Below, piece after piece: positions 1 to 64,000 of a stretch of DNA of 64,000 bases. The stretch is from Novakomyces olei (Eukaryota > Ascomycota > Novakomycetes > Novakomycetales > Novakomycetaceae). The DNA is taken from assembly GCA_016906335.1 (NCBI GenBank), contig JADEYG010000003.1, positions 1,612,001 through 1,676,000 of the forward strand, read 5' to 3'. Under the pieces are notes generated by a model that saw only the letters and a list, made by a program, of their open reading frames with translations, ran no database searches and was not told the DNA's origin. Made by a program: the position numbers and the translations under genes. Within the stretch, counting starts at the first letter, position 1; every line of letters starts with the position of its first letter.

Positions 1-3000
1 GGTTGACCTATTCAATGCGGATTGCAAAGGACTCAAAGCGCTCTGTGAAGAATTAAACGACTCGGTTGACTTATTCAATGCAGAATGCAGCGGACTCAAC
101 GCACTCGTAGATGAATTAAACGACTTCTTAGTCTGGTCGGCGAGTGTTGTAGCACGGCTTGACTTATTCAATGCAGAATGCAGCGGACTCAATCCTGTCT
201 GTGAAGAATTAAACGACTCGGTTGACCTATTCAATGCAGAATGCAAAGGACTCAAAGCGCTCTGTGAAGAATTAAACGACTCGGTTGACCTATTCAATGC
301 AGAATGCAGCGGACTCGATGCGCTCGTCGATGAATTAAACGACTCGGTTGACCTATTCAATGCAGAATGCAAAGGACTCAACGCACTCGTAGATGAATTA
401 AACGACTTCTTAGACTGGTTGGCGAGTGTTGTAGCACCGCTTGACTTATTCAATGCGGATTGCAAAGGACTCAAAGCGCTCTGTAAAGAATTAAACGACT
501 CGGTTGACTTATTCAATGCAGATTGCAGCGGGCTCAACGCACTCGTGGATGAATTAAACGATTTCTTAGACTGGCCGGCGAGTGATTCTGCAGAGCTTGA
601 CTTATTCAATTCAGATTGCAAAGAACTCAAACCTGTCTGTGAAGAATTAAACGACTCAGTTGACTTATTCAATGCAGAATGCAGCGGCCTCAATCCTGTC
701 TGTGAAGAATTAAACGACTCGGTTGATTTATTCAATGCAGAATGCAAAGGACTCAAAGCGCTCTGTGAAGAATTAAACGACTCGGTTGACATATTCAATG
801 CAGAATGGAGCGGACTCGATGCGCTCGACGATGAATTAAACGACTCGGTTGACCTATTCAATGCAGATTGCAGCGGACTCAAACCTGTCTGTGAAGAATT
901 AAAGGACTCGCGTGATTTATTCAATGCAGAATGCAGCGGACTCAACGCACTCGTGGATGAATTAAACGACTTCTTAGACTGGCCGGCGAGTGATTCTGCA
1001 GAGCTTGACTTATTCAATGCAGATTGCAAAGGACTCAAAGCGCTCTGTGAAGAACTAAACGACTCGGTTGACTTATTCAATGCGGATTGCAGCGGACTCA
1101 AACCTGTCTGTGAAGAATTAAAGGACTCGCGTGATTTATTCAATGCAGAATGCAGCGGACTCAACGCACTCGTGGATAAATTAAACGACTTCTTAGACTG
1201 GCCGGCGAGTGATTCTGCAGAGCTTGACTTATTCAATGCAGATTGCAAAGGACTCAAAGCGCTCTGTGAAGAACTAAACGACTCGGTTGACCTATTCAAT
1301 GCGGATTGCAAAGGACTCAATCCTGTCTGTGAAGAATTAAACGACTCAGTTGACTTATTCAATGCAGATTGCAACGGCCTCAATCCTGTCTGTGAAGAAT
1401 TAAAGGACTCGCGTGATTTATTCAATGCAGAATGCAGCGGACTCAACGCACTCGTGGATAAATTAAACGACTTCTTAGACTGGCCGGCGAGTGATTCTGC
1501 AGAGCTTGACTTATTCAATGCGGATTGCAAAGAACTCAAAGCACTCTGTGAAGAATTAAACGACTCGGTTGACTTATTCAATGCAGATTGCAGCGGGCTC
1601 AACGCACTCGTGGATGAATTAAACGACTTCTTAGACTGGTTGGCGAGTGTTGTAGCACGGCTTGACTTATTCAATGCGGATTGCAAAGGACTCAAAGCGC
1701 TCTGTAAAGAATTAAACGACTCGGTTGACTTATTCAATGCAGATTGCAGCGGGCTCAACGCACTCGTGGATGAATTAAACGATTTCTTAGACTGGCCGGC
1801 GAGTGATTCTGCAGAGCTTGACTTATTCAATTCAGATTGCAAAGAACTCAAACCTGTCTGTGAAGAATTAAACGACTCGGTTGACTTATTCAATGCAGAA
1901 TGCAGCGGCCTCAATTCTGTCTGTGAAGAATTAAACGACTCAGTTGACCTATTCAATGCGGATTCCAAAGGACTCAATCCTGTCTGTGAAGAATTAAACG
2001 ACTCAGTTGACTTATTCAATGCAGATTGCAGCGGCCTCAATCCTGTCTGTGAAGAATTAAAGGACTCGCGTGATTTATTCAATGCAGAATGCAGCGGACT
2101 CAACGCACTCGTGGATAAATTAAACGACTTCTTAGACTGGCCGGCGAGTGATTCTGCAGAGCTTGACTTATTCAATGCAGATTGCAAAGGACTCAAAGCG
2201 CTCTGTGAAGAACTAAACGACTCGGTTGACCTATTCAATGCGGATTGCAAAGGACTCAAAGCGCTCTGTGAAGAATTAAACGACTCGGTTGACTTATTCA
2301 ATGCAGAATGCAGCGGACTCAACGCACTCGTAGATGAATTAAACGACTTCTTAGACTGGTCGGCGAGTGTTGTAGCACGGCTTGACTTATTCAATGCAGA
2401 ATGCAGCGGACTCAAAGCGCTCTGTGAAGAATTAAACGACTCGGTTGACCTATTCAATGCAGAATGCAGCGGACTCGATGCGCTCGTCGATGAATTAAAC
2501 GACTCGGTTGACCTATTCAATGCAGAATGCAAAGGACTCAACGCACTCGTAGATGAATTAAATGACTTCTTAGTCTGGTCGGCGAGTGTTGTAGCACGGC
2601 TTGACTTATTCAATGCAGAATGCAGCGGACTCAACGCACTCGTAGATGAATTAAACGACTTCTTAGTCTGGTCGGCGAGTGTTGTAGCACGGCTTGACTT
2701 ATTCAATGCAGAATGCAGCGGACTCAATCCTGTCTGTGAAGAAATAAACGACTCGGTTGACCTATTCAATGCAGAATGCAAAGGACTCAAAGCGCTCTGT
2801 GAAGAATTAAACGACTCGGTTGACTTATTCAATGCAGAATGCAGCGGACTCAAAGCGCTCTGTGAAGAATTAAACGACTCGGTTGACCTATTCAATGCAG
2901 AATGCAGCGGACTCGATGCGCTCGTCGATGAATTAAACGACTCGGTTGACCTATTCAATGCAGAATGCAAAGGACTCAACGCACTCGTAGATGAATTAAA

Positions 3001-6000
3001 TGACTTCTTAGTCTGGTCGGCGAGTGTTGTAGCACGGCTTGACTTATTCAATGCAGAATGCAGCGGACTCAATCCTGTCTGTGAAGAACTAAACGACTCG
3101 GTTGACCTATTCAATGCAGAATTCAAAGGACTCAAAGCGCTCTGTGAAGAATTAAACGACTCGGTTGACCTATTCAATGCGGATTGCAAAGGACTCAAAG
3201 CGCTCTGTAAAGAATTAAATGACTCGGTTGACCTATTCAATGCAGTATGCAGCGGACTCAACGCACTCGTAGATGAATTAAACGACTTCTTAGACTGGTT
3301 GGCGAGTGTTGTAGCACGGCTTGACTTATTCAATGCGGATTGCAAAGGACTCAAAGCGCTCTGTGAAGAATTAAACGACTCGGTTGACCTATTCAATGCA
3401 GAATGGAGCGGCCTCAATCCTGTCTGTGAAGAATTAAACGACTCGCGTGATTTATTCAATGCAGAATGCAGCGGCCTCAATCCTGTCTGTGAAGAATTAA
3501 ACGACTCGGTTGACCTATTCAATGCAGAATGCAAAGGACTCAAAGCGCTCTGTGAAGAATTAAACGACTCGGTTGACCTATTCAATGCAGAATGCAGCGG
3601 ACTCGATGCGCTCGTCGATGAATTAAACGACTCGGTTGACCTATTCAATGCAGAATGCAAAGGACTCAACGCACTCGTAGATGAATTAAATGACTTCTTA
3701 GTCTGGTCGGCGAGTGTTGTAGCACGGCTTGACTTATTCAATGCAGAATGCAGCGGACTCAACGCACTCGTAGATGAATTAAACGACTTCTTAGTCTGGT
3801 CGGCGAGTGTTGTAGCACGGCTTGACTTATTCAATGCAGAATGCAGCGGACTCAATCCTGTCTGTGAAGAAATAAACGACTCAGTTGACCTATTCAATGC
3901 AGATTGCAAAGGACTCAAAGCGCTCTGTGAAGAATTAAACGACTCGGTTGACCTATTCAATGCAGAATGCAAAGTACTCAAAGCGCTCTGTGAAGAATTA
4001 AACGACTCGGTTGACTTATTCAATGCAGAATGCAGCGGCCTCAATCCTGTCTGTGAAGAATTAAACGACTCGGTTGACTTATTCAATGCAGAATGCAGCG
4101 GCCTCAATCCTGTCTGTGAAGAATTAAACGACTCGCGTGATTTATTCAATGCAGAATGCAGCGGCCTCAATCCTGTCTGTGAAGAATTAAACGACTCGGT
4201 TGACCTATTCAATGCCGAATGCAGCGGACTCAAAGCGCTCTGTGAAGAATTAAACGACTCGGTTGACCTATTCAATGCAGTATGCAGCGGACTCAACGCA
4301 CTCGTAGATGAATTAAACGACTTCTTAGACTGGTTGGCGAGTGTTGTAGCACGGCTTGACTTATTCAATGCAGAATGCAGCGGACTCAATCCTGTCTGTG
4401 AAGAACTAAACGACTCGGTTGACCTATTCAATGCAGAATGCAGCGGACTCAATCCTGTCTGCGAAGAATTAAACGACTCGGTTGACCTATTCAATGCAGA
4501 ATGGAGCGGACTCGATGCGCTCGACGATGAATTAAACGACTCGGTTGACCTATTCAATGCAGATTGCAGCGGACTCAATCCTGTCTGTGAAGAATTAAAC
4601 GACTCGGTTGACCTATTCAATGCAGATTTCAGCGGACTCAATCCTGTCTGTGAAGAATTAGACGACTCGGTTGACCTATTCAATGCAGAATGCAGCGGAC
4701 TCAACGCACTCGTAGATGAATTAAACGACTTCTTAGTCTGGTCGGCGAGTGTTGTAGCACGGCTTGACTTATTCAATGCAGAATGCAGCGGACTCAATCC
4801 TGTCTGTGAAGAACTAAACGACTCGGTTGACCTATTCAATGCAGAATGCAAAGGACTCAAAGCGCTCTGTGAAGAATTAAACGAATCGGTTGACCTATTC
4901 AATGCAGAATGCAAAGGACTCAAAGCGCTCTGTGAAGAATTAAACGACTCGGTTGACCTATTCAATGCAGAATGCAGCGGACTCGATGCGCTCGTCGATG
5001 AATTAAACGACTTCTTAGACTGGTCGGCGAGTGTTGTAGCACGGCTTGACTTATTCAATGCAGATTGCAAAGGACTCAAAGCGCTCTGTGAAGAATTAAA
5101 CGACTCGGTTGACCTATTCAATGCAGAATGCAAAGGACTCAAAGCGCTCTGTGAAGAATTAAACGACTCGGTTGACCTATTCAATGCAGAATGCAAAGGA
5201 CTCAAAGCGCTCTGTGAAGAATTAAACGACTCGCGTGATTTATTCAATGCAGAATGCAAAGGACTCAAACCTGTCTGTGAAGAATTAAAGGACTCGCGTG
5301 ATTTATTCAATGCAGAATGCAGCGGACTCAACGCACTCGTGGATGAATTAAACGACTTCTTAGACTGGCCGGCGAGTGATTCCGCAGAGCTTGACTTATT
5401 CAATGCAGATTGCAAAGGACTCAAAGCGCTCTGTGAAGAACTAAACGACTCGGTTGACCTATTCAATGCGGATTGCAAAGGACTCAAAGCGCTCTGTGAA
5501 GAATTAAACGACTCGGTTGACCTATTCAATGCAGAATGCAAAGGACTCAAAGCGCTCTGTGAAGAATTAAACGACTCGGTTGACCTATTCAATGCAGAAT
5601 GCAAAGGACTCAAACCTGTCTGTGAAGAATTAAAGGACTCGCGTGATTTATTCAATGCAGAATGCAGCGGACTCAATCCTGTCTGTGAAGAACTAAACGA
5701 CTCGGTTGACCTATTCAATGCAGTATGCAGCGGACTCAACGCACTCGTAGATGAATTAAACGACTTCTTAGACTGGTTGGCGAGTGTTGTAGCACGGCTT
5801 GACTTATTCAATGCGGAATGCAAAGAACTCAAAGCGCTCTGTAAAGAATTAAACGACTCGGTTGACTTATTCAATGCAGAATGCAGCGGACTCAAAGCGC
5901 TCTGTGAAGAATTAAACGACTCGGTTGACCTATTCAATGCAGAATGCAGCGGCCTCAATCCCCTCTGTAAAGAATTAAACGACTCAGTTGACTTATTCAA

Positions 6001-9000
6001 TGCAGATTGCAGCGGCCTCAATCCTGTCTGTGAAGAATTAAACGACTCGGTTGACTTATTCAATGCAGAATGCAGCGGCCTCAATCCTGTCTGTGAAGAA
6101 TTAAACGACTCGCGTGATTTATTCAATGCAGAATGCAGCGGCCTCAATCCTGTCTGTGAAGAATTAAACGACTCGGTTGACCTATTCAATGCAGAATGCA
6201 GCGGACTCAAAGCGCTCTGTGAAGAATTAAACGACTCGGTTGACCTATTCAATGCAGTATGCAGCGGACTCAACGCACTCGTAGATGAATTAAACGACTT
6301 CTTAGACTGGTTGGCGAGTGTTGTAGCACGGCTTGACTTATTCAATGCGGATTGCAAAGGACTCAAAGCGCTCTGTAAAGAATTAAACGACTCGGTTGAC
6401 TTATTCAATGCAGATTGCAGCGGGCTCAACGCACTCGTGGATGAATTAAACGATTTCTTAGACTGGCCGGCGAGTGATTCTGCAGAGTTTGACTTATTCA
6501 ATTCAGATTGCAGCGGACTCAAACCTGTCTGTGAAGAATTAAACGACTCGGTTGACTTATTCAATGCAGAATGCAGCGGCCTCAATCCTGTCTGTGAAGA
6601 ATTAAACGACTCGGTTGACTTATTCAATGCAGATTGCAGCGGGCTCAATCCTGTCTGTGAAGAATTAAACGACTCGGTTGACTTATTCAATGCAGAATGC
6701 AGCGGACTCAACGCACTCGTAGATGAATTAAACGACTTCTTAGACTGGTTGGCGAGTGTTGTAGCACGGCTTGACTTATTCAATGCAGAATGCAGTGGAC
6801 TCAATCTTGTCTGTGAAGAATTAAACGACTCGCTTGACTTATTCAATGTGGATTGCAGTGGACTCAATCCTGTCTGTGAAGAATTAAGCGACTCGGTTGA
6901 CTTATTCAATGCAGAATGCAGCGAACTCAACGCACTCGTAGATGAATTAAACGACTTCTTAGACTGGTTGGCGAGTGTTGTAGCACGGCTTGACTTATTC
7001 AATGCAGATTGCAAAGGACTCAAAGCGCTCTGTGAAGAATTAAACGACTCGGTTGACTTATTCAATGTGGATTGCAGAGGGCTCAAAGCGCTCTGTGAAG
7101 AATTAAACGACTCGGTTGACTTATTCAATGCAGATTGCAGCGGGCTCAACGCATTCGTGGATGAATTAAACGATTTCTTAGACTGGCCGGCGAGTGATTC
7201 TGCAGAGCTTGACTTATTCAATTCAGATTGCAGCGGACTCAAACCTGTCTGTGAAGAATTAAAGGACTCGCGTGATTTATTCAATGCAGAATCCAGCGGA
7301 CTCAATCCTGTCTGTGAAGAATTAAACGACTCGGTTGACTTATTCAATGCAGAATGCAGCGGCCTCAATCCTGTCTGTGAAGAATTAAACGACTCGGTTG
7401 ACTTATTCAATGCAGATTGCAGCGGGCTCAACGCACTCGTAGATGAATTAAATGACTTCTTAGTCTGGTCGGCGAGTGTTGTAGCACGGCTTGACTTATT
7501 CAATGCAGAATGCAGCGGACTCAACGCACTCGTAGATGAATTAAACGACTTCTTAGTCTGGTCGGCGAGTGTTGTAGCACGGCTTGACTTATTCAATGCA
7601 GAATGCAGCGGACTCAATCCTGTCTGTGAAGAAATAAACGACTCAGTTGACCTATTCAATGCAGATTGCAAAGGACTCAAAGCGCTCTGTGAAGAATTAA
7701 ACGACTCGGTTGACCTATTCAATGCAGAATGCAAAGTACTCAATCCTGTCTGTGAAGAATTAAACGACTCGGTTGACTTATTCAATGCAGAATGCAGCGG
7801 CCTCAATCCCCTCTGTAAAGAATTAAACGACTCAGTTGACTTATTCAATGCAGATTGCAGCGGCCTCAATCCTGTCTGTGAAGAATTAAACGACTCGGTT
7901 GACTTATTCAATGCAGAATGCAGCGGCCTCAATCCTGTCTGTGAAGAATTAAACGACTCGCGTGATTTATTCAATGCAGAATGCAGCGGCCTCAATCCTG
8001 TCTGTGAAGAATTAAACGACTCGGTTGACCTATTCAATGCAGAATGCAGCGGACTCAAAGCGCTCTGTGAAGAATTAAACGACTCGGTTGACCTATTCAA
8101 TGCAGTATGCAGCGGACTCAACGCACTCGTAGATGAATTAAACGACTTCTTAGACTGGTTGGCGAGTGTTGTAGCACGGCTTGACTTATTCAATGCAGAA
8201 TGCAGCGGACTCAATCCTGTCTGTGAAGAACTAAACGACTCGGTTGACCTATTCAATGCAGAATGCAGCGGACTCAATCCTGTCTGCGAAGAATTAAACG
8301 ACTCGGTTGACCTATTCAATGCAGAATGGAGCGGACTCGATGCGCTCGACGATGAATTAAACGACTCGGTTGACCTATTCAATGCAGATTGCAGCGGACT
8401 CAATCCTGTCTGTGAAGAATTAAACGACTCGGTTGACCTATTCAATGCAGATTTCAGCGGACTCAATCCTGTCTGTGAAGAATTAGACGACTCGGTTGAC
8501 CTATTCAATGCAGAATGCAGCGGACTCAACGCACTCGTAGATGAATTAAACGACTTCTTAGTCTGGTCGGCGAGTGTTGTAGCACGGCTTGACTTATTCA
8601 ATGCAGAATGCAGCGGACTCAATCCTGTCTGTGAAGAACTAAACGACTCGGTTGACCTATTCAATGCAGAATGCAAAGGACTCAAAGCGCTCTGTGAAGA
8701 ATTAAACGAATCGGTTGACCTATTCAATGCAGAATGCAAAGGACTCAAAGCGCTCTGTGAAGAATTAAACGACTCGGTTGACCTATTCAATGCAGAATGC
8801 AGCGGACTCGATGCGCTCGTCGATGAATTAAACGACTTCTTAGACTGGTCGGCGAGTGTTGTAGCACGGCTTGACTTATTCAATGCAGATTGCAAAGGAC
8901 TCAAAGCGCTCTGTGAAGAATTAAACGACTCGGTTGACCTATTCAATGCAGAATGCAAAGGACTCAAAGCGCTCTGTGAAGAATTAAACGACTCGGTTGA

Positions 9001-12000
9001 CCTATTCAATGCAGAATGCAAAGGACTCAAAGCGCTCTGTGAAGAATTAAACGACTCGCGTGATTTATTCAATGCAGAATGCAAAGGACTCAAACCTGTC
9101 TGTGAAGAATTAAAGGACTCGCGTGATTTATTCAATGCAGAATGCAGCGGACTCAACGCACTCGTGGATGAATTAAACGACTTCTTAGACTGGCCGGCGA
9201 GTGATTCCGCAGAGCTTGACTTATTCAATGCAGATTGCAAAGGACTCAAAGCGCTCTGTGAAGAATTAAACGACTCGGTTGACCTATTCAATGCAGAATG
9301 CAGCGGACTCGATGCGCTCGTCGATGAATTAAACGACTTCTTAGACTGGTCGGCGAGTGTTGTAGCACGGCTTGACTTATTCAATGCAGATTGCAAAGGA
9401 CTCAAAGCGCTCTGTGAAGAATTAAACGACTCGGTTGACCTATTCAATGCAGAATGCAAAGGACTCAAAGCGCTCTGTGAAGAATTAAACGACTCGGTTG
9501 ACCTATTCAATGCAGAATGCAAAGGACTCAAAGCGCTCTGTGAAGAATTAAACGACTCGCGTGATTTATTCAATGCAGAATGCAAAGGACTCAAACCTGT
9601 CTGTGAAGAATTAAAGGACTCGCGTGATTTATTCAATGCAGAATGCAGCGGACTCAACGCACTCGTGGATGAATTAAACGACTTCTTAGACTGGCCGGCG
9701 AGTGATTCCGCAGAGCTTGACTTATTCAATGCGGATTGCAAAGGACTCAAAGCGCTCTGTGAAGAATTAAACGACTCGGTTGACCTATTCAATGCAGAAT
9801 GCAAAGGACTCAAAGCGCTCTGTGAAGAATTAAACGACTCGGTTGACCTATTCAATGCAGAATGCAAAGGACTCAAACCTGTCTGTGAAGAATTAAAGGA
9901 CTCGCGTGATTTATTCAATGCAGAATGCAGCGGACTCAATCCTGTCTGTGAAGAACTAAACGACTCGGTTGGCCTATTCAATGCAGTATGCAGCGGACTC
10001 AACGCACTCGTAGATGAATTAAACGACTTCTTAGACTGGTTGGCGAGTGTTGTAGCACGGCTTGACTTATTCAATGCGGAATGCAAAGAACTCAAAGCGC
10101 TCTGTAAAGAATTAAACGACTCGGTTGACTTATTCAATGCAGAATGCAGCGGACTCAAAGCGCTCTGTGAAGAATTAAACGACTCGGTTGACCTATTCAA
10201 TGCAGAATGCAGCGGCCTCAATCCCCTCTGTAAAGAATTAAACGACTCAGTTGACTTATTCAATGCAGATTGCAGCGGCCTCAATCCTGTCTGTGAAGAA
10301 TTAAACGACTCGGTTGACTTATTCAATGCAGAATGCAGCGGCCTCAATCCTGTCTGTGAAGAATTAAACGACTCGCGTGATTTATTCAATGCAGAATGCA
10401 GCGGCCTCAATCCTGTCTGTGAAGAATTAAACGACTCGGTTGACCTATTCAATGCAGAATGCAGCGGACTCGATGCGCTCGTCGATGAATTAAACGACTT
10501 CTTAGACTGGTCGGCGAGTGTTGTAGCACGGCTTGACTTATTCAATGCAGATTGCAAAGGACTCAAAGCGCTCTGTGAAGAATTAAACGACTCGGTTGAC
10601 CTATTCAATGCAGAATGCAGCGGACTCAAAGCGCTCTGTGAAGAATTAAACGACTCGGTTGACCTATTCAATGCAGTATGCAGCGGACTCAACGCACTCG
10701 TAGATGAATTAAACGACTTCTTAGACTGGTTGGCGAGTGTTGTAGCACGGCTTGACTTATTCAATGCAGAATGCAGCGGACTCAATCCTGTCTGTGAAGA
10801 ACTAAACGACTCGGTTGACCTATTCAATGCAGAATGCAGCGGACTCAATCCTGTCTGCGAAGAATTAAACGACTCGGTTGACCTATTCAATGCAGAATGG
10901 AGCGGACTCGATGCGCTCGACGATGAATTAAACGACTCGGTTGACCTATTCAATGCAGATTGCAGCGGACTCAATCCTGTCTGTGAAGAATTAAACGACT
11001 CGGTTGACCTATTCAATGCAGATTTCAGCGGACTCAATCCTGTCTGTGAAGAATTAGACGACTCGGTTGACCTATTCAATGCAGAATGCAGCGGACTCAA
11101 CGCACTCGTAGATGAATTAAACGACTTCTTAGTCTGGTCGGCGAGTGTTGTAGCACGGCTTGACTTATTCAATGCAGAATGCAGCGGACTCAATCCTGTC
11201 TGTGAAGAACTAAACGACTCGGTTGACCTATTCAATGCAGAATGCAAAGGACTCAAAGCGCTCTGTGAAGAATTAAACGAATCGGTTGACCTATTCAATG
11301 CAGAATGCAAAGGACTCAAAGCGCTCTGTGAAGAATTAAACGACTCGGTTGACCTATTCAATGCAGAATGCAGCGGACTCGATGCGCTCGTCGATGAATT
11401 AAACGACTTCTTAGACTGGTCGGCGAGTGTTGTAGCACGGCTTGACTTATTCAATGCAGATTGCAAAGGACTCAAAGCGCTCTGTGAAGAATTAAACGAC
11501 TCGGTTGACCTATTCAATGCAGAATGCAAAGGACTCAAAGCGCTCTGTGAAGAATTAAACGACTCGGTTGACCTATTCAATGCAGAATGCAAAGGACTCA
11601 AAGCGCTCTGTGAAGAATTAAACGACTCGCGTGATTTATTCAATGCAGAATGCAAAGGACTCAAACCTGTCTGTGAAGAATTAAAGGACTCGCGTGATTT
11701 ATTCAATGCAGAATGCAGCGGACTCAACGCACTCGTGGATGAATTAAACGACTTCTTAGACTGGCCGGCGAGTGATTCCGCAGAGCTTGACTTATTCAAT
11801 GCAGATTGCAAAGGACTCAAAGCGCTCTGTGAAGAATTAAACGACTCGGTTGACCTATTCAATGCAGAATGCAGCGGACTCGATGCGCTCGTCGATGAAT
11901 TAAACGACTTCTTAGACTGGTCGGCGAGTGTTGTAGCACGGCTTGACTTATTCAATGCAGATTGCAAAGGACTCAAAGCGCTCTGTGAAGAATTAAACGA

Positions 12001-15000
12001 CTCGGTTGACCTATTCAATGCAGAATGCAAAGGACTCAAAGCGCTCTGTGAAGAATTAAACGACTCGGTTGACCTATTCAATGCAGAATGCAAAGGACTC
12101 AAAGCGCTCTGTGAAGAATTAAACGACTCGCGTGATTTATTCAATGCAGAATGCAAAGGACTCAAACCTGTCTGTGAAGAATTAAAGGACTCGCGTGATT
12201 TATTCAATGCAGAATGCAGCGGACTCAACGCACTCGTGGATGAATTAAACGACTTCTTAGACTGGCCGGCGAGTGATTCCGCAGAGCTTGACTTATTCAA
12301 TGCGGATTGCAAAGGACTCAAAGCGCTCTGTGAAGAATTAAACGACTCGGTTGACCTATTCAATGCAGAATGCAAAGGACTCAAAGCGCTCTGTGAAGAA
12401 TTAAACGACTCGGTTGACCTATTCAATGCAGAATGCAAAGGACTCAAACCTGTCTGTGAAGAATTAAAGGACTCGCGTGATTTATTCAATGCAGAATGCA
12501 GCGGACTCAATCCTGTCTGTGAAGAACTAAACGACTCGGTTGGCCTATTCAATGCAGTATGCAGCGGACTCAACGCACTCGTAGATGAATTAAACGACTT
12601 CTTAGACTGGTTGGCGAGTGTTGTAGCACGGCTTGACTTATTCAATGCGGAATGCAAAGAACTCAAAGCGCTCTGTAAAGAATTAAACGACTCGGTTGAC
12701 TTATTCAATGCAGAATGCAGCGGACTCAAAGCGCTCTGTGAAGAATTAAACGACTCGGTTGACCTATTCAATGCAGAATGCAGCGGCCTCAATCCCCTCT
12801 GTAAAGAATTAAACGACTCAGTTGACTTATTCAATGCAGATTGCAGCGGCCTCAATCCTGTCTGTGAAGAATTAAACGACTCGGTTGACTTATTCAATGC
12901 AGAATGCAGCGGCCTCAATCCTGTCTGTGAAGAATTAAACGACTCGCGTGATTTATTCAATGCAGAATGCAGCGGCCTCAATCCTGTCTGTGAAGAATTA
13001 AACGACTCGGTTGACCTATTCAATGCAGAATGCAGCGGACTCGATGCGCTCGTCGATGAATTAAACGACTTCTTAGACTGGTCGGCGAGTGTTGTAGCAC
13101 GGCTTGACTTATTCAATGCAGATTGCAAAGGACTCAAAGCGCTCTGTGAAGAATTAAACGACTCGGTTGACCTATTCAATGCAGAATGCAAAGGACTCAA
13201 AGCGCTCTGTGAAGAATTAAACGACTCGGTTGACCTATTCAATGCAGAATGCAAAGGACTCAAAGCGCTCTGTGAAGAATTAAACGACTCGCGTGATTTA
13301 TTCAATGCAGAATGCAAAGGACTCAAACCTGTCTGTGAAGAATTAAAGGACTCGCGTGATTTATTCAATGCAGAATGCAGCGGACTCAACGCACTCGTGG
13401 ATGAATTAAACGACTTCTTAGACTGGCCGGCGAGTGATTCCGCAGAGCTTGACTTATTCAATGCGGATTGCAAAGGACTCAAAGCGCTCTGTGAAGAATT
13501 AAACGACTCGGTTGACCTATTCAATGCAGAATGCAAAGGACTCAAAGCGCTCTGTGAAGAATTAAACGACTCGGTTGACCTATTCAATGCAGAATGCAAA
13601 GGACTCAAACCTGTCTGTGAAGAATTAAAGGACTCGCGTGATTTATTCAATGCAGAATGCAGCGGACTCAATCCTGTCTGTGAAGAACTAAACGACTCGG
13701 TTGGCCTATTCAATGCAGTATGCAGCGGACTCAACGCACTCGTAGATGAATTAAACGACTTCTTAGACTGGTTGGCGAGTGTTGTAGCACGGCTTGACTT
13801 ATTCAATGCGGAATGCAAAGAACTCAAAGCGCTCTGTAAAGAATTAAACGACTCGGTTGACTTATTCAATGCAGAATGCAGCGGACTCAAAGCGCTCTGT
13901 GAAGAATTAAACGACTCGGTTGACCTATTCAATGCAGAATGCAGCGGCCTCAATCCCCTCTGTAAAGAATTAAACGACTCAGTTGACTTATTCAATGCAG
14001 ATTGCAGCGGCCTCAATCCTGTCTGTGAAGAATTAAACGACTCGGTTGACTTATTCAATGCAGAATGCAGCGGCCTCAATCCTGTCTGTGAAGAATTAAA
14101 CGACTCGCGTGATTTATTCAATGCAGAATGCAGCGGCCTCAATCCTGTCTGTGAAGAATTAAACGACTCGGTTGACCTATTCAATGCAGAATGCAGCGGA
14201 CTCAAAGCGCTCTGTGAAGAATTAAACGACTCGGTTGACCTATTCAATGCAGTATGCAGCGGACTCAACGCACTCGTAGATGAATTAAACGATTTCTTAG
14301 ACTGGCCGGCGAGTGATTCTGCAGAGTTTGACTTATTCAATTCAGATTGCAGCGGACTCAAACCTGTCTGTGAAGAATTAAACGACTCGGTTGACTTATT
14401 CAATGCAGAATGCAGCGGCCTCAATCCTGTCTGTGAAGAATTAAACGACTCGGTTGACTTATTCAATGCAGATTGCAGCGGGCTCAATCCTGTCTGTGAA
14501 GAATTAAACGACTCGGTTGACTTATTCAATGCAGAATGCAGCGGACTCAACGCACTCGTAGATGAATTAAACGACTTCTTAGACTGGTTGGCGAGTGTTG
14601 TAGCACGGCTTGACTTATTCAATGCAGAATGCAGTGGACTCAATCTTGTCTGTGAAGAATTAAACGATTCGCTTGACTTATTCAATGTGGATTGCAGTGG
14701 ACTCAATCCTGTCTGTGAAGAATTAAGCGACTCGGTTGACTTATTCAATGCAGAATGCAGCGAACTCAACGCACTCGTAGATGAATTAAACGACTTCTTA
14801 GACTGGTTGGCGAGTGTTGTAGCACGGCTTGACTTATTCAATGCAGATTGCAAAGGACTCAAAGCGCTCTGTGAAGAATTAAACGACTCGGTTGACTTAT
14901 TCAATGTGGATTGCAGAGGGCTCAAAGCGCTCTGTGAAGAATTAAACGACTCGGTTGACTTATTCAATGCAGATTGCAGCGGGCTCAACGCATTCGTGGA

Positions 15001-18000
15001 TGAATTAAACGATTTCTTAGACTGGCCGGCGAGTGATTCTGCAGAGCTTGACTTATTCAATTCAGATTGCAGCGGACTCAAACCTGTCTGTGAAGAATTA
15101 AAGGACTCGCGTGATTTATTCAATGCAGAATCCAGCGGACTCAATCCTGTCTGTGAAGAATTAAACGACTCGGTTGACTTATTCAATGCAGAATGCAGCG
15201 GCCTCAATCCTGTCTGTGAAGAATTAAACGACTCGGTTGACTTATTCAATGCAGATTGCAGCGGGCTCAACGCACTCGTAGATGAATTAAATGACTTCTT
15301 AGTCTGGTCGGCGAGTGTTGTAGCACGGCTTGACTTATTCAATGCAGAATGCAGCGGACTCAACGCACTCGTAGATGAATTAAACGACTTCTTAGTCTGG
15401 TCGGCGAGTGTTGTAGCACGGCTTGACTTATTCAATGCAGAATGCAGCGGACTCAATCCTGTCTGTGAAGAAATAAACGACTCGGTTGACCTATTCAATG
15501 CAGATTTCAGCGGACTCAATCCTGTCTGTGAAGAATTAGACGACTCGGTTGACCTATTCAATGCAGAATGCAGCGGACTCAACGCACTCGTAGATGAATT
15601 AAACGACTTCTTAGTCTGGTCGGCGAGTGTTGTAGCACGGCTTGACTTATTCAATGCAGAATGCAGCGGACTCAATCCTGTCTGTGAAGAACTAAACGAC
15701 TCGGTTGACCTATTCAATGCAGAATGCAAAGGACTCAAAGCGCTCTGTGAAGAATTAAACGAATCGGTTGACCTATTCAATGCAGAATGCAAAGGACTCA
15801 AAGCGCTCTGTGAAGAATTAAACGACTCGGTTGACCTATTCAATGCAGAATGCAGCGGACTCGATGCGCTCGTCGATGAATTAAACGACTTCTTAGACTG
15901 GTCGGCGAGTGTTGTAGCACGGCTTGACTTATTCAATGCAGATTGCAAAGGACTCAAAGCGCTCTGTGAAGAATTAAACGACTCGGTTGACCTATTCAAT
16001 GCAGAATGCAAAGGACTCAAAGCGCTCTGTGAAGAATTAAACGACTCGGTTGACCTATTCAATGCAGAATGCAAAGTACTCAATCCTGTCTGTGAAGAAT
16101 TAAACGACTCGGTTGACTTATTCAATGCAGAATGCAGCGGCCTCAATCCCCTCTGTAAAGAATTAAACGACTCAGTTGACCTATTCAATGCAGAATGCAA
16201 AGGACTCAAAGCGCTCTGTGAAGAATTAAACGACTCGGTTGACCTATTCAATGCAGAATGCAAAGGACTCAAAGCGCTCTGTGAAGAATTAAACGACTCG
16301 CGTGATTTATTCAATGCAGAATGCAAAGGACTCAAACCTGTCTGTGAAGAATTAAAGGACTCGCGTGATTTATTCAATGCAGAATGCAGCGGACTCAACG
16401 CACTCGTGGATGAATTAAACGACTTCTTAGACTGGCCGGCGAGTGATTCCGCAGAGCTTGACTTATTCAATGCAGATTGCAAAGGACTCAAAGCGCTCTG
16501 TGAAGAACTAAACGACTCGGTTGACCTATTCAATGCGGATTGCAAAGGACTCAAAGCGCTCTGTGAAGAATTAAACGACTCGGTTGACCTATTCAATGCA
16601 GAATGCAAAGGACTCAAAGCGCTCTGTGAAGAATTAAACGACTCGGTTGACCTATTCAATGCAGAATGCAAAGGACTCAAACCTGTCTGTGAAGAATTAA
16701 AGGACTCGCGTGATTTATTCAATGCAGAATGCAGCGGACTCAATCCTGTCTGTGAAAAACTAAACGACTCGGTTGACCTATTCAATGCAGTATGCAGCGG
16801 ACTCAACGCACTCGTAGATGAATTAAACGACTTCTTAGACTGGTTGGCGAGTGTTGTAGCACGGCTTGACTTATTCAATGCGGAATGCAAAGAACTCAAA
16901 GCGCTCTGTAAAGAATTAAACGACTCGGTTGACTTATTCAATGCAGAATGCAGCGGACTCAAAGCGCTCTGTGAAGAATTAAACGACTCGGTTGACCTAT
17001 TCAATGCAGAATGCAGCGGCCTCAATCCCCTCTGTAAAGAATTAAACGACTCAGTTGACTTATTCAATGCAGATTGCAGCGGCCTCAATCCTGTCTGTGA
17101 AGAATTAAACGACTCGGTTGACTTATTCAATGCAGAATGCAGCGGCCTCAATCCTGTCTGTGAAGAACTAAACGACTCGGTTGACCTATTCAATGCAGTA
17201 TGCAGCGGACTCAACGCACTCGTAGATGAATTAAACGACTTCTTAGACTGGTTGGCGAGTGTTGTAGCACGGCTTGACTTATTCAATGCAGAATGCAGCG
17301 GACTCAATCCTGTCTGTGAAGAAATAAACGACTCGGTTGACCTATTCAATGCAGATTTCAGCGGACTCAAAGCGCTCTGTGAAGAATTAAACGACTCGGT
17401 TGACCTATTCAATGCAGTATGCAGCGGACTCAACGCACTCGTAGATGAATTAAACGACTTCTTAGACTGGTTGGCGAGTGTTGTAGCACGGCTTGACTTA
17501 TTCAATGCAGAATGCAGCGGACTCAATCCTGTCTGTGAAGAACTAAACGACTCGGTTGACCTATTCAATGCAGAATGCAGCGGACTCAATCCTGTCTGCG
17601 AAGAATTAAACGACTCGGTTGACCTATTCAATGCAGAATGGAGCGGACTCGATGCGCTCGACGATGAATTAAACGACTCGGTTGACCTATTCAATGCAGA
17701 TTGCAGCGGACTCAATCCTGTCTGTGAAGAATTAAACGACTCGGTTGACCTATTCAATGCAGATTTCAGCGGACTCAATCCTGTCTGTGAAGAATTAGAC
17801 GACTCGGTTGACCTATTCAATGCAGAATGCAGCGGACTCAACGCACTCGTAGATGAATTAAACGACTTCTTAGTCTGGTCGGCGAGTGTTGTAGCACGGC
17901 TTGACTTATTCAATGCAGAATGCAGCGGACTCAATCCTGTCTGTGAAGAATTAAACGACTCGGTTGACTTATTCAATGCAGAATGCAGCGGCCTCAATCC

Positions 18001-21000
18001 TGTCTGTGAAGAATTAAACGACTCGCGTGACTTATTCAATGCAGAATGCAGCGGACTCAATCCTGTCTGTGAAGAATTAAACGACTTCTTAGACTGGCCG
18101 GCGAGTGATTCCGCAGAGCTTGACTTATTCAATGCAGATTGCAAAGGACTCAAAGCGCTCTGTGAAGAACTAAACGACTCGGTTGACCTATTCAATGCGG
18201 ATTGCAAAGGACTCAAAGCGCTCTGTGAAGAATTAAACGACTCGGTTGACCTATTCAATGCAGAATGCAAAGGACTCAAAGCGCTCTGTGAAGAATTAAA
18301 CGACTCGGTTGACCTATTCAATGCAGAATGCAAAGGACTCAAACCTGTCTGTGAAGAATTAAACGACTCGGTTGACCTATTCAATGCAGAATGCAGCGGA
18401 CTCAAAGCGCTCTGTGAAGAATTAAACGACTCGGTTGACCTATTCAATGCAGTATGCAGCGGACTCAACGCACTCGTAGATGAATTAAACGACTTCTTAG
18501 TCTGGTCGGCGAGTGTTGTAGCACGGCTTGACTTATTCAATGCAGATTGCAAAGGACTCAAAGCGCTCTGTGAAGAATTAAACGACTCGGTTGACCTATT
18601 CAATGCAGAATGCAAAGGACTCAAAGCGCTCTGTGAAGAATTAAACGACTCGGTTGACCTATTCAATGCAGAATGCAAAGGACTCAAAGCGCTCTGTGAA
18701 GAATTAAACGACTCGCGTGATTTATTCAATGCAGAATGCAAAGGACTCAATCCTGTCTGTGAAGAATTAAAGGACTCGCGTGATTTATTCAATGCAGAAT
18801 GCAAAGGACTCAACGCACTCGTAGATGAATTAAATGACTTCTTAGTCTGGTCGGCGAGTGTTGTAGCACGGCTTGACTTATTCAATGCAGATTGCAGCGG
18901 GCTCAACGCACTCGTAGATGAATTAAATGACTTCTTAGTCTGGTCGGCGAGTGTTGTAGCACGGCTTGACTTATTCAATGCAGAATGCAGTGGACTCAAT
19001 CTTGTCTGTGAAGAATTAAACGATTCGCTTGACTTATTCAATGTGGATTGCAGTGGACTCAATCCTGTCTGTGAAGAATTAAGCGACTCGGTTGACTTAT
19101 TCAATGCAGAATGCAGCGAACTCAACGCACTCGTAGATGAATTAAACGACTTCTTAGACTGGTTGGCGAGTGTTGTAGCACGGCTTGACTTATTCAATGC
19201 AGATTGCAAAGGACTCAAAGCGCTCTGTGAAGAATTAAACGACTCGGTTGACTTATTCAATGTGGATTGCAGAGGGCTCAAAGCGCTCTGTGAAGAATTA
19301 AACGACTCGGTTGACTTATTCAATGCAGATTGCAGCGGGCTCAACGCATTCGTGGATGAATTAAACGATTTCTTAGACTGGCCGGCGAGTGATTCTGCAG
19401 AGCTTGACTTATTCAATTCAGATTGCAGCGGACTCAAACCTGTCTGTGAAGAATTAAAGGACTCGCGTGATTTATTCAATGCAGAATCCAGCGGACTCAA
19501 TCCTGTCTGTGAAGAATTAAACGACTCGGTTGACTTATTCAATGCAGAATGCAGCGGCCTCAATCCTGTCTGTGAAGAATTAAACGACTCGGTTGACTTA
19601 TTCAATGCAGATTGCAGCGGGCTCAACGCACTCGTAGATGAATTAAATGACTTCTTAGTCTGGTCGGCGAGTGTTGTAGCACGGCTTGACTTATTCAATG
19701 CAGAATGCAGCGGACTCAACGCACTCGTAGATGAATTAAACGACTTCTTAGTCTGGTCGGCGAGTGTTGTAGCACGGCTTGACTTATTCAATGCAGAATG
19801 CAGCGGACTCAATCCTGTCTGTGAAGAAATAAACGACTCGGTTGACCTATTCAATGCAGATTTCAGCGGACTCAATCCTGTCTGTGAAGAATTAGACGAC
19901 TCGGTTGACCTATTCAATGCAGAATGCAGCGGACTCAACGCACTCGTAGATGAATTAAACGACTTCTTAGTCTGGTCGGCGAGTGTTGTAGCACGGCTTG
20001 ACTTATTCAATGCAGAATGCAGCGGACTCAATCCTGTCTGTGAAGAACTAAACGACTCGGTTGACCTATTCAATGCAGAATGCAAAGGACTCAAAGCGCT
20101 CTGTGAAGAATTAAACGAATCGGTTGACCTATTCAATGCAGAATGCAAAGGACTCAAAGCGCTCTGTGAAGAATTAAACGACTCGGTTGACCTATTCAAT
20201 GCAGAATGCAGCGGACTCGATGCGCTCGTCGATGAATTAAACGACTTCTTAGACTGGTTGGCGAGTGTTGTAGCACGGCTTGACTTATTCAATGCAGAAT
20301 GCAGCGGACTCAATCCTGTCTGTGAAGAACTAAACGACTCGGTTGACCTATTCAATGCAGAATGCAGCGGACTCAATCCTGTCTGCGAAGAATTAAACGA
20401 CTCGGTTGACCTATTCAATGCAGAATGGAGCGGACTCGATGCGCTCGACGATGAATTAAACGACTCGGTTGACCTATTCAATGCAGATTGCAGCGGACTC
20501 AATCCTGTCTGTGAAGAATTAAACGACTCGGTTGACCTATTCAATGCAGATTTCAGCGGACTCAATCCTGTCTGTGAAGAATTAGACGACTCGGTTGACC
20601 TATTCAATGCAGAATGCAGCGGACTCAACGCACTCGTAGATGAATTAAACGACTTCTTAGTCTGGTCGGCGAGTGTTGTAGCACGGCTTGACTTATTCAA
20701 TGCAGAATGCAGCGGACTCAATCCTGTCTGTGAAGAACTAAACGACTCGGTTGACCTATTCAATGCGGATTGCAAAGGACTCAAAGCGCTCTGTGAAGAA
20801 TTAAACGACTCGGTTGACCTATTCAATGCAGAATGCAAAGGACTCAAAGCGCTCTGTGAAGAATTAAACGACTCGGTTGACCTATTCAATGCAGAATGCA
20901 AAGGACTCAAACCTGTCTGTGAAGAATTAAAGGACTCGCGTGATTTATTCAATGCAGAATGCAGCGGACTCAATCCTGTCTGTGAAAAACTAAACGACTC

Positions 21001-24000
21001 GGTTGACCTATTCAATGCGGATTGCAAAGGACTCAAAGCGCTCTGTGAAGAATTAAACGACTCGGTTGACCTATTCAATGCAGAATGCAAAGGACTCAAA
21101 GCGCTCTGTGAAGAATTAAACGACTCGGTTGACTTATTCAATGCAGAATGCAGCGGACTCAACGCACTCGTAGATGAATTAAACGACTTCTTAGTCTGGT
21201 CGGCGAGTGTTGTAGCACGGCTTGACTTATTCAATGCAGAATGCAGCGGACTCAATCCTGTCTGTGAAGAACTAAACGACTCGGTTGACCTATTCAATGC
21301 GGATTGCAAAGGACTCAAAGCGCTCTGTGAAGAATTAAACGACTCGGTTGACCTATTCAATGCAGAATGCAAAGGACTCAAAGCGCTCTGTGAAGAATTA
21401 AACGACTCGGTTGACTTATTCAATGCAGAATGCAAAGGACTCAAAGCGCTCTGTGAAGAATTAAACGACTCGGTTGACCTATTCAATGCAGAATGCAGCG
21501 GACTCGATGCGCTCGTCGATGAATTAAACGACTTCTTAGACTGGTCGGCGAGTGTTGTAGCACGGCTTGACTTATTCAATGCAGATTGCAAAGGACTCAA
21601 AGCGCTCTGTGAAGAATTAAACGACTCGGTTGACCTATTCAATGCAGAATGCAAAGGACTCAAAGCGCTCTGTGAAGAATTAAACGACTCGGTTGACCTA
21701 TTCAATGCAGAATGCAAAGGACTCAAAGCGCTCTGTGAAGAATTAAACGACTCGCGTGATTTATTCAATGCAGAATGCAAAGGACTCAAACCTGTCTGTG
21801 AAGAATTAAAGGACTCGCGTGATTTATTCAATGCAGAATGCAGCGGACTCAACGCACTCGTGGATGAATTAAACGACTTCTTAGACTGGCCGGCGAGTGA
21901 TTCCGCAGAGCTTGACTTATTCAATGCAGATTGCAAAGGACTCAAAGCGCTCTGTGAAGAACTAAACGACTCGGTTGACCTATTCAATGCGGATTGCAAA
22001 GGACTCAAAGCGCTCTGTGAAGAATTAAACGACTCGGTTGACCTATTCAATGCAGAATGCAAAGGACTCAAAGCGCTCTGTGAAGAATTAAACGACTCGG
22101 TTGACCTATTCAATGCAGAATGCAAAGGACTCAAACCTGTCTGTGAAGAATTAAAGGACTCGCGTGATTTATTCAATGCAGAATGCAGCGGACTCAATCC
22201 TGTCTGTGAAAAACTAAACGACTCGGTTGACCTATTCAATGCAGTATGCAGCGGACTCAACGCACTCGTAGATGAATTAAACGACTTCTTAGACTGGTTG
22301 GCGAGTGTTGTAGCACGGCTTGACTTATTCAATGCGGAATGCAAAGAACTCAAAGCGCTCTGTAAAGAATTAAACGACTCGGTTGACTTATTCAATGCAG
22401 AATGCAGCGGACTCAAAGCGCTCTGTGAAGAATTAAACGACTCGGTTGACTTATTCAATGCAGATTGCAGCGGGCTCAACGCACTCGTGGATGAATTAAA
22501 CGATTTCTTAGACTGGCCGGCGAGTGATTCTGCAGAGTTTGACTTATTCAATTCAGATTGCAGCGGACTCAAACCTGTCTGTGAAGAATTAAACGACTCG
22601 GTTGACTTATTCAATGCAGAATGCAGCGGCCTCAATCCTGTCTGTGAAGAATTAAACGACTCGGTTGACTTATTCAATGCAGATTGCAGCGGGCTCAATC
22701 CTGTCTGTGAAGAATTAAACGACTCGGTTGACTTATTCAATGCAGAATGCAGCGGACTCAACGCACTCGTAGATGAATTAAACGACTTCTTAGACTGGTT
22801 GGCGAGTGTTGTAGCACGGCTTGACTTATTCAATGCAGATTGCAAAGGACTCAAAGCGCTCTGTGAAGAATTAAACGACTCGGTTGACCTATTCAATGCA
22901 GAATGCAAAGGACTCAAAGCGCTCTGTGAAGAATTAAACGACTCGGTTGACCTATTCAATGCAGAATGCAAAGGACTCAAAGCGCTCTGTGAAGAATTAA
23001 ACGACTCGCGTGATTTATTCAATGCAGAATGCAAAGGACTCAAACCTGTCTGTGAAGAATTAAAGGACTCGCGTGATTTATTCAATGCAGAATGCAGCGG
23101 ACTCAACGCACTCGTGGATGAATTAAACGACTTCTTAGACTGGCCGGCGAGTGATTCCGCAGAGCTTGACTTATTCAATGCAGATTGCAAAGGACTCAAA
23201 GCGCTCTGTGAAGAACTAAACGACTCGGTTGACCTATTCAATGCGGATTGCAAAGGACTCAAAGCGCTCTGTGAAGAATTAAACGACTCGGTTGACCTAT
23301 TCAATGCAGAATGCAAAGGACTCAAAGCGCTCTGTGAAGAATTAAACGACTCGGTTGACCTATTCAATGCAGAATGCAAAGGACTCAAACCTGTCTGTGA
23401 AGAATTAAAGGACTCGCGTGATTTATTCAATGCAGAATGCAGCGGACTCAATCCTGTCTGTGAAGAATTAGACGACTCGGTTGACCTATTCAATGCAGAA
23501 TGCAGCGGACTCAACGCACTCGTAGATGAATTAAACGACTTCTTAGTCTGGTCGGCGAGTGTTGTAGCACGGCTTGACTTATTCAATGCAGAATGCAGCG
23601 GACTCAATCCTGTCTGTGAAGAACTAAACGACTCGGTTGACCTATTCAATGCAGAATGCAAAGGACTCAAAGCGCTCTGTGAAGAATTAAACGAATCGGT
23701 TGACCTATTCAATGCAGAATGCAAAGGACTCAAAGCGCTCTGTGAAGAATTAAACGACTCGGTTGACCTATTCAATGCAGAATGCAGCGGACTCGATGCG
23801 CTCGTCGATGAATTAAACGACTTCTTAGACTGGTCGGCGAGTGTTGTAGCACGGCTTGACTTATTCAATGCAGATTGCAAAGGACTCAAAGCGCTCTGTG
23901 AAGAATTAAACGACTCGGTTGACCTATTCAATGCAGAATGCAAAGGACTCAAAGCGCTCTGTGAAGAATTAAACGACTCGGTTGACCTATTCAATGCAGA

Positions 24001-25930
24001 ATGCAAAGGACTCAAAGCGCTCTGTGAAGAATTAAACGACTCGCGTGATTTATTCAATGCAGAATGCAAAGGACTCAAACCTGTCTGTGAAGAATTAAAG
24101 GACTCGCGTGATTTATTCAATGCAGAATGCAGCGGACTCAACGCACTCGTGGATGAATTAAACGACTTCTTAGACTGGCCGGCGAGTGATTCCGCAGAGC
24201 TTGACTTATTCAATGCAGATTGCAAAGGACTCAAAGCGCTCTGTGAAGAACTAAACGACTCGGTTGACCTATTCAATGCGGATTGCAAAGGACTCAAAGC
24301 GCTCTGTGAAGAATTAAACGACTCGGTTGACCTATTCAATGCAGAATGCAAAGGACTCAAAGCGCTCTGTGAAGAATTAAACGACTCGGTTGACCTATTC
24401 AATGCAGAATGCAAAGGACTCAAACCTGTCTGTGAAGAATTAAAGGACTCGCGTGATTTATTCAATGCAGAATGCAGCGGACTCAATCCTGTCTGTGAAG
24501 AACTAAACGACTCGGTTGACCTATTCAATGCAGTATGCAGCGGACTCAACGCACTCGTAGATGAATTAAACGACTTCTTAGACTGGTTGGCGAGTGTTGT
24601 AGCACGGCTTGACTTATTCAATGCGGAATGCAAAGAACTCAAAGCGCTCTGTAAAGAATTAAACGACTCGGTTGACTTATTCAATGCAGATTGCAACGGA
24701 CTCAATCCTGTCCGTGAAAAATTAAACGACTCGGTTGACTTATTCAATGCAGAATGCAGCGGACTCAATCCTGTCTGTGAAGAATTAAACGACTCGGTTG
24801 ACTTATTCAATGCAGAATGCAGCGGACTCAATCCTGTCTGTGAAGAATTAAACGACTCGGTTGACTTATTCAATGCAGAATGCAAAGGACTCAAAGCGCT
24901 CTGTGAAGAATTAAACGACTTCTTAGACTGGTTGGCGAGTGTTGTAGCACGGCTTGACTTATTCAATGCAGAATGCAGCGGCCTCAATCCCCTCTGTAAA
25001 GAATTAAACGACTCGGTTGACTTATTCAATGCAGAATGCAGCGGACTCAAAGCGCTCTGTGAAGAATTAAACGACTCGGTTGACCTATTCAATGCAGAAC
25101 GCAGCGGACTCGATGCGCTCGTCGATGAATTAAACGACTTCTTAGACTGGTTGGCGAGTGTTGTAGCACGGCTTGACTTATTCAATGCAGTTTGCAAAGG
25201 ACTCAAAGCGCTCTGTGAAGAATTAAACGACTCGGTTGACCTATTCAATGCAGAATGGAGCGGACTCAATCCTGTCTGTGATGAATTAAACGACTCGGTT
25301 GACTTATTCAATGCAGAATGCAGCGGACTCAATCCTGTCTGTGAAGAATTAAACGACTCGGTTGACTTATTCAATGCAGAATGCAAAGGACTCAAAGCGC
25401 TCTGTGAAGAATTAAACGACTCGGTTGACTTATTCAATGCAGATTGCAACGGACTCAATCCTGTCCGTGAAAAATTAAACGACTCGGTTGACTTATTCAA
25501 TGCAGAATGCAGCGGACTCAATCCTGTCTGTGAAGAATTAAACGACTCGGTTGACTTATTCAATGCAGAATGCAGCGGACTCAATCTTGTCTGTGAAGAA
25601 TTAAACGACTCGGTTGACTTATTCAATGCAGATTGCAACGGACTCAATCCTGTCCGTGAAAAATTAAACGACTCGGTTGACTTATTCAATGCAGAATGCA
25701 GCGGACTCAATCCTGTCTGTGAAGAATTAAACGACTCGGTTGACTTATTCAATGCAGAATGCAAAGGACTCAAAGCGCTCTGTGAAGAATTAAACGACTC
25801 GGTTGACTTATTCAATGCAGATTGCAACGGACTCAATCCTGTCCGTGAAAAATTAAACGACTCGGTTGGCTTATTCAATGCAGATTGCAGCGGACTCAAT
25901 CCCCTCTGTAAAGAATTAAATGACACCTTA
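1..25930. repeat. 63/93-bp coding tandem repeat array (about 26 kb)
   Basis: The array is built from two related modules, 63 bp and 93 bp, mixed in irregular order. Array length implies between about 280 (all 93 bp) and 410 (all 63 bp) units, probably near 350-390. All unit lengths are multiples of three, so frames never slip. Copies differ at a small set of sites, and large higher-order blocks recur almost unchanged (for example, markers at 8326 and 10897 are exactly 2,571 bp apart). The array runs off the left edge. Confidence 0.97.
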
Positions 25931-28900
25931 GACTGGTCGGCCAGTTTTGTTGTAGGGCACGACCTAGTTAACGTTGAATTAAACCCTTCCACGGACTGGT
26001 CGGCCAGTTCTTGGTCGGCCAGTTCTTGGTCGGCCAGTTCAGTTGTAGGGCTCGACCTATTTAATGCTGAATTAAACCCTTCCTTAGACTGGTCGGCGAG
26101 TTTTGTGGTAGGGCCCGACCGATTAAATGCAGAATTAAACCCTTCCTTAGACTGGTCGGAGAGTGTTGTAGCAGGGATTGGCTTATTCACTTCAGATTCT
26201 AGCGGACTCAATCCGCTCTGTAAAAAATTAAATGACACCTTAGACTGGTCGGTCAGTTTTGTTGTAGGGCTTGACCTATTTAAAGTTGGATTAAATCCTT
26301 CCTCAGACTGGTCGGCAAGTTTTGTTGTAGGGCTCGACCTATTTAACGCTGACTGCTGAGGACTGATTCCCGTCTTCAACATATTACTAGAGCCGTTAGT
26401 CTCATCAACGCCATGTGTTGCTAAACTGAATTCGGTCTTTGAAGAACTAAACAATTTTTGAGACTGGCCGGTTATTATTGTTGTAGGACTCATTAAGGCG
26501 GTACTGTTCTCCTTATTTCCGATTAAATGTGGAGAACTAGTTTCAAGATATTCAAGGGAAAAAGACATGCTTGCTTTGTGGGTTACTGATGGAGTAGATA
26601 TGACTGCAATGGTCATAGGTGATATGAAGGCATAGGTCATGTTGCGCATAGAAGCAATTTTTTCTGAGCCAAGTAGAGATTGAGCAGATATGGATTCTAA
26701 AGTCGACTTGGAGTTGTGTCCAAAAGAGATAGTTGTAGATACGCCAGAAAGCATATTCGAAACATTGGCATTGGGCCAATAGTTGTTTATGACACTTGTT
26801 AAGGGGGATTTTATACTTTCAGTCTTAAGATTTGCCTTTTTACCGATGAACGGAAGAGACAAAATACCAGTAGACCCGATAGAAAAGGATTCATTAAGAT
26901 TGTCGGCGTTATGTCTGATTACCGCGGATAAAGCATCAACAGAAACAGTCTTTGAAGAAGCATTCAGCATTCCTCCGAGTGACGCTTGCACTGAAAGCCC
27001 CGGTTCTATTGCAGTTGAAGAATTTCGGTGTGGCTTGGTAGGCTGATTGGCCAAACTAAGATTTTTCAAGACCGCGGCGGACACAGCTTTTGTCGGAATG
27101 AAATCGTGCACTGTAGTCTCTTGAATCGAGTTCGCTCGGCCCGTCCCATCAGGTCGCGTATTGACTTTAGATTCGGGAACCGAACCAAGTGTAGTTTCGG
27201 TACTTGAGTTAGTAGGGCCTAGAATGTGCTCCGTGAGAGGCAAATCAATAGCCAGATTGCTGATTCCTGCTTTCGCGTCCTTTTCTACTGTTATTGAACT
27301 GGCAGTAGCACTTGTCAAAGGAGTCAAAGTACTATTTCCGCCATGGCTCTTCAAAGCCTTTTCGACAGGATTGGGATCAAGTTCAACATCAACCCTTTCC
27401 TCGCTCTTATTTCCCGTCTGTTCAAAGTCTAACCAGTCGGAAGTCTCGCCCGTTGTCCAGACCGCTTGGCTCTCGGGCCCACTCGGGCGTCCAAGCCAGA
27501 GCTCATTGTTCCCATTTATACTATTTTCCCTGCTTGATCCGTGATCTGCTGCGGCCTCTGCGTCTTTCTCTGCTCCGCCATACGTTTTGGTCGTAATATT
27601 ATTTATTCTTTTTGGATTATTATATAATCCTTGATTCCCGGTATTAAGGGAAACAGCTGCGTCTGTTGCGAGCGGGTATGGCGGATTGGGAGCGTCTAAG
27701 GCGCTGCTTCTAATGTCCTCAGAACTGCCTTTACTGTCCGTGTGTAAACGGCTCCCGGACAGTTTGGTTCCGATAGCCTTAGCCGTTTTAGCAGACTCGC
27801 CACTTGTAACCACCGTCAGAGACTGCTGATCAGGATGGTTCGGGCTGCTAATTGCAGGCCCGGCCGGACTGCGGATAGCTTTTGTATAGATATCGCTGGC
27901 CATTGAGGACTGTGGGAATTGAAGACTATCGCCAACGTCCCTATTACGTGTCTCAATTTTGGTACCAAGATTGGCATTTTCTACTGATTTTTCCGTCGCT
28001 ATTGCTGTATTATCAACGGTGTTGCCGCTCTCATACCAATTATTGGCTTTTGGCTCGCTCGACGTGGTATATGACGTCGTTATGTTGGGCTTTTTAACAG
28101 TCTTTGCTGTAATTGTGCTCGTAGCTACTCTCGACAAGGGCACGGCTACTTCCTGGGTATTGTGAGCATTTTGATTGGTGGAAGGCCGGCTGCTTCCAGT
28201 ATTGAAGTTTAGTGTTTTCGGCTTTTTTAACACAACAGCGGCGGCTTCGTCTACGTTTGATACTGTTGGCAGAGTTTCTTTTTTAGCTTCATTTATTCCC
28301 GGCCGAGGAGATGAATGTAATGCCTCGGTGTGTTGATCGTCGAAGCGGTGATCAGTTTTTGGATGCCAATGTTCGTCGGACGCGTACATAGGGGGGGTGT
28401 TACCTTTATATACAAAGTGTCCAGGACTGTATGTATGTCCGGCACTTGTTGTTGTATCAAAACTCTTTAGGATTTCTGCTTTCGACGTGTCGACTTTTTT
28501 GGATTGCTCTGGCTTTTCGTTCGCTTTCGGTTCTGGCGTTTGCGAGTTTAAGCTTTGCCAATCCGCTTTTGCTTGATAGTTATATGTGTTTTTATTATCA
28601 CTTAGCTTTTCGGGGCCCTTAAAGTCGAATGCTGAATCCTGCGTCTTTGAACTTGGGTTCGAATTATTCTCAACCATGAAGTTTTGCTCACTGGCCGAAA
28701 CATTATCGTTTCCCAAAAAATGGTCGATGGCAATATCTATATTCCGATCGTTTGTCTTATCCGGAGTCTCTTTATTTTCCAAATCGTTTTCATGAATGAC
28801 ATCGATATCATTGTTGTTGTTGTTTTTATTACTGATTATGGGATCATGGTTTTTCTTTAAATCATTATCGATTTTGACACCATCCCCATTGCTATCCCGA

Positions 28901-29979
28901 TCGTTTGTCCTATCCCGAGTCTCTTTATTTTCCAAACCGTTTTCATGACTGAGATCGTTATCATTGATGTTGTTGTTTTTATTACTGTTTATGGGATCAT
29001 GGTTTTTCTTTAAATCATTATCGATTTTGACACCATCTCCATCTCTGTGCTGATCTTCAAGTATCCCAAACCTCGGATCATCCTTTTGTGGCCTGTAATT
29101 TTGATATCTCTCGTTTTTGCCCCCTTCTTTTTCTGCTAAAAAGTCCTGTTTGTTTTCGGACGTATCTGCACCAGCCGACTCTTCGTCTTCTTGAAATTTC
29201 CCAAAACTTTTTTCTTTATTACCATTGCCTTGGGTCGAAATTGGTTGGTTTTTGTTTGGTTTTTCTGAGCCAATTGTACCGTCGTCTAATTCTTTCCCGA
29301 CTGGTTTCGATCCTGTTCTTACCATTTTATTCTTAGGGTCAATATTTTGAGTCCCAGCTTTTTGGGCAGGCTTTCCTCGCTGTCTGTCATTGGGATATTT
29401 ATCGCTTCTGTGTGCATTAGTAGTCGATTTAGATTCTGGATCTTTGTCAGTGCTTCCGATTAAACTTGGTTTAATCTTGTCCTCTCCAAATGGCCCTTTT
29501 TGCCCGCTATCACGATCTTTACGATTATCATTCGCTTGATAATTATGTGGCGCTTCTGTTTTGTAGACTTGTATGTGCTTGCGGCTACCAGACTCATCTG
29601 GTTTTCTAAAGGGATCTTTGGCTTTTGAGTTTGGTTTTTTGACCTCGTTTGAGTAGGGATAGCGCAGTTTAGATAACACTTTCCTGGTGGCGCCATACGG
29701 TTTGACTTTTGTGAATTTGGTTTGATTGCGGATTGTGTGATTGCTGGAACTTGAATTGGACAATGAATTGTTTGCGCCAAATGTTTTATTCCAATAACGC
29801 TTTGGTCCAAAGGTATAATTGGAAATTGGCCCATTTATCTTAAATGGGCGCTTTGGAAACGGAAAGCTTTGGGCGGTTTTGTGCACTCGGTCGGCTGTTA
29901 CGGTTAGATGTGGACTCTTACCTGTCTGCAGAAGCCGCAGCAATACTATTGATGCCACAAGCCAAAACAGACTTTTCAT
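1..29979 (-). CDS. Giant repeat-rich secreted or cell-wall protein (partial, C-terminus beyond left edge)
   Basis: Reading down from ATG 29979-29977, I checked every in-frame triplet of the non-repetitive part and the repeat pattern and found no stop to position 1, so at least 9,993 codons. An in-frame TAA lies two codons upstream, fixing the start. Residues 1-20 look like a signal peptide (MKSLFWLVASIVLLRLLQTG). About residues 25-1207 are non-repetitive: Asn/Lys/Asp-rich with many NxS/T sequons, a 51-residue tandem duplication near 28741-29040, then Ser/Thr-rich. From about residue 1208 repeats begin: 21-residue units of the type ALNKSTESFNSSQSALSPL plus two residues, and 31-residue units carrying an extra ATTLADQ-type segment. 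Each unit holds NKS and NSS sequons. I recognise no ligand-binding domain (no PA14 or lectin fold by eye). A GPI signal, if any, lies off the window. Function inferred: cell-wall glycoprotein, adhesin or mucin-like. Confidence 0.88.
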   Translation of the reverse strand, partial: MKSLFWLVASIVLLRLLQTGKSPHLTVTADRVHKTAQSFPFPKRPFKINGPISNYTFGPKRYWNKTFGANNSLSNSSSSNHTIRNQTKFTKVKPYGATRKVLSKLRYPYSNEVKKPNSKAKDPFRKPDESGSRKHIQVYKTEAPHNYQANDNRKDRDSGQKGPFGEDKIKPSLIGSTDKDPESKSTTNAHRSDKYPNDRQRGKPAQKAGTQNIDPKNKMVRTGSKPVGKELDDGTIGSEKPNKNQPISTQGNGNKEKSFGKFQEDEESAGADTSENKQDFLAEKEGGKNERYQNYRPQKDDPRFGILEDQHRDGDGVKIDNDLKKNHDPINSNKNNNINDNDLSHENGLENKETRDRTNDRDSNGDGVKIDNDLKKNHDPIISNKNNNNNDIDVIHENDLENKETPDKTNDRNIDIAIDHFLGNDNVSASEQNFMVENNSNPSSKTQDSAFDFKGPEKLSDNKNTYNYQAKADWQSLNSQTPEPKANEKPEQSKKVDTSKAEILKSFDTTTSAGHTYSPGHFVYKGNTPPMYASDEHWHPKTDHRFDDQHTEALHSSPRPGINEAKKETLPTVSNVDEAAAVVLKKPKTLNFNTGSSRPSTNQNAHNTQEVAVPLSRVATSTITAKTVKKPNITTSYTTSSEPKANNWYESGNTVDNTAIATEKSVENANLGTKIETRNRDVGDSLQFPQSSMASDIYTKAIRSPAGPAISSPNHPDQQSLTVVTSGESAKTAKAIGTKLSGSRLHTDSKGSSEDIRSSALDAPNPPYPLATDAAVSLNTGNQGLYNNPKRINNITTKTYGGAEKDAEAAADHGSSRENSINGNNELWLGRPSGPESQAVWTTGETSDWLDFEQTGNKSEERVDVELDPNPVEKALKSHGGNSTLTPLTSATASSITVEKDAKAGISNLAIDLPLTEHILGPTNSSTETTLGSVPESKVNTRPDGTGRANSIQETTVHDFIPTKAVSAAVLKNLSLANQPTKPHRNSSTAIEPGLSVQASLGGMLNASSKTVSVDALSAVIRHNADNLNESFSIGSTGILSLPFIGKKANLKTESIKSPLTSVINNYWPNANVSNMLSGVSTTISFGHNSKSTLESISAQSLLGSEKIASMRNMTYAFISPMTIAVISTPSVTHKASMSFSLEYLETSSPHLIGNKENSTALMSPTTIITGQSQKLFSSSKTEFSLATHGVDETNGSSNMLKTGISPQQSALNRSSPTTKLADQSEEGFNPTLNRSSPTTKLTDQSKVSFNFLQSGLSPLESEVNKPIPATTLSDQSKEGFNSAFNRSGPTTKLADQSKEGFNSALNRSSPTTELADQELADQELADQSVEGFNSTLTRSCPTTKLADQSKVSFNSLQRGLSPLQSALNKPTESFNFSRTGLSPLQSALNKSTESFNSSQSALSPLHSALNKSTESFNSSQTGLSPLHSALNKSTESFNFSRTGLSPLQSALNKSTESFNSSQTRLSPLHSALNKSTESFNSSQTGLSPLHSALNKSTESFNFSRTGLSPLQSALNKSTESFNSSQSALSPLHSALNKSTESFNSSQTGLSPLHSALNKSTESFNSSQTGLSPLHSALNRSTESFNSSQSALSPLQTALNKSSRATTLANQSKKSFNSSTSASSPLRSALNRSTESFNSSQSALSPLHSALNKSTESFNSLQRGLRPLHSALNKSSRATTLANQSKKSFNSSQSALSPLHSALNKSTESFNSSQTGLSPLHSALNKSTESFNSSQTGLSPLHSALNKSTESFNFSRTGLSPLQSALNKSTESFNSLQSALSSLHSALNKSSRATTLANQSKKSFNSSTSALSPLHTALNRSTESFSSSQTGLSPLHSALNKSRESFNSSQTGLSPLHSALNRSTESFNSSQSALSPLHSALNRSTESFNSSQSALSPLQSALNRSTESFSSSQSALSPLQSALNKSSSAESLAGQSKKSFNSSTSALSPLHSALNKSRESFNSSQTGLSPLHSALNKSRESFNSSQSALSPLHSALNRSTESFNSSQSALSPLHSALNRSTESFNSSQSALSPLQSALNKSSRATTLADQSKKSFNSSTSASSPLHSALNRSTESFNSSQSALSPLHSALNRSTDSFNSSQSALSPLHSALNRSTESFSSSQTGLSPLHSALNKSSRATTLADQTKKSFNSSTSALSPLHSALNRSTESSNSSQTGLSPLHSALNKSRESFNSSQTGLSPLHSALNRSTESFNSSQSALSPLHSALNRSTESFNSSQSALSPLQSALNRSTESFSSSQSALSPLQSALNKSSSAESLAGQSKKSFNSSTSALSPLHSALNKSRESFNSSQTGLSPLHSALNKSRESFNSSQSALSPLHSALNRSTESFNSSQSALSPLHSALNRSTESFNSSQSALSPLQSALNKSSRATTLANQSKKSFNSSTSALSPLHSALNKSTESFNSSQTGLSPLQSALNKSTESFNSSQTGLRPLHSALNKSTESFNSSQTGLSPLQSELNKSNSAESLAGQSKKSFNSSTSALSPLQSALNKSTESFNSSQSALSPLHSALNKSTESFNSLQSALSSLHSALNKSSRATTLANQSKKSFNSSTSALSPLHTALNRSTESFSFSQTGLSPLHSALNKSRESFNSSQTGLSPLHSALNRSTESFNSSQSALSPLHSALNRSTESFNSSQSALSPLQSALNRSTESFSSSQSALSPLQSALNKSSSAESLAGQSKKSFNSSTSALSPLHSALNKSRESFNSSQTGLSPLHSALNKSRESFNSSQSALSPLHSALNRSTESFNSSQSALSPLHSALNRSTESFNSSQSALSPLQSALNKSSRATTLADQSKKSFNSSTSASSPLHSALNRSTESFNSSQSALSPLHSALNKSTESFNSSQSALSPLHSALNRSTESFNSSQSALSPLQSALNRSTESFSSSQTGLSPLHSALNKSSRATTLADQTKKSFNSSTSALSPLHSALNKSTESFNSSQSALSPLHSALNRSTESFNSSQSALSPLQSALNRSTESFSFSQTGLSPLHSALNKSRESFNSSQTGLSPLHSALNRSTESFNSSQSALSPLHSALNRSTESFNSSQSALSPLQSALNRSTESFSSSQTGLSPLHSALNKSSRATTLADQTKKSFNSSTSALSPLHSALNRSTESSNSSQTGLSPLKSALNRSTESFNSSQTGLSPLQSALNRSTESFNSSSSASSPLHSALNRSTESFNSSQTGLSPLHSALNRSTESFSSSQTGLSPLHSALNKSSRATTLANQSKKSFNSSTSASSPLHSALNRSTESFNSSQSALSPLHSALNRSTDSFNSSQSALSPLHSALNRSTESFSSSQTGLSPLHSALNKSSRATTLADQTKKSFNSSTSALSPLHSALNRSTESSNSSQTGLSPLKSALNRSTESFISSQTGLSPLHSALNKSSRATTLADQTKKSFNSSTSALSPLHSALNKSSRATTLADQTKKSFNSSTSALSPLQSALNKSTESFNSSQTGLRPLHSALNKSTESFNSSQTGLSPLDSALNKSRESFNSSQTGLSPLQSELNKSSSAESLAGQSKKSFNSSTNALSPLQSALNKSTESFNSSQSALSPLQSTLNKSTESFNSSQSALSPLQSALNKSSRATTLANQSKKSFNSSTSALSSLHSALNKSTESLNSSQTGLSPLQSTLNKSSESFNSSQTRLSPLHSALNKSSRATTLADQTKKSFNSSTSALSPLQSALNKSSRATTLADQTKKSFNSSTSALSPLHSALNKSRESFNSSQTGLSPLHSALNKSRESFNSSQSALSPLHSALNRSTESFNSSQSALSPLHSALNRSTESFNSSQSALSPLQSALNKSSRATTLADQTKKSFNSSTSALSPLHTALNRSTESFNSSQSALSPLHSALNRSTESFNSSQTGLSPLHSALNRSTESFNSSQSALSPLHSALNRSTESFNSSQSALSPLQSALNRSTESFSSSQSALSPLQSALNKSSSAESLAGQSKKSFNSSQTGLSPLHSALNKSRESFNSSQTGLRPLHSALNKSTESFNSSQTGLSPLHSALNKSSRATTLADQTKKSFNSSTSALSPLHSALNRSTESSNSSQTGLSPLKSALNRSTESFNSSQTGLSPLQSALNRSTESFNSSSSASSPLHSALNRSTESFNSSQTGLSPLHSALNRSTESFSSSQTGLSPLHSALNKSSRATTLANQSKKSFNSSTSALSPLHTALNRSTESFNSSQSALSPLKSALNRSTESFISSQTGLSPLHSALNKSSRATTLANQSKKSFNSSTSALSPLHTALNRSTESFSSSQTGLRPLHSALNKSTESFNSSQTGLRPLQSALNKSTESFNSLQRGLRPLHSALNRSTESFNSSQSALSPLHSALNKSTESFNSLQSALSSLHSALNKSSRATTLANQSKKSFNSSTSALSPLHTALNRSTESFSFSQTGLSPLHSALNKSRESFNSSQTGLSPLHSALNRSTESFNSSQSALSPLHSALNRSTESFNSSQSALSPLQSALNRSTESFSSSQSALSPLQSALNKSSSAESLAGQSKKSFNSSTSALSPLHSALNKSRESFNSSQTGLSPLHSALNKSRESFNSSQSALSPLHSALNRSTESFNSSQSALSPLHSALNRSTESFNSLQRGLRPLHSALNKSTESFNSSQTGLSTLHSALNRSTESFNSSQSALSPLHSALNRSTESFNSSQSALSPLQSALNKSSRATTLADQSKKSFNSSTSASSPLHSALNRSTESFNSSQSALSPLHSALNRSTDSFNSSQSALSPLHSALNRSTESFSSSQTGLSPLHSALNKSSRATTLADQTKKSFNSSTSALSPLHSALNRSTESSNSSQTGLSPLKSALNRSTESFISSQTGLSPLHSALNKSSRATTLADQTKKSFNSSTSALSPLHSALNKSSRATTLADQTKKSFNSSTSALSPLQSALNKSTESFNSSQTGLRPLHSALNKSTESFNSSQTGLSPLDSALNKSRESFNSSQTGLSPLQSELNKSSSAESLAGQSKKSFNSSTNALSPLQSALNKSTESFNSSQSALSPLQSTLNKSTESFNSSQSALSPLQSALNKSSRATTLANQSKKSFNSSTSALSSLHSALNKSTESLNSSQTGLSPLQSTLNKSSESFNSSQTRLSPLHSALNKSSRATTLANQSKKSFNSSTSALSPLHSALNKSTESFNSSQTGLSPLQSALNKSTESFNSSQTGLRPLHSALNKSTESFNSSQTGLSPLQSELNKSNSAESLAGQSKKSFNSSTSALSPLHTALNRSTESFNSSQSALSPLHSALNRSTESFNSSQTGLRPLHSALNKSRESFNSSQTGLRPLHSALNKSTESFNSSQTGLRPLQSALNKSTESFNSLQRGLRPLHSALNRSTESFNSSQSALSPLHSALNKSTESFNSLQSALSSLHSALNKSSRATTLANQSKKSFNSSTSALSPLHTALNRPTESFSSSQTGLSPLHSALNKSRESFNSSQTGLSPLHSALNRSTESFNSSQSALSPLHSALNRSTESFNSSQSALSPLQSALNKSSSAESLAGQSKKSFNSSTSALSPLHSALNKSRESFNSSQTGLSPLHSALNKSRESFNSSQSALSPLHSALNRSTESFNSSQSALSPLHSALNRSTESFNSSQSALSPLQSALNKSSRATTLADQSKKSFNSSTSASSPLHSALNRSTESFNSSQTGLRPLHSALNKSRESFNSSQTGLRPLHSALNKSTESFNSSQTGLRPLQSALNKSTESFNSLQRGLRPLHSALNRSTESFNSSQSALSPLHSALNKSTESFNSLQSALSSLHSALNKSSRATTLANQSKKSFNSSTSALSPLHTALNRPTESFSSSQTGLSPLHSALNKSRESFNSSQTGLSPLHSALNRSTESFNSSQSALSPLHSALNRSTESFNSSQSALSPLQSALNKSSSAESLAGQSKKSFNSSTSALSPLHSALNKSRESFNSSQTGLSPLHSALNKSRESFNSSQSALSPLHSALNRSTESFNSSQSALSPLHSALNRSTESFNSSQSALSPLQSALNKSSRATTLADQSKKSFNSSTSASSPLHSALNRSTESFNSSQSALSPLQSALNKSSSAESLAGQSKKSFNSSTSALSPLHSALNKSRESFNSSQTGLSPLHSALNKSRESFNSSQSALSPLHSALNRSTESFNSSQSALSPLHSALNRSTESFNSSQSALSPLQSALNKSSRATTLADQSKKSFNSSTSASSPLHSALNRSTESFNSSQSALSPLHSALNRSTDSFNSSQSALSPLHSALNRSTESFSSSQTGLSPLHSALNKSSRATTLADQTKKSFNSSTSALSPLHSALNRSTESSNSSQTGLSPLKSALNRSTESFNSSQTGLSPLQSALNRSTESFNSSSSASSPLHSALNRSTESFNSSQTGLSPLHSALNRSTESFSSSQTGLSPLHSALNKSSRATTLANQSKKSFNSSTSALSPLHTALNRSTESFNSSQSALSPLHSALNRSTESFNSSQSALSPLQSALNKSSRATTLADQSKKSFNSSTSASSPLHSALNRSTESFNSSQTGLRPLHSALNKSRESFNSSQTGLRPLHSALNKSTESFNSSQTGLRPLQSALNKSTESFNSLQRGLRPLHSALNRSTESFNSSQSALSPLHSALNKSTESFNSLQSALSSLHSALNKSSRATTLANQSKKSFNSSTSALSPLHTALNRPTESFSSSQTGLSPLHSALNKSRESFNSSQTGLSPLHSALNRSTESFNSSQSALSPLHSALNRSTESFNSSQSALSPLQSALNKSSSAESLAGQSKKSFNSSTSALSPLHSALNKSRESFNSSQTGLSPLHSALNKSRESFNSSQSALSPLHSALNRSTESFNSSQSALSPLHSALNRSTESFNSSQSALSPLQSALNKSSRATTLADQSKKSFNSSTSASSPLHSALNRSTESFNSSQSALSPLQSALNKSSSAESLAGQSKKSFNSSTSALSPLHSALNKSRESFNSSQTGLSPLHSALNKSRESFNSSQSALSPLHSALNRSTESFNSSQSALSPLHSALNRSTESFNSSQSALSPLQSALNKSSRATTLADQSKKSFNSSTSASSPLHSALNRSTESFNSSQSALSPLHSALNRSTDSFNSSQSALSPLHSALNRSTESFSSSQTGLSPLHSALNKSSRATTLADQTKKSFNSSTSALSPLHSALNRSTESSNSSQTGLSPLKSALNRSTESFNSSQTGLSPLQSALNRSTESFNSSSSASSPLHSALNRSTESFNSSQTGLSPLHSALNRSTESFSSSQTGLSPLHSALNKSSRATTLANQSKKSFNSSTSALSPLHTALNRSTESFNSSQSALSPLHSALNRSTESFNSSQTGLRPLHSALNKSRESFNSSQTGLRPLHSALNKSTESFNSSQTGLRPLQSALNKSTESFNSLQRGLRPLHSALNKSTESFNSSQTGLSTLHSALNRSTESFNSSQSALSPLQSALNRSTESFISSQTGLSPLHSALNKSSRATTLADQTKKSFNSSTSALSPLHSALNKSSRATTLADQTKKSFNSSTSALSPLQSALNKSTESFNSSQTGLRPLHSALNKSTESFNSSQTGLSPLDSALNKSRESFNSSQTGLSPLQSELNKSSSAESLAGQSKKSFNSSTNALSPLQSALNKSTESFNSSQSALSPLQSTLNKSTESFNSSQSALSPLQSALNKSSRATTLANQSKKSFNSSTSALSSLHSALNKSTESLNSSQTGLSPLQSTLNKSSESFNSSQTRLSPLHSALNKSSRATTLANQSKKSFNSSTSALSPLHSALNKSTESFNSSQTGLSPLQSALNKSTESFNSSQTGLRPLHSALNKSTESFNSSQTGLSPLQSELNKSNSAESLAGQSKKSFNSSTSALSPLQSALNKSTESFNSLQSALSPLQSALNKSSRATTLANQSKKSFNSSTSALSPLHTALNRSTESFNSSQSALSPLHSALNRSTESFNSSQTGLRPLHSALNKSRESFNSSQTGLRPLHSALNKSTESFNSSQTGLRPLQSALNKSTESFNSLQRGLRPLHSALNRSTESFNSSQSALSPLHSALNKSTESFNSLQSALSSLHSALNKSSRATTLANQSKKSFNSSTSALSPLHTALNRSTESFSSSQTGLSPLHSALNKSRESFNSSQTGLSPLHSALNRSTESFNSSQSALSPLHSALNRSTESFNSSQSALSPLQSALNRSTESFSSSQSALSPLQSALNKSSSAESLAGQSKKSFNSSTSALSPLHSALNKSRESFNSSQTGLSPLHSALNKSRESFNSSQSALSPLHSALNRSTESFNSSQSALSPLHSALNRSTESFNSSQSALSPLQSALNKSSRATTLADQSKKSFNSSTSASSPLHSALNRSTESFNSSQSALSPLHSALNRSTDSFNSSQSALSPLHSALNRSTESFSSSQTGLSPLHSALNKSSRATTLADQTKKSFNSSTSALSPLHSALNRSTESSNSSQTGLSPLKSALNRSTESFNSSQTGLSPLQSALNRSTESFNSSSSASSPLHSALNRSTESFNSSQTGLSPLHSALNRSTESFSSSQTGLSPLHSALNKSSRATTLANQSKKSFNSSTSALSPLHTALNRSTESFNSSQSALSPLHSALNRSTESFNSSQTGLRPLHSALNKSRESFNSSQTGLRPLHSALNKSTESFNSSQTGLRPLHSALNKSTESFNSSQSALSTLHSALNRSTESFNSSQSALSPLQSALNRSTESFISSQTGLSPLHSALNKSSRATTLADQTKKSFNSSTSALSPLHSALNKSSRATTLADQTKKSFNSSTSALSPLHSALNRSTESFNSSTSASSPLHSALNRSTESFNSSQSALSPLHSALNRSTESFNSSQTGLRPLHSALNKSRESFNSSQTGLRPLHSALNRSTESFNSSQSALSPLQSALNKSSRATTLANQSKKSFNSSTSALSPLHTALNRSTESFNSLQSALSPLQSALNRSTESFNSSQSALSPLNSALNRSTESFSSSQTGLSPLHSALNKSSRATTLADQTKKSFNSSTSALSPLHSALNRSTESFNSSTSASSPLHSALNRSTESFNSSQSALSPLHSALNKSTESFNSSQSALSPLHSALNRSTESFISSQTGLSPLHSALNKSSRATTLADQTKKSFNSSTSALSPLHSALNKSSRATTLADQTKKSFNSSTSALSPLHSALNRSTESFNSSTSASSPLHSALNRSTESFNSSQSALSPLHSALNKSSRATTLADQSKKSFNSSTSALSPLHSALNKSTESFNSSQSALSPLQSALNRSTESFSSSQSALSPLQSALNKSSSAESLAGQSKKSFNLSTSALSPLHSALNKSRESFNSSQTGLRPLQSALNKSTESFNSSQTGLSPLESALNRSTESFNSSQTELRPLHSALNKSTESFNSSQTGLSSLQSELNKSSSAESLAGQSKKSFNSSTSALSPLQSALNKSTESFNSLQSALSPLQSALNKSSRATTLANQSKKSFNSSTSALSPLQSALNKSTESFNSSQSALSSLQSALNKSSSAESLAGQSKKSFNLSTSALSPLHSALNKSRESFNSSQTGLRPLQSALNKSTESFNSSQTGLSPLQSALNRSTESFSSSQSALSPLQSALNKSSSAESLAGQSKKSFNLSTSALSPLHSALNKSRESFNSSQTGLSPLQSALNKSTESFSSSQSALSPLQSALNKSSSAESLAGQSKKSFNSSTSALSPLHSALNKSRESFNSSQTGLSPLQSALNRSTESFNSSSSASSPLHSALNMSTESFNSSQSALSPLHSALNKSTESFNSSQTGLRPLHSALNKSTESFNSSQTGLSSLQSELNKSSSAESLAGQSKKSFNSSTSALSPLQSALNKSTESFNSLQSALSPLQSALNKSSGATTLANQSKKSFNSSTSALSPLHSALNRSTESFNSSTSASSPLHSALNRSTESFNSSQSALSPLHSALNRSTESFNSSQTGLSPLHSALNKSSRATTLADQTKKSFNSSTSALSPLHSALNKSTESFNSSQSALSPLQSALNRST
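2..26359 (+). other. Antisense open frame through the repeats; probably not a gene
   Basis: The plus frame starting at position 2 is open from the left edge to a TGA at 26357-26359 and reads as units such as DLFNAECSGLNALVDELND. It contains no ATG codon anywhere in the window, so any start must lie off the left edge. It has no non-repetitive extension: it stops about where the minus-strand gene's unique region begins. The plus and minus frames are offset so that third codon positions coincide, meaning silent changes in one are mostly silent in the other. Read literally it would be a Cys/Leu/Asp-rich protein of over 8,700 residues. I consider it a by-product of the minus-strand gene, but transcription of this strand is not excluded. 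Confidence 0.6.
25931..26359. repeat. Degenerate edge of the tandem array
   Basis: Here units are diverged from the array consensus: shortened modules ending in a CCTACAACA/TGTTGTAGG core, and a 15-bp unit (GTTCTTGGTCGGCCA) in about three tandem copies near 26005-26040. On the minus strand this encodes LADQS/GFNS/LNRSSPTT-type segments joining the unique N-terminal region to the regular repeats. Divergence at one edge beside a homogenised core is the usual outcome of unequal exchange. Confidence 0.85.
28741..29040 (-). repeat. 153-bp tandem duplication in the N-terminal region of the giant gene
   Basis: Two adjacent segments offset by 153 bp (51 residues) both encode DGVKIDNDLKKNHDPI followed by SNKNNN and an ENxLENKET stretch. 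Landmark GGATCATGG occurs at 28841 and 28994. The repeat is in frame and lies outside the main array. Confidence 0.85.
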
Positions 29980-30682
29980 GATTTATTCCTGACGCATCTG
30001 GTGGCGAAAAGAAAATTTATAGAACCGAGTAAAGGTTTCGTTGATGCTTTTCCGGTTTAAAGTGAAATCCTGGATACATTTGATCCAATCTCTGGCTTTG
30101 TCCGAACGGTCAACAACCTGATGGAAATAGGTCTGTGAACAATGATCAAGCAGGCATAACAAATATTCGAATGGCTGAATGAGCGAGCACCCAATGATAC
30201 AAGAAATGAAATGAAAAAGCAGTTACATGTATGAGAACATTGGTCTGGACAAGTGCATTTAGTCCGGAGTGCCCTTGCTTGAAATCTATTTTTGATTATT
30301 TTTCCTTTCTATTTTCTTCCCCTTTTATTTTCCCCTTTCTTAATAGATTTAGTTTGTTTAAGCTAGCTACGTATAGCGGGTTCAATTACAAATTACGCCC
30401 TTTGTCGCAATAAACCAGCTTTGTACAGGTCAGTCGCACATTTAAGGGATTTTCTACCATTTGTGGTTTAAGGTCAAGCATGGTTCTGGTGTTTAAAGAC
30501 GTCTCGCTATCCCTATTTAAGTATAGTTCCGTTACTTTGACCTCCGACTCGGTCGGTTATCCCATATTTTATGAATAATTCCATAAGACATGTCTCAGAA
30601 CTTTTTTTAATTTATTAACAAAAATAATAAAATTTAAAACTAAAATTTTAATTTTCTTTTGTCTTATTTACTTAAATACTAA

Positions 30683-30683
<1 letters not shown>

Positions 30684-30730
<47 letters not shown>
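30684..30730. repeat. (TAT)n microsatellite
   Basis: An uninterrupted trinucleotide run of about 15 copies in the divergent promoter region. Confidence 0.95.
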
Positions 30731-31319
30731 TGGGCACTGGGTACAGCCACGGGTCCCTGGCACTCGGTTTGCATTGTCCCAGTTGAAACTGATCTACATC
30801 TAACCATCACGTACAATACCAAAAGCCAATGGCGTGTAACGTATAATTAAAAAAGTTTCACTGGCAATCAGACAAGGCCAGATATTTTTGTACGAAGCGT
30901 AGGAGACCGTACAGTTTGCCTGCGGTCCAAACGAGACGTTGTTGTAAGCAAGTACGCAGGGATGCCATAGAATAAGGTTGTGTTATCAGTGCTGTATCTT
31001 AGTAGATCAGACTCATATTCCTGAAGACGCGTCCACAGTGTACGACTTTTGGGTAAAAACTGTATCTACTATATAATATCGATTGCCACTGAATGATTGA
31101 CCTTTTGAATCATTGTACCTATACACTTTAACCTACTGCTAATCAATGTGAATACTCTATTCAAAAGCATACACCACTCGACACTGTAATCTGACTCTGA
31201 AAAAATTAAAAGGCAGCTGAGCGAGCAGACCATTTATGGCAATTAAACAGCGTCAAACACATCCCGGCGCGATTGATCTGCGGCCCTGTCGGCAGATGAA
31301 TATGCTTTGTGCACGTCAG

Positions 31320-31490
31320 CATTAAAATCCGCACCGTATTATTACTACAGAGCACCAGCAATGAAATCCCCACCATAGAGCTCCAGCAATAAAACCGCAG
31401 TATATTAATACTACGGAGCACCAGCAATAAAATCATACTATATTAACTGTACGCCCGTCAGTAATAAAAATCGCACTATATTATGTAAAC
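31320..31490. repeat. Degenerate direct repeat, GAGCxCCAGCAAT family
   Basis: The motif GAGCACCAGCAAT or GAGCTCCAGCAAT followed by GAAATC/AAAACC/AAAATC occurs at about 31348, 31379 and 31418, with a weaker copy near 31460 (CGTCAGTAATAAAAATCGCAC). Copies are 30-40 bp apart with CGCAGTATATTA-like spacers. This is a short, decayed tandem array of unknown origin. Confidence 0.6.
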
Positions 31491-31751
31491 CCTGTTGCAC
31501 GCACATTCGCTATGGCAGGCAGGCACCAGCGATCAAACACGGCCACGCTTACAAGTAACCAGGACGAGCGTATAGTGTGTGAGCGATGGCGCAAAAGTCC
31601 GTATGAGCGAGCGATAGACTGACAGCCTACTGATCCTCGATCAACAGGCGAACTGCCGCCTGCTCGCAGCAGGTGGCTTCAGTATTCAGTTTCCCACGTT
31701 TTGTCTTGAGGCGTGGCAATAGTAGACAGTGGCAATATTACACAGCTGGCC

Positions 31752-34700
31752 ATGTCGTCCTCCGCCTCGTCGGACCTGAGCGATCTCGATTCTGACGATC
31801 TCGATTCTGACGATCTCCTACCGCCGCCGACTCTGCCCGGCTCTTTGGGCAGAGAAGGCAGATCTTGTTCCGTCTCTGAGCCGAATTTGCCTCCGGACTC
31901 TGCCGCCTCTTTACCTTCTCTGCCTTCTCTACCTTCTTTACCTTGTCTAGTCCCGTCGCCCTCTCTGCGCAAACGCAGACGGCAGAGCAGCCAAGGCCGC
32001 GAGACAAGACGGCCTCGGCGCAGCAGCAGCCCTTGTGCCTCCACCGCTGCTCAGCAGCATCCATTGCTGCAAGCAATCTTGGCTGCCGATATGGCAGCGC
32101 TCAGTGACGGACTGCGTCAGCTGCCACAGATCGACGAGCAAGACTGCCGAGGCCAAACTGCCCTGCACTTGGCCACCGCACACGACTGGACTGCCGGGAT
32201 CGAAGTGCTGCTGAAACGTGGAGCCGATCCACGTAAAATGGACTCGGCCAGGGAGACTCCGCTTGCTCTTGCAGCCGACAAGAGCTACAAGGCCTGGATG
32301 TCGCGGATGGCAGCTCAGTGTGCTTTTGCTCACAAGCGGGACAAGGCCGGGGTCACTGCTCTGCACAAGGCCTCTTTTAATGGCGATTTAAAGGAGGTTA
32401 GGCGCTTGCTTGCGCTTGGAGCAGACGCTAATGCTGCCGACAATGCGGGGTACAGGCCTCTGCACAAGTGTGCCTTGAGAGGCCATTTTGCAATTGCTTC
32501 TTACCTGCTGCACCAGGGCGCTGACGTGTCCGTGCAGGATGAAAATGGGGAAACCCCACTGTTTGACGCTGCCGGCCATGGATTTTGTGATGTTGTGCAA
32601 CTGCTGTTGGAGCATGGAGCGTCTGCCCGGCACGAGAATCATAACGGAGCTATGGCTATTGACCAGGACGTGGATGACAATGTAGCCCGGCTGCTGCAAA
32701 AGTATATGAGGCACAGGACACGGTCGGGAGGAGAGGAAAAGGGCAGTTTGCTTGCCGAGAACCATCCAAGTTTTAGACGGGAACGGAGCGAGAGCGGCTC
32801 TATTCCGGCTGGCGATAAGCGCCAGGTCGATATTACGCTCTACAGCGACTCTAAAAACTTTTTCCAGTACGTTGCATCGGGCAATTTGGAGTTTGTTGCG
32901 TCTGTTTTGATGGAAGTTGGGCCTAAAATTGCGAATAAGCCTTCATCGCGCGATGGCAATTACCCGCTTCACGTGGCGGCTAAACGTGGGCTGGCAGAGA
33001 TTGTGGAACTGCTGTTGGCTCACGGAGCCGATCCAACAGCTGCCAACGCCCAGGGCAATACTGCCCTTCACGAACTGGCTGGCCGAGGCCATATTCGCGT
33101 GGCTCGAATTCTTATTGAAAGTGGAGCTCTGCCCTGGCTGCGAAATGCTCAAGGCCGCACCCCGCGGGACGTGGCGGGTCTGCTCTTACCGGACGACGAT
33201 GCAGAGCTTTTTTTTTGGGAAAAAGTAGGACAAAGGCAGGACGATGGAAGCAACGAAAAATTAGGGAATGAAAATGGAAATGGGAATGGAAATGGGAATG
33301 GAAATGAAAATGGGAATGAAAATGGAAACGGGAAAAAGAGTCCAGTTGGAAACTCAGGTAACGTGACAGCCAGTGGCCGAGTTAAAGCACGGCAACGGAC
33401 AAACGGAAGCGAAGGAGACAACGAGAGCAGCAATAACGGCTCGGCCAGCCTGAAACGTCGACGCCGGAGCCGGCGTCGGTGCTTGTCCAGCGACTCTGAG
33501 GTTGATCAGATGCAAGATGGGAGCGAGGCAGGTAAAGCCGGCCAAGAGCTGCTCAGGCATAAAGCCTTGAGCAGTGAAACTAGTCGCGATTCAAGTGAGG
33601 GTGAGAGCGAGGCTCCAAACAGGACTGTAATCAACCTCGGCGATAGCAAAGAAGGGGAGCCAATGTCGCCAAACGGTGCAGAGTCTCCGAGCACGTTTAG
33701 TCTACGAGCCGAGTCGGCAATAGGACAGAAACTTGAAAAGACTGGGTCCAGTTGGGAGTGCGATAATGGCCTCGAGCCAAAGGCAGAGCCAAAGGCAGAG
33801 CCAAAGGCAGAGCCAAAGGCAGAGCCAAGGTCAGAGCCAATCCTCTCCGAAGGAGCGGAAAACCAAGTAAAACACGAGGCTGCATACAATGGGGACAGAG
33901 TGCCCGACGGGTTTGCAGAGGATGGCACACAGAGCCTTCAGGCCAATGACGTCAATTTCAGCTTGAGCAATGGTTCGGTTGGTAGTGGAGCGGAGGGCAG
34001 TCAATCAGTAAATGCCAAAGCTTTACCGGAAGGATTTAACCACACTGATACAGCTTCTCCACTAGCAAACGGAGCAGAGTGTTTGCCAATGGAAGAATCA
34101 GATCAAATAGGGTTCAGCGAAACGCAGGGCCCTTTGGATACTGAAGCTCAAGCTGGCGCAGACTGTATGGCCGCTGGTGGAAAGGACTCGCATGGACAAG
34201 CAAATAATTTGCACTCAATCGACGCTCAAACGTCGGATAAAGACCAGTCTGAAGTGAAGGTGGAGCCTGATAATGGGCACAACGATCCTACTGTCCCTGC
34301 GGCTTCTTCGTTTGCTTCGTTTCACTCTCCTGCGCTAAGCAGCAGGAGCCGGGGCAACAGTGACAAGAAAGAAAACGCTCGAGTCAGCAGCTCACGTGGC
34401 AGTTTTGGTGTTGCAGTAAACGGCTCCTCTCCTCAAGCACAGGAAAAGCAAAATACTCTGCCTGTCCAAAGCAAAAAGCGGTCTGTTTCACCCGTTGCCG
34501 CTTGCAAAACCTGTAAATCACCGCCGCCTGCTTTTGCTTCTGCCTCCGCCTCTGCTTTGCCATTTACTCCAGGCCTTGCTTCGGAACCTTCTAGCCATAT
34601 GACGTCGCCCAAATCTTTTCGACGAATGCCGGTGCGTAAGGCGACAATGCCAGAGGCCCGGCAGATCCCACCTGCTGACCAGGAAAACGAGTGGACGGCA

Positions 34701-35651
34701 GTTAGAAGGCTCGTTATGAATCGTGGTGTTCGGCGACCTCCGAACCGGTCAATGTCGCTCTCCGTTTTACCGACTGGCACGCAAGAGAGCGCACTGGACC
34801 CGTCTTTTCAGCCTACACTGATTTGTAAGGATGAGAAGAGCCAAGATAAAGAAGGCGATACGAAGGAAAAGCAAAAAAAAGAAGGAAAAGTAAAAGAAGG
34901 AAATGCAAAAGAAGGCAAAGCAAAGGAAGGCAAAGCAAAAGAACATCAAGATGGAAAAGATGTACTTTGTAGCGCAGAGACGGCTGTGCAAAGCCAAACT
35001 TTTCTTGAACTAGAATCCGATAATTGTGAGAAAAACAAACACAATTCGCCTGATGGAGCGCTTGAAAACGGACAGGGCGGTCTCGATTGCAAGTACAGAA
35101 CTGAAGATTTATATGACGAAAAGACCGAAACTGCTACCGCTCAATCTAAACCCCTTCAGAATAAATCTGAGCCGGTTTCTTCCTCCCGGAGTTTAAGACC
35201 TCGGCCCGTTTCGCGGCAGTCGTCAACCTCGTCAATATTGGGCCACGGTGACCAGAGCCAGCAGCGACAGAGGCTTCAGTACCTGTTAGAATCAATGCAG
35301 GAAAGACCTTCAACCCAGTGTGTACTTGACTACGATTCCGTTTCAGGCGCCCCTTACCTGAACAAAAGCTTGACGGGACCGTGGAATAATCAGAATCATC
35401 TACTGGAGTCTTATCTCCGCTCTGGAAGCTTATCGGAGAAGGGGCAAAAGCCTGTTTATACTACAGTGAGCGATGTAGTGGCCTCGCATTTTCCTGCTAA
35501 TAATGGCCACAATAAATCTACCGTCGACGTTGAAACTAATTCAGCTTCGCTCCCAGATCCTTCTGCGTCAACAAGGGCCAAGCAGTTGTCCCCACAAAAG
35601 CCGAGACGGAAACGCACGAGCTCAAACTTTCTTGATCTTGTTATGAATTGA
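31752..35651 (+). CDS. Ankyrin-repeat protein with long disordered tail
   Basis: The ATG at 31752 (MSSSASSDLSDLDSDDL) is preferred because the frame upstream of it offers only non-ATG starts; the protein is 1,299 residues with no intron. Residues about 1-100 are acidic and Ser/Pro-rich. Ankyrin repeats span about residues 100-325 (GQTALHLAT, GVTALHKAS, GYRPLHKCA, GETPLFDAA) and about 370-475 (GNYPLHVAA, GNTALHELA). The remaining 800 residues look disordered, with an Asn-Gly run, KAEP repeats and KEGK/A repeats, and a basic tail ending RRKRTSSNFLDLVMN. The TALHKAS...LHKCA...PLFDAA series recalls Hos4, the ankyrin subunit of the Set3 histone deacetylase complex, but the domain order differs, so I give no symbol. 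Ankyrin identity is certain; role is not. Confidence 0.9.
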   Translation: MSSSASSDLSDLDSDDLDSDDLLPPPTLPGSLGREGRSCSVSEPNLPPDSAASLPSLPSLPSLPCLVPSPSLRKRRRQSSQGRETRRPRRSSSPCASTAAQQHPLLQAILAADMAALSDGLRQLPQIDEQDCRGQTALHLATAHDWTAGIEVLLKRGADPRKMDSARETPLALAADKSYKAWMSRMAAQCAFAHKRDKAGVTALHKASFNGDLKEVRRLLALGADANAADNAGYRPLHKCALRGHFAIASYLLHQGADVSVQDENGETPLFDAAGHGFCDVVQLLLEHGASARHENHNGAMAIDQDVDDNVARLLQKYMRHRTRSGGEEKGSLLAENHPSFRRERSESGSIPAGDKRQVDITLYSDSKNFFQYVASGNLEFVASVLMEVGPKIANKPSSRDGNYPLHVAAKRGLAEIVELLLAHGADPTAANAQGNTALHELAGRGHIRVARILIESGALPWLRNAQGRTPRDVAGLLLPDDDAELFFWEKVGQRQDDGSNEKLGNENGNGNGNGNGNENGNENGNGKKSPVGNSGNVTASGRVKARQRTNGSEGDNESSNNGSASLKRRRRSRRRCLSSDSEVDQMQDGSEAGKAGQELLRHKALSSETSRDSSEGESEAPNRTVINLGDSKEGEPMSPNGAESPSTFSLRAESAIGQKLEKTGSSWECDNGLEPKAEPKAEPKAEPKAEPRSEPILSEGAENQVKHEAAYNGDRVPDGFAEDGTQSLQANDVNFSLSNGSVGSGAEGSQSVNAKALPEGFNHTDTASPLANGAECLPMEESDQIGFSETQGPLDTEAQAGADCMAAGGKDSHGQANNLHSIDAQTSDKDQSEVKVEPDNGHNDPTVPAASSFASFHSPALSSRSRGNSDKKENARVSSSRGSFGVAVNGSSPQAQEKQNTLPVQSKKRSVSPVAACKTCKSPPPAFASASASALPFTPGLASEPSSHMTSPKSFRRMPVRKATMPEARQIPPADQENEWTAVRRLVMNRGVRRPPNRSMSLSVLPTGTQESALDPSFQPTLICKDEKSQDKEGDTKEKQKKEGKVKEGNAKEGKAKEGKAKEHQDGKDVLCSAETAVQSQTFLELESDNCEKNKHNSPDGALENGQGGLDCKYRTEDLYDEKTETATAQSKPLQNKSEPVSSSRSLRPRPVSRQSSTSSILGHGDQSQQRQRLQYLLESMQERPSTQCVLDYDSVSGAPYLNKSLTGPWNNQNHLLESYLRSGSLSEKGQKPVYTTVSDVVASHFPANNGHNKSTVDVETNSASLPDPSASTRAKQLSPQKPRRKRTSSNFLDLVMN
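33776..33841 (+). repeat. 12-bp coding repeat (KAEP)n
   Basis: Five tandem copies of a 12-bp unit (CCAAAGGCAGAG) encode Lys-Ala-Glu-Pro repeats inside the disordered tail of the ankyrin protein; the last copy has drifted to RSEP. Confidence 0.9.
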
Positions 35652-36954
35652 ACTATCAGGCAAATGGAAGGCTGTGGCTTTTACCGTTTTCTTTTTCGCC
35701 GGATATTTTTCAATAAATCACGGGACAATAAAGAGGATGAAGAACTATTCACTGTATTCAAACCACTATCGAGCTAAACAGTCTTTCCGTCTTTTCCCTT
35801 TTCATCATGGCCGGAAAAGTCTTGCAATGAAACGTTTTTATTCGTGAATTGGGGTTGGTTAAGGGCTGACTTTAGACGAGATTTTTCTTTTATTTTATTA
35901 TACAGTTTAGTATTTTCTTGTTTATTTTCGTGTTAATTTAATGTGCCTTGTTCATGTGCGGTTGGAGTTTGCCTCCGGCTTTAATGCCGCGAAACCCTAG
36001 CCCTAAACTGCTATTGTGTTTTTTACATAGGAGGGATTATTTTATGTCTAGTAATGACTGATACTTATACTACTTGAGTCTTGTAGGTGAAAGTTCAAGA
36101 GACTTAATTAGAGCAATAGAGGTGTAGTTCTTGTAAAAATTGAGTAATCGCGTGCATTTGGGAAACCATACAATTTTGCCTTAGGAAATCATACACTTTT
36201 CCTTGCTTATACTTCACTATATTCTGCTACAGCTATGCAAACACAGTACAAAATTCCATACTATTTACATACAATAATATATAAATAATATACAATAATA
36301 TACAATAATATACAATAATATACAATAATATACAATAATATACAATAATATACAATAAAACAATAAAAAATAATATACAATAATATACAATATAATATAC
36401 AATAATATACAATAATATACAATAATATACAATAATATACAATAATATACAATAATATACAATAATATACAATAATATACAATAATATACAATAATAAAA
36501 AAAAAAAAAAAAATATACAATAATATACAATAATATACAATAATATACAATAATATACAATAATATACAATAATATACAATAATATACAATAATATACAA
36601 TAATATACAATAATATACAATAATATACAATAATATACAATAATATACAATAATATACAATAATATACAATAATATACAATAATATACAATAATATACAA
36701 TAATATACAATAATATACAATAATATACAATAATATACAATAATATACAATAATATACAATAATGTACAATAATATACAGTAATATACATCACTGTAAAC
36801 AAAAAAACAGTCACGCACTTGACAAATACGAACCGTAAACACACACGGCTCACAAACTCAACACATCGTTTCGAGGAAATCGTGCGGGTAAGCAGCTAAG
36901 CACCTTAAACATCACAAATCCATCTAACAAGAAACAGATAAAAGACAGAAAAAA
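35652..36954. promoter_or_regulatory. Intergenic region upstream of RPS12
   Basis: The left part carries the ankyrin gene's 3' end (AATAAA-like signals near 35712-35730). An AACCCTAGCCCTAAA element sits near 35994-36007. The right part is dominated by the 10-bp minisatellite, leaving about 165 bp between the array and the RPS12 ATG. No convincing gene is present. Confidence 0.6.
36268..36790. repeat. 10-bp minisatellite AATATACAAT
   Basis: Roughly 45-50 copies of the 10-bp unit AATATACAAT run almost perfectly, interrupted by an A-run at about 36497-36513 and by a few shortened units near 36350-36395. The unit length is close to one helical turn. Long minus-strand open frames through it (YCILLYIIV-type peptides) are repeat artefacts. 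Confidence 0.97.
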
Positions 36955-37395
36955 ATGTCTGCTGACGGAGAAGATGTGCAAGTGCCCGATGTGGCGGCCG
37001 CTGAGCCAGAGACCTCGGGAACTCTGTCGGTGGAGGATGCATTGAAGCAGGTTCTTAAAATTGCTCTTACTCACGACGGATTGGCGCGTGGTCTGCGCGA
37101 AGTGAGCAAAGCTCTGGACAAGCGCGTTGCTCACCTGTGCGTCCTCTGCGAAAGCAACAACGAGGAGTCTTACAAGAAATTGATCGAGGCTCTTTGCTCT
37201 GAGCACAGCATCCCATTGATCAAGGTTGGCGATGCGAAGAAGCTGGGCGAGTGGGCCGGTCTCTGCAACATTAACCGTGAAGGTCAGGCTGTTAAGGTTG
37301 TAGGCTGCTCGGCTGTGGCTATCAAAGACTATGGCGAAGAGTCTCACGCTCTGCAGGTTCTGCAAGAGTACGTCAAAAACCAGAACCAAGAGTAA
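36955..37395 (+). CDS. RPS12: Small ribosomal subunit protein eS12
   Basis: This uninterrupted gene encodes 146 residues starting [12 protein letters not shown], with an acidic N-terminus and the conserved eS12 core: [76 protein letters not shown]. It has the L7Ae/eS12 fold and is a structural protein of the 40S beak in the cytoplasm. Length matches the family. The ATG is preceded by an A-rich leader. The codons look more GC-rich and optimised (for example AAG, GTC, CTG) than in neighbouring genes, as expected of a highly expressed gene. A 10-bp minisatellite ends about 165 bp upstream. Confidence 0.97.
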
Positions 37396-37888
37396 ATTAA
37401 TTATTATTAAAAAATAATTAAAATTTTTTGGTGGAATGGGTTGCAGGTTCTGTAGACGTATCTGCTAAACATTTGGCGGTAATTCATTGCATCTTCCATC
37501 TATTTTGCGATTGCTTCCTAGAGTACAACCGAGTAAATGTCGGATTCAAGTATACACATTTGGTATATGTCCCATTAAGAAGGCTCCCTTTCTGCTTCTT
37601 AAAGGCCCAAGATCCATATGTTGCTACAGCGCCCATGCCCTGTGCCGTGAAACAATCAAAAGATATTGAAATAATAATAAAAAAAACTTACATATATAAT
37701 AACCATAAAATAAAAATGAACAAAATGAAAGGCACCAGGGGTATAGTAGTGTATCTTTTCGCATTGCTGTATGACATTTCTTCTCATAAAAATAAAAATA
37801 ATGCAGGAACGATTGTACTTTCTCTTGCTAGATAAACGTATTTTATGCAATAGTTAATGCCACTTGGTCATTAGGGTATCATATTCAT
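37396..37888. other. Convergent intergenic region RPS12 / CTK3
   Basis: AT-rich 3' flank of two convergent genes, with poly(A)-signal-like AATAAT/AATAAA stretches near 37670-37710 and 37790. Short open frames exist but lack coding character. Nothing else is seen. Confidence 0.6.
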
Positions 37889-38753
37889 TTACAGATCCAA
37901 AGCCCACGCTCGACTAACCATCCTCTCTTCCATACAAGCATCTTTGTAATCACATTCACCCCAATCGGACGTGTTGTCCCACGCCAGTTCGAATTCTGGA
38001 TTCCGTGAACTTTGAGTCGGCAGGGGAATCGACCAGATATTTTCGCGTAATTTTTTATGCTAGCTCGAGTTAGCAAAAAAGCAAATAAAGACAATTGATT
38101 AAAATTAGCTTATCAGCAATAATAGAACTACCCTTTCCCGGTCCTCGTCCATACGCTTAAGGATCTCCTTTCGTGAGAAATGCTGTGCAGACTCTGACTC
38201 TCCGCCGGCAGATGTCGATCTTTATTGCACTGTCAGTATAATTTTGATTTTACATAAATCTATGTCATACTCTTCCAGTCTTCGTCCCAAGCCCTGATCA
38301 AGTGGGTCAAAGGCAGCATTGTCAACAAACCCTTTATCTCGCAAATTCGCTAATACTTCACGCGCGGTTATTATATTCGCATTGCCTTGTGCGCCTGCCG
38401 GAGCGACAAGGCTTATTATATGAGCAATATCGTGAATCAGCATTTCATGATAAGTCACCTTGATGCCAGTCGCGCTGCTTTGCTGCTCAGCACGCCGGCT
38501 GTAGTCGCATAGGGTTTCAAGGAAGTATAGAATATTGACACGGGCGTTTAGTGAAGTCTAAATTGGTTAGGGTTTAGCAAAACAGGCCTTGAGGACGCAC
38601 CGACTCGAGCTCTTCTAATATACAGGAATACAAGTCTTCTTCAAGAGCCGAGTTTTTCACGGCAAAAACAGCCAATGATTGCTGACTTTGCTGTGACGCA
38701 TTGAGCTTACTCAGCATCCTGAGGAACAGTAATCGGCCCTCAAACGGGTCCAT
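37889..38753 (-). CDS. CTK3: CTD kinase (CTDK-I) gamma subunit, four exons
   Basis: Exons, in transcription order: 38753-38601, 38557-38271, 38219-38132, 38059-37889 (stop TAA), giving 232 residues. The start MDPFEGRLLFLRMLSKLNAS is typical of Ctk3, as are DLYSCILEELES joined to TSLNARVNILYFLETLCDYS (exon 1 to 2), the RKEILKRMDEDRER motif (exon 3) and HKKLRENIW...FELAWDNTSD (exon 4). Introns are 43, 51 and 72 nt; introns 1 and 3 have CTAAC branch sites a few bases before the acceptor. The intron 2 boundaries (GTATGA donor, AAAG acceptor) are least certain. Ctk3 has a CID-like domain and with Ctk1 and Ctk2 phosphorylates the RNA polymerase II C-terminal domain in the nucleus. The gene diverges from RTT106. 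Confidence 0.88.
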
Positions 38754-38877
38754 TGCGAGCTGCTCAAGCTCTATTTTGTCATTCACGATATACAGACAAA
38801 GCGATTCTTAATTATTGTATGGTAATCGCTCTATATATGATTGACTCGAATTCCTCCTTTATTCTATTTCACAGTTT

Positions 38878-38930
38878 TATAACCCTAAATAATTTCTAGA
38901 AACTAACCCTAACTAACCCTAATCCCTTAA
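38878..38930. promoter_or_regulatory. ACCCTAA box cluster between CTK3 and RTT106
   Basis: Three to four AACCCTAA/CTAACCCTAA motifs lie in about 50 bp of the 242-bp divergent promoter. The reverse complement TTAGGGTT is the recognition core of Tbf1-type Myb factors. A TATATATGA stretch is near 38832. Confidence 0.6.
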
Positions 38931-38995
38931 GGGCGCCTCGACAACGAGTCAAGCATAATACCTTTTTGCTTGCTTCTGTACTACTGCAAAACGTC

Positions 38996-40465
38996 ATGCC
39001 GCCCTGGTTGAGCGCGTTCGACGGGGACGCGACATTGCGCTCAGATATTTCGCATTATGTGAAACAAACTCCGTCGTCCGAATCTCTTTTCCACCGTGTT
39101 GCAGATTACATTTCTGCTGTGTGTGGTAATGACGGCGATAATAATAATAATAAACGGCGACGCGTAGGCGACACAGCTGGCGGTACTCGGCCGGCGAACT
39201 GTCTCGAATCAGACAATGACAAGGGCATTTTTACCATCCCTAATGTCGCGTTTCTCATGCCTTTACGGAAGAAATGCTCAATAGTGGTAACGGATTTAGG
39301 GTTAATTGCGCGCAATGGCGATAGTGAAGCAGTTAATTTAGAATGGGCTAAAATTGCCTTTGCGTTTTGTCTTCCAGTGGCAGAGAAAACCGTGCCAGCA
39401 CATAATATTATATTGCTGCCTCGTAGTAATGGTGGCCAAGGGTCAATTGCTACAGATTCTGCCGTCTGTTTTGCAGTGGCAGACGGAACAGAAGACTCGA
39501 ATCAAATCTGTTTATTACTGGACAAATACTGCCCTGACGGGCTGGCGAGACCGGACGCTAGCGAGTTTGCTAGTGTCATGCCGCAGGCGAATAAAAAGTC
39601 TCAAAAAGCAATGTACGTGCAGGCCCATCGTGGGTCTAAAGAGGGGAGCTTGTTTTTCCTAAAACAAGGAATATTGTTCGGGTTTAAACGGCCGTTGTTT
39701 TTCATTCCGCTTATGTCTATTAATTCAGTGAGCGTGACAACCGTTGTGCAGCACACATTTAGTCTTTTAGTCACGGATCACGATGGAGGGGCAGTTGAGT
39801 TTTCCATGATTGATCAAGCCGATTATACCGGTATTGAGGGGTACATTCGAAGGTAGCTACATCGCCGTTTTAGGTGGACTGTTTATTTTTATCCAATTTA
39901 TTTATCGTGGCTATACAATGGCACCAATAATACTGACCAAACAAGACATCGGCTGCGTGATAGTAGTATGGCACAAGAACGTGCTGCCAAATCGAGCAAG
40001 AATGCTGCTGAACCGTCAGAATTAGTACGCGCTGAAGCAGAATTGAACGGACAAGGAAACGGAGACGCAACGACGGAGAATGCGGAAGCTGAAGAGGATG
40101 ACGGCGATGATGATGACGATGATGACGACGATAATTTTGAATATACAAAAGATATGAGCGATGGCGGCTCACCTCGATCAGATTCAGATGATGGAGATGG
40201 GGATGGGAGAGCAGAGGAGCCAAATAACGATGAAACTGAACCAGTCGCATCGGAAGAAGAGGATCAAGCCGAGCAAGTGCCGGCTGATGAAGTAGACCTT
40301 GATACTGATGCGTCTGCGTCTGGAGAAGATGATGAACAAGACGAAGAAGAATTGGAGGAAGAAGGCGATGTAGATATTGGACAGGAAGAAGCAGAAGACG
40401 GAGTGGAGGAAGCCGATACAGAGCTTAAGGATGATACGAATGAAGAACCCGAATTTGGATGGTGA
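38996..40465 (+). CDS. RTT106: Histone H3-H4 chaperone Rtt106-like, two exons
   Basis: Exon 1 is 38996-39852 and exon 2 is 39946-40465, giving 458 residues, close to Rtt106 of budding yeast. The ATG at 38996 (MPPWLSAFDGD) is used because the upstream part of the frame has no ATG. The tandem PH-like core is visible: IPNVAFLMPLRKKCSIVVTD, then GSKEGSLFFLKQGILFGFKR with PLFFIPLMSINSVSV and EFSMIDQADYTGIEGYIRR at the end of exon 1. The 93-nt intron (GTAGCT ... CTGACCAAACAAG) joins RR to HRLRDSSMAQERAAK. Exon 2 encodes a very acidic Asp/Glu tail. Rtt106 deposits H3-H4 during replication-coupled and heterochromatin nucleosome assembly. Pob3 shares the double PH fold but is longer. Confidence 0.85.
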
Positions 40466-40780
40466 TTGGATTAAAATAAAAGATTACGGTTGCCGTCTAC
40501 AGTATTTGTTCAATTAAAAATATCGAATGTAATCAAAAATATATATATATAGCTATACTTGTAACAACCCTAATTTTACTACCATCTTTTGTAATGAGAA
40601 TTATATTTTCCAGCACTCGGTTGATTGAACAAAGACTTGCTCGAGTGTCGCCAGTACTAAGTATCTGGCCAACAGTCCAAATAAACGCGGCAAGAAAGGG
40701 AAAATATTTACTCTATTCGTTTGTCAAAGCAATTGACAGTTGGGGAAAAAAACCCTTATGCACCCATATTGAACCATGTA
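40466..40780. other. Convergent intergenic region RTT106 / DUF3445
   Basis: 3' flanks of two convergent genes; AATAAAA signal near 40474 and a short TA run near 40540-40550. Nothing else is seen. Confidence 0.6.
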
Positions 40781-41944
40781 TCAGGCCGCATTCTTGAACC
40801 CCTCTTTGAAAGGATAGCTGGGCCGTGTGGCGGCGACATAGTCTGGCGGAATAATCCCCAGTTCAATTTGGCGCTGGATAAGAGAGTCCAGGTAAGGCAC
40901 CAAGTGATCGCGGTACGCGTGCACCTCCTTGTAGGCCATAATTTCCTTGGGCGCCTCTGTCATCCAAAGTTTCAGGATCGAGGGAACCCCTGGTTCGTCC
41001 TTCATGTCACATATTCGATAGAATACAGGATGATTGGAGAACACAACTGCTCCAGTCTTTGGCAGGCGTCGCAGTGTCTGCCGCTCAACACGAACGAGAA
41101 ATTTTTCGTACGGTACGTCCGTGATTGCCTCGGAGACTTGGGTGTGGTACCCGAGTTTGTTCTCGTACAGACCGTAATCATATGTAATGAAAAAACTGGC
41201 CCGTTCAACAGGTTTGGCCGCCTCAAACTTGGAAAAGTACCGCTCCATACTGGGCCTCAATTTCGATTCGTACAGCGGCACAGGCGTATGAATCTCGTTC
41301 AGGCAGCGTCCAATCTTTGTAGAAATGTTGAACCCGCCGGGAAAGGGCACACATCCAGCGACCATATAGTGCTGGCCATCGTCCCGCCTTTGCACGATAT
41401 AGAAATCTTCCTTGGCCAGGCGGGCGAGCACAAGCAGCGGATGCTGGTCAGTGGCCTGCAGGTCGGGAAACTCCTCACCCGTAATCAAATTCGCAATCCC
41501 ACAATCGCCGATCCGCTTAAAGAGGCACGGGTACCGTTTAATTAAAAAATCACTGGCCAGCAGCAGCAGTTCCCGTGACGGCTCCTCCCCGTCTGGCAGG
41601 CAATCAAAGACCATACTGCCCCGCTTCGTAATCTCCTTTTGCTTTTCCTCAAAGTACCGCCAGTACCATCGGTCCATATCGAGCCAATGGTTGGGCGGCA
41701 GTTTGAATACGGACATGGTCTGGTGGTACGGCCACCGGAAAGGCCGCCACGGCCGGTCGTCGTACTGCCTCAATTTTTCCACTGTCAAATCACGCAGCGG
41801 CTCTGGGTCTGGGAAGGACTCTGGCTGCTTTTGTCTCTGCCCACTCGCTGATTGGCTGCCCTTGCGTCGCCCTGCACTTAGCGCTTTTTGCGCAAGAAAG
41901 GCAAGCAGCAGCACGACTGCGCCTGCTATTACTTGGACGTGCAT
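40781..41944 (-). CDS. DUF3445 / heme-dependent oxidative N-demethylase-like protein A, membrane-anchored
   Basis: An intronless 387-residue gene with an ATG at 41944. An N-terminal hydrophobic anchor (VIAGAVVLLLAFLAQKAL) is followed by a basic linker and the DUF3445 domain from about residue 65: RPFRWPYHQTMSVFKL, RYPCLF, EDFYIVQRRDDGQHYMVAG, FPGGFNISTKIG, HTPVPLYESKL and RVERQTLRRLPKTGAVVFSNH. Family members in bacteria (the DmmD/HDOD type) are heme proteins acting on methylamines with partner subunits; many fungi have anchored, stand-alone forms whose substrate is unknown to me. It faces a paralogue at 42860-44074 across a 0.9-kb divergent promoter. Catalytic activity is inferred only. Confidence 0.85.
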   Translation of the reverse strand: MHVQVIAGAVVLLLAFLAQKALSAGRRKGSQSASGQRQKQPESFPDPEPLRDLTVEKLRQYDDRPWRPFRWPYHQTMSVFKLPPNHWLDMDRWYWRYFEEKQKEITKRGSMVFDCLPDGEEPSRELLLLASDFLIKRYPCLFKRIGDCGIANLITGEEFPDLQATDQHPLLVLARLAKEDFYIVQRRDDGQHYMVAGCVPFPGGFNISTKIGRCLNEIHTPVPLYESKLRPSMERYFSKFEAAKPVERASFFITYDYGLYENKLGYHTQVSEAITDVPYEKFLVRVERQTLRRLPKTGAVVFSNHPVFYRICDMKDEPGVPSILKLWMTEAPKEIMAYKEVHAYRDHLVPYLDSLIQRQIELGIIPPDYVAATRPSYPFKEGFKNAA

Positions 41945-42859
41945 ATCGTGTGTACGCGCACGCAGGGCCCAATTTCGCGGGGCGCGTGCTTATTTATACT
42001 CGTCAGGCAGTCTCGTCTATCGCGCTTTATACGGGGAAAAGCCGTGCAACCGTGGGCTGCCCCCTATCTAGCGCGGGAGAATATTATGATTAGATAATAT
42101 TATGACTCGATAATAACGGATTAGGCGCACACCGAAATCCGAGGTATCGACGAAACGGGCTGTATGAGTTTTATGGGACATATACATAGGTTTTGTTTCT
42201 TGCGTTCTTTTTTGCGATTTTTATTGCGTTTTTGTTTCGGATTTTCTGTTTTGTTTCTTGTTTTGTTTCTTGTTTTGTTTCTTGTTTTGATTCTTGTTTT
42301 GATTCTTGTTTTGTTTCTTGTTTCGTTTTTACATTTGTGTTTTTCTATTTGCCTTTTCTATTTGCGTCTCTTGTTGCGTCTCTTGCTGTGTTCTTGTTGT
42401 GTTCTTGTTGCGCTCTTTTTGCGTTCTTTTTGCCTTTATTACCCATTTCTACTTGTACTACACAAAAAGAGTATTATTCGCATCTGAATCTTATCACGAC
42501 TTGGCTGCGCGATTACGCATCATTACCTGTCACGAACACGAGCAGGCGTCGATATTGTACTAAATTCATACAGATATCGGTGTCAGATAACCATCCATAA
42601 ACGGTAATTTGCACGGACCAATAGCGAGGGCCGATGAATTCGAGAGGACAGGAAAGACGGAGCGCGCTGGGGAAAGCAAAAGAGACACGGCGATTCCGGC
42701 AATAGATACGATGGAATAGAACGATTTATTTGTGGAAAATTGGTCGGTCGGTTGTGTTTGCTTTTGTTACAGTGCGTGTATAAAAAAGCCACGGACGGGG
42801 ACAGGGAAACGGTGAACGTAGGATCCAAACCTTAAGCTAAAGGGATCGAGAAAAGTATA
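41945..42859. promoter_or_regulatory. Divergent promoter between the two DUF3445 genes
   Basis: This 915-bp region must drive both paralogues. It contains a pyrimidine/G-rich low-complexity block at 42195-42430 (tandem TTTGTTTCTTGTTT-like units, then CTCTTGTTGCGT units) and TATA-like TGTATAAAAAAG near 42777, about 80 bp upstream of the plus-strand ATG. On the minus side a TTTATACTCG/CGAGTATAAA element lies near 41995. Open frames here are low-complexity artefacts. Confidence 0.6.
42195..42430. repeat. Pyrimidine-rich tandem repeat (TTTTGTTTCTTG)n
   Basis: Imperfect tandem units of about 12 bp (TTTTGTTTCTTG, some TTTTGATTCTTG) cover about 42238-42325, continuing as degenerate CTTGTTGCGT and TTTTTGCGTTC units to about 42430. 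Strong T/C strand asymmetry. Confidence 0.8.
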
Positions 42860-44074
42860 ATGGCGCTGGCGCTGGCACTGGCACTGCTATCCGTCGTCGG
42901 TATTGTTCTTTACGGATTACAGACATTTTTTTCCTCCTCGAAAAAGTCTTTTTCAAATGCATTGAACGACAACAGTACAGAAAGCCCAGCGGCTTCTGCG
43001 TCGGTACCCGCACAAGAACCCGTCATTCAGCCTCTGGACAATTTCGATCTGAGTGCTACTAAGCCCTTGGCCTACCGTCCGTTTCGGTATGGCCCGCGGT
43101 ACCATCAGACAATGGGGATTCGTAGCCTGGACTTGTCAAAGGACTCCTGGATCGAGATCGACAGCGAGCTGCCGCAATTCTTGCAACAAAAACGGGACCG
43201 TTTAGCGGGTCCGCGGGGGCAATTGGGAGTGCAGGTACAGCCGCAAGCTCGCGAGGCTGCTCGTGAGCTTTTGGATACATTGGTGACGTACTTGCTGAAA
43301 CGTTACCCCACAGTTTATGCGACTACGGAATCCGGAGATATTGCTATTGATGGGGGGAAAATTGACACGGTACCCGTGCATTCTGGTGTTGAGCCAATGC
43401 AGGCAGTAGCCCGGCTGATCCAAGATGATGTGGCGATTATGATGGAGGATGAAGCGGACAAGCATTACTACCTTCGTGGAGGAGTAATTTTATTGGCAGG
43501 CTTTTGGCGACTAGAAGATAAAGTGGGGATGCGACTAGACGAGATCCACAAGTCTGGGAATGTCCCCCATTACCGTGAGAAGTTGGAGCTCAGCATGGAT
43601 CGGTACTTTGCCCGACTCAAGCCGGAACATCCTGTAGTGCGGAATAACTACTTTGTCCAATGTGACGGTAATTTGCCGTGGTCCAGCTCTATCGGCGCAG
43701 AGGAGCCAACTGCGGCTAATGCAGCGGGCGGACCCAGTTCGCACCCTGGCTGGCATATGGTGCGTCATAATCCAGATATTGCCGATATCTTTTTCCGGTC
43801 GGAGCGGCAATCGCTCCGACGACTACCAAAGTCACGTGCAATTATATTCACGGTGCGAACATACTTTATAAACGTTATGGAGCTGTGCCAAGAACCCCAT
43901 GTTCCAGGCCGACTGGCTTCAGCACTGCGATCCTGGACGCCTGAAGTGGCAGAGTACAAGGGCCTTGATCGGTACCGGGAGGTATTGCTCCCGTACCTGG
44001 ACAAGAGGCACGCTGAGCAAGTAGACGCGGGTATTTCCACGGTTGAGCCTGCCCCTTTTACATACCCGTTCTGA
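42860..44074 (+). CDS. DUF3445 / heme-dependent oxidative N-demethylase-like protein B, membrane-anchored
   Basis: An intronless 404-residue protein with an ATG at 42860. Residues 1-25 form a hydrophobic anchor (LALLSVVGIVLYGLQTFF), followed by a Ser/Asn linker and the same domain as its divergent neighbour. Paired motifs are RPFRYGPRYHQTM (RPFRWPYHQTM in A), RYPTVY, KHYYLRGGV, HKSGNVPHYREKLELSMDRYF and RSERQSLRRLPKSRAIIF. The region near residues 275-300 carries a Gly/Ala/Ser insertion absent from A. Sequence similarity between the two is moderate, so the duplication is not recent. Both begin with an anchor, so both probably sit on an intracellular membrane with the domain on one face. The substrate is unknown. 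Confidence 0.85.
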   Translation: MALALALALLSVVGIVLYGLQTFFSSSKKSFSNALNDNSTESPAASASVPAQEPVIQPLDNFDLSATKPLAYRPFRYGPRYHQTMGIRSLDLSKDSWIEIDSELPQFLQQKRDRLAGPRGQLGVQVQPQAREAARELLDTLVTYLLKRYPTVYATTESGDIAIDGGKIDTVPVHSGVEPMQAVARLIQDDVAIMMEDEADKHYYLRGGVILLAGFWRLEDKVGMRLDEIHKSGNVPHYREKLELSMDRYFARLKPEHPVVRNNYFVQCDGNLPWSSSIGAEEPTAANAAGGPSSHPGWHMVRHNPDIADIFFRSERQSLRRLPKSRAIIFTVRTYFINVMELCQEPHVPGRLASALRSWTPEVAEYKGLDRYREVLLPYLDKRHAEQVDAGISTVEPAPFTYPF

Positions 44075-44431
44075 TTGAGCTATATAGATCATAATAAATG
44101 CGCTAAAAGACGTGTCCAAAAGACAGCGAATGGAGATTAGAGCTCAGGTAGATGGTATTTCATACACCCGTTTGAAATGTTTTGCTAGTTTAAATTTACA
44201 TTTCTATCTGTTGTAAACAGCTCGAGAGTTGATACCGGGGTCAATCGATATCTGTCGACAACAATCAGCGATTTCAAAATTAGCCCTAACTAACCCTAAC
44301 ATTAGAAAGCCCTAAGGCTAAAGAGCCCTAATGCTGAAAAGCCATATTGCTTAAAATGGTACAGATACGTATAATTATGTCCGGCGCGTTCTTCTGTAAA
44401 ACCATCGCGTAGCGTACACAAAGAACTCGCA
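44075..44431. promoter_or_regulatory. Intergenic region with ACCCTAA cluster
   Basis: Downstream of the DUF3445 gene (AATAAATG near 44093). At 44281-44345 there is a cluster GCCCTAACTAACCCTAAC followed by GCCCTAAGG and GCCCTAATG, resembling Tbf1-type boxes and pointing to a promoter for the short gene to the right. Confidence 0.55.
44281..44345. promoter_or_regulatory. ACCCTAA/GCCCTAA box cluster
   Basis: TAGCCCTAACTAACCCTAACATTAG followed by AGCCCTAAGGCTAAAGAGCCCTAATG, with four CCCTAA cores in about 55 bp, upstream of the small spliced gene at 44636. Resembles Tbf1-type sites. Confidence 0.6.
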
Positions 44432-44635
44432 ATGGAATCGGGAGCAATAGAGATGCTTCATGTCGATCTTTTCAAAGGCAAAGTCGCCCTCGGCAAGACA
44501 GGAAAGAAAGGCAGCTCTGAAATAACGATCGTGACTCAAGTTGCCTTTTGTCTGCAGGCAGACGAAACTTGTACTCAAGACATGAAGACACGGTTTATGT
44601 ATGCATAGTGTGAGAGTTGCTTTAGCTAACGTTAG

Positions 44636-45002
44636 AAACGAAATGAGGGTCTGAAATTGAAGCGTTTCCTTTGTCTGATATCAAAACTTTACTTACCGTT
44701 TAAGCGTTTTGCAAACACGTTGATTGAAGGGCAAGTTGACTATTTATTGCAGGAGAATGAGCCGCATGTGGACGACTGGGAGCCAATAAGGCAGCTTCCT
44801 CTCGATCCCGAAAACTCGGGGTTTCTTTATATCTGTAAAGTACCCTCCTTTGCTACCTTTGAGCCTCAGAGGCTTTGCTAACAGTGTAGTTTACCGGGCG
44901 TGGAACCCGAGCAATAGTGGAATTAGCGCGGATATGTTTCGGTCTGACCCTGATAATGTCGTGATTTGCAAAAAAAAGCTTCTGCTCTATATCGGCGAGT
45001 AA
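44636..45002 (+). CDS. Small spliced gene of unknown function (5' exons unresolved)
   Basis: Two plus-strand exons fit well: 44636-44834 and 44890-45002 (stop TAA). The 55-nt intron (GTAAAG donor, GCTAAC branch, TGTAG acceptor) matches the style of other introns here, and the first exon is preceded by GCTAACGTTAG, a branch-plus-acceptor. The encoded piece includes VDYLLQENEPHVDDWEPIRQ, LPLDPENSGFLYI and, after splicing, FYRAWNPSNSG ... KKKLLLYIGE. I could not find a clean upstream exon: an open frame from ATG 44432 (MESGAIEMLHVDLFKGK) lies in the right place but does not join in phase with an obvious donor. ACCCTAA boxes at 44281-44345 would suit its promoter. I do not recognise the family. 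Confidence 0.4.
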
Positions 45003-45727
45003 TTATGCAACAAGTAGGCTTGAGTTTGCTATGAGAGTATGTGTATCCGCTCTTGGCTAGAATGGCTTCGCCAAACCTGTACTATCGACTATGCTTTTAA
45101 ATATGTGCTTATTAGTTGTTTTATGCTTTGTGAATATGTATGGACATGCTCTCAGAGCAATGTGGCTATGCCTATTGTTGATATTGATCCGCCCCAAGTT
45201 CTTCTTTCTGTCGCCTGTGCTGTCTTACTACCTGTTGTTCATTGCTTTGCGTGTACTGTTTTACTACCTGTTCTTTGTTGCTTTTAATTTGCGTGTACCG
45301 TATGTGTTTATGTACTATCATTTCTAGCGGTCTCTACTCGATTGAATCTAATCTAATGCACGAAAACTTGTCGATACTCTGACTTTCGCTTACGCTTACG
45401 CTTATGATCCTGTATATCTTTTACTGTAAAAGATATACATGTAGCTTGTCACCTAACGTGTTGTTCTGTTCTGCCTTGTTCCCATACAAGAATGACCAGA
45501 CAATTCTACAACGGTTTAAAGGGCTGATAGTTGTGTAGCCTAGAAATTACCTATCCTCATAATATATGGCAGCTACAAGTATAATACATGACTGGCTCAG
45601 ATAGTAAATAATTGTACAATAAAGTCCAATATACACAGCCTATTGCTCTGTTCCCAATCCTCTTATCCCGTAAAATTCAACACAAATGCAGAAAAAGACA
45701 AAAGTCAATAACAGAATAGTGATTTTC
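45003..45727. other. Intergenic region, 3' flank of the permease gene
   Basis: T-rich sequence with a local imperfect duplication (TTACTACCTGTTGTTCATTGCTTTGCGTGTACTG-like, 45225-45300). An inverted AAAGATATAC / GTATATCTTTTACTGTAAAAG hairpin lies at 45412-45442. AATAAAG-like signals near 45620 probably serve transcripts. No supported gene. Confidence 0.5.
45412..45442. other. Perfect hairpin GTATATCTTTTAC...
   Basis: GTATATCTTTTAC is followed after TGT... by its reverse complement GTAAAAGATATAC, a 13-bp stem with a very short loop. It lies in noncoding DNA between two genes; function unknown, possibly a transcript 3'-end structure. Confidence 0.7.
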
Positions 45728-47188
45728 CTAGATCCCATTCGACTGGCATGTGAAGGGCCGGCCGTACAGACCGCTCTGGTAAGACAGTACAATACTGTCT
45801 ACGGAGACATAGGTTCCCGGTCCAAAAACCATAAGCCCAAAAAGCGCGAGGAATACATTAAACAGCGTTAGCGTTGTACGAATCGGGCCGGAGAATAGAC
45901 GTGTACGGTTTATATGGTAGTAGGCAGCAGCCCAAAAGATAAATCCAAACCAGGCGTCAAAAAGCGAGGACATAAGACTAAGCAGATCGCCGAAAAACGG
46001 AATAACTTCGGCGATAATGAAGGCGGCAATCCAGGTACACGCCAAAATCAGCATCCAAACGCTCCATCCGAGGACAGTGTGACTGTAACGATGTGGAGAA
46101 TTTTCAAAAATCCTGAAAAATACTAAACGCGAAGTGCAAGATGCGTAAAGTACACCGACAACGATAATCGTGGGAATCGTCAAGCTAAACGAAACAAACT
46201 TGAAAACCCTGTTTCCCAGCGCACCGTAAGCGGGCGTAATCATGGCCTCGTCCCCCACGTAATGATAAACAATTGCTCCCGCTAAAACATAGAGAATAAT
46301 CTCTGCAACGGTTACGCAGTAAAGTGCCTTTGGAAAATCTCGTGGGTTCCTCATTTCATGGATAAATGAGGGGTAGATGACTTGGCCAACAAAAGTGTAC
46401 AGGATATTTAAATAAGCGACAAAGCCATTGACAAAAGTTGTGCCTGGAGCAGGCCAGGCGCGTACGGTTATAGTGCCATTATAATTGGCCGGCACTGATT
46501 CCACACCGGCAAAAATCATGAGCAAGAGCACGGATATAAACATGAAAGCGGCGGCAATTATACCCATAGTAGACACTCCAGACAATGTTCTGGGGACACT
46601 GAAAATAAAGCAAATAATACAGGAAACAACGCTAAACGCAATGGTACACGTACCACCGTCGGAAAGCGTGTTGAAGATTTCAGAAAAAGTGAGCACATGA
46701 AACCCCTGGATCATTGTGTTGTTGATAACAAACGCGATAACAGTGAGCCAGTACGCGATCTCTGACCCGCCAAACAGGGCGCGGCCGATATCGCCAATGT
46801 CCCGTAGTTTTGGATGCAGCAGCGAATATTTCCAGAGCTCCAAGCTCGTGTAGAGAACGACAAGAGCAGTAAGCACTGTGAGAATAATGCCCAGAGCCAT
46901 TCCAAGGACAGAGTAGGCCCAAGGGAAGGAGGCAATTGCCAGTACAATGTACTCTGTATACAAAAGACCAGCAGTCTTAGGCCAAGAACATGTTCTGTAC
47001 TTGATCTGGTGCGTTGCATCCTCTTCCGCTACTTCTTTCTGAACCTCATCTTCAGCACGTTCCATTTCTTGCTCCAGTTCAGCATCGTCTTGCGACAAAA
47101 TTGCACTAAAACTTTTTCTGCGCGATCGTAGACGCTGCGGTTCAGTGAACCCAGCGTGTTTTTCTTGGTCGTCCAGTAAAGAAGACAT
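45728..47188 (-). CDS. Mtr-like neutral amino acid permease (AAAP family)
   Basis: An intronless 486-residue protein with an ATG at 47188. Residues 1-65 are a hydrophilic, charged cytosolic N-terminus; about eleven hydrophobic segments follow. Family signatures include the first membrane span TAGLLYTEYIVLAIASFPWA, then YTSLELWKYSLLHP, RDIGDIGRALFGG, NNTMIQGFHVL, and the span-6/7 region FVGQVIYPSFIHEMRNPRDF. This is the fungal N-type (Mtr) transporter for neutral or aromatic amino acids, an H+ symporter of plasma or vacuolar membrane, common in filamentous fungi and absent in this form from Saccharomyces. It lies near oxidoreductase and transporter genes, which fits nitrogen-compound use. Substrate is inferred from family only. 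Confidence 0.88.
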   Translation of the reverse strand: MSSLLDDQEKHAGFTEPQRLRSRRKSFSAILSQDDAELEQEMERAEDEVQKEVAEEDATHQIKYRTCSWPKTAGLLYTEYIVLAIASFPWAYSVLGMALGIILTVLTALVVLYTSLELWKYSLLHPKLRDIGDIGRALFGGSEIAYWLTVIAFVINNTMIQGFHVLTFSEIFNTLSDGGTCTIAFSVVSCIICFIFSVPRTLSGVSTMGIIAAAFMFISVLLLMIFAGVESVPANYNGTITVRAWPAPGTTFVNGFVAYLNILYTFVGQVIYPSFIHEMRNPRDFPKALYCVTVAEIILYVLAGAIVYHYVGDEAMITPAYGALGNRVFKFVSFSLTIPTIIVVGVLYASCTSRLVFFRIFENSPHRYSHTVLGWSVWMLILACTWIAAFIIAEVIPFFGDLLSLMSSLFDAWFGFIFWAAAYYHINRTRLFSGPIRTTLTLFNVFLALFGLMVFGPGTYVSVDSIVLSYQSGLYGRPFTCQSNGI

Positions 47189-48663
47189 TTCGGTGTGGAT
47201 TGTGCCAATTGACCCTCAAGTCTTCCGACTCTTTGACTTGCACTGACTCCAGCGCGTATGTAATCCAAAATATGTGGGACAAACGATCAAGTGTTTGCGC
47301 AAGCAGGAAAAGCAGAGTGAAGACCACAAACACAAAAGATTAAAGTCGCCAGTGCAAACGTACAAAGACAGACGGCACTATGCTGACAAAATCACGACAG
47401 TTTAAAGGCAACAGTACAATAATTGCGCAAGCTTGAACAAGCTTCACAGAGTATATATAATATACTGTTCGCGCCCTGTCCCGATAGGAGTATTAGATAG
47501 GACGAGGAACTGTGATCGGCACTTTAAAGGAAATTAAATGAAATATACAAGAAACACTAGCACCTGTCTAGTTTCTGTACACACGGTAAAGGGGCCCGAA
47601 AAACCCAAAGCCAAAAAGTCTTGTGAACCTATAACTAACGAAATCCAAGTTTAAAAGTTGTACAAATAATTGTGAGCACGGAAGGGCGAAATTCTCCTTG
47701 TTCTCGCGGCAATACTTTATACTCCTATCTGCTTGTTATCTCATACATCATAAACAGCTGGAGTGTGCACATTATAAAATTTGTCCCCACACTCGTAAAA
47801 TAAGTAATCGTTGTGTCAGCCTAAATTGCAGTGTAATCTCAAGCAATATCGTGGGACAAATAAGATTATGGCGCTCGTTATTGGCGACAAATACATACTT
47901 TTGTTGCCGATGCATTGAATTTACTATTTCGTTTTAATATATGCGCTTCCGCTAGTGGCTATAGTGCCGCGTAAACCGATGTACGCTTTCGGCTATATAT
48001 GCACAACGGCAGTATTACGCATCAAGTATTACGTATTCCGAGTATCTATGTGAATTTAAATGCATCTTTCGAGCCAAGGCGGACCTACAAAAACAAGCAA
48101 GCAAAACATACTCAGCAATAATATTAGACCATCAGGGGACCCGTAGCAAGTAATGGCTAGTCCTGGATGACTAGTCTAAAGTATATCGTGGTAGTCGAAT
48201 TAGTAGTACCATGGCAATTTAGCACGCCATTGCGGTGTATTATTAAGTGATCGATAATTTTGCCGCAAAGCATATGTCATATGCGCGCCCTGACTATAAT
48301 GGGCTTGCGCGCCAAAAACGAACGGAAAGCGCCCCACATATTACGTAGCAAGAATATTACGTCATATAAGCGCTATAAGTGCACATAGAGTATCAGGGTT
48401 TGAGTATCAGGGCTTGAGTATCAGGGTTTGAGTATCAGGGTTTGAGTATCAGGGTTTGAGTATGGATGCTCCCAAAGGCTTAGTATGCTCTCAAGGATTA
48501 GTTTGGTTTGTACGGTAGGGTCGAGCTGCACTACATTAATCTTCCACACCGGTACCTAGTTTCGTTACATATCCACTCCGAAAGAGTTAGAACAGCTGAG
48601 CCATAGCACTACGACAATATAAATTCGATCTCTTATTAATTGGTATTGTAACCAGTAGTTATA
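47189..48663. other. Intergenic region with 14-bp minisatellite
   Basis: About 1.5 kb of promoter for the permease (minus strand) and 3' flank of the aldo-keto reductase. TATATATAATATAC near 47452 is a possible TATA element for the permease. A 14-bp minisatellite lies at 48388-48462. Short open frames lack coding character. Nothing else is seen. Confidence 0.5.
48388..48462. repeat. 14-bp minisatellite GAGTATCAGGGTTT
   Basis: Five tandem copies of the 14-bp unit, one with a single change (GGGCTT), and a truncated sixth. Confidence 0.95.
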
Positions 48664-49560
48664 TTACGGAGCATTCTGAGAAAGCGACTGTGACTCAATT
48701 GAACCGCTGAACCCTTCATTTAGTGCGTCAATTTCATTCATGTCGCTCTGTGTCAGAGTCAGGCGAAGACTATCGGCATTTTCCTGTTGCCGCTCAACAT
48801 TTGCCGACTTTGGTAGCGGAACAAACCCGTTGCGTAGGCTCCAAGCCAATAGCACTTGCGAAACTGAAGTTTTGTGAGCTGTAGCAACCTTTTGCAACAC
48901 GAGATTACTCTGATTTCGCACACGCATCAGGGGACAATAGGCTTGTACGACGATATCAAGTTCATTACACTTTTGAACCACATCATTCGAGACAAAAAGT
49001 GGATGCAATTCAATCTGATTCGTGACGGGCAGGATGGTGCCGTATTCTTGACATTCCTCCAAGTGCGCTACACCATAATTGCTCACACCAATACTTTTAA
49101 TGAGACCCTCCTTTACTAGAGCTTCCAGTTCTTTCCACGTACGTTCCCGAACAGCTCTGCCACCATCGGGATTGTGCACGAGCACAAGGTCCCAATAACG
49201 CAACCCAGATTTTTCCAGGCTTTCCAACACACATGAACGCGTATTGGCTCCACCATGAGAGGGCAAACGCAGCTTTGTCGTTAGGAAGAGCTCATCTCGA
49301 TTTATTTTGTCGCTTGATTCGCGTACAGCTTGACCTAATTCAGCCTCGTTCCCATAGTATTTCGCCGTATCAAAATGCTTGTACCCTATGCGCAATGCGC
49401 TTTTGCATGCTTCAACGCACTCTACGCCGGACATGGCCCATAGACCGAGTCCAAGGCGTGGCATGCTTAACCCATTATTGAGTTTAATTGCCGAGTCAAG
49501 CGCCAGGTGGGCTGTTAGGTCAGGCCGAAACTTGCTCGCTGTTACGGTTCCGGGACGCAT
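48664..49560 (-). CDS. Aldo-keto reductase
   Basis: The ATG at 49560 (MRPGTVTASKF) gives 298 residues; the frame extends further upstream but without an ATG. It is a (beta/alpha)8 NAD(P)H oxidoreductase of the AKR superfamily. The active-site tetrad is visible: Asp64 and Tyr69 (FDTAKYYGNE), Lys96 (LTTKLRLP), His129 (LVHNPDGG). Cofactor-binding signatures GLIKSIGVSNYGVAHLEE, TNQIELHPLF and the C-terminal VPLPKSANVERQQENA (phosphate-binding loop, Lys/Arg suggesting NADPH) are present. The first beta-strand region LNNGLSMPRLGLGLWAM is normal. No intron is needed. The substrate, typically an aldehyde or ketone, cannot be told. It sits in a stretch rich in redox and transport genes. Confidence 0.93.
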   Translation of the reverse strand: MRPGTVTASKFRPDLTAHLALDSAIKLNNGLSMPRLGLGLWAMSGVECVEACKSALRIGYKHFDTAKYYGNEAELGQAVRESSDKINRDELFLTTKLRLPSHGGANTRSCVLESLEKSGLRYWDLVLVHNPDGGRAVRERTWKELEALVKEGLIKSIGVSNYGVAHLEECQEYGTILPVTNQIELHPLFVSNDVVQKCNELDIVVQAYCPLMRVRNQSNLVLQKVATAHKTSVSQVLLAWSLRNGFVPLPKSANVERQQENADSLRLTLTQSDMNEIDALNEGFSGSIESQSLSQNAP

Positions 49561-50427
49561 TTCCAGATGCTTGGGGTAGAAGATCGAAGAAGCTGTGTTC
49601 AATACTTGGCCGATTGTATAAAGCTATGCTCTTCGCGAGTTGGTATTGTACGTATGTTTGTATTTTTAGTATTTGATTTTATTGTTTGACTCCAATGCTC
49701 TTCAATCGTGACGGGATCCCTGATTAAAGTAAAGCGTTTGATAAACCTTCGAACGCGTTGAGTCGTGCCTTTACGATTTCACAGCGTCAAACACTGTGAA
49801 CTGCAAATTTGATTGACGTCGACGTGACGCTCGGACAGAAGAACCCCACCTCAATTTATCTATATATTTGCGTTATCTACCAAATTACGTCGTGTACGGC
49901 AGTGAAGTATATCCGTGAAAAAAGTGGGAGACGACAGCATTACTTGGAAACTTAGGCATCTTGTTAAAAAAGTAATTCTACGCTTCTTTTGTATGGACTA
50001 AATCTTTTATTTTCTACTTACCTAAGCTGCAACGAAGTTTCTCCAGCAATTTCTCCAGCCTTCACAGCCCACCGCCACGTCCCACGAAAAGCGTGGGCGT
50101 CAATTATGTAAGAGTGGTTGTGTGCGCCGTGCTCAATGGTCTAAATGCATTCACAGATCCACAGAATATAGCAATCTTGAGCACTGCTATGTTTTTCCTG
50201 GACGATTTTTAATGTTTATTGTATAAATACGGCTTTGATACTTTGCCCTTTGATAACCCCAAAATAATTAATATTTTCTGCGTTTTGCGTGATCGCTCGT
50301 TTCAATAATTGGCAGTAGGAGCAAGAGCGTCATTCCCAAACGAGAGAAGGACAAAAGAAAAGAAATAAAAGAGACCAATATAAATAAATCACAATCTTCG
50401 CAATGCGTTCCACGAGTCGCGAACGAC
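49561..50427. promoter_or_regulatory. Divergent promoter AKR / MFS transporter
   Basis: Both flanking genes start from this 0.87-kb region. TATCTATATATTTG near 49857 is a possible TATA element. A near-duplicate GTTTCTCCAGCAATTTCTCCAGC lies near 50037. No gene or RNA is evident. Confidence 0.5.
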
Positions 50428-52484
50428 ATGGCAGACGAATATACTGGGGGAGAATCACCCCTGATGTCGCTAGTGGGGACAGATGAAATGAAAAAAAGGC
50501 AACGTCATTTCTTTTGGATCCAGTTGGCTCTCTACACGAACGTTTTTCTCTGTGGCGTCGATTCAACAATCACGGCAACTATATATGCTGTAGTAGGAAG
50601 CGAGTTCGGCGCCGTTAATACGGTGTCCTGGATTACTACTTCATATTTGCTGACGAGCACGGCTTGGCAGCCATTGTATGGAAGATTTTCAGATGTTTTT
50701 GGACGTCGAGCATGCTTTTTTGTCGCCTCTTTTACTTTTGGTGTAGGCTGTTTTGGCTGCGGCTTTGCTAATACTATCCTCACTCTAAATGTCATGCGAG
50801 GTATGGGCTATCAGTCGAGAATACAATGGCGAATATAGTTCTTTTGTTGGTTTTTGTTTTCGATATAATTTAAAACAGACCTGTTTAAAATTTCGTATTT
50901 TATGGCTCGATCATGTTTTTTTTTTAACGCTTTACGGTTTAAAGTTTTAAAGTGATTCTAATTTCCAGCCCTGTCAGGCATCGGAGGAGGCGGCCTTATG
51001 ACGATGGCGACAATTATAAATTCTGATATTATTCCTTTCAAACATCGCAGCATGTACCAAGCGGTACAAAACCTTATTCTTGGGTTTGGGAGTGTTTTTG
51101 GTGCTTCAATTGGTGGTTTTATCACTGAACTAATTGGCTGGCGGTGGTGCTTTTATCTGCAAACGCCAATTGCTTTTCTTAGTATTATAATTGGCTTGTT
51201 AGTTGTTCCCAATCAGCAGAACCATTCATATCAAGACGGGCTTATCTCTCGCATTAGTCGAATCGATACTCTGGGCTCCCTCCTTCTCGTTATTGGCCTG
51301 ACAACGCAAATATGTGGAGTCAGCTTGGGAGGCAATATTCTACCTTGGACAGACAAATGGGTTATTACCAGTATAATCCTAGGAACTCTTATTATCATTG
51401 GTTTTTTCTACCATGAGTCGGTCACAAAAACGGCTCCTATTCTTCCGCCTTGGCTTCTGCATGGAAGACTCGCACTTGGTACCACTCTGGCCAATATTTG
51501 TGTGGGATTTTCTGCCTACGCTCTTCTTTTTACTCTTCCGTTGTACTTCCAAGTTGTTTTATCGGAAACGGCTACAAAGGCAGGCGAGCGATTAATGATC
51601 CCTTCATTTGGAACGCCCGCTGGTGGATTAGCCGCAGGTTACATAATGACAAGATATGGGCACTTGAGTGAAATTGTGAAGACCGGCAGTTTTTTGATGG
51701 CTCTAGGGAATTTCTTGGTATCCACATTTTCGGAAAAGACCAAAGAGTGGACGTTTTACGTGTACCTGCTCCCTGCAAATTTGGGCCAGGGCATGGCGTA
51801 CCCTGGAATACTTTTCACTTTTCTTTCCGCGTTTGATCACAAAGGTAAGTAGTACCTTGATTTGTTGAAGAAAAAAATTAAGTCAAAACTTTAAAAATCA
51901 ATAGAAAATAATAATGAAGGTGTGAAAACCAAAAATTTTAAAAATGTATTGTGGAATAATATTACGACAAAGACCGTATTCTTTCAATTGTATACTAATT
52001 CCAGAACATGCTGTTTCAACCTCTATGGTTTATCTTTGCCGTAGTATGGGAACCATTTGGGGCGTCGCGGGGTCTTCTGCAATAGTGCAAAATGTATTGC
52101 GAATCGGGCTTGGAGATGGTCTTCGAGATGTACCTAACTCTGAAAAGGTATGTCCATTTGTGCTTTTTTCTCCTTTCTTTAAACCTTTTTGCTTTTTTTG
52201 TAAATCTAATTTTTTTTCACTTTGTTTTTTACTCTAATTTCATGTACAACTGACTCGTGCTATGTCCCTCCTTTTCTTTTACTAGTGCCAATTCCTTTAG
52301 TCGGCTAACTCTCAAAAAGATTATCGACACAGCCATACACTCGGCAATGGATGTTCGCTATTTGGAGCATCCAGTGAAAGAGATTGTGATCCAGGTTTAT
52401 CTTCGTGCTATTAGACGGGCTTTCAGTATTTCATCTGTCGCAAGTGCAGCAGCTGTCTTCTTTTCATTCATTGCCTCTGCGTAA
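50428..52484 (+). CDS. DHA2-type MFS transporter (Vba/Fnx-like), four exons
   Basis: Exons 50428-50800, 50969-51844, 52005-52147 and 52320-52484 give 518 residues. Introns (168, 160, 172 nt) have GTATGG, GTAAGT and GTATGT donors; the last has GGCTAAC before the acceptor. Family motifs are a 30-residue cytosolic start, DSTITATIYAVVGSEF (span 1), motif A-like YGRFSDVFGRR, RALSGIGGGGLMTM across the first splice, GFGSVFGASIGGFITELIGWRWCF (motif C region) and SEKIIDTAIHSAMDVRYL across the last splice. This matches 14-span drug/H+ antiporter-2 proteins such as vacuolar basic amino acid transporters and multidrug exporters. Substrate cannot be decided. Splice phases (1, 1, 0) all agree with the reading frame. 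Confidence 0.88.
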
Positions 52485-53048
52485 AGCAAGACGGCCTACT
52501 GGCGAAAAAATATATTGAATCTTGAAATTGATTTCGAGAAAAAATTGATAATTAGGACAAGACCCAACATGAACCTTTTGTAAATGTTCAAGCACGCTAC
52601 GCGTGTACCTGCCCACAAATTTGGTTTGATAATATTAAATTTGTAATTATTAAATTTGTAATTGTGGACCGGATATTCAGGTCTAGCGAGGGTTATGCTG
52701 GTTGACGGCCTTTCTATAAGAGTTGACTAGAAATAGGCTGCTCTTGTATTTATGTCGCGGTACTCAGTGAAAAGTCAATTTCCAGTATACCCTTGTGCAG
52801 CCGCAGAACGACTAGTAGGCATTACATTTTTCATATATTTTAATTTTGCGCGTTTCATTACCTCGCGGCAGCATCAGCTTACTAAGATTAGCTTATCAAA
52901 CAGTGCAAGTAACACTACAAATCTAATTGGCGATAAGCGATAAGCTTTTTGCCGTAATAAGACGCGCGGGCCAAACCGAACGCGCCCAACGGGGAACGAG
53001 CCATTGGTATAAACAGCGTAGGACGCAAAGGTACCGATTGACCGTGAA
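52485..53048. other. Intergenic region MFS / P450
   Basis: 3' flank of the MFS gene and promoter of the P450. It has a small direct repeat TATTAAATTTGTAAT (52630-52665). TTCTATAAGAG near 52711 is the only weak TATA-like stretch. No gene is seen. Confidence 0.5.
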
Positions 53049-54686
53049 ATGAGTCAGTCAATTGTATTACAGCTCGCACAATGGGCCAGTCAGCCAAGTG
53101 TTTGGCTCAGCGCCGTACTTGTCTACATTCTTTACGATGTTTTTATATATAATCTCGTGGTTTCCCCACTGGCTAAGCTTCCGGGACCACGACTCGCAGC
53201 CATTACGCGTTACTACATTATGTACTATGAGTATTCAGGCTGCCGCACTGAACATATACATGAGCTGCATCTGAAGTATGGGCCGGTTGTACGTTTTGCT
53301 CCTAACGAAGTATCCTTCAACGATCTCGATGGGCTGAAGAAGATTTATGGAGCCGGGACGCCTTTTACAAAGTCCTCGTTCTACGGTAAGTCTGTATTAA
53401 TTACGAGTTTGGTCTTTTGGTTTTTGTTAGATGTCGATAGTTGTAGAAGTCTGGCTCTTTCCGGTATTTTTGATTCGTTCAAGTTGATCAGGTCTCGCGT
53501 GTTCGGTTTTTTATTAGTTAGTCTATTTCCGTCTATGATTTTAACTTTAGATCTGTTTATCAATTATGGCAAGAGAAACATGTTCTCTATGCCACTCTCG
53601 AAGCCTCATGCGGAACGCAAAAGACTTGTTAGCAATGTTTACTCAAAATCCAATGTTACGCAGCCTGATAACGTGGGCCATGTATCCCACTGTGCCGACT
53701 TGCTTGTAGCAGCGGCAGAAAAGTCACAGAGGCTCGATATTTACTACTGGTTTCATTATTTTACCATGGACACAGTTTCCCGGTTTATATACGGAGACGC
53801 TTGTGCCACACACAACCTTACAAGTCCCGATAACCGGCAGTTGGTGGCGGACATGCTTTCCTCCACAAAATTAGTGGCTTACTACACGTTTCTACGCTTC
53901 CGAAGTCTTTATAATCTGGCCAACTTGCTTTTCCCCACATTTGCTCCATTGAAAGCGCGTACGGAGCGGACGAAAAGGGCATCTGATTACTGCTTTACAT
54001 CTTATTGTAAAATGGTGAATTCACCTATTAAAAGCGGACCGATCCCGAAGTTAATGCACTTGGATCCTTACGAAGGTGCTTCTGAGGCAATGGATCATTT
54101 TGCCGCAGGGGCAGAAACTTCAGGTGATTCTTTGACGTTTATTGCCTGGCAACTTTCTCATCCTGATTCATTTCGAGTACAGGAAAAACTACGTGAAGAA
54201 TTACGCTCCCTACCCAAAGATGCTCCATTCAGTGCTATTGATTCGTTACCATACTTGGAAGCCGTTTTGAAAGAAGGCTTGCGGCTTTTTGCAGCCATTC
54301 CGTTTTCCGAGCCCCGAATTTCTCCTCCTCAGGGACTTCGAGTTTCAGGGTACAACGTTCCGAGCGGTGTAGAATGCACCATGCAGCCTTACAGTCTTCA
54401 CCGAAACCCGGAAGTTTATCGTGATCCTGACGAATTTCGCCCGGAACGATGGATCGACTGCGATGCCTCTCTGCACAAGTATTTCTGGGCTTTCAGCTCT
54501 GGCCCGCGTGTATGTATCGGCTTACATTTTGCTCAATTATCAATGAAAATATTGCTGAGCAAGGTCTACCGAGAGTTTCATACTGAGCGTGGATCAACAC
54601 CGTTGGAGCGGATGCGTATGCAGGACGATATTACGAATATTGTGCCAACAGGCCATGAATGCGAAATCGTATTTCATAAAGTTTGA
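53049..54686 (+). CDS. Cytochrome P450 with one stop-free intron
   Basis: Exons 53049-53385 and 53551-54686 give 490 residues. The 165-nt intron (GTAAGT ... TTTTAACTTTAG) is an exact multiple of three with no in-frame stop, so the unspliced frame is also open (545 codons). Splicing joins SSFYD to LFINYGKRNMFSM, the usual P450 spacing before ERKRLVSN. An N-terminal membrane anchor is followed by the LPGPRLAAITR hinge. The I-helix motif is AAGAETS, the ExxR motif KEGLRL, the PERF region FRPERW, and the heme loop FSSGPRVCIG with Cys434 as thiolate ligand. It is an ER-bound fungal P450 of the secondary-metabolism or xenobiotic type (TRI4/benzoate-hydroxylase-like layout); substrate unknown. Confidence 0.92.
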   Translation: MSQSIVLQLAQWASQPSVWLSAVLVYILYDVFIYNLVVSPLAKLPGPRLAAITRYYIMYYEYSGCRTEHIHELHLKYGPVVRFAPNEVSFNDLDGLKKIYGAGTPFTKSSFYGKSVLITSLVFWFLLDVDSCRSLALSGIFDSFKLIRSRVFGFLLVSLFPSMILTLDLFINYGKRNMFSMPLSKPHAERKRLVSNVYSKSNVTQPDNVGHVSHCADLLVAAAEKSQRLDIYYWFHYFTMDTVSRFIYGDACATHNLTSPDNRQLVADMLSSTKLVAYYTFLRFRSLYNLANLLFPTFAPLKARTERTKRASDYCFTSYCKMVNSPIKSGPIPKLMHLDPYEGASEAMDHFAAGAETSGDSLTFIAWQLSHPDSFRVQEKLREELRSLPKDAPFSAIDSLPYLEAVLKEGLRLFAAIPFSEPRISPPQGLRVSGYNVPSGVECTMQPYSLHRNPEVYRDPDEFRPERWIDCDASLHKYFWAFSSGPRVCIGLHFAQLSMKILLSKVYREFHTERGSTPLERMRMQDDITNIVPTGHECEIVFHKV

Positions 54687-55043
54687 GACTTGGCTTCCGT
54701 GGTGGAAATTGTGCCTATGATTTGGAAGTGCAAGGTGAGCACCGACTGGATTAGGATCACGGCAGAAAGTGGGAGGATTGTAGAAATTGAAACATCACTT
54801 ATGTCTGGAAAATTGGAATAAATTCAGAAAGACCTTTAATTGCCTTTAAATTACTGGCTTTTGCCTTAAGTAACATGCCATCACCAATTGTTGCATTTGT
54901 ATCTATATAAATTATTAGAAGTCCATTCGTAGCGATCTCGAAGAGGCTGATCATTAGTTCATCAATATACAATTGCTATCTGCCCTTGTAACTGCTATTG
55001 ATGTCTTCGTCGAACAGGGCCCGAAGCAAAAACATACAGTCAA
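54687..55043. other. Convergent intergenic region
   Basis: 3' flanks of the P450 and the downstream minus-strand membrane-protein gene; AATAAATTC near 54820 may be a poly(A) signal. No gene seen. Confidence 0.6.
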
Positions 55044-56144
55044 TTAAAATGCCCGGTCAGAGTAATAAATGCTCTCATGAAGTTCAACCAATCCCTTGAG
55101 AACAACACAAAATGTACTCAAAATAGCGACGTTTCGCCAAACCTTTCTCCATGCAATGATTGGCGTATTTCGGAGCACCAATATCACTCCAGCAAGATCC
55201 GAGGCAAAAAACATAGTATCCCGTACAGCCAAATGATGCCATTTCAGGATATGTCCAGCGCCTTGCTCCCATAATGCGAGAAAAATATGAGCTATTGAGA
55301 CAGAGAGCGACTTTTCTAATGTCTCCACTGGCAAAGATACACCTTGTGCTAGTAATTTATAGCCCACATAAGCGGGTAAAAGATCTGTTGCGGCGAAGAA
55401 TAGTTGAGTCGGCCACAATATGCCTATATAAAAATAATAATAAAAGTCAGTTAAAGCAGGAGCAATGAACTCAATGAAGCAGGTATACTAACCCATATCT
55501 GACCAATGTGCTGCATCATTAATGTAGTTGAATCCCACCCAGCAGCCATATATCTGTGAAAGTTTTATTAGCAAAACAGAGAAATAAAGAGTTCATGCGG
55601 ATTATCTTTCACGTACCAATCCATAATAATTTATTACTGCCCAGGCCAGTACTGACCAGCGAAGGCTTCCAGGGCGTTTTTCCCAATTACTTCGTAATGT
55701 TGTCTCCAAACAGCTAAGGACCCGTTGTACAAAATTCTGCAGGAGTACAAAATGAATAAACATCCAAAGAAAGATTATTGCTGTATTGGAAGTCATGTTA
55801 AAATAAACATGCCTATTAAGAATTAGACTGTCTTGCGAGAGTTTAGATAGCGAGTAGAAGTACAATTAAATGGAGCAATGACAGAAAGGAAAAAAAATAA
55901 AAAAATAATTGTACTTGTACTGTGCACCACTGTCAAAGTGGTCAGCTTTGAACCGGCGATCGAAACAGTCGCAAGTGCAGCTTTCTACATCAGGTTCATA
56001 ATGGCGCCGTCCCGCATTGACTTGCATGGTTGAAATTACAACAACTGCCGAAATCGCAATAGTGGCAGCAAAAAAAAGTCCATTGTGCAAAGGCCGCTCT
56101 GACGCATAAGAAAGATTTTGTCTTCTGCGTGCAATTGTTTTCAT
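55044..56144 (-). CDS. Multi-pass membrane protein of unknown family, four exons
   Basis: Exons in transcription order: 56144-55928, 55831-55617, 55553-55493, 55423-55044, giving 290 residues. Introns are 96, 63 and 69 nt with GTGCAC, GTACGT and GTTAGT donors; all phases agree (1, 0, 1). Residues 1-20 are basic, then a membrane span (GLFFAATIAISAVVVIST), a Cys-rich lumenal or external stretch ESCTCDCFDRRFKADHF, and about five or six further hydrophobic segments, including TAIIFLWMFIHFVLLQNFV, ILWPTQLFFAATDLLPAY and DTMFFASDLAGVILVLRN. A conserved-looking YGCWVGFNYINDAAHWSDM spans exon 3. I do not recognise a named family. The first intron is the least certain. It converges with the P450 gene. 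Confidence 0.7.
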
Positions 56145-57225
56145 ATTATTAAAAATTAGGATCTCAATTTTAAAAGAAAGTATCGCTGCTAGTTAACTCT
56201 TTATTAGAATTTTTTTTATCCAAAAGGCATTGGCTGCTTTTGAAGCTCTTGGCTCTGTAAAGAACGTAGGTGGTCAAGGATTACAAGTTGATTGATAAAG
56301 CGTTGCCTTAACGTTGCGAAATTAGCATGTGTGAAAATAGAATTGAATCTGTAGCCTTGTTTAGAAAGACATCGACGGCTAGCAGTTCCGAAGTGCCAAC
56401 ATTTTACGCCAAGAACAACACGTTACGGTAAATATAGAAAAAATAATACATTAGAATATGAGTACGCTGATAATAATTTTTTGAGTGAATATTACTTTGA
56501 GATTCGCCTTTTTTTTTTTTTGATAAGCGATAAAGCTTTGAAGTCCATCTTTTTGTAAGCGTATGAATTACGTAAATGTTACGCGGCAATAAATGGTAGA
56601 AATGGAGTAGATATTTAATAAAGTTATTTAAAAGTGAAGTAACTCGTTGTCCAAGGTTGTATTGCCCTTATGGGTTTTGGGCAAAACGCCAAGACAAATG
56701 AATTACATAGCCTTCCATATCAGGTGGCACATGAGCTGAATGTTTTCTTTAACACCGAGCGTAAACTTCTAATATAAATTACATTTCATTTCGAGTAATA
56801 AACTGTAGCTGCCGTCCTGGCATATTTATAATTTTGCTTGGAACTAGAGATAATTACGGTTTTCTAATTGAAAAATTAAACCCTAAAGCAGAAATGAACA
56901 ACCCTAACAAATCCTTGTCTCAAGATTCGACGTTTAAATATACCTTAATTTATACAATAATCGAAATAGCTGCAGTACTCATTTTGTGATGCGATTATCT
57001 TGAATATAGCTATGACGTATGACGCATTTCGTTTTGGGCTTTTTCTGGTTTATATTAATAATCAGACAGACGTTGGTTGCTATTTTAGCTACATAACTAT
57101 TTACGCTATCTAACGCAATCGCCATCACTAATAAGCTCGGCAGCATTTTGAATAACTATTTCCTGGATAATCTTCTCGACTTGTGTCCGCGTTTCTGACC
57201 TCACAAAACCGAAAACTTTACTATA
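56145..57225. promoter_or_regulatory. Divergent intergenic region with ACCCTAA boxes
   Basis: About 1.1 kb between the membrane-protein gene (minus) and the GST (plus). Two AACCCTAA boxes lie at 56878-56910. AT-rich tracts and a T-run at 56510-56521 are present. Short open frames lack coding character. Confidence 0.5.
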
Positions 57226-58079
57226 ATGTCTGCTTCAGTCCCCAAGATTGTTCTTTACACCAACCATGGTTGCCCATGTAAGATATAACAATTTTTGCTT
57301 ATTCGGTTTCTTGATGATCTCATGAAGAGTATCCTGTGGTTTCAGCTAGTTTAATCAATTATGCAGGGGCTCATCGCGCTCATATCGCGCTTTCCGAATT
57401 GAAATTGCCTTTTGAAGAAAGGATCATTGACCTGAAAACTCCTCGATCAAAGGAATACTTGGCTATCAATCCGCGTGGCCTTGTGCCCACTTTAGTATAC
57501 AATGGCGAAATTATCACAGAGTCTGGTATTGTTGCACAGTTTTTGGCGGACGCATATCCGTCACATCTAGAACCAAATTCCGGAACACCAGATGCAGCGC
57601 TTAAAAGAGCTCGAATCAACTTTTTCGTGGACACTTACTTTAGCAAAGTTAACGGGTTCATTTTTAAAGGGATTTTTGCCAAATCTAGTGAGGAGTCTGA
57701 GCAAGCTGCCTCAGAGTTTAAAGAAAAGCTCAAGCTTGAAATTGAGCCCTTGTTAGCAAATACGGGCCCTTACTTTAACGGTAGCCAGACTCTTACTTTG
57801 GCTGAGGTAATAACGGAGAGCCAGCCACTCATTATAGTAAATTTGGGCATTTCACTAAATCTCTAGGTTCTTACAGGCTCTTTTATTCTCCGACTTTTTT
57901 CGGCGGGAAAGACTGGTCTACTTCCAAAAGCCTTTACCGAAGACCTGGCTATAAAGACTCCCAACTTTTACAAATGGGCTCAGAGTGTCGTCAAGCATCC
58001 GAGTGTGACAAGTATCTGGGATGAAGAGAAAGTTACAGCTTCGACTAAGGAGCGTGTCGCCAGCGTCTTGGCCAAGTAG
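57226..58079 (+). CDS. Glutathione S-transferase, three exons
   Basis: Exons 57226-57277, 57367-57806 and 57867-58079 give 234 residues. Splice one restores the active-site motif HGCPWAHRAHIAL, with Cys16 in the position typical of omega-like GSTs. Splice two joins TLAE to VLTGSFILRLF, a normal GST C-terminal helix junction. The thioredoxin-like N-domain continues with SKEYLAINPRGLVPTLVYNG and ITESGIVAQFLADAYP (glutathione-binding NPRGLVPTL and ES). The C-domain ends ...VVKHPSVTSIWDEEK. Introns are 89 and 60 nt with GTAAGA and GTAATA donors. Predicted cytosolic; conjugates or reduces electrophiles with glutathione, in keeping with neighbouring P450, AKR and exporter genes. Whether it acts as thiol transferase or conjugator is not decidable here. 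Confidence 0.9.
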
Positions 58080-58618
58080 ATGGCGAAAAAATAGTGCGAT
58101 AGTGTGATTAGTGCCTCTAAATATGCCGTAAAAATAATGCGTTCCAAGTGGTCCAAATATAGGATAATATTGGATGTTCCAAGTAGGCTTGTGCAAATTG
58201 CAACATGCATTAGCATTAGTCTAGTCTTTGTTGTATAGTTGTATACGAGCCTCGTCATCAAGTCATATAATGAAACCAGAAAAGTAAGATCGGGCGATAG
58301 AAGACAGGATTGGGCTTTCATGATACTGCAAAATCCAGTTTCAGGAAAGCGCCACCAAAAAGTCCCTGTCGTAAGAACAGAATGTGAATAAAACTTGAAA
58401 AAAAAAAGATGAAAATTGATTGACAATTGGCTCGACGACTTGAAAAGCCCAAGATTAATTACGTTGGACCAATAAAGCAGGTAGTAGAAGAAACAATTTT
58501 ATAACGCAAACTCTCTCAATAAAACCAACAAAAGAAGAGAAACTGAAGGGAGGCGCCCGGATAGCCAAATTCTGGAACCTCCCAAAGAAAACCAATTGTG
58601 ACAACTCACAGAAGCAAA
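58080..58618. other. Convergent intergenic region GST / EXG1
   Basis: 3' flanks of two convergent genes. AATAAAAC stretches near 58387 and 58515 may be 3'-end signals. Open frames antisense to the GST look like shadows. Nothing else is seen. Confidence 0.55.
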
Positions 58619-59908
58619 TTAAACCACACACTGATTCGGGTACTGCCGATCACTCAAAGGCTGAGGAAAAAGTTTGGCTGCCAGCAATCGTGTCAGATCC
58701 CATTCAAGAGTAATATCGGTCTTGTAAGTCCAGAAGAACCAGCCCGCCTGCTCTTCATAAGCATCCAATTGAGCCTCAATGTACCGACGCGTATTAGCAT
58801 AATCGTCGCCTGACCAGGCATTGATATCGTTACGGCCCTCACAAGTACCCAAAGGCGTATCGTTCTCATAAGTGCCATCATAACGTGCTCCGCGGTAAAC
58901 ACCATTGAGAACGGGAGCACAATCAGTCAAAGCAGCGGACCATTCACCTACAACAGCCGGCGCACTTACGGCGTTCATGAGGTTGGCTACTTCACAAGCA
59001 AATTGGACATGCTCGTCGATGGAACGTTGCAGTTCTGGAACACTAAAGACCTGATACTGATGATGGTCAACTACCACATTCTGCACGCCAGACAGGAACC
59101 CGTTCCAGTTGGAAGGATCCAAAAATCCGTCCTGAATAGCAATAGAGAGATCGCCATTAATACTTCGCACAGACTGGTAGGTATTGTTAAAATAAGAGGC
59201 AACCGAGTACTGCCCGTAAACCGGGGTCAGTGGTTCGTTTAGTAGCTCAATAACTGTGACCACATCGTTCCATTCTTGTTGCGCGTACTTTTGCGCAAGT
59301 AATTGTAACGCATACTCTGTATGCTCAGCGTTGCCATTAGTCTGCCATTCATAGTGATCACGGAGACCAGAATTATCAAACCCGTTTTGTGAGCCTGGAG
59401 CACCGTGCAAGTCGATCCAGACTTTAAGTCCGACCTGACGGCACCATCCAAGTGCACGGTCAAGGTACGGGATTTGGCCTTGCACGTAAGGGTCACCTTC
59501 TAGCGGAGCAAAGGCCCAGTAGCCAATAGGGATGCGTACATGGTTCAGGCCAATCTTGCGGATGTACTCAAAATCGTCCAAACTCAGCCACGAGTCCCAA
59601 TGCTTGGTGAGGCGATTGGAAGCCTCTTCTTTACCCAAATACTGTGTGTAATGGTACTCGTCGAGGGGGATATTGTCGGAAGGGAAAGAACTGAACAAGT
59701 TGGTATTAATAAATGGCTCAAGAACAAACCAGCCGCCGAGATTGACGCCTCGCACTTTCTCACCCGTACCGTAACGTGCTGAATAGTAATTGAAGGACTG
59801 CCAACGTTTGGAAAGCGTCGTGTCAGGAGAGCCCTGGACCAATTGGCTGCCTGCCAAAGAAGATGCCAGCAACAAAAAAATATTGCTGCCAGAAAAGATT
59901 CCTCTCAT
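58619..59908 (-). CDS. EXG1: Secreted exo-1,3-beta-glucanase (GH5)
   Basis: An intronless 429-residue gene with an ATG at 59908. Signal peptide about residues 1-26 (NIFLLLASSLAGSQLVQG), then a short pro-segment ending in Lys-Arg 34-35, a Kex2 cleavage site as in yeast Exg1. The mature GH5 domain shows VRGVNLGGWFVLEPF, LNHVRIPIGYWAF, VWIDLHGAPGSQNGFDNSG, LLNEPL with acid/base Glu225, and VVGEWSAA with nucleophile Glu322, ending in the usual C-terminal Cys (NQCVV). Length matches the family. The enzyme releases glucose from beta-1,3-glucan and trims the fungal cell wall. An exo-glucanase is more likely than the GPI-anchored Spr1/Exg2 type because no C-terminal hydrophobic tail is present. Confidence 0.96.
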   Translation of the reverse strand: MRGIFSGSNIFLLLASSLAGSQLVQGSPDTTLSKRWQSFNYYSARYGTGEKVRGVNLGGWFVLEPFINTNLFSSFPSDNIPLDEYHYTQYLGKEEASNRLTKHWDSWLSLDDFEYIRKIGLNHVRIPIGYWAFAPLEGDPYVQGQIPYLDRALGWCRQVGLKVWIDLHGAPGSQNGFDNSGLRDHYEWQTNGNAEHTEYALQLLAQKYAQQEWNDVVTVIELLNEPLTPVYGQYSVASYFNNTYQSVRSINGDLSIAIQDGFLDPSNWNGFLSGVQNVVVDHHQYQVFSVPELQRSIDEHVQFACEVANLMNAVSAPAVVGEWSAALTDCAPVLNGVYRGARYDGTYENDTPLGTCEGRNDINAWSGDDYANTRRYIEAQLDAYEEQAGWFFWTYKTDITLEWDLTRLLAAKLFPQPLSDRQYPNQCVV

Positions 59909-60158
59909 TTCGATACGATGTTTAAATGGAAAAAGAGATTGTATCGAAATTTGGGTATCGGAGACGAGAAGCTTATATTAAATACCCCCGATTTCTCCAC
60001 GGTTTGCGGTCCGCTTTTAACTTTGAAAAAGTTTGTTTTGTTTGTTTATTTCTTCGTATATTTTGTATGCCCGCTGAATTGCTGCTTTTCTTTTATTATC
60101 TCTTCTTTTCTGCGTCAATAGTACCTCCCACGCTATGCGTCGGTTCGATTGACCTGTA
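59909..60158. promoter_or_regulatory. EXG1 promoter region
   Basis: Upstream of EXG1, with TTAATATAAGC on the minus strand near 59975 as a possible TATA element and a T-rich tract at 60020-60120. No gene is seen. Confidence 0.5.
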
Positions 60159-61072
60159 TTAAGTAGTCTTCTGATCAGATACCCGCCTTGTTTGACCTCT
60201 ATAAAGACTCCCTGGATTCTTGATTATTTCCTCTGTGATTTCTCCTTCAAATCTGCTGTTTCCTTGTGGATTGCCGTTGGAAATGAAACGAGTGCTGTCC
60301 CCTTTTTCCAAAATATTTCCCCCACCAATATCGTGTATTGGTGTCAATTTAACGTGGATCAAAGACTACTGTTCCACACTCATATCAATATGTTCCGCAT
60401 ACCTTCCTAATTCACGACCTGCATACACCGTCACGTGCAGATCGCTCGTTAGGACTCTCATGCCCGCTTGTGCTGCAGCGGCTTGCTTGGCCGTAAAGGG
60501 TAAACGGATTAACTTTAAATTCTAAATTCTCCACGTTAATAATGAGACCCTCTAACGAACCTATAATTACATAATAATACGTTACCAAATAGTATATGCT
60601 TCGAATAACGTGCGTTATATGCATGGAGATTTATTACTTCCACACCTCGGTTACCCTTGAGCCACTCTCCGCTTTTTTCGACGTGTCTTTTATAAATAGT
60701 AGCACATTCGCCGCATATGTATTACACGCGCGGCATTCACAGTCACCTTTAATTTCGTTAAAATCAACTGGTTTCCCGTCGTCGGATAATCTGCCGCAAG
60801 GCATATTGATATACATTTGAATATGGAAGAATAATGCAGATAACTTAACAAATATGAACATAAAATAACGAATGTGGAACAGCGTTTTCCTATTTAATCC
60901 ACACTGTTTGCCCAAAAATCCTCCAATCTCTCAAACGACTATTTTGTCTTTTTGGAAGTGACGGTACGGCACGTAAGTCAAAAAACCTTTTTTGATTCTT
61001 GCGTTCAAAACCTGCAAAACTTAGAATTAGCAAATGACGGAAAAGCGATATTCCCCGGCTGAACCAGCGCAA
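60159..61072 (-). other. Unresolved minus-strand region with patchy coding signal
   Basis: Several minus-strand segments look coding but do not join into one clean model. One starts after a TTATTAAC...TTTAG acceptor at 60521 (NLKLIRLPFTAKQAAAAQAG, then RVLTSDLHVTVYAGRELG). Another lies at about 60159-60365 (LTPIHDIGGGN, FISNGNPQGNSRFEG). A third, at about 60640-60820, is Cys-containing (KGDCECRACNTYAANVLLFI). A fourth follows a GCTAATTC...TTTTGCAG acceptor near 61010 (FERKNQKRFFDLRAVPS) and carries Lys-Arg pairs. A spliced gene, or a decaying gene, is possible. I do not recognise the product. Confidence 0.3.
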
Positions 61073-62114
61073 GAATTAGTCAATATTTAGCTCTCTTGGA
61101 AAAAACAGAATGTAATATATATATATATATATATACATATCATTATTGACCATCAGTGATTATGGGATTTGAAAAGCTCACATAACTTTCCGTTACAATA
61201 AATTTACATTAAAGTGCGAGACCTTTTGTGCGAGCGAGCATGCTATAAAGACGAGAAGACCCAGGTTTACAAAGTACAGCTAAAAATGGCACGTACGGGA
61301 ATCTCATGAGTAGAGTGAAGCTTTTCCAGCCATTTGGATAGAGCAACGACATTCGTTTCGGAAACTCCGAAAAATTCTGCCACCGCCCGGCTCGCAAACG
61401 ATAATCAGCCCGAGAATCAAGCTGGAAAGCGAATAAATATCCTCGCACGTACAGATACGCCCAAGTTTGAATAGAAAATAGCTCTGTCCAAAAGCAAATA
61501 GGACGGCTGTACTTTGGTGCAAGCCGGGCGGCTCAGTAAATTTGGAGTGAGCTCCAAAAATAACATCACGGTCATAATTCGAAAGACAGCAAAGATCTAA
61601 GCGATCAGATACTGCCTCCGGCCGAACAAGGATGGCATGGGAAAGCTTTTCCGCGAGTCAACAAACAATATACGCATTGCCTGTTGTTATTCTTTTACGT
61701 AGTCATCCAAAGTGCCCGAAAACAGCATTTCAATCGGCTAGCCGATAAACATTTTTTTTGACTCGAGATGCGCAACAGTGGAGAGTCCTTAGCGCAGTGG
61801 CTCAAATTGATTATAAGGCTGATCCCAATGAACGCGCTTACCCAGGATCTAATATTCTCCAGGCTGAAAGAAATATAGATAGTGCGACTGATAAGACATC
61901 GAAAATAAATGGCACAGAAACATATCTTGCCGTCGGCTTGATATTCATCTTAAACTGAAAAGCTTTTCAGCCTATGATGAGCGACCCAGTAAAGCTGAAT
62001 TATGATCGACATGAGCTTAAGTTACGGGCATTTGATTAAATATTATTGCAATAACATTAACTGCTTTTTGCGTTGCTAAGCATTATAGTTTCCAGAGAAA
62101 TTTTCATGCTTTTG
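61073..62114. other. Gene-poor stretch
   Basis: Contains a TA dinucleotide run at 61113-61136 and short open frames without convincing coding character. A tRNA-like A-box (TAGCGCAGTGG) near 61790 has no B-box partner. 3' flank of the HNH gene lies at its right end. Confidence 0.5.
61113..61136. repeat. (TA)n microsatellite
   Basis: About eleven TA dinucleotides in noncoding DNA. Confidence 0.95.
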
Positions 62115-63275
62115 TCATGTGTGTATAAAAGATGTATGGGTGCGTAGCCGGGCCATAACACACTGTTTATAATGCCAATTGAAAAGTTCTTTCCAAGGCC
62201 AATAAACACGAAAGTCCGGGTTGAGCTTTAGCTTATTCCCGTGGTATTGGGGAAGGTACTGAAATGTGTGTATTTCGTAACAATCATCCTGCAAGGTGGT
62301 TAGAGACTTATTCAAACCGACTTCACTAAGAAAGAGCTAGTAACTTACACGGCAGTAAATTCCAATCTGGTATTTATCGAATTGTTTGTGTAATCCTGCT
62401 TCGAGAATCAGTCCATTTTGAATATTGTCAATATCAGCAAAAGCCGCGAGGTCTTCTGGAAGCAGAGATTTTAGTAGCTATTAGTATTTTATTAGCATAA
62501 TTTAAGAGTATTGGTATGCGCAACTACCGTACTGCCCCGACTTTTTGGAATAATGTGGCACGCTTCACAAGTGTCTGTCATCATTGGAATCCCAGATATA
62601 AGGCAACGACCGTCCCTGTATCCTACGTGGTTTCGGAATTTATTCTAGTTATTGTCAGTCAAACGTTGGATGAGTCTATTCACCTGCGTAGCCGAGCTTC
62701 TTGACGATTTGCTATAGGTCGAAGAATAGTCGTCGATATTAGGTGGCCTTAATGGACAGGCAGGGTTTTTAGACTCCGGGCCTTCATGAGGCCAGATTTC
62801 TTCGTCTTAATAAACTTTGTTAGCCTAGTGTGCTTCATACAAATTGTAAAATTGGGCAACCTTTGATAATAAAAGTGTATTTAGTAAAGACGATCGGATC
62901 ATCCATTTTACATTTGTGTTCACCGAGCCTCAGTTCGCCATCATTTTTTATAGTTGACGTAACGACAAACAAGAGGTAGCGGCAATCTGCATGTGAAATT
63001 TTCGTCAAAAAGGCTGCAGGTATTGCGCAAATATCAATATTTTTCTGTGTTCTAACCGACACATATCCTCGTGGTCCTGAGACGTACCACGAAACTCCTG
63101 CAGTTAGGAAGGGCCTGACCTCAAACTTCGCTTCGGGAGTCTGTGCGCTTTTCGCGTCATTGTGTTCATCCAACGAAATGGTAGCTTCGTCTTTTGTCTT
63201 AGCCACTAATGAGCTCTTTTTGGAACGATTTGAATCCGAGTCTTCTTGTTCGCTTGCCCGTTTCCTGCTACGCAT
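62115..63275 (-). CDS. HNH nuclease domain protein, five exons
   Basis: Exons in transcription order: 63275-62861, 62805-62684, 62644-62533, 62455-62349, 62288-62115 (stop TGA), giving 309 residues. Introns are 55, 39, 77 and 60 nt; GTTGCC, GTGAAT, GTACGG and GTAAGT donors; all phases agree. The ATG at 63275 (MRSRKRASEQED) is used because the frame upstream lacks ATG; residues 2-5 and SKK further on suggest nuclear import. The HNH_2-type motif is split by intron 3: GYRDGRCLISGIP, CEACHIIPKSRG (His209), then DIDNIQNGLILEAGLHKQFD (Asn230, His239). The C-terminus has WPWKELFNWHYKQCV, usual in fungal members. Such proteins are widespread and mostly uncharacterised; DNA cleavage is inferred from the intact H-N-H triad. 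Confidence 0.82.
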
Positions 63276-64000
63276 TCCACCAAGAGGACAGAGCTTTAGC
63301 AAGAGCCGCCACTGGTCTTGATGAACGTGAAATAGCGATACAGCAGACTAAAGCATTGCACGGTATATGGAGCACACTGCTAAATACAAAATATATAAGA
63401 ATAAACAACTAGCCCGATTAACCCAATTATTATCAACAAGACTAACCCTATATTTCTTGCTATTAACGAACTTGCTCGTAATAATTTTGCCTTAAATTTC
63501 CCTTAGCGCCGCCCCGAGACTAAAATGACACAGAGATGGAAGTGAACTGAGGATGCAATGTGGCAGGCTAGTACGGGTATTATTGGGTGTTTGAGATTTT
63601 TGTGCAGTGTGATTGACGGCAATAAAATGTTTGGATATTTAGAGCTTAAAACTGTTCCTGCAAGAGATCGCCAATGAATGTTGTGGAGATATAACACTGA
63701 TCTATGCTTACTGGTGAAAAATAAACCAATTTGGAATGGCTTTACAGCCAGTTTTACATCGTGCTTTTTTGTCTATGGAAACTGTAGAACAGGACTTTAT
63801 TGAATCCGTAACTAACCCTACCCCTTAGCTATTATTATTAGCTATTATTATTAGCTATTATTATTAGCTATTATTATTAGCTATTATTATTAGCTATTAT
63901 TATTAGCTATTATTACCAGCGACATTTTGACGAAATGTCGGGTTGGATATAATTTTGGTATAGAAATGGCTTTAAAATTGAGAAAACCTTATCACTGATA
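63276..64000. promoter_or_regulatory. Upstream region of the HNH gene with repeats and ACCCTAA boxes
   Basis: Contains CTAACCCTA near 63441-63450 and again near 63811-63820. A 13-bp tandem repeat follows at 63826-63915. Short open frames lack coding character. The right edge shows no gene. Confidence 0.5.
63826..63915. repeat. 13-bp minisatellite TTAGCTATTATTA
   Basis: About seven near-perfect tandem copies of the 13-bp unit at the right end of the window. Confidence 0.95.

Follow-up and report, generated by a model that had tools for sequence, protein, structure and literature searches.

The window analysed here (64,000 nucleotides; C3:1612001-1676000) belongs to a genome of 14.34 Mb in 15 contigs and begins inside a giant minus-strand open reading frame (Table 1). 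As the first-pass annotation stated, this frame runs unbroken for 9,993 codons from the ATG at 29979 to the window edge, according to the ORF listing, and a stop lies in frame upstream, a TAA that starts six nucleotides 5' of the main ATG. A leftward extension in search of the minus-strand stop had also been proposed; in the same assembly this stop lies ~6.3 kb beyond the left window edge, at C3:1605662. The complete frame has 36,318 nt and encodes 12,105 aa with zero interrupting stops (calculated mass of ~1.28 MDa before sugars), and no N bases were present across the 94 kb examined around the gene. Judged from its sequence, this 36.3-kb frame is a real and apparently intronless gene. Its parts follow each other as a signal-like start, ~1,190 unique residues, an array of ~9,850 residues, a Ser/Thr tract, and a C-terminal domain of ~465 residues with 11 Cys that lies beyond the left edge of the window.

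Table 1. Features of the giant gene in the window (positions in window coordinates).
Feature	Position	Strand	Remarks
Giant ORF, window part	1..29979	-	ATG start; 9,993 aa = residues 1-9993 of 12,105; open at left edge
Array, window part	1..26235	-	Canonical units from residue 1249; ends at ~residue 11,101, outside the window
Antisense open frame	2..26359	+	8,785 codons; coincides with the array; considered spurious
Degenerate units leading into the array	26236..26409	-	
Unique charged N-terminal region, ~residues 23-1190	26410..29913	-	No Pfam family
Signal-peptide-like N-terminus, ~residues 1-22	29914..29979	-	Hydrophobic core FWLVASIVLLRLLQ; cleavage point a guess
Promoter-side segment common to both copies	29980..30598	-	96.5% identity, 620 aligned positions

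The giant size proposed earlier was upheld by the 12,105 aa of the full frame. The largest fungal gene it is not: tex1 of Trichoderma virens, a giant fungal NRPS gene, spans about 62.8 kb (PMC11610996). Around the giant gene, the window contains ankyrin, Rtt106-like, two HODM-like, amino-acid transporter, P450, and GH5 genes (Pfam), together with aldo/keto reductase and MFS genes. The two HODM alpha-subunit-like genes (PF11927) form a divergent pair at 40781-41944 (-) and 42860-44074 (+) of the window, and simple sequence at 36233-36853 accounts for a minus ORF of (YIIVYYCILL)n type that looks spurious. CTG accounts for 110 of the 404 Leu codons in eight neighbour ORFs, so the ordinary reading of CTG seems favoured.

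On the upstream side, a TATAAAT motif is found at about -42 from the ATG of the giant gene. Both copies of the gene carry the same in-frame 4-codon uORF (ATG CGT CAG GAA TAA; window 29980-29997), and three nucleotides separate its end from the main ATG. The signal-peptide-like start noticed in the first reading was recovered as the hydrophobic core FWLVASIVLLRLLQ, judged by eye, with a Kyte-Doolittle mean of 1.91 over residues 5-18. Residues 1-1160 contain zero Cys. The earlier estimate of ~1,200 non-repetitive codons agrees with the position of the first degenerate units (from ~residue 1190) and of the first canonical one (1249).

The array is built from near-identical units, and 418 unit starts were counted in it. 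A 21-aa unit follows 320 of them and a 31-aa unit 94; the remaining four lead into stretches of 104, 52, and 42 aa and into the tail of the protein. In the 21-aa unit, hydrophobic residues recur regularly at just four positions, F2 (97%), L9 (92%), L12 (100%), and L16 (100%), and with distances of 7, 3, and 4 the spacing F2-L9-(L12)-L16 looks heptad-like. Asn is also well kept in the C3 array, with N17 in 320/320 and N3 in 307/320 of the 21-aa units. Position 12 is Leu in 320/320 of these units despite a varying codon (CTG 194, TTG 116, CTC 10); the codons of L16 and N17 are invariant as well (320/320), so these two positions are uninformative on selection.

Two sequons per unit had been proposed, and at least two were found in 359 of the 414 units; the more than 600 potential N-glycosylation sites expected within the window came to 733 counted sequons. 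The complete protein holds 824, which is 2.4 times the average of 339 obtained from 200 residue shuffles, where the highest count was 381. Moreover, Ser and Thr together make up 37.7% of residues 1161-11130, where the calculated net charge is about +407 at pH 7, and 80.3% of the tract after the array (residues 11301-11640). The giant protein thus has Ser/Thr-rich tandem repeats, a trait looked for in adhesins, and combines them with dense potential glycosylation, as looked for in mucins. A kexin-processed repeat precursor was also considered and rejected, with zero KR and zero RR pairs in residues 1161-11130; KK pairs there number 94, about equal to the number of 31-aa units.

A frame on the plus strand is also open through the array, for 8,785 codons in the window and 9,901 codons stop to stop with the left flank included (C3:1608654-1638359), an extent that matches the array itself (~C3:1608677-1638235). 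The minus coding frame is free of stops in the unique N-terminal stretch and in the C-terminal domain, where the five other frames have 32-105 and 20-47 stops each, respectively. In the Ser/Thr tract, one separate antisense frame is also stop-free. Besides, when the array units were recoded synonymously at random 4,000 times, the antisense frame opened in 623 cases; such chance opening is not rare, so the long plus frame is no great surprise. We rejected a plus-strand gene, since only the minus frame stays open in both unique end parts, and regard the prospect of its being real as practically negligible. The warning that this frame would mislead was well placed: it covers the array only, and the unique ends are stop-rich in the other frames.

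Variation among the repeat units did not separate sense from antisense, so it is the unique flanks that settle the strand. For 79 distinct 21-codon units, the silent/replacement counts were 221/313 in sense (45/135 expected) and 187/338 in the open antisense frame (39/141 expected), an excess of about twofold in both. Synonymous-codon scores were not decisive: in the N-region, sense scored -0.022 and all three antisense frames scored higher; in the array, sense scored 0.060 and the open antisense frame -0.100. The antisense translation aligned to the sense repeat protein with 29-35% identity among the matches listed; in part, the 63-bp unit may therefore be similar to its own complement.

The C-terminal domain and a second copy of the gene on another chromosome were overlooked in the first-pass annotation because both lie outside the window. 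A GPI-attachment signal had been suggested as something to look for; at the C-terminus, the ~465-residue domain is found instead, and by eye and hydropathy it has no GPI-type tail (Kyte-Doolittle mean of 0.25 for the last 20 residues). Membership in the GPI-anchored adhesin family was rejected on the grounds of this C-terminal domain without a hydrophobic tail. The 19-residue hydropathy mean exceeds 1.0 only at the start of the protein, near residue 1114, and in parts of the C-domain; it peaks at 1.62 at residue 11,991, inside the C-domain, so a membrane segment is conceivable there. With no clear transmembrane or GPI tail, the giant protein may simply be released. The GPI signal is the one point of the earlier proposal that was not borne out, whereas its strand, size, repeat regularity, sequons, lack of a known adhesin domain, and misleading plus frame all stand.

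The second copy lies on the plus strand at C4:1381200-1409522 and has the same order of parts as the C3 gene. In the assembly, three frame changes, all within the array, break it up into four frames that overlap; these changes may reflect decay or residual sequencing error. Besides the gene, the duplicated unit takes in ~620 bp on its upstream side (96.5%) and ~200 bp on its downstream side (85%). Outside this unit, 34 kb upstream and 24 kb downstream at C3, set against 9 kb and 12 kb around the C4 copy, yielded only ~40-base matches. DNA identity in the N-terminal part is 97.3% over the first 3,600 nt; it declines irregularly along the way, with 99.7% for the initial 300 nt and ~95% close to the array. 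The two arrays have 0 of 21,623 60-mers and 1,480 30-mers in common; since no 60-mer is shared, we read this as array rebuilding since the copies split. The C4 array has 232 unit starts, with 95 21-aa and 96 31-aa units. In its 21-aa units, position 12 is Leu in 48/95 and Leu, Ile, or Met in 94/95, and position 16 is Phe or Leu.

At E<=1, no locus in the genome other than these two matched either of the unique end regions. A 300-aa array piece gave 209 matches against the genome; those listed lie in the same two genes, and further ones may lie elsewhere. Two retrotransposon-type ORFs lie upstream of the C4 copy and one downstream, which we take to be Ty3/gypsy- and Ty1/copia-like by domain make-up. 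Short GGGTTAGGGTTA stretches are seen ~400-550 bp downstream of this copy, 200-350 bp past the 3' duplication break.

When the copies were compared with gapped columns excluded from the codon counts, the N-region presented dN 0.024 and dS 0.039 over 1,200 codons (dN/dS 0.62) and the C-domain dN 0.168 and dS 0.112 over 466 codons (ratio 1.51). Protein identity in the C-domain is 73%, with a replacement in 124 of the 466 codons and silent changes only in 14. From rounded counts, the excess of replacements over silent changes in the C-domain gave a Fisher p of 0.016, and the N/S contrast with the N-region a p of 0.0057. The replacements cluster (50 adjacent pairs vs. 32.7 expected, a value reached in 0 of 5,000 shuffles), leaving DNA-identical blocks of up to 32 codons between the patches, and dN/dS in four consecutive windows was 1.22, 4.62, 2.24, and 0.99. 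By our estimate, the silent-only count about matches the N-region rate, so the C-domain need not be older. With one pair of copies, these patches are compatible both with diversifying selection and with local conversion from a diverged copy that has since been lost.

No Pfam family was found at E<=0.1 for the N-terminal (residues 1-1193) or the C-terminal region, in line with the earlier remark that no known adhesin ligand domain is visible, and no PDB sequence matched the C-domain at E<=10. In the protein database, residues 1-1160 had 0 matches among 1,627 candidates of ~5,500-17,500 aa and the C-domain 0 matches among 5,142 candidates of ~263-838 aa, a search that would miss relatives outside these length limits. 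As a control, 8,000 candidates were scored for the neighbouring GH5 glucanase, and 2,431 of them proved to be relatives at E<=1e-60. Among the 120 matches listed, its best named one was Dipodascopsis uninucleata (56%), and the others included Limtongia smithiae (54%) and further Lipomycetaceae (Dipodascopsis tothii 54%, Lipomyces 49-53%). On this one gene, which is thin evidence, we place the organism in Saccharomycotina close to Lipomycetales, with moderate confidence. With 56% for the best named match of this control, fungi are present in the database, yet no close kin came up; since the nearest sampled kin are distant, the orphan status is weak evidence. A literature search, in which subscription papers are thinly covered and which is no proof of absence, found no such protein named. 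Two Nakaseomyces papers (among PMC4022394, PMC9548116, and PMC11542307) present adhesin pipelines that rely on homology at the N-terminus, on signal peptides and GPI signals, and on repeat motifs. A screen built on GPI signals would presumably miss the giant gene.

Downstream of the C3 gene there are 6 ORFs of at least 80 aa; the largest is an MFS transporter (Pfam), and others resemble pieces of an AAA ATPase by eye. Downstream of the C4 copy there are 8 short ORFs of at least 80 aa, some of them transposon-like by eye. No immunity gene was recognised downstream of either copy, the largest C3 ORF having been scanned with Pfam and the rest judged at most by eye. Contigs C3 and C4 carry telomere-like GGGTTAGTTA arrays at both ends, and the giant gene starts 96,158 bp from the right end of C3, while the second copy ends 105,576 bp from that of C4. 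The telomere repeat is a 10-mer, GGGTTAGTTA with GGGTTAGTCA variants; it resembles the telomere repeat of Yarrowia lipolytica, although GH5 points to Lipomycetaceae. Four perfect TTAGGG units in a row occur at five places (C3:1564660, C7:1173828, C7:1205878, C9:1398827, and C15:424139), unlike the 10-mer at the contig ends.

We suggest that the gene potentially encodes a secreted, very heavily glycosylated stalk with a fast-diversifying C-terminal recognition head, a reading to which we give an about even chance. The chain would enter the secretory route through its N-terminal signal, and the ~9,850-residue array together with the Ser/Thr tract would form a long, sugar-coated, positively charged stalk. 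The charged N-terminal region or wall glycans could keep it at or near the cell surface, leaving the ~465-residue Cys-containing domain at the far end for recognition or binding. Array length and unit types would turn over through unequal exchange. We consider this reading the best one because it joins the signal, the sugar sites, the regularity of the units, and the divergence of the head.

The main rival is a mucin-like glycoprotein that is released or forms a matrix (slime, capsule, or biofilm), has no recognition role, and uses its C-domain for folding, oligomerisation, or maturation. Lipomycetaceae, where the neighbouring GH5 has its nearest named kin, commonly form capsules or slime, and an array rich in Ser/Thr and sequons, with a net positive charge and no clear GPI or transmembrane tail behind it, would suit such a product. 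Clustered, replacement-rich divergence would be odd for a purely structural domain, however, and we hold this alternative to be somewhat unlikely. A neutral or decaying repeat expansion, driven by slippage and unequal exchange and with little present function, appears improbable: the C3 copy keeps 12,105 codons open, and position 12 of its 21-aa unit stays Leu while the codon varies. The unchanged C-domain blocks of up to 32 codons also argue against decay, although recent ancestry or conversion would fit them too. What agrees with decay is the split of the C4 copy into four frames, the lack of a common 60-mer between the arrays, an N-region that is not strongly constrained overall (dN/dS 0.62), and silent vs. 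replacement unit variation raised about equally in sense and open antisense.

Assembly deserves separate attention. Exact repeats reach 2,619 bp inside the C3 copy and 3,075 bp inside the C4 copy, and 11,744 bases of the former sit in exact repeats of at least 1 kb. With exact repeats of 2.6-3.1 kb, the exact gene length hinges on the assembly, and the frame changes of the C4 copy, all three in its array, point the same way. Nevertheless, an array length or a whole gene created by expanded, collapsed, or misjoined repeats seems highly improbable when both chromosomes are capped by telomere-like repeats at both ends, the frame is open through 12,105 codons, and both unique end parts are found again, in unchanged order, at C4. 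We take the gene and its completion as secure, short of misassembly within the array.

If the gene is expressed as read, the fungus would secrete a very large protein (~1.28 MDa before sugars) in which the usual adhesin order is reversed, without a GPI-type end and with the fast-evolving domain C-terminal. The two copies are a natural test both of the pace at which giant coding arrays are renewed and of diversifying selection on the tip. A bolder version of the stalk with a recognition head is a eukaryotic giant-stalk, variable-tip design, where a glycosylated stalk of >1 MDa would carry a hypervariable head for self/non-self, mating-partner, or competitor recognition. Its head patches would diversify between paralogs faster than silent sites, with an array continually rebuilt; we see this version as unlikely.

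Among known systems, the FLO, ALS, EPA, and AWP wall adhesins have long Ser/Thr-rich repeats. The giant protein resembles them in its signal-like start, its long S/T-rich in-frame repeats, and its paralogs on different chromosomes, but no GPI-type end, known N-terminal ligand domain, or Pfam match was seen in it, and its folded-looking domain is C-terminal. To our knowledge, it is far longer than members of these families. Secreted and membrane mucins share the tandem S/T-rich repeats and dense potential glycosylation; unlike them, the giant protein has a regular Leu/Phe pattern, two N-sequons in most units, and positive charge, and its end regions have no Pfam domain. Bacterial giant adhesins such as SiiE, a 595-kDa protein with 53 BIg domains (PMC5466336), also present a giant repeat stalk and, by analogy, a terminal head; by description, the giant protein differs from them in its eukaryotic signal-like start and in its 21/31-aa units instead of Ig domains. 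Bacterial polymorphic toxins (PMC3482391) likewise end a long chain with a variable C-terminal domain, but here there is no Pfam toxin family and no recognised immunity gene, and divergence is patchy rather than a replacement of the whole domain. Giant fungal NRPS genes such as tex1 (PMC11610996) are similar as very large fungal genes; they encode modular enzymes, whereas the end regions of our protein have no NRPS domain. The best match for the giant protein is a giant cell-surface stalk, not a conventional anchored adhesin.
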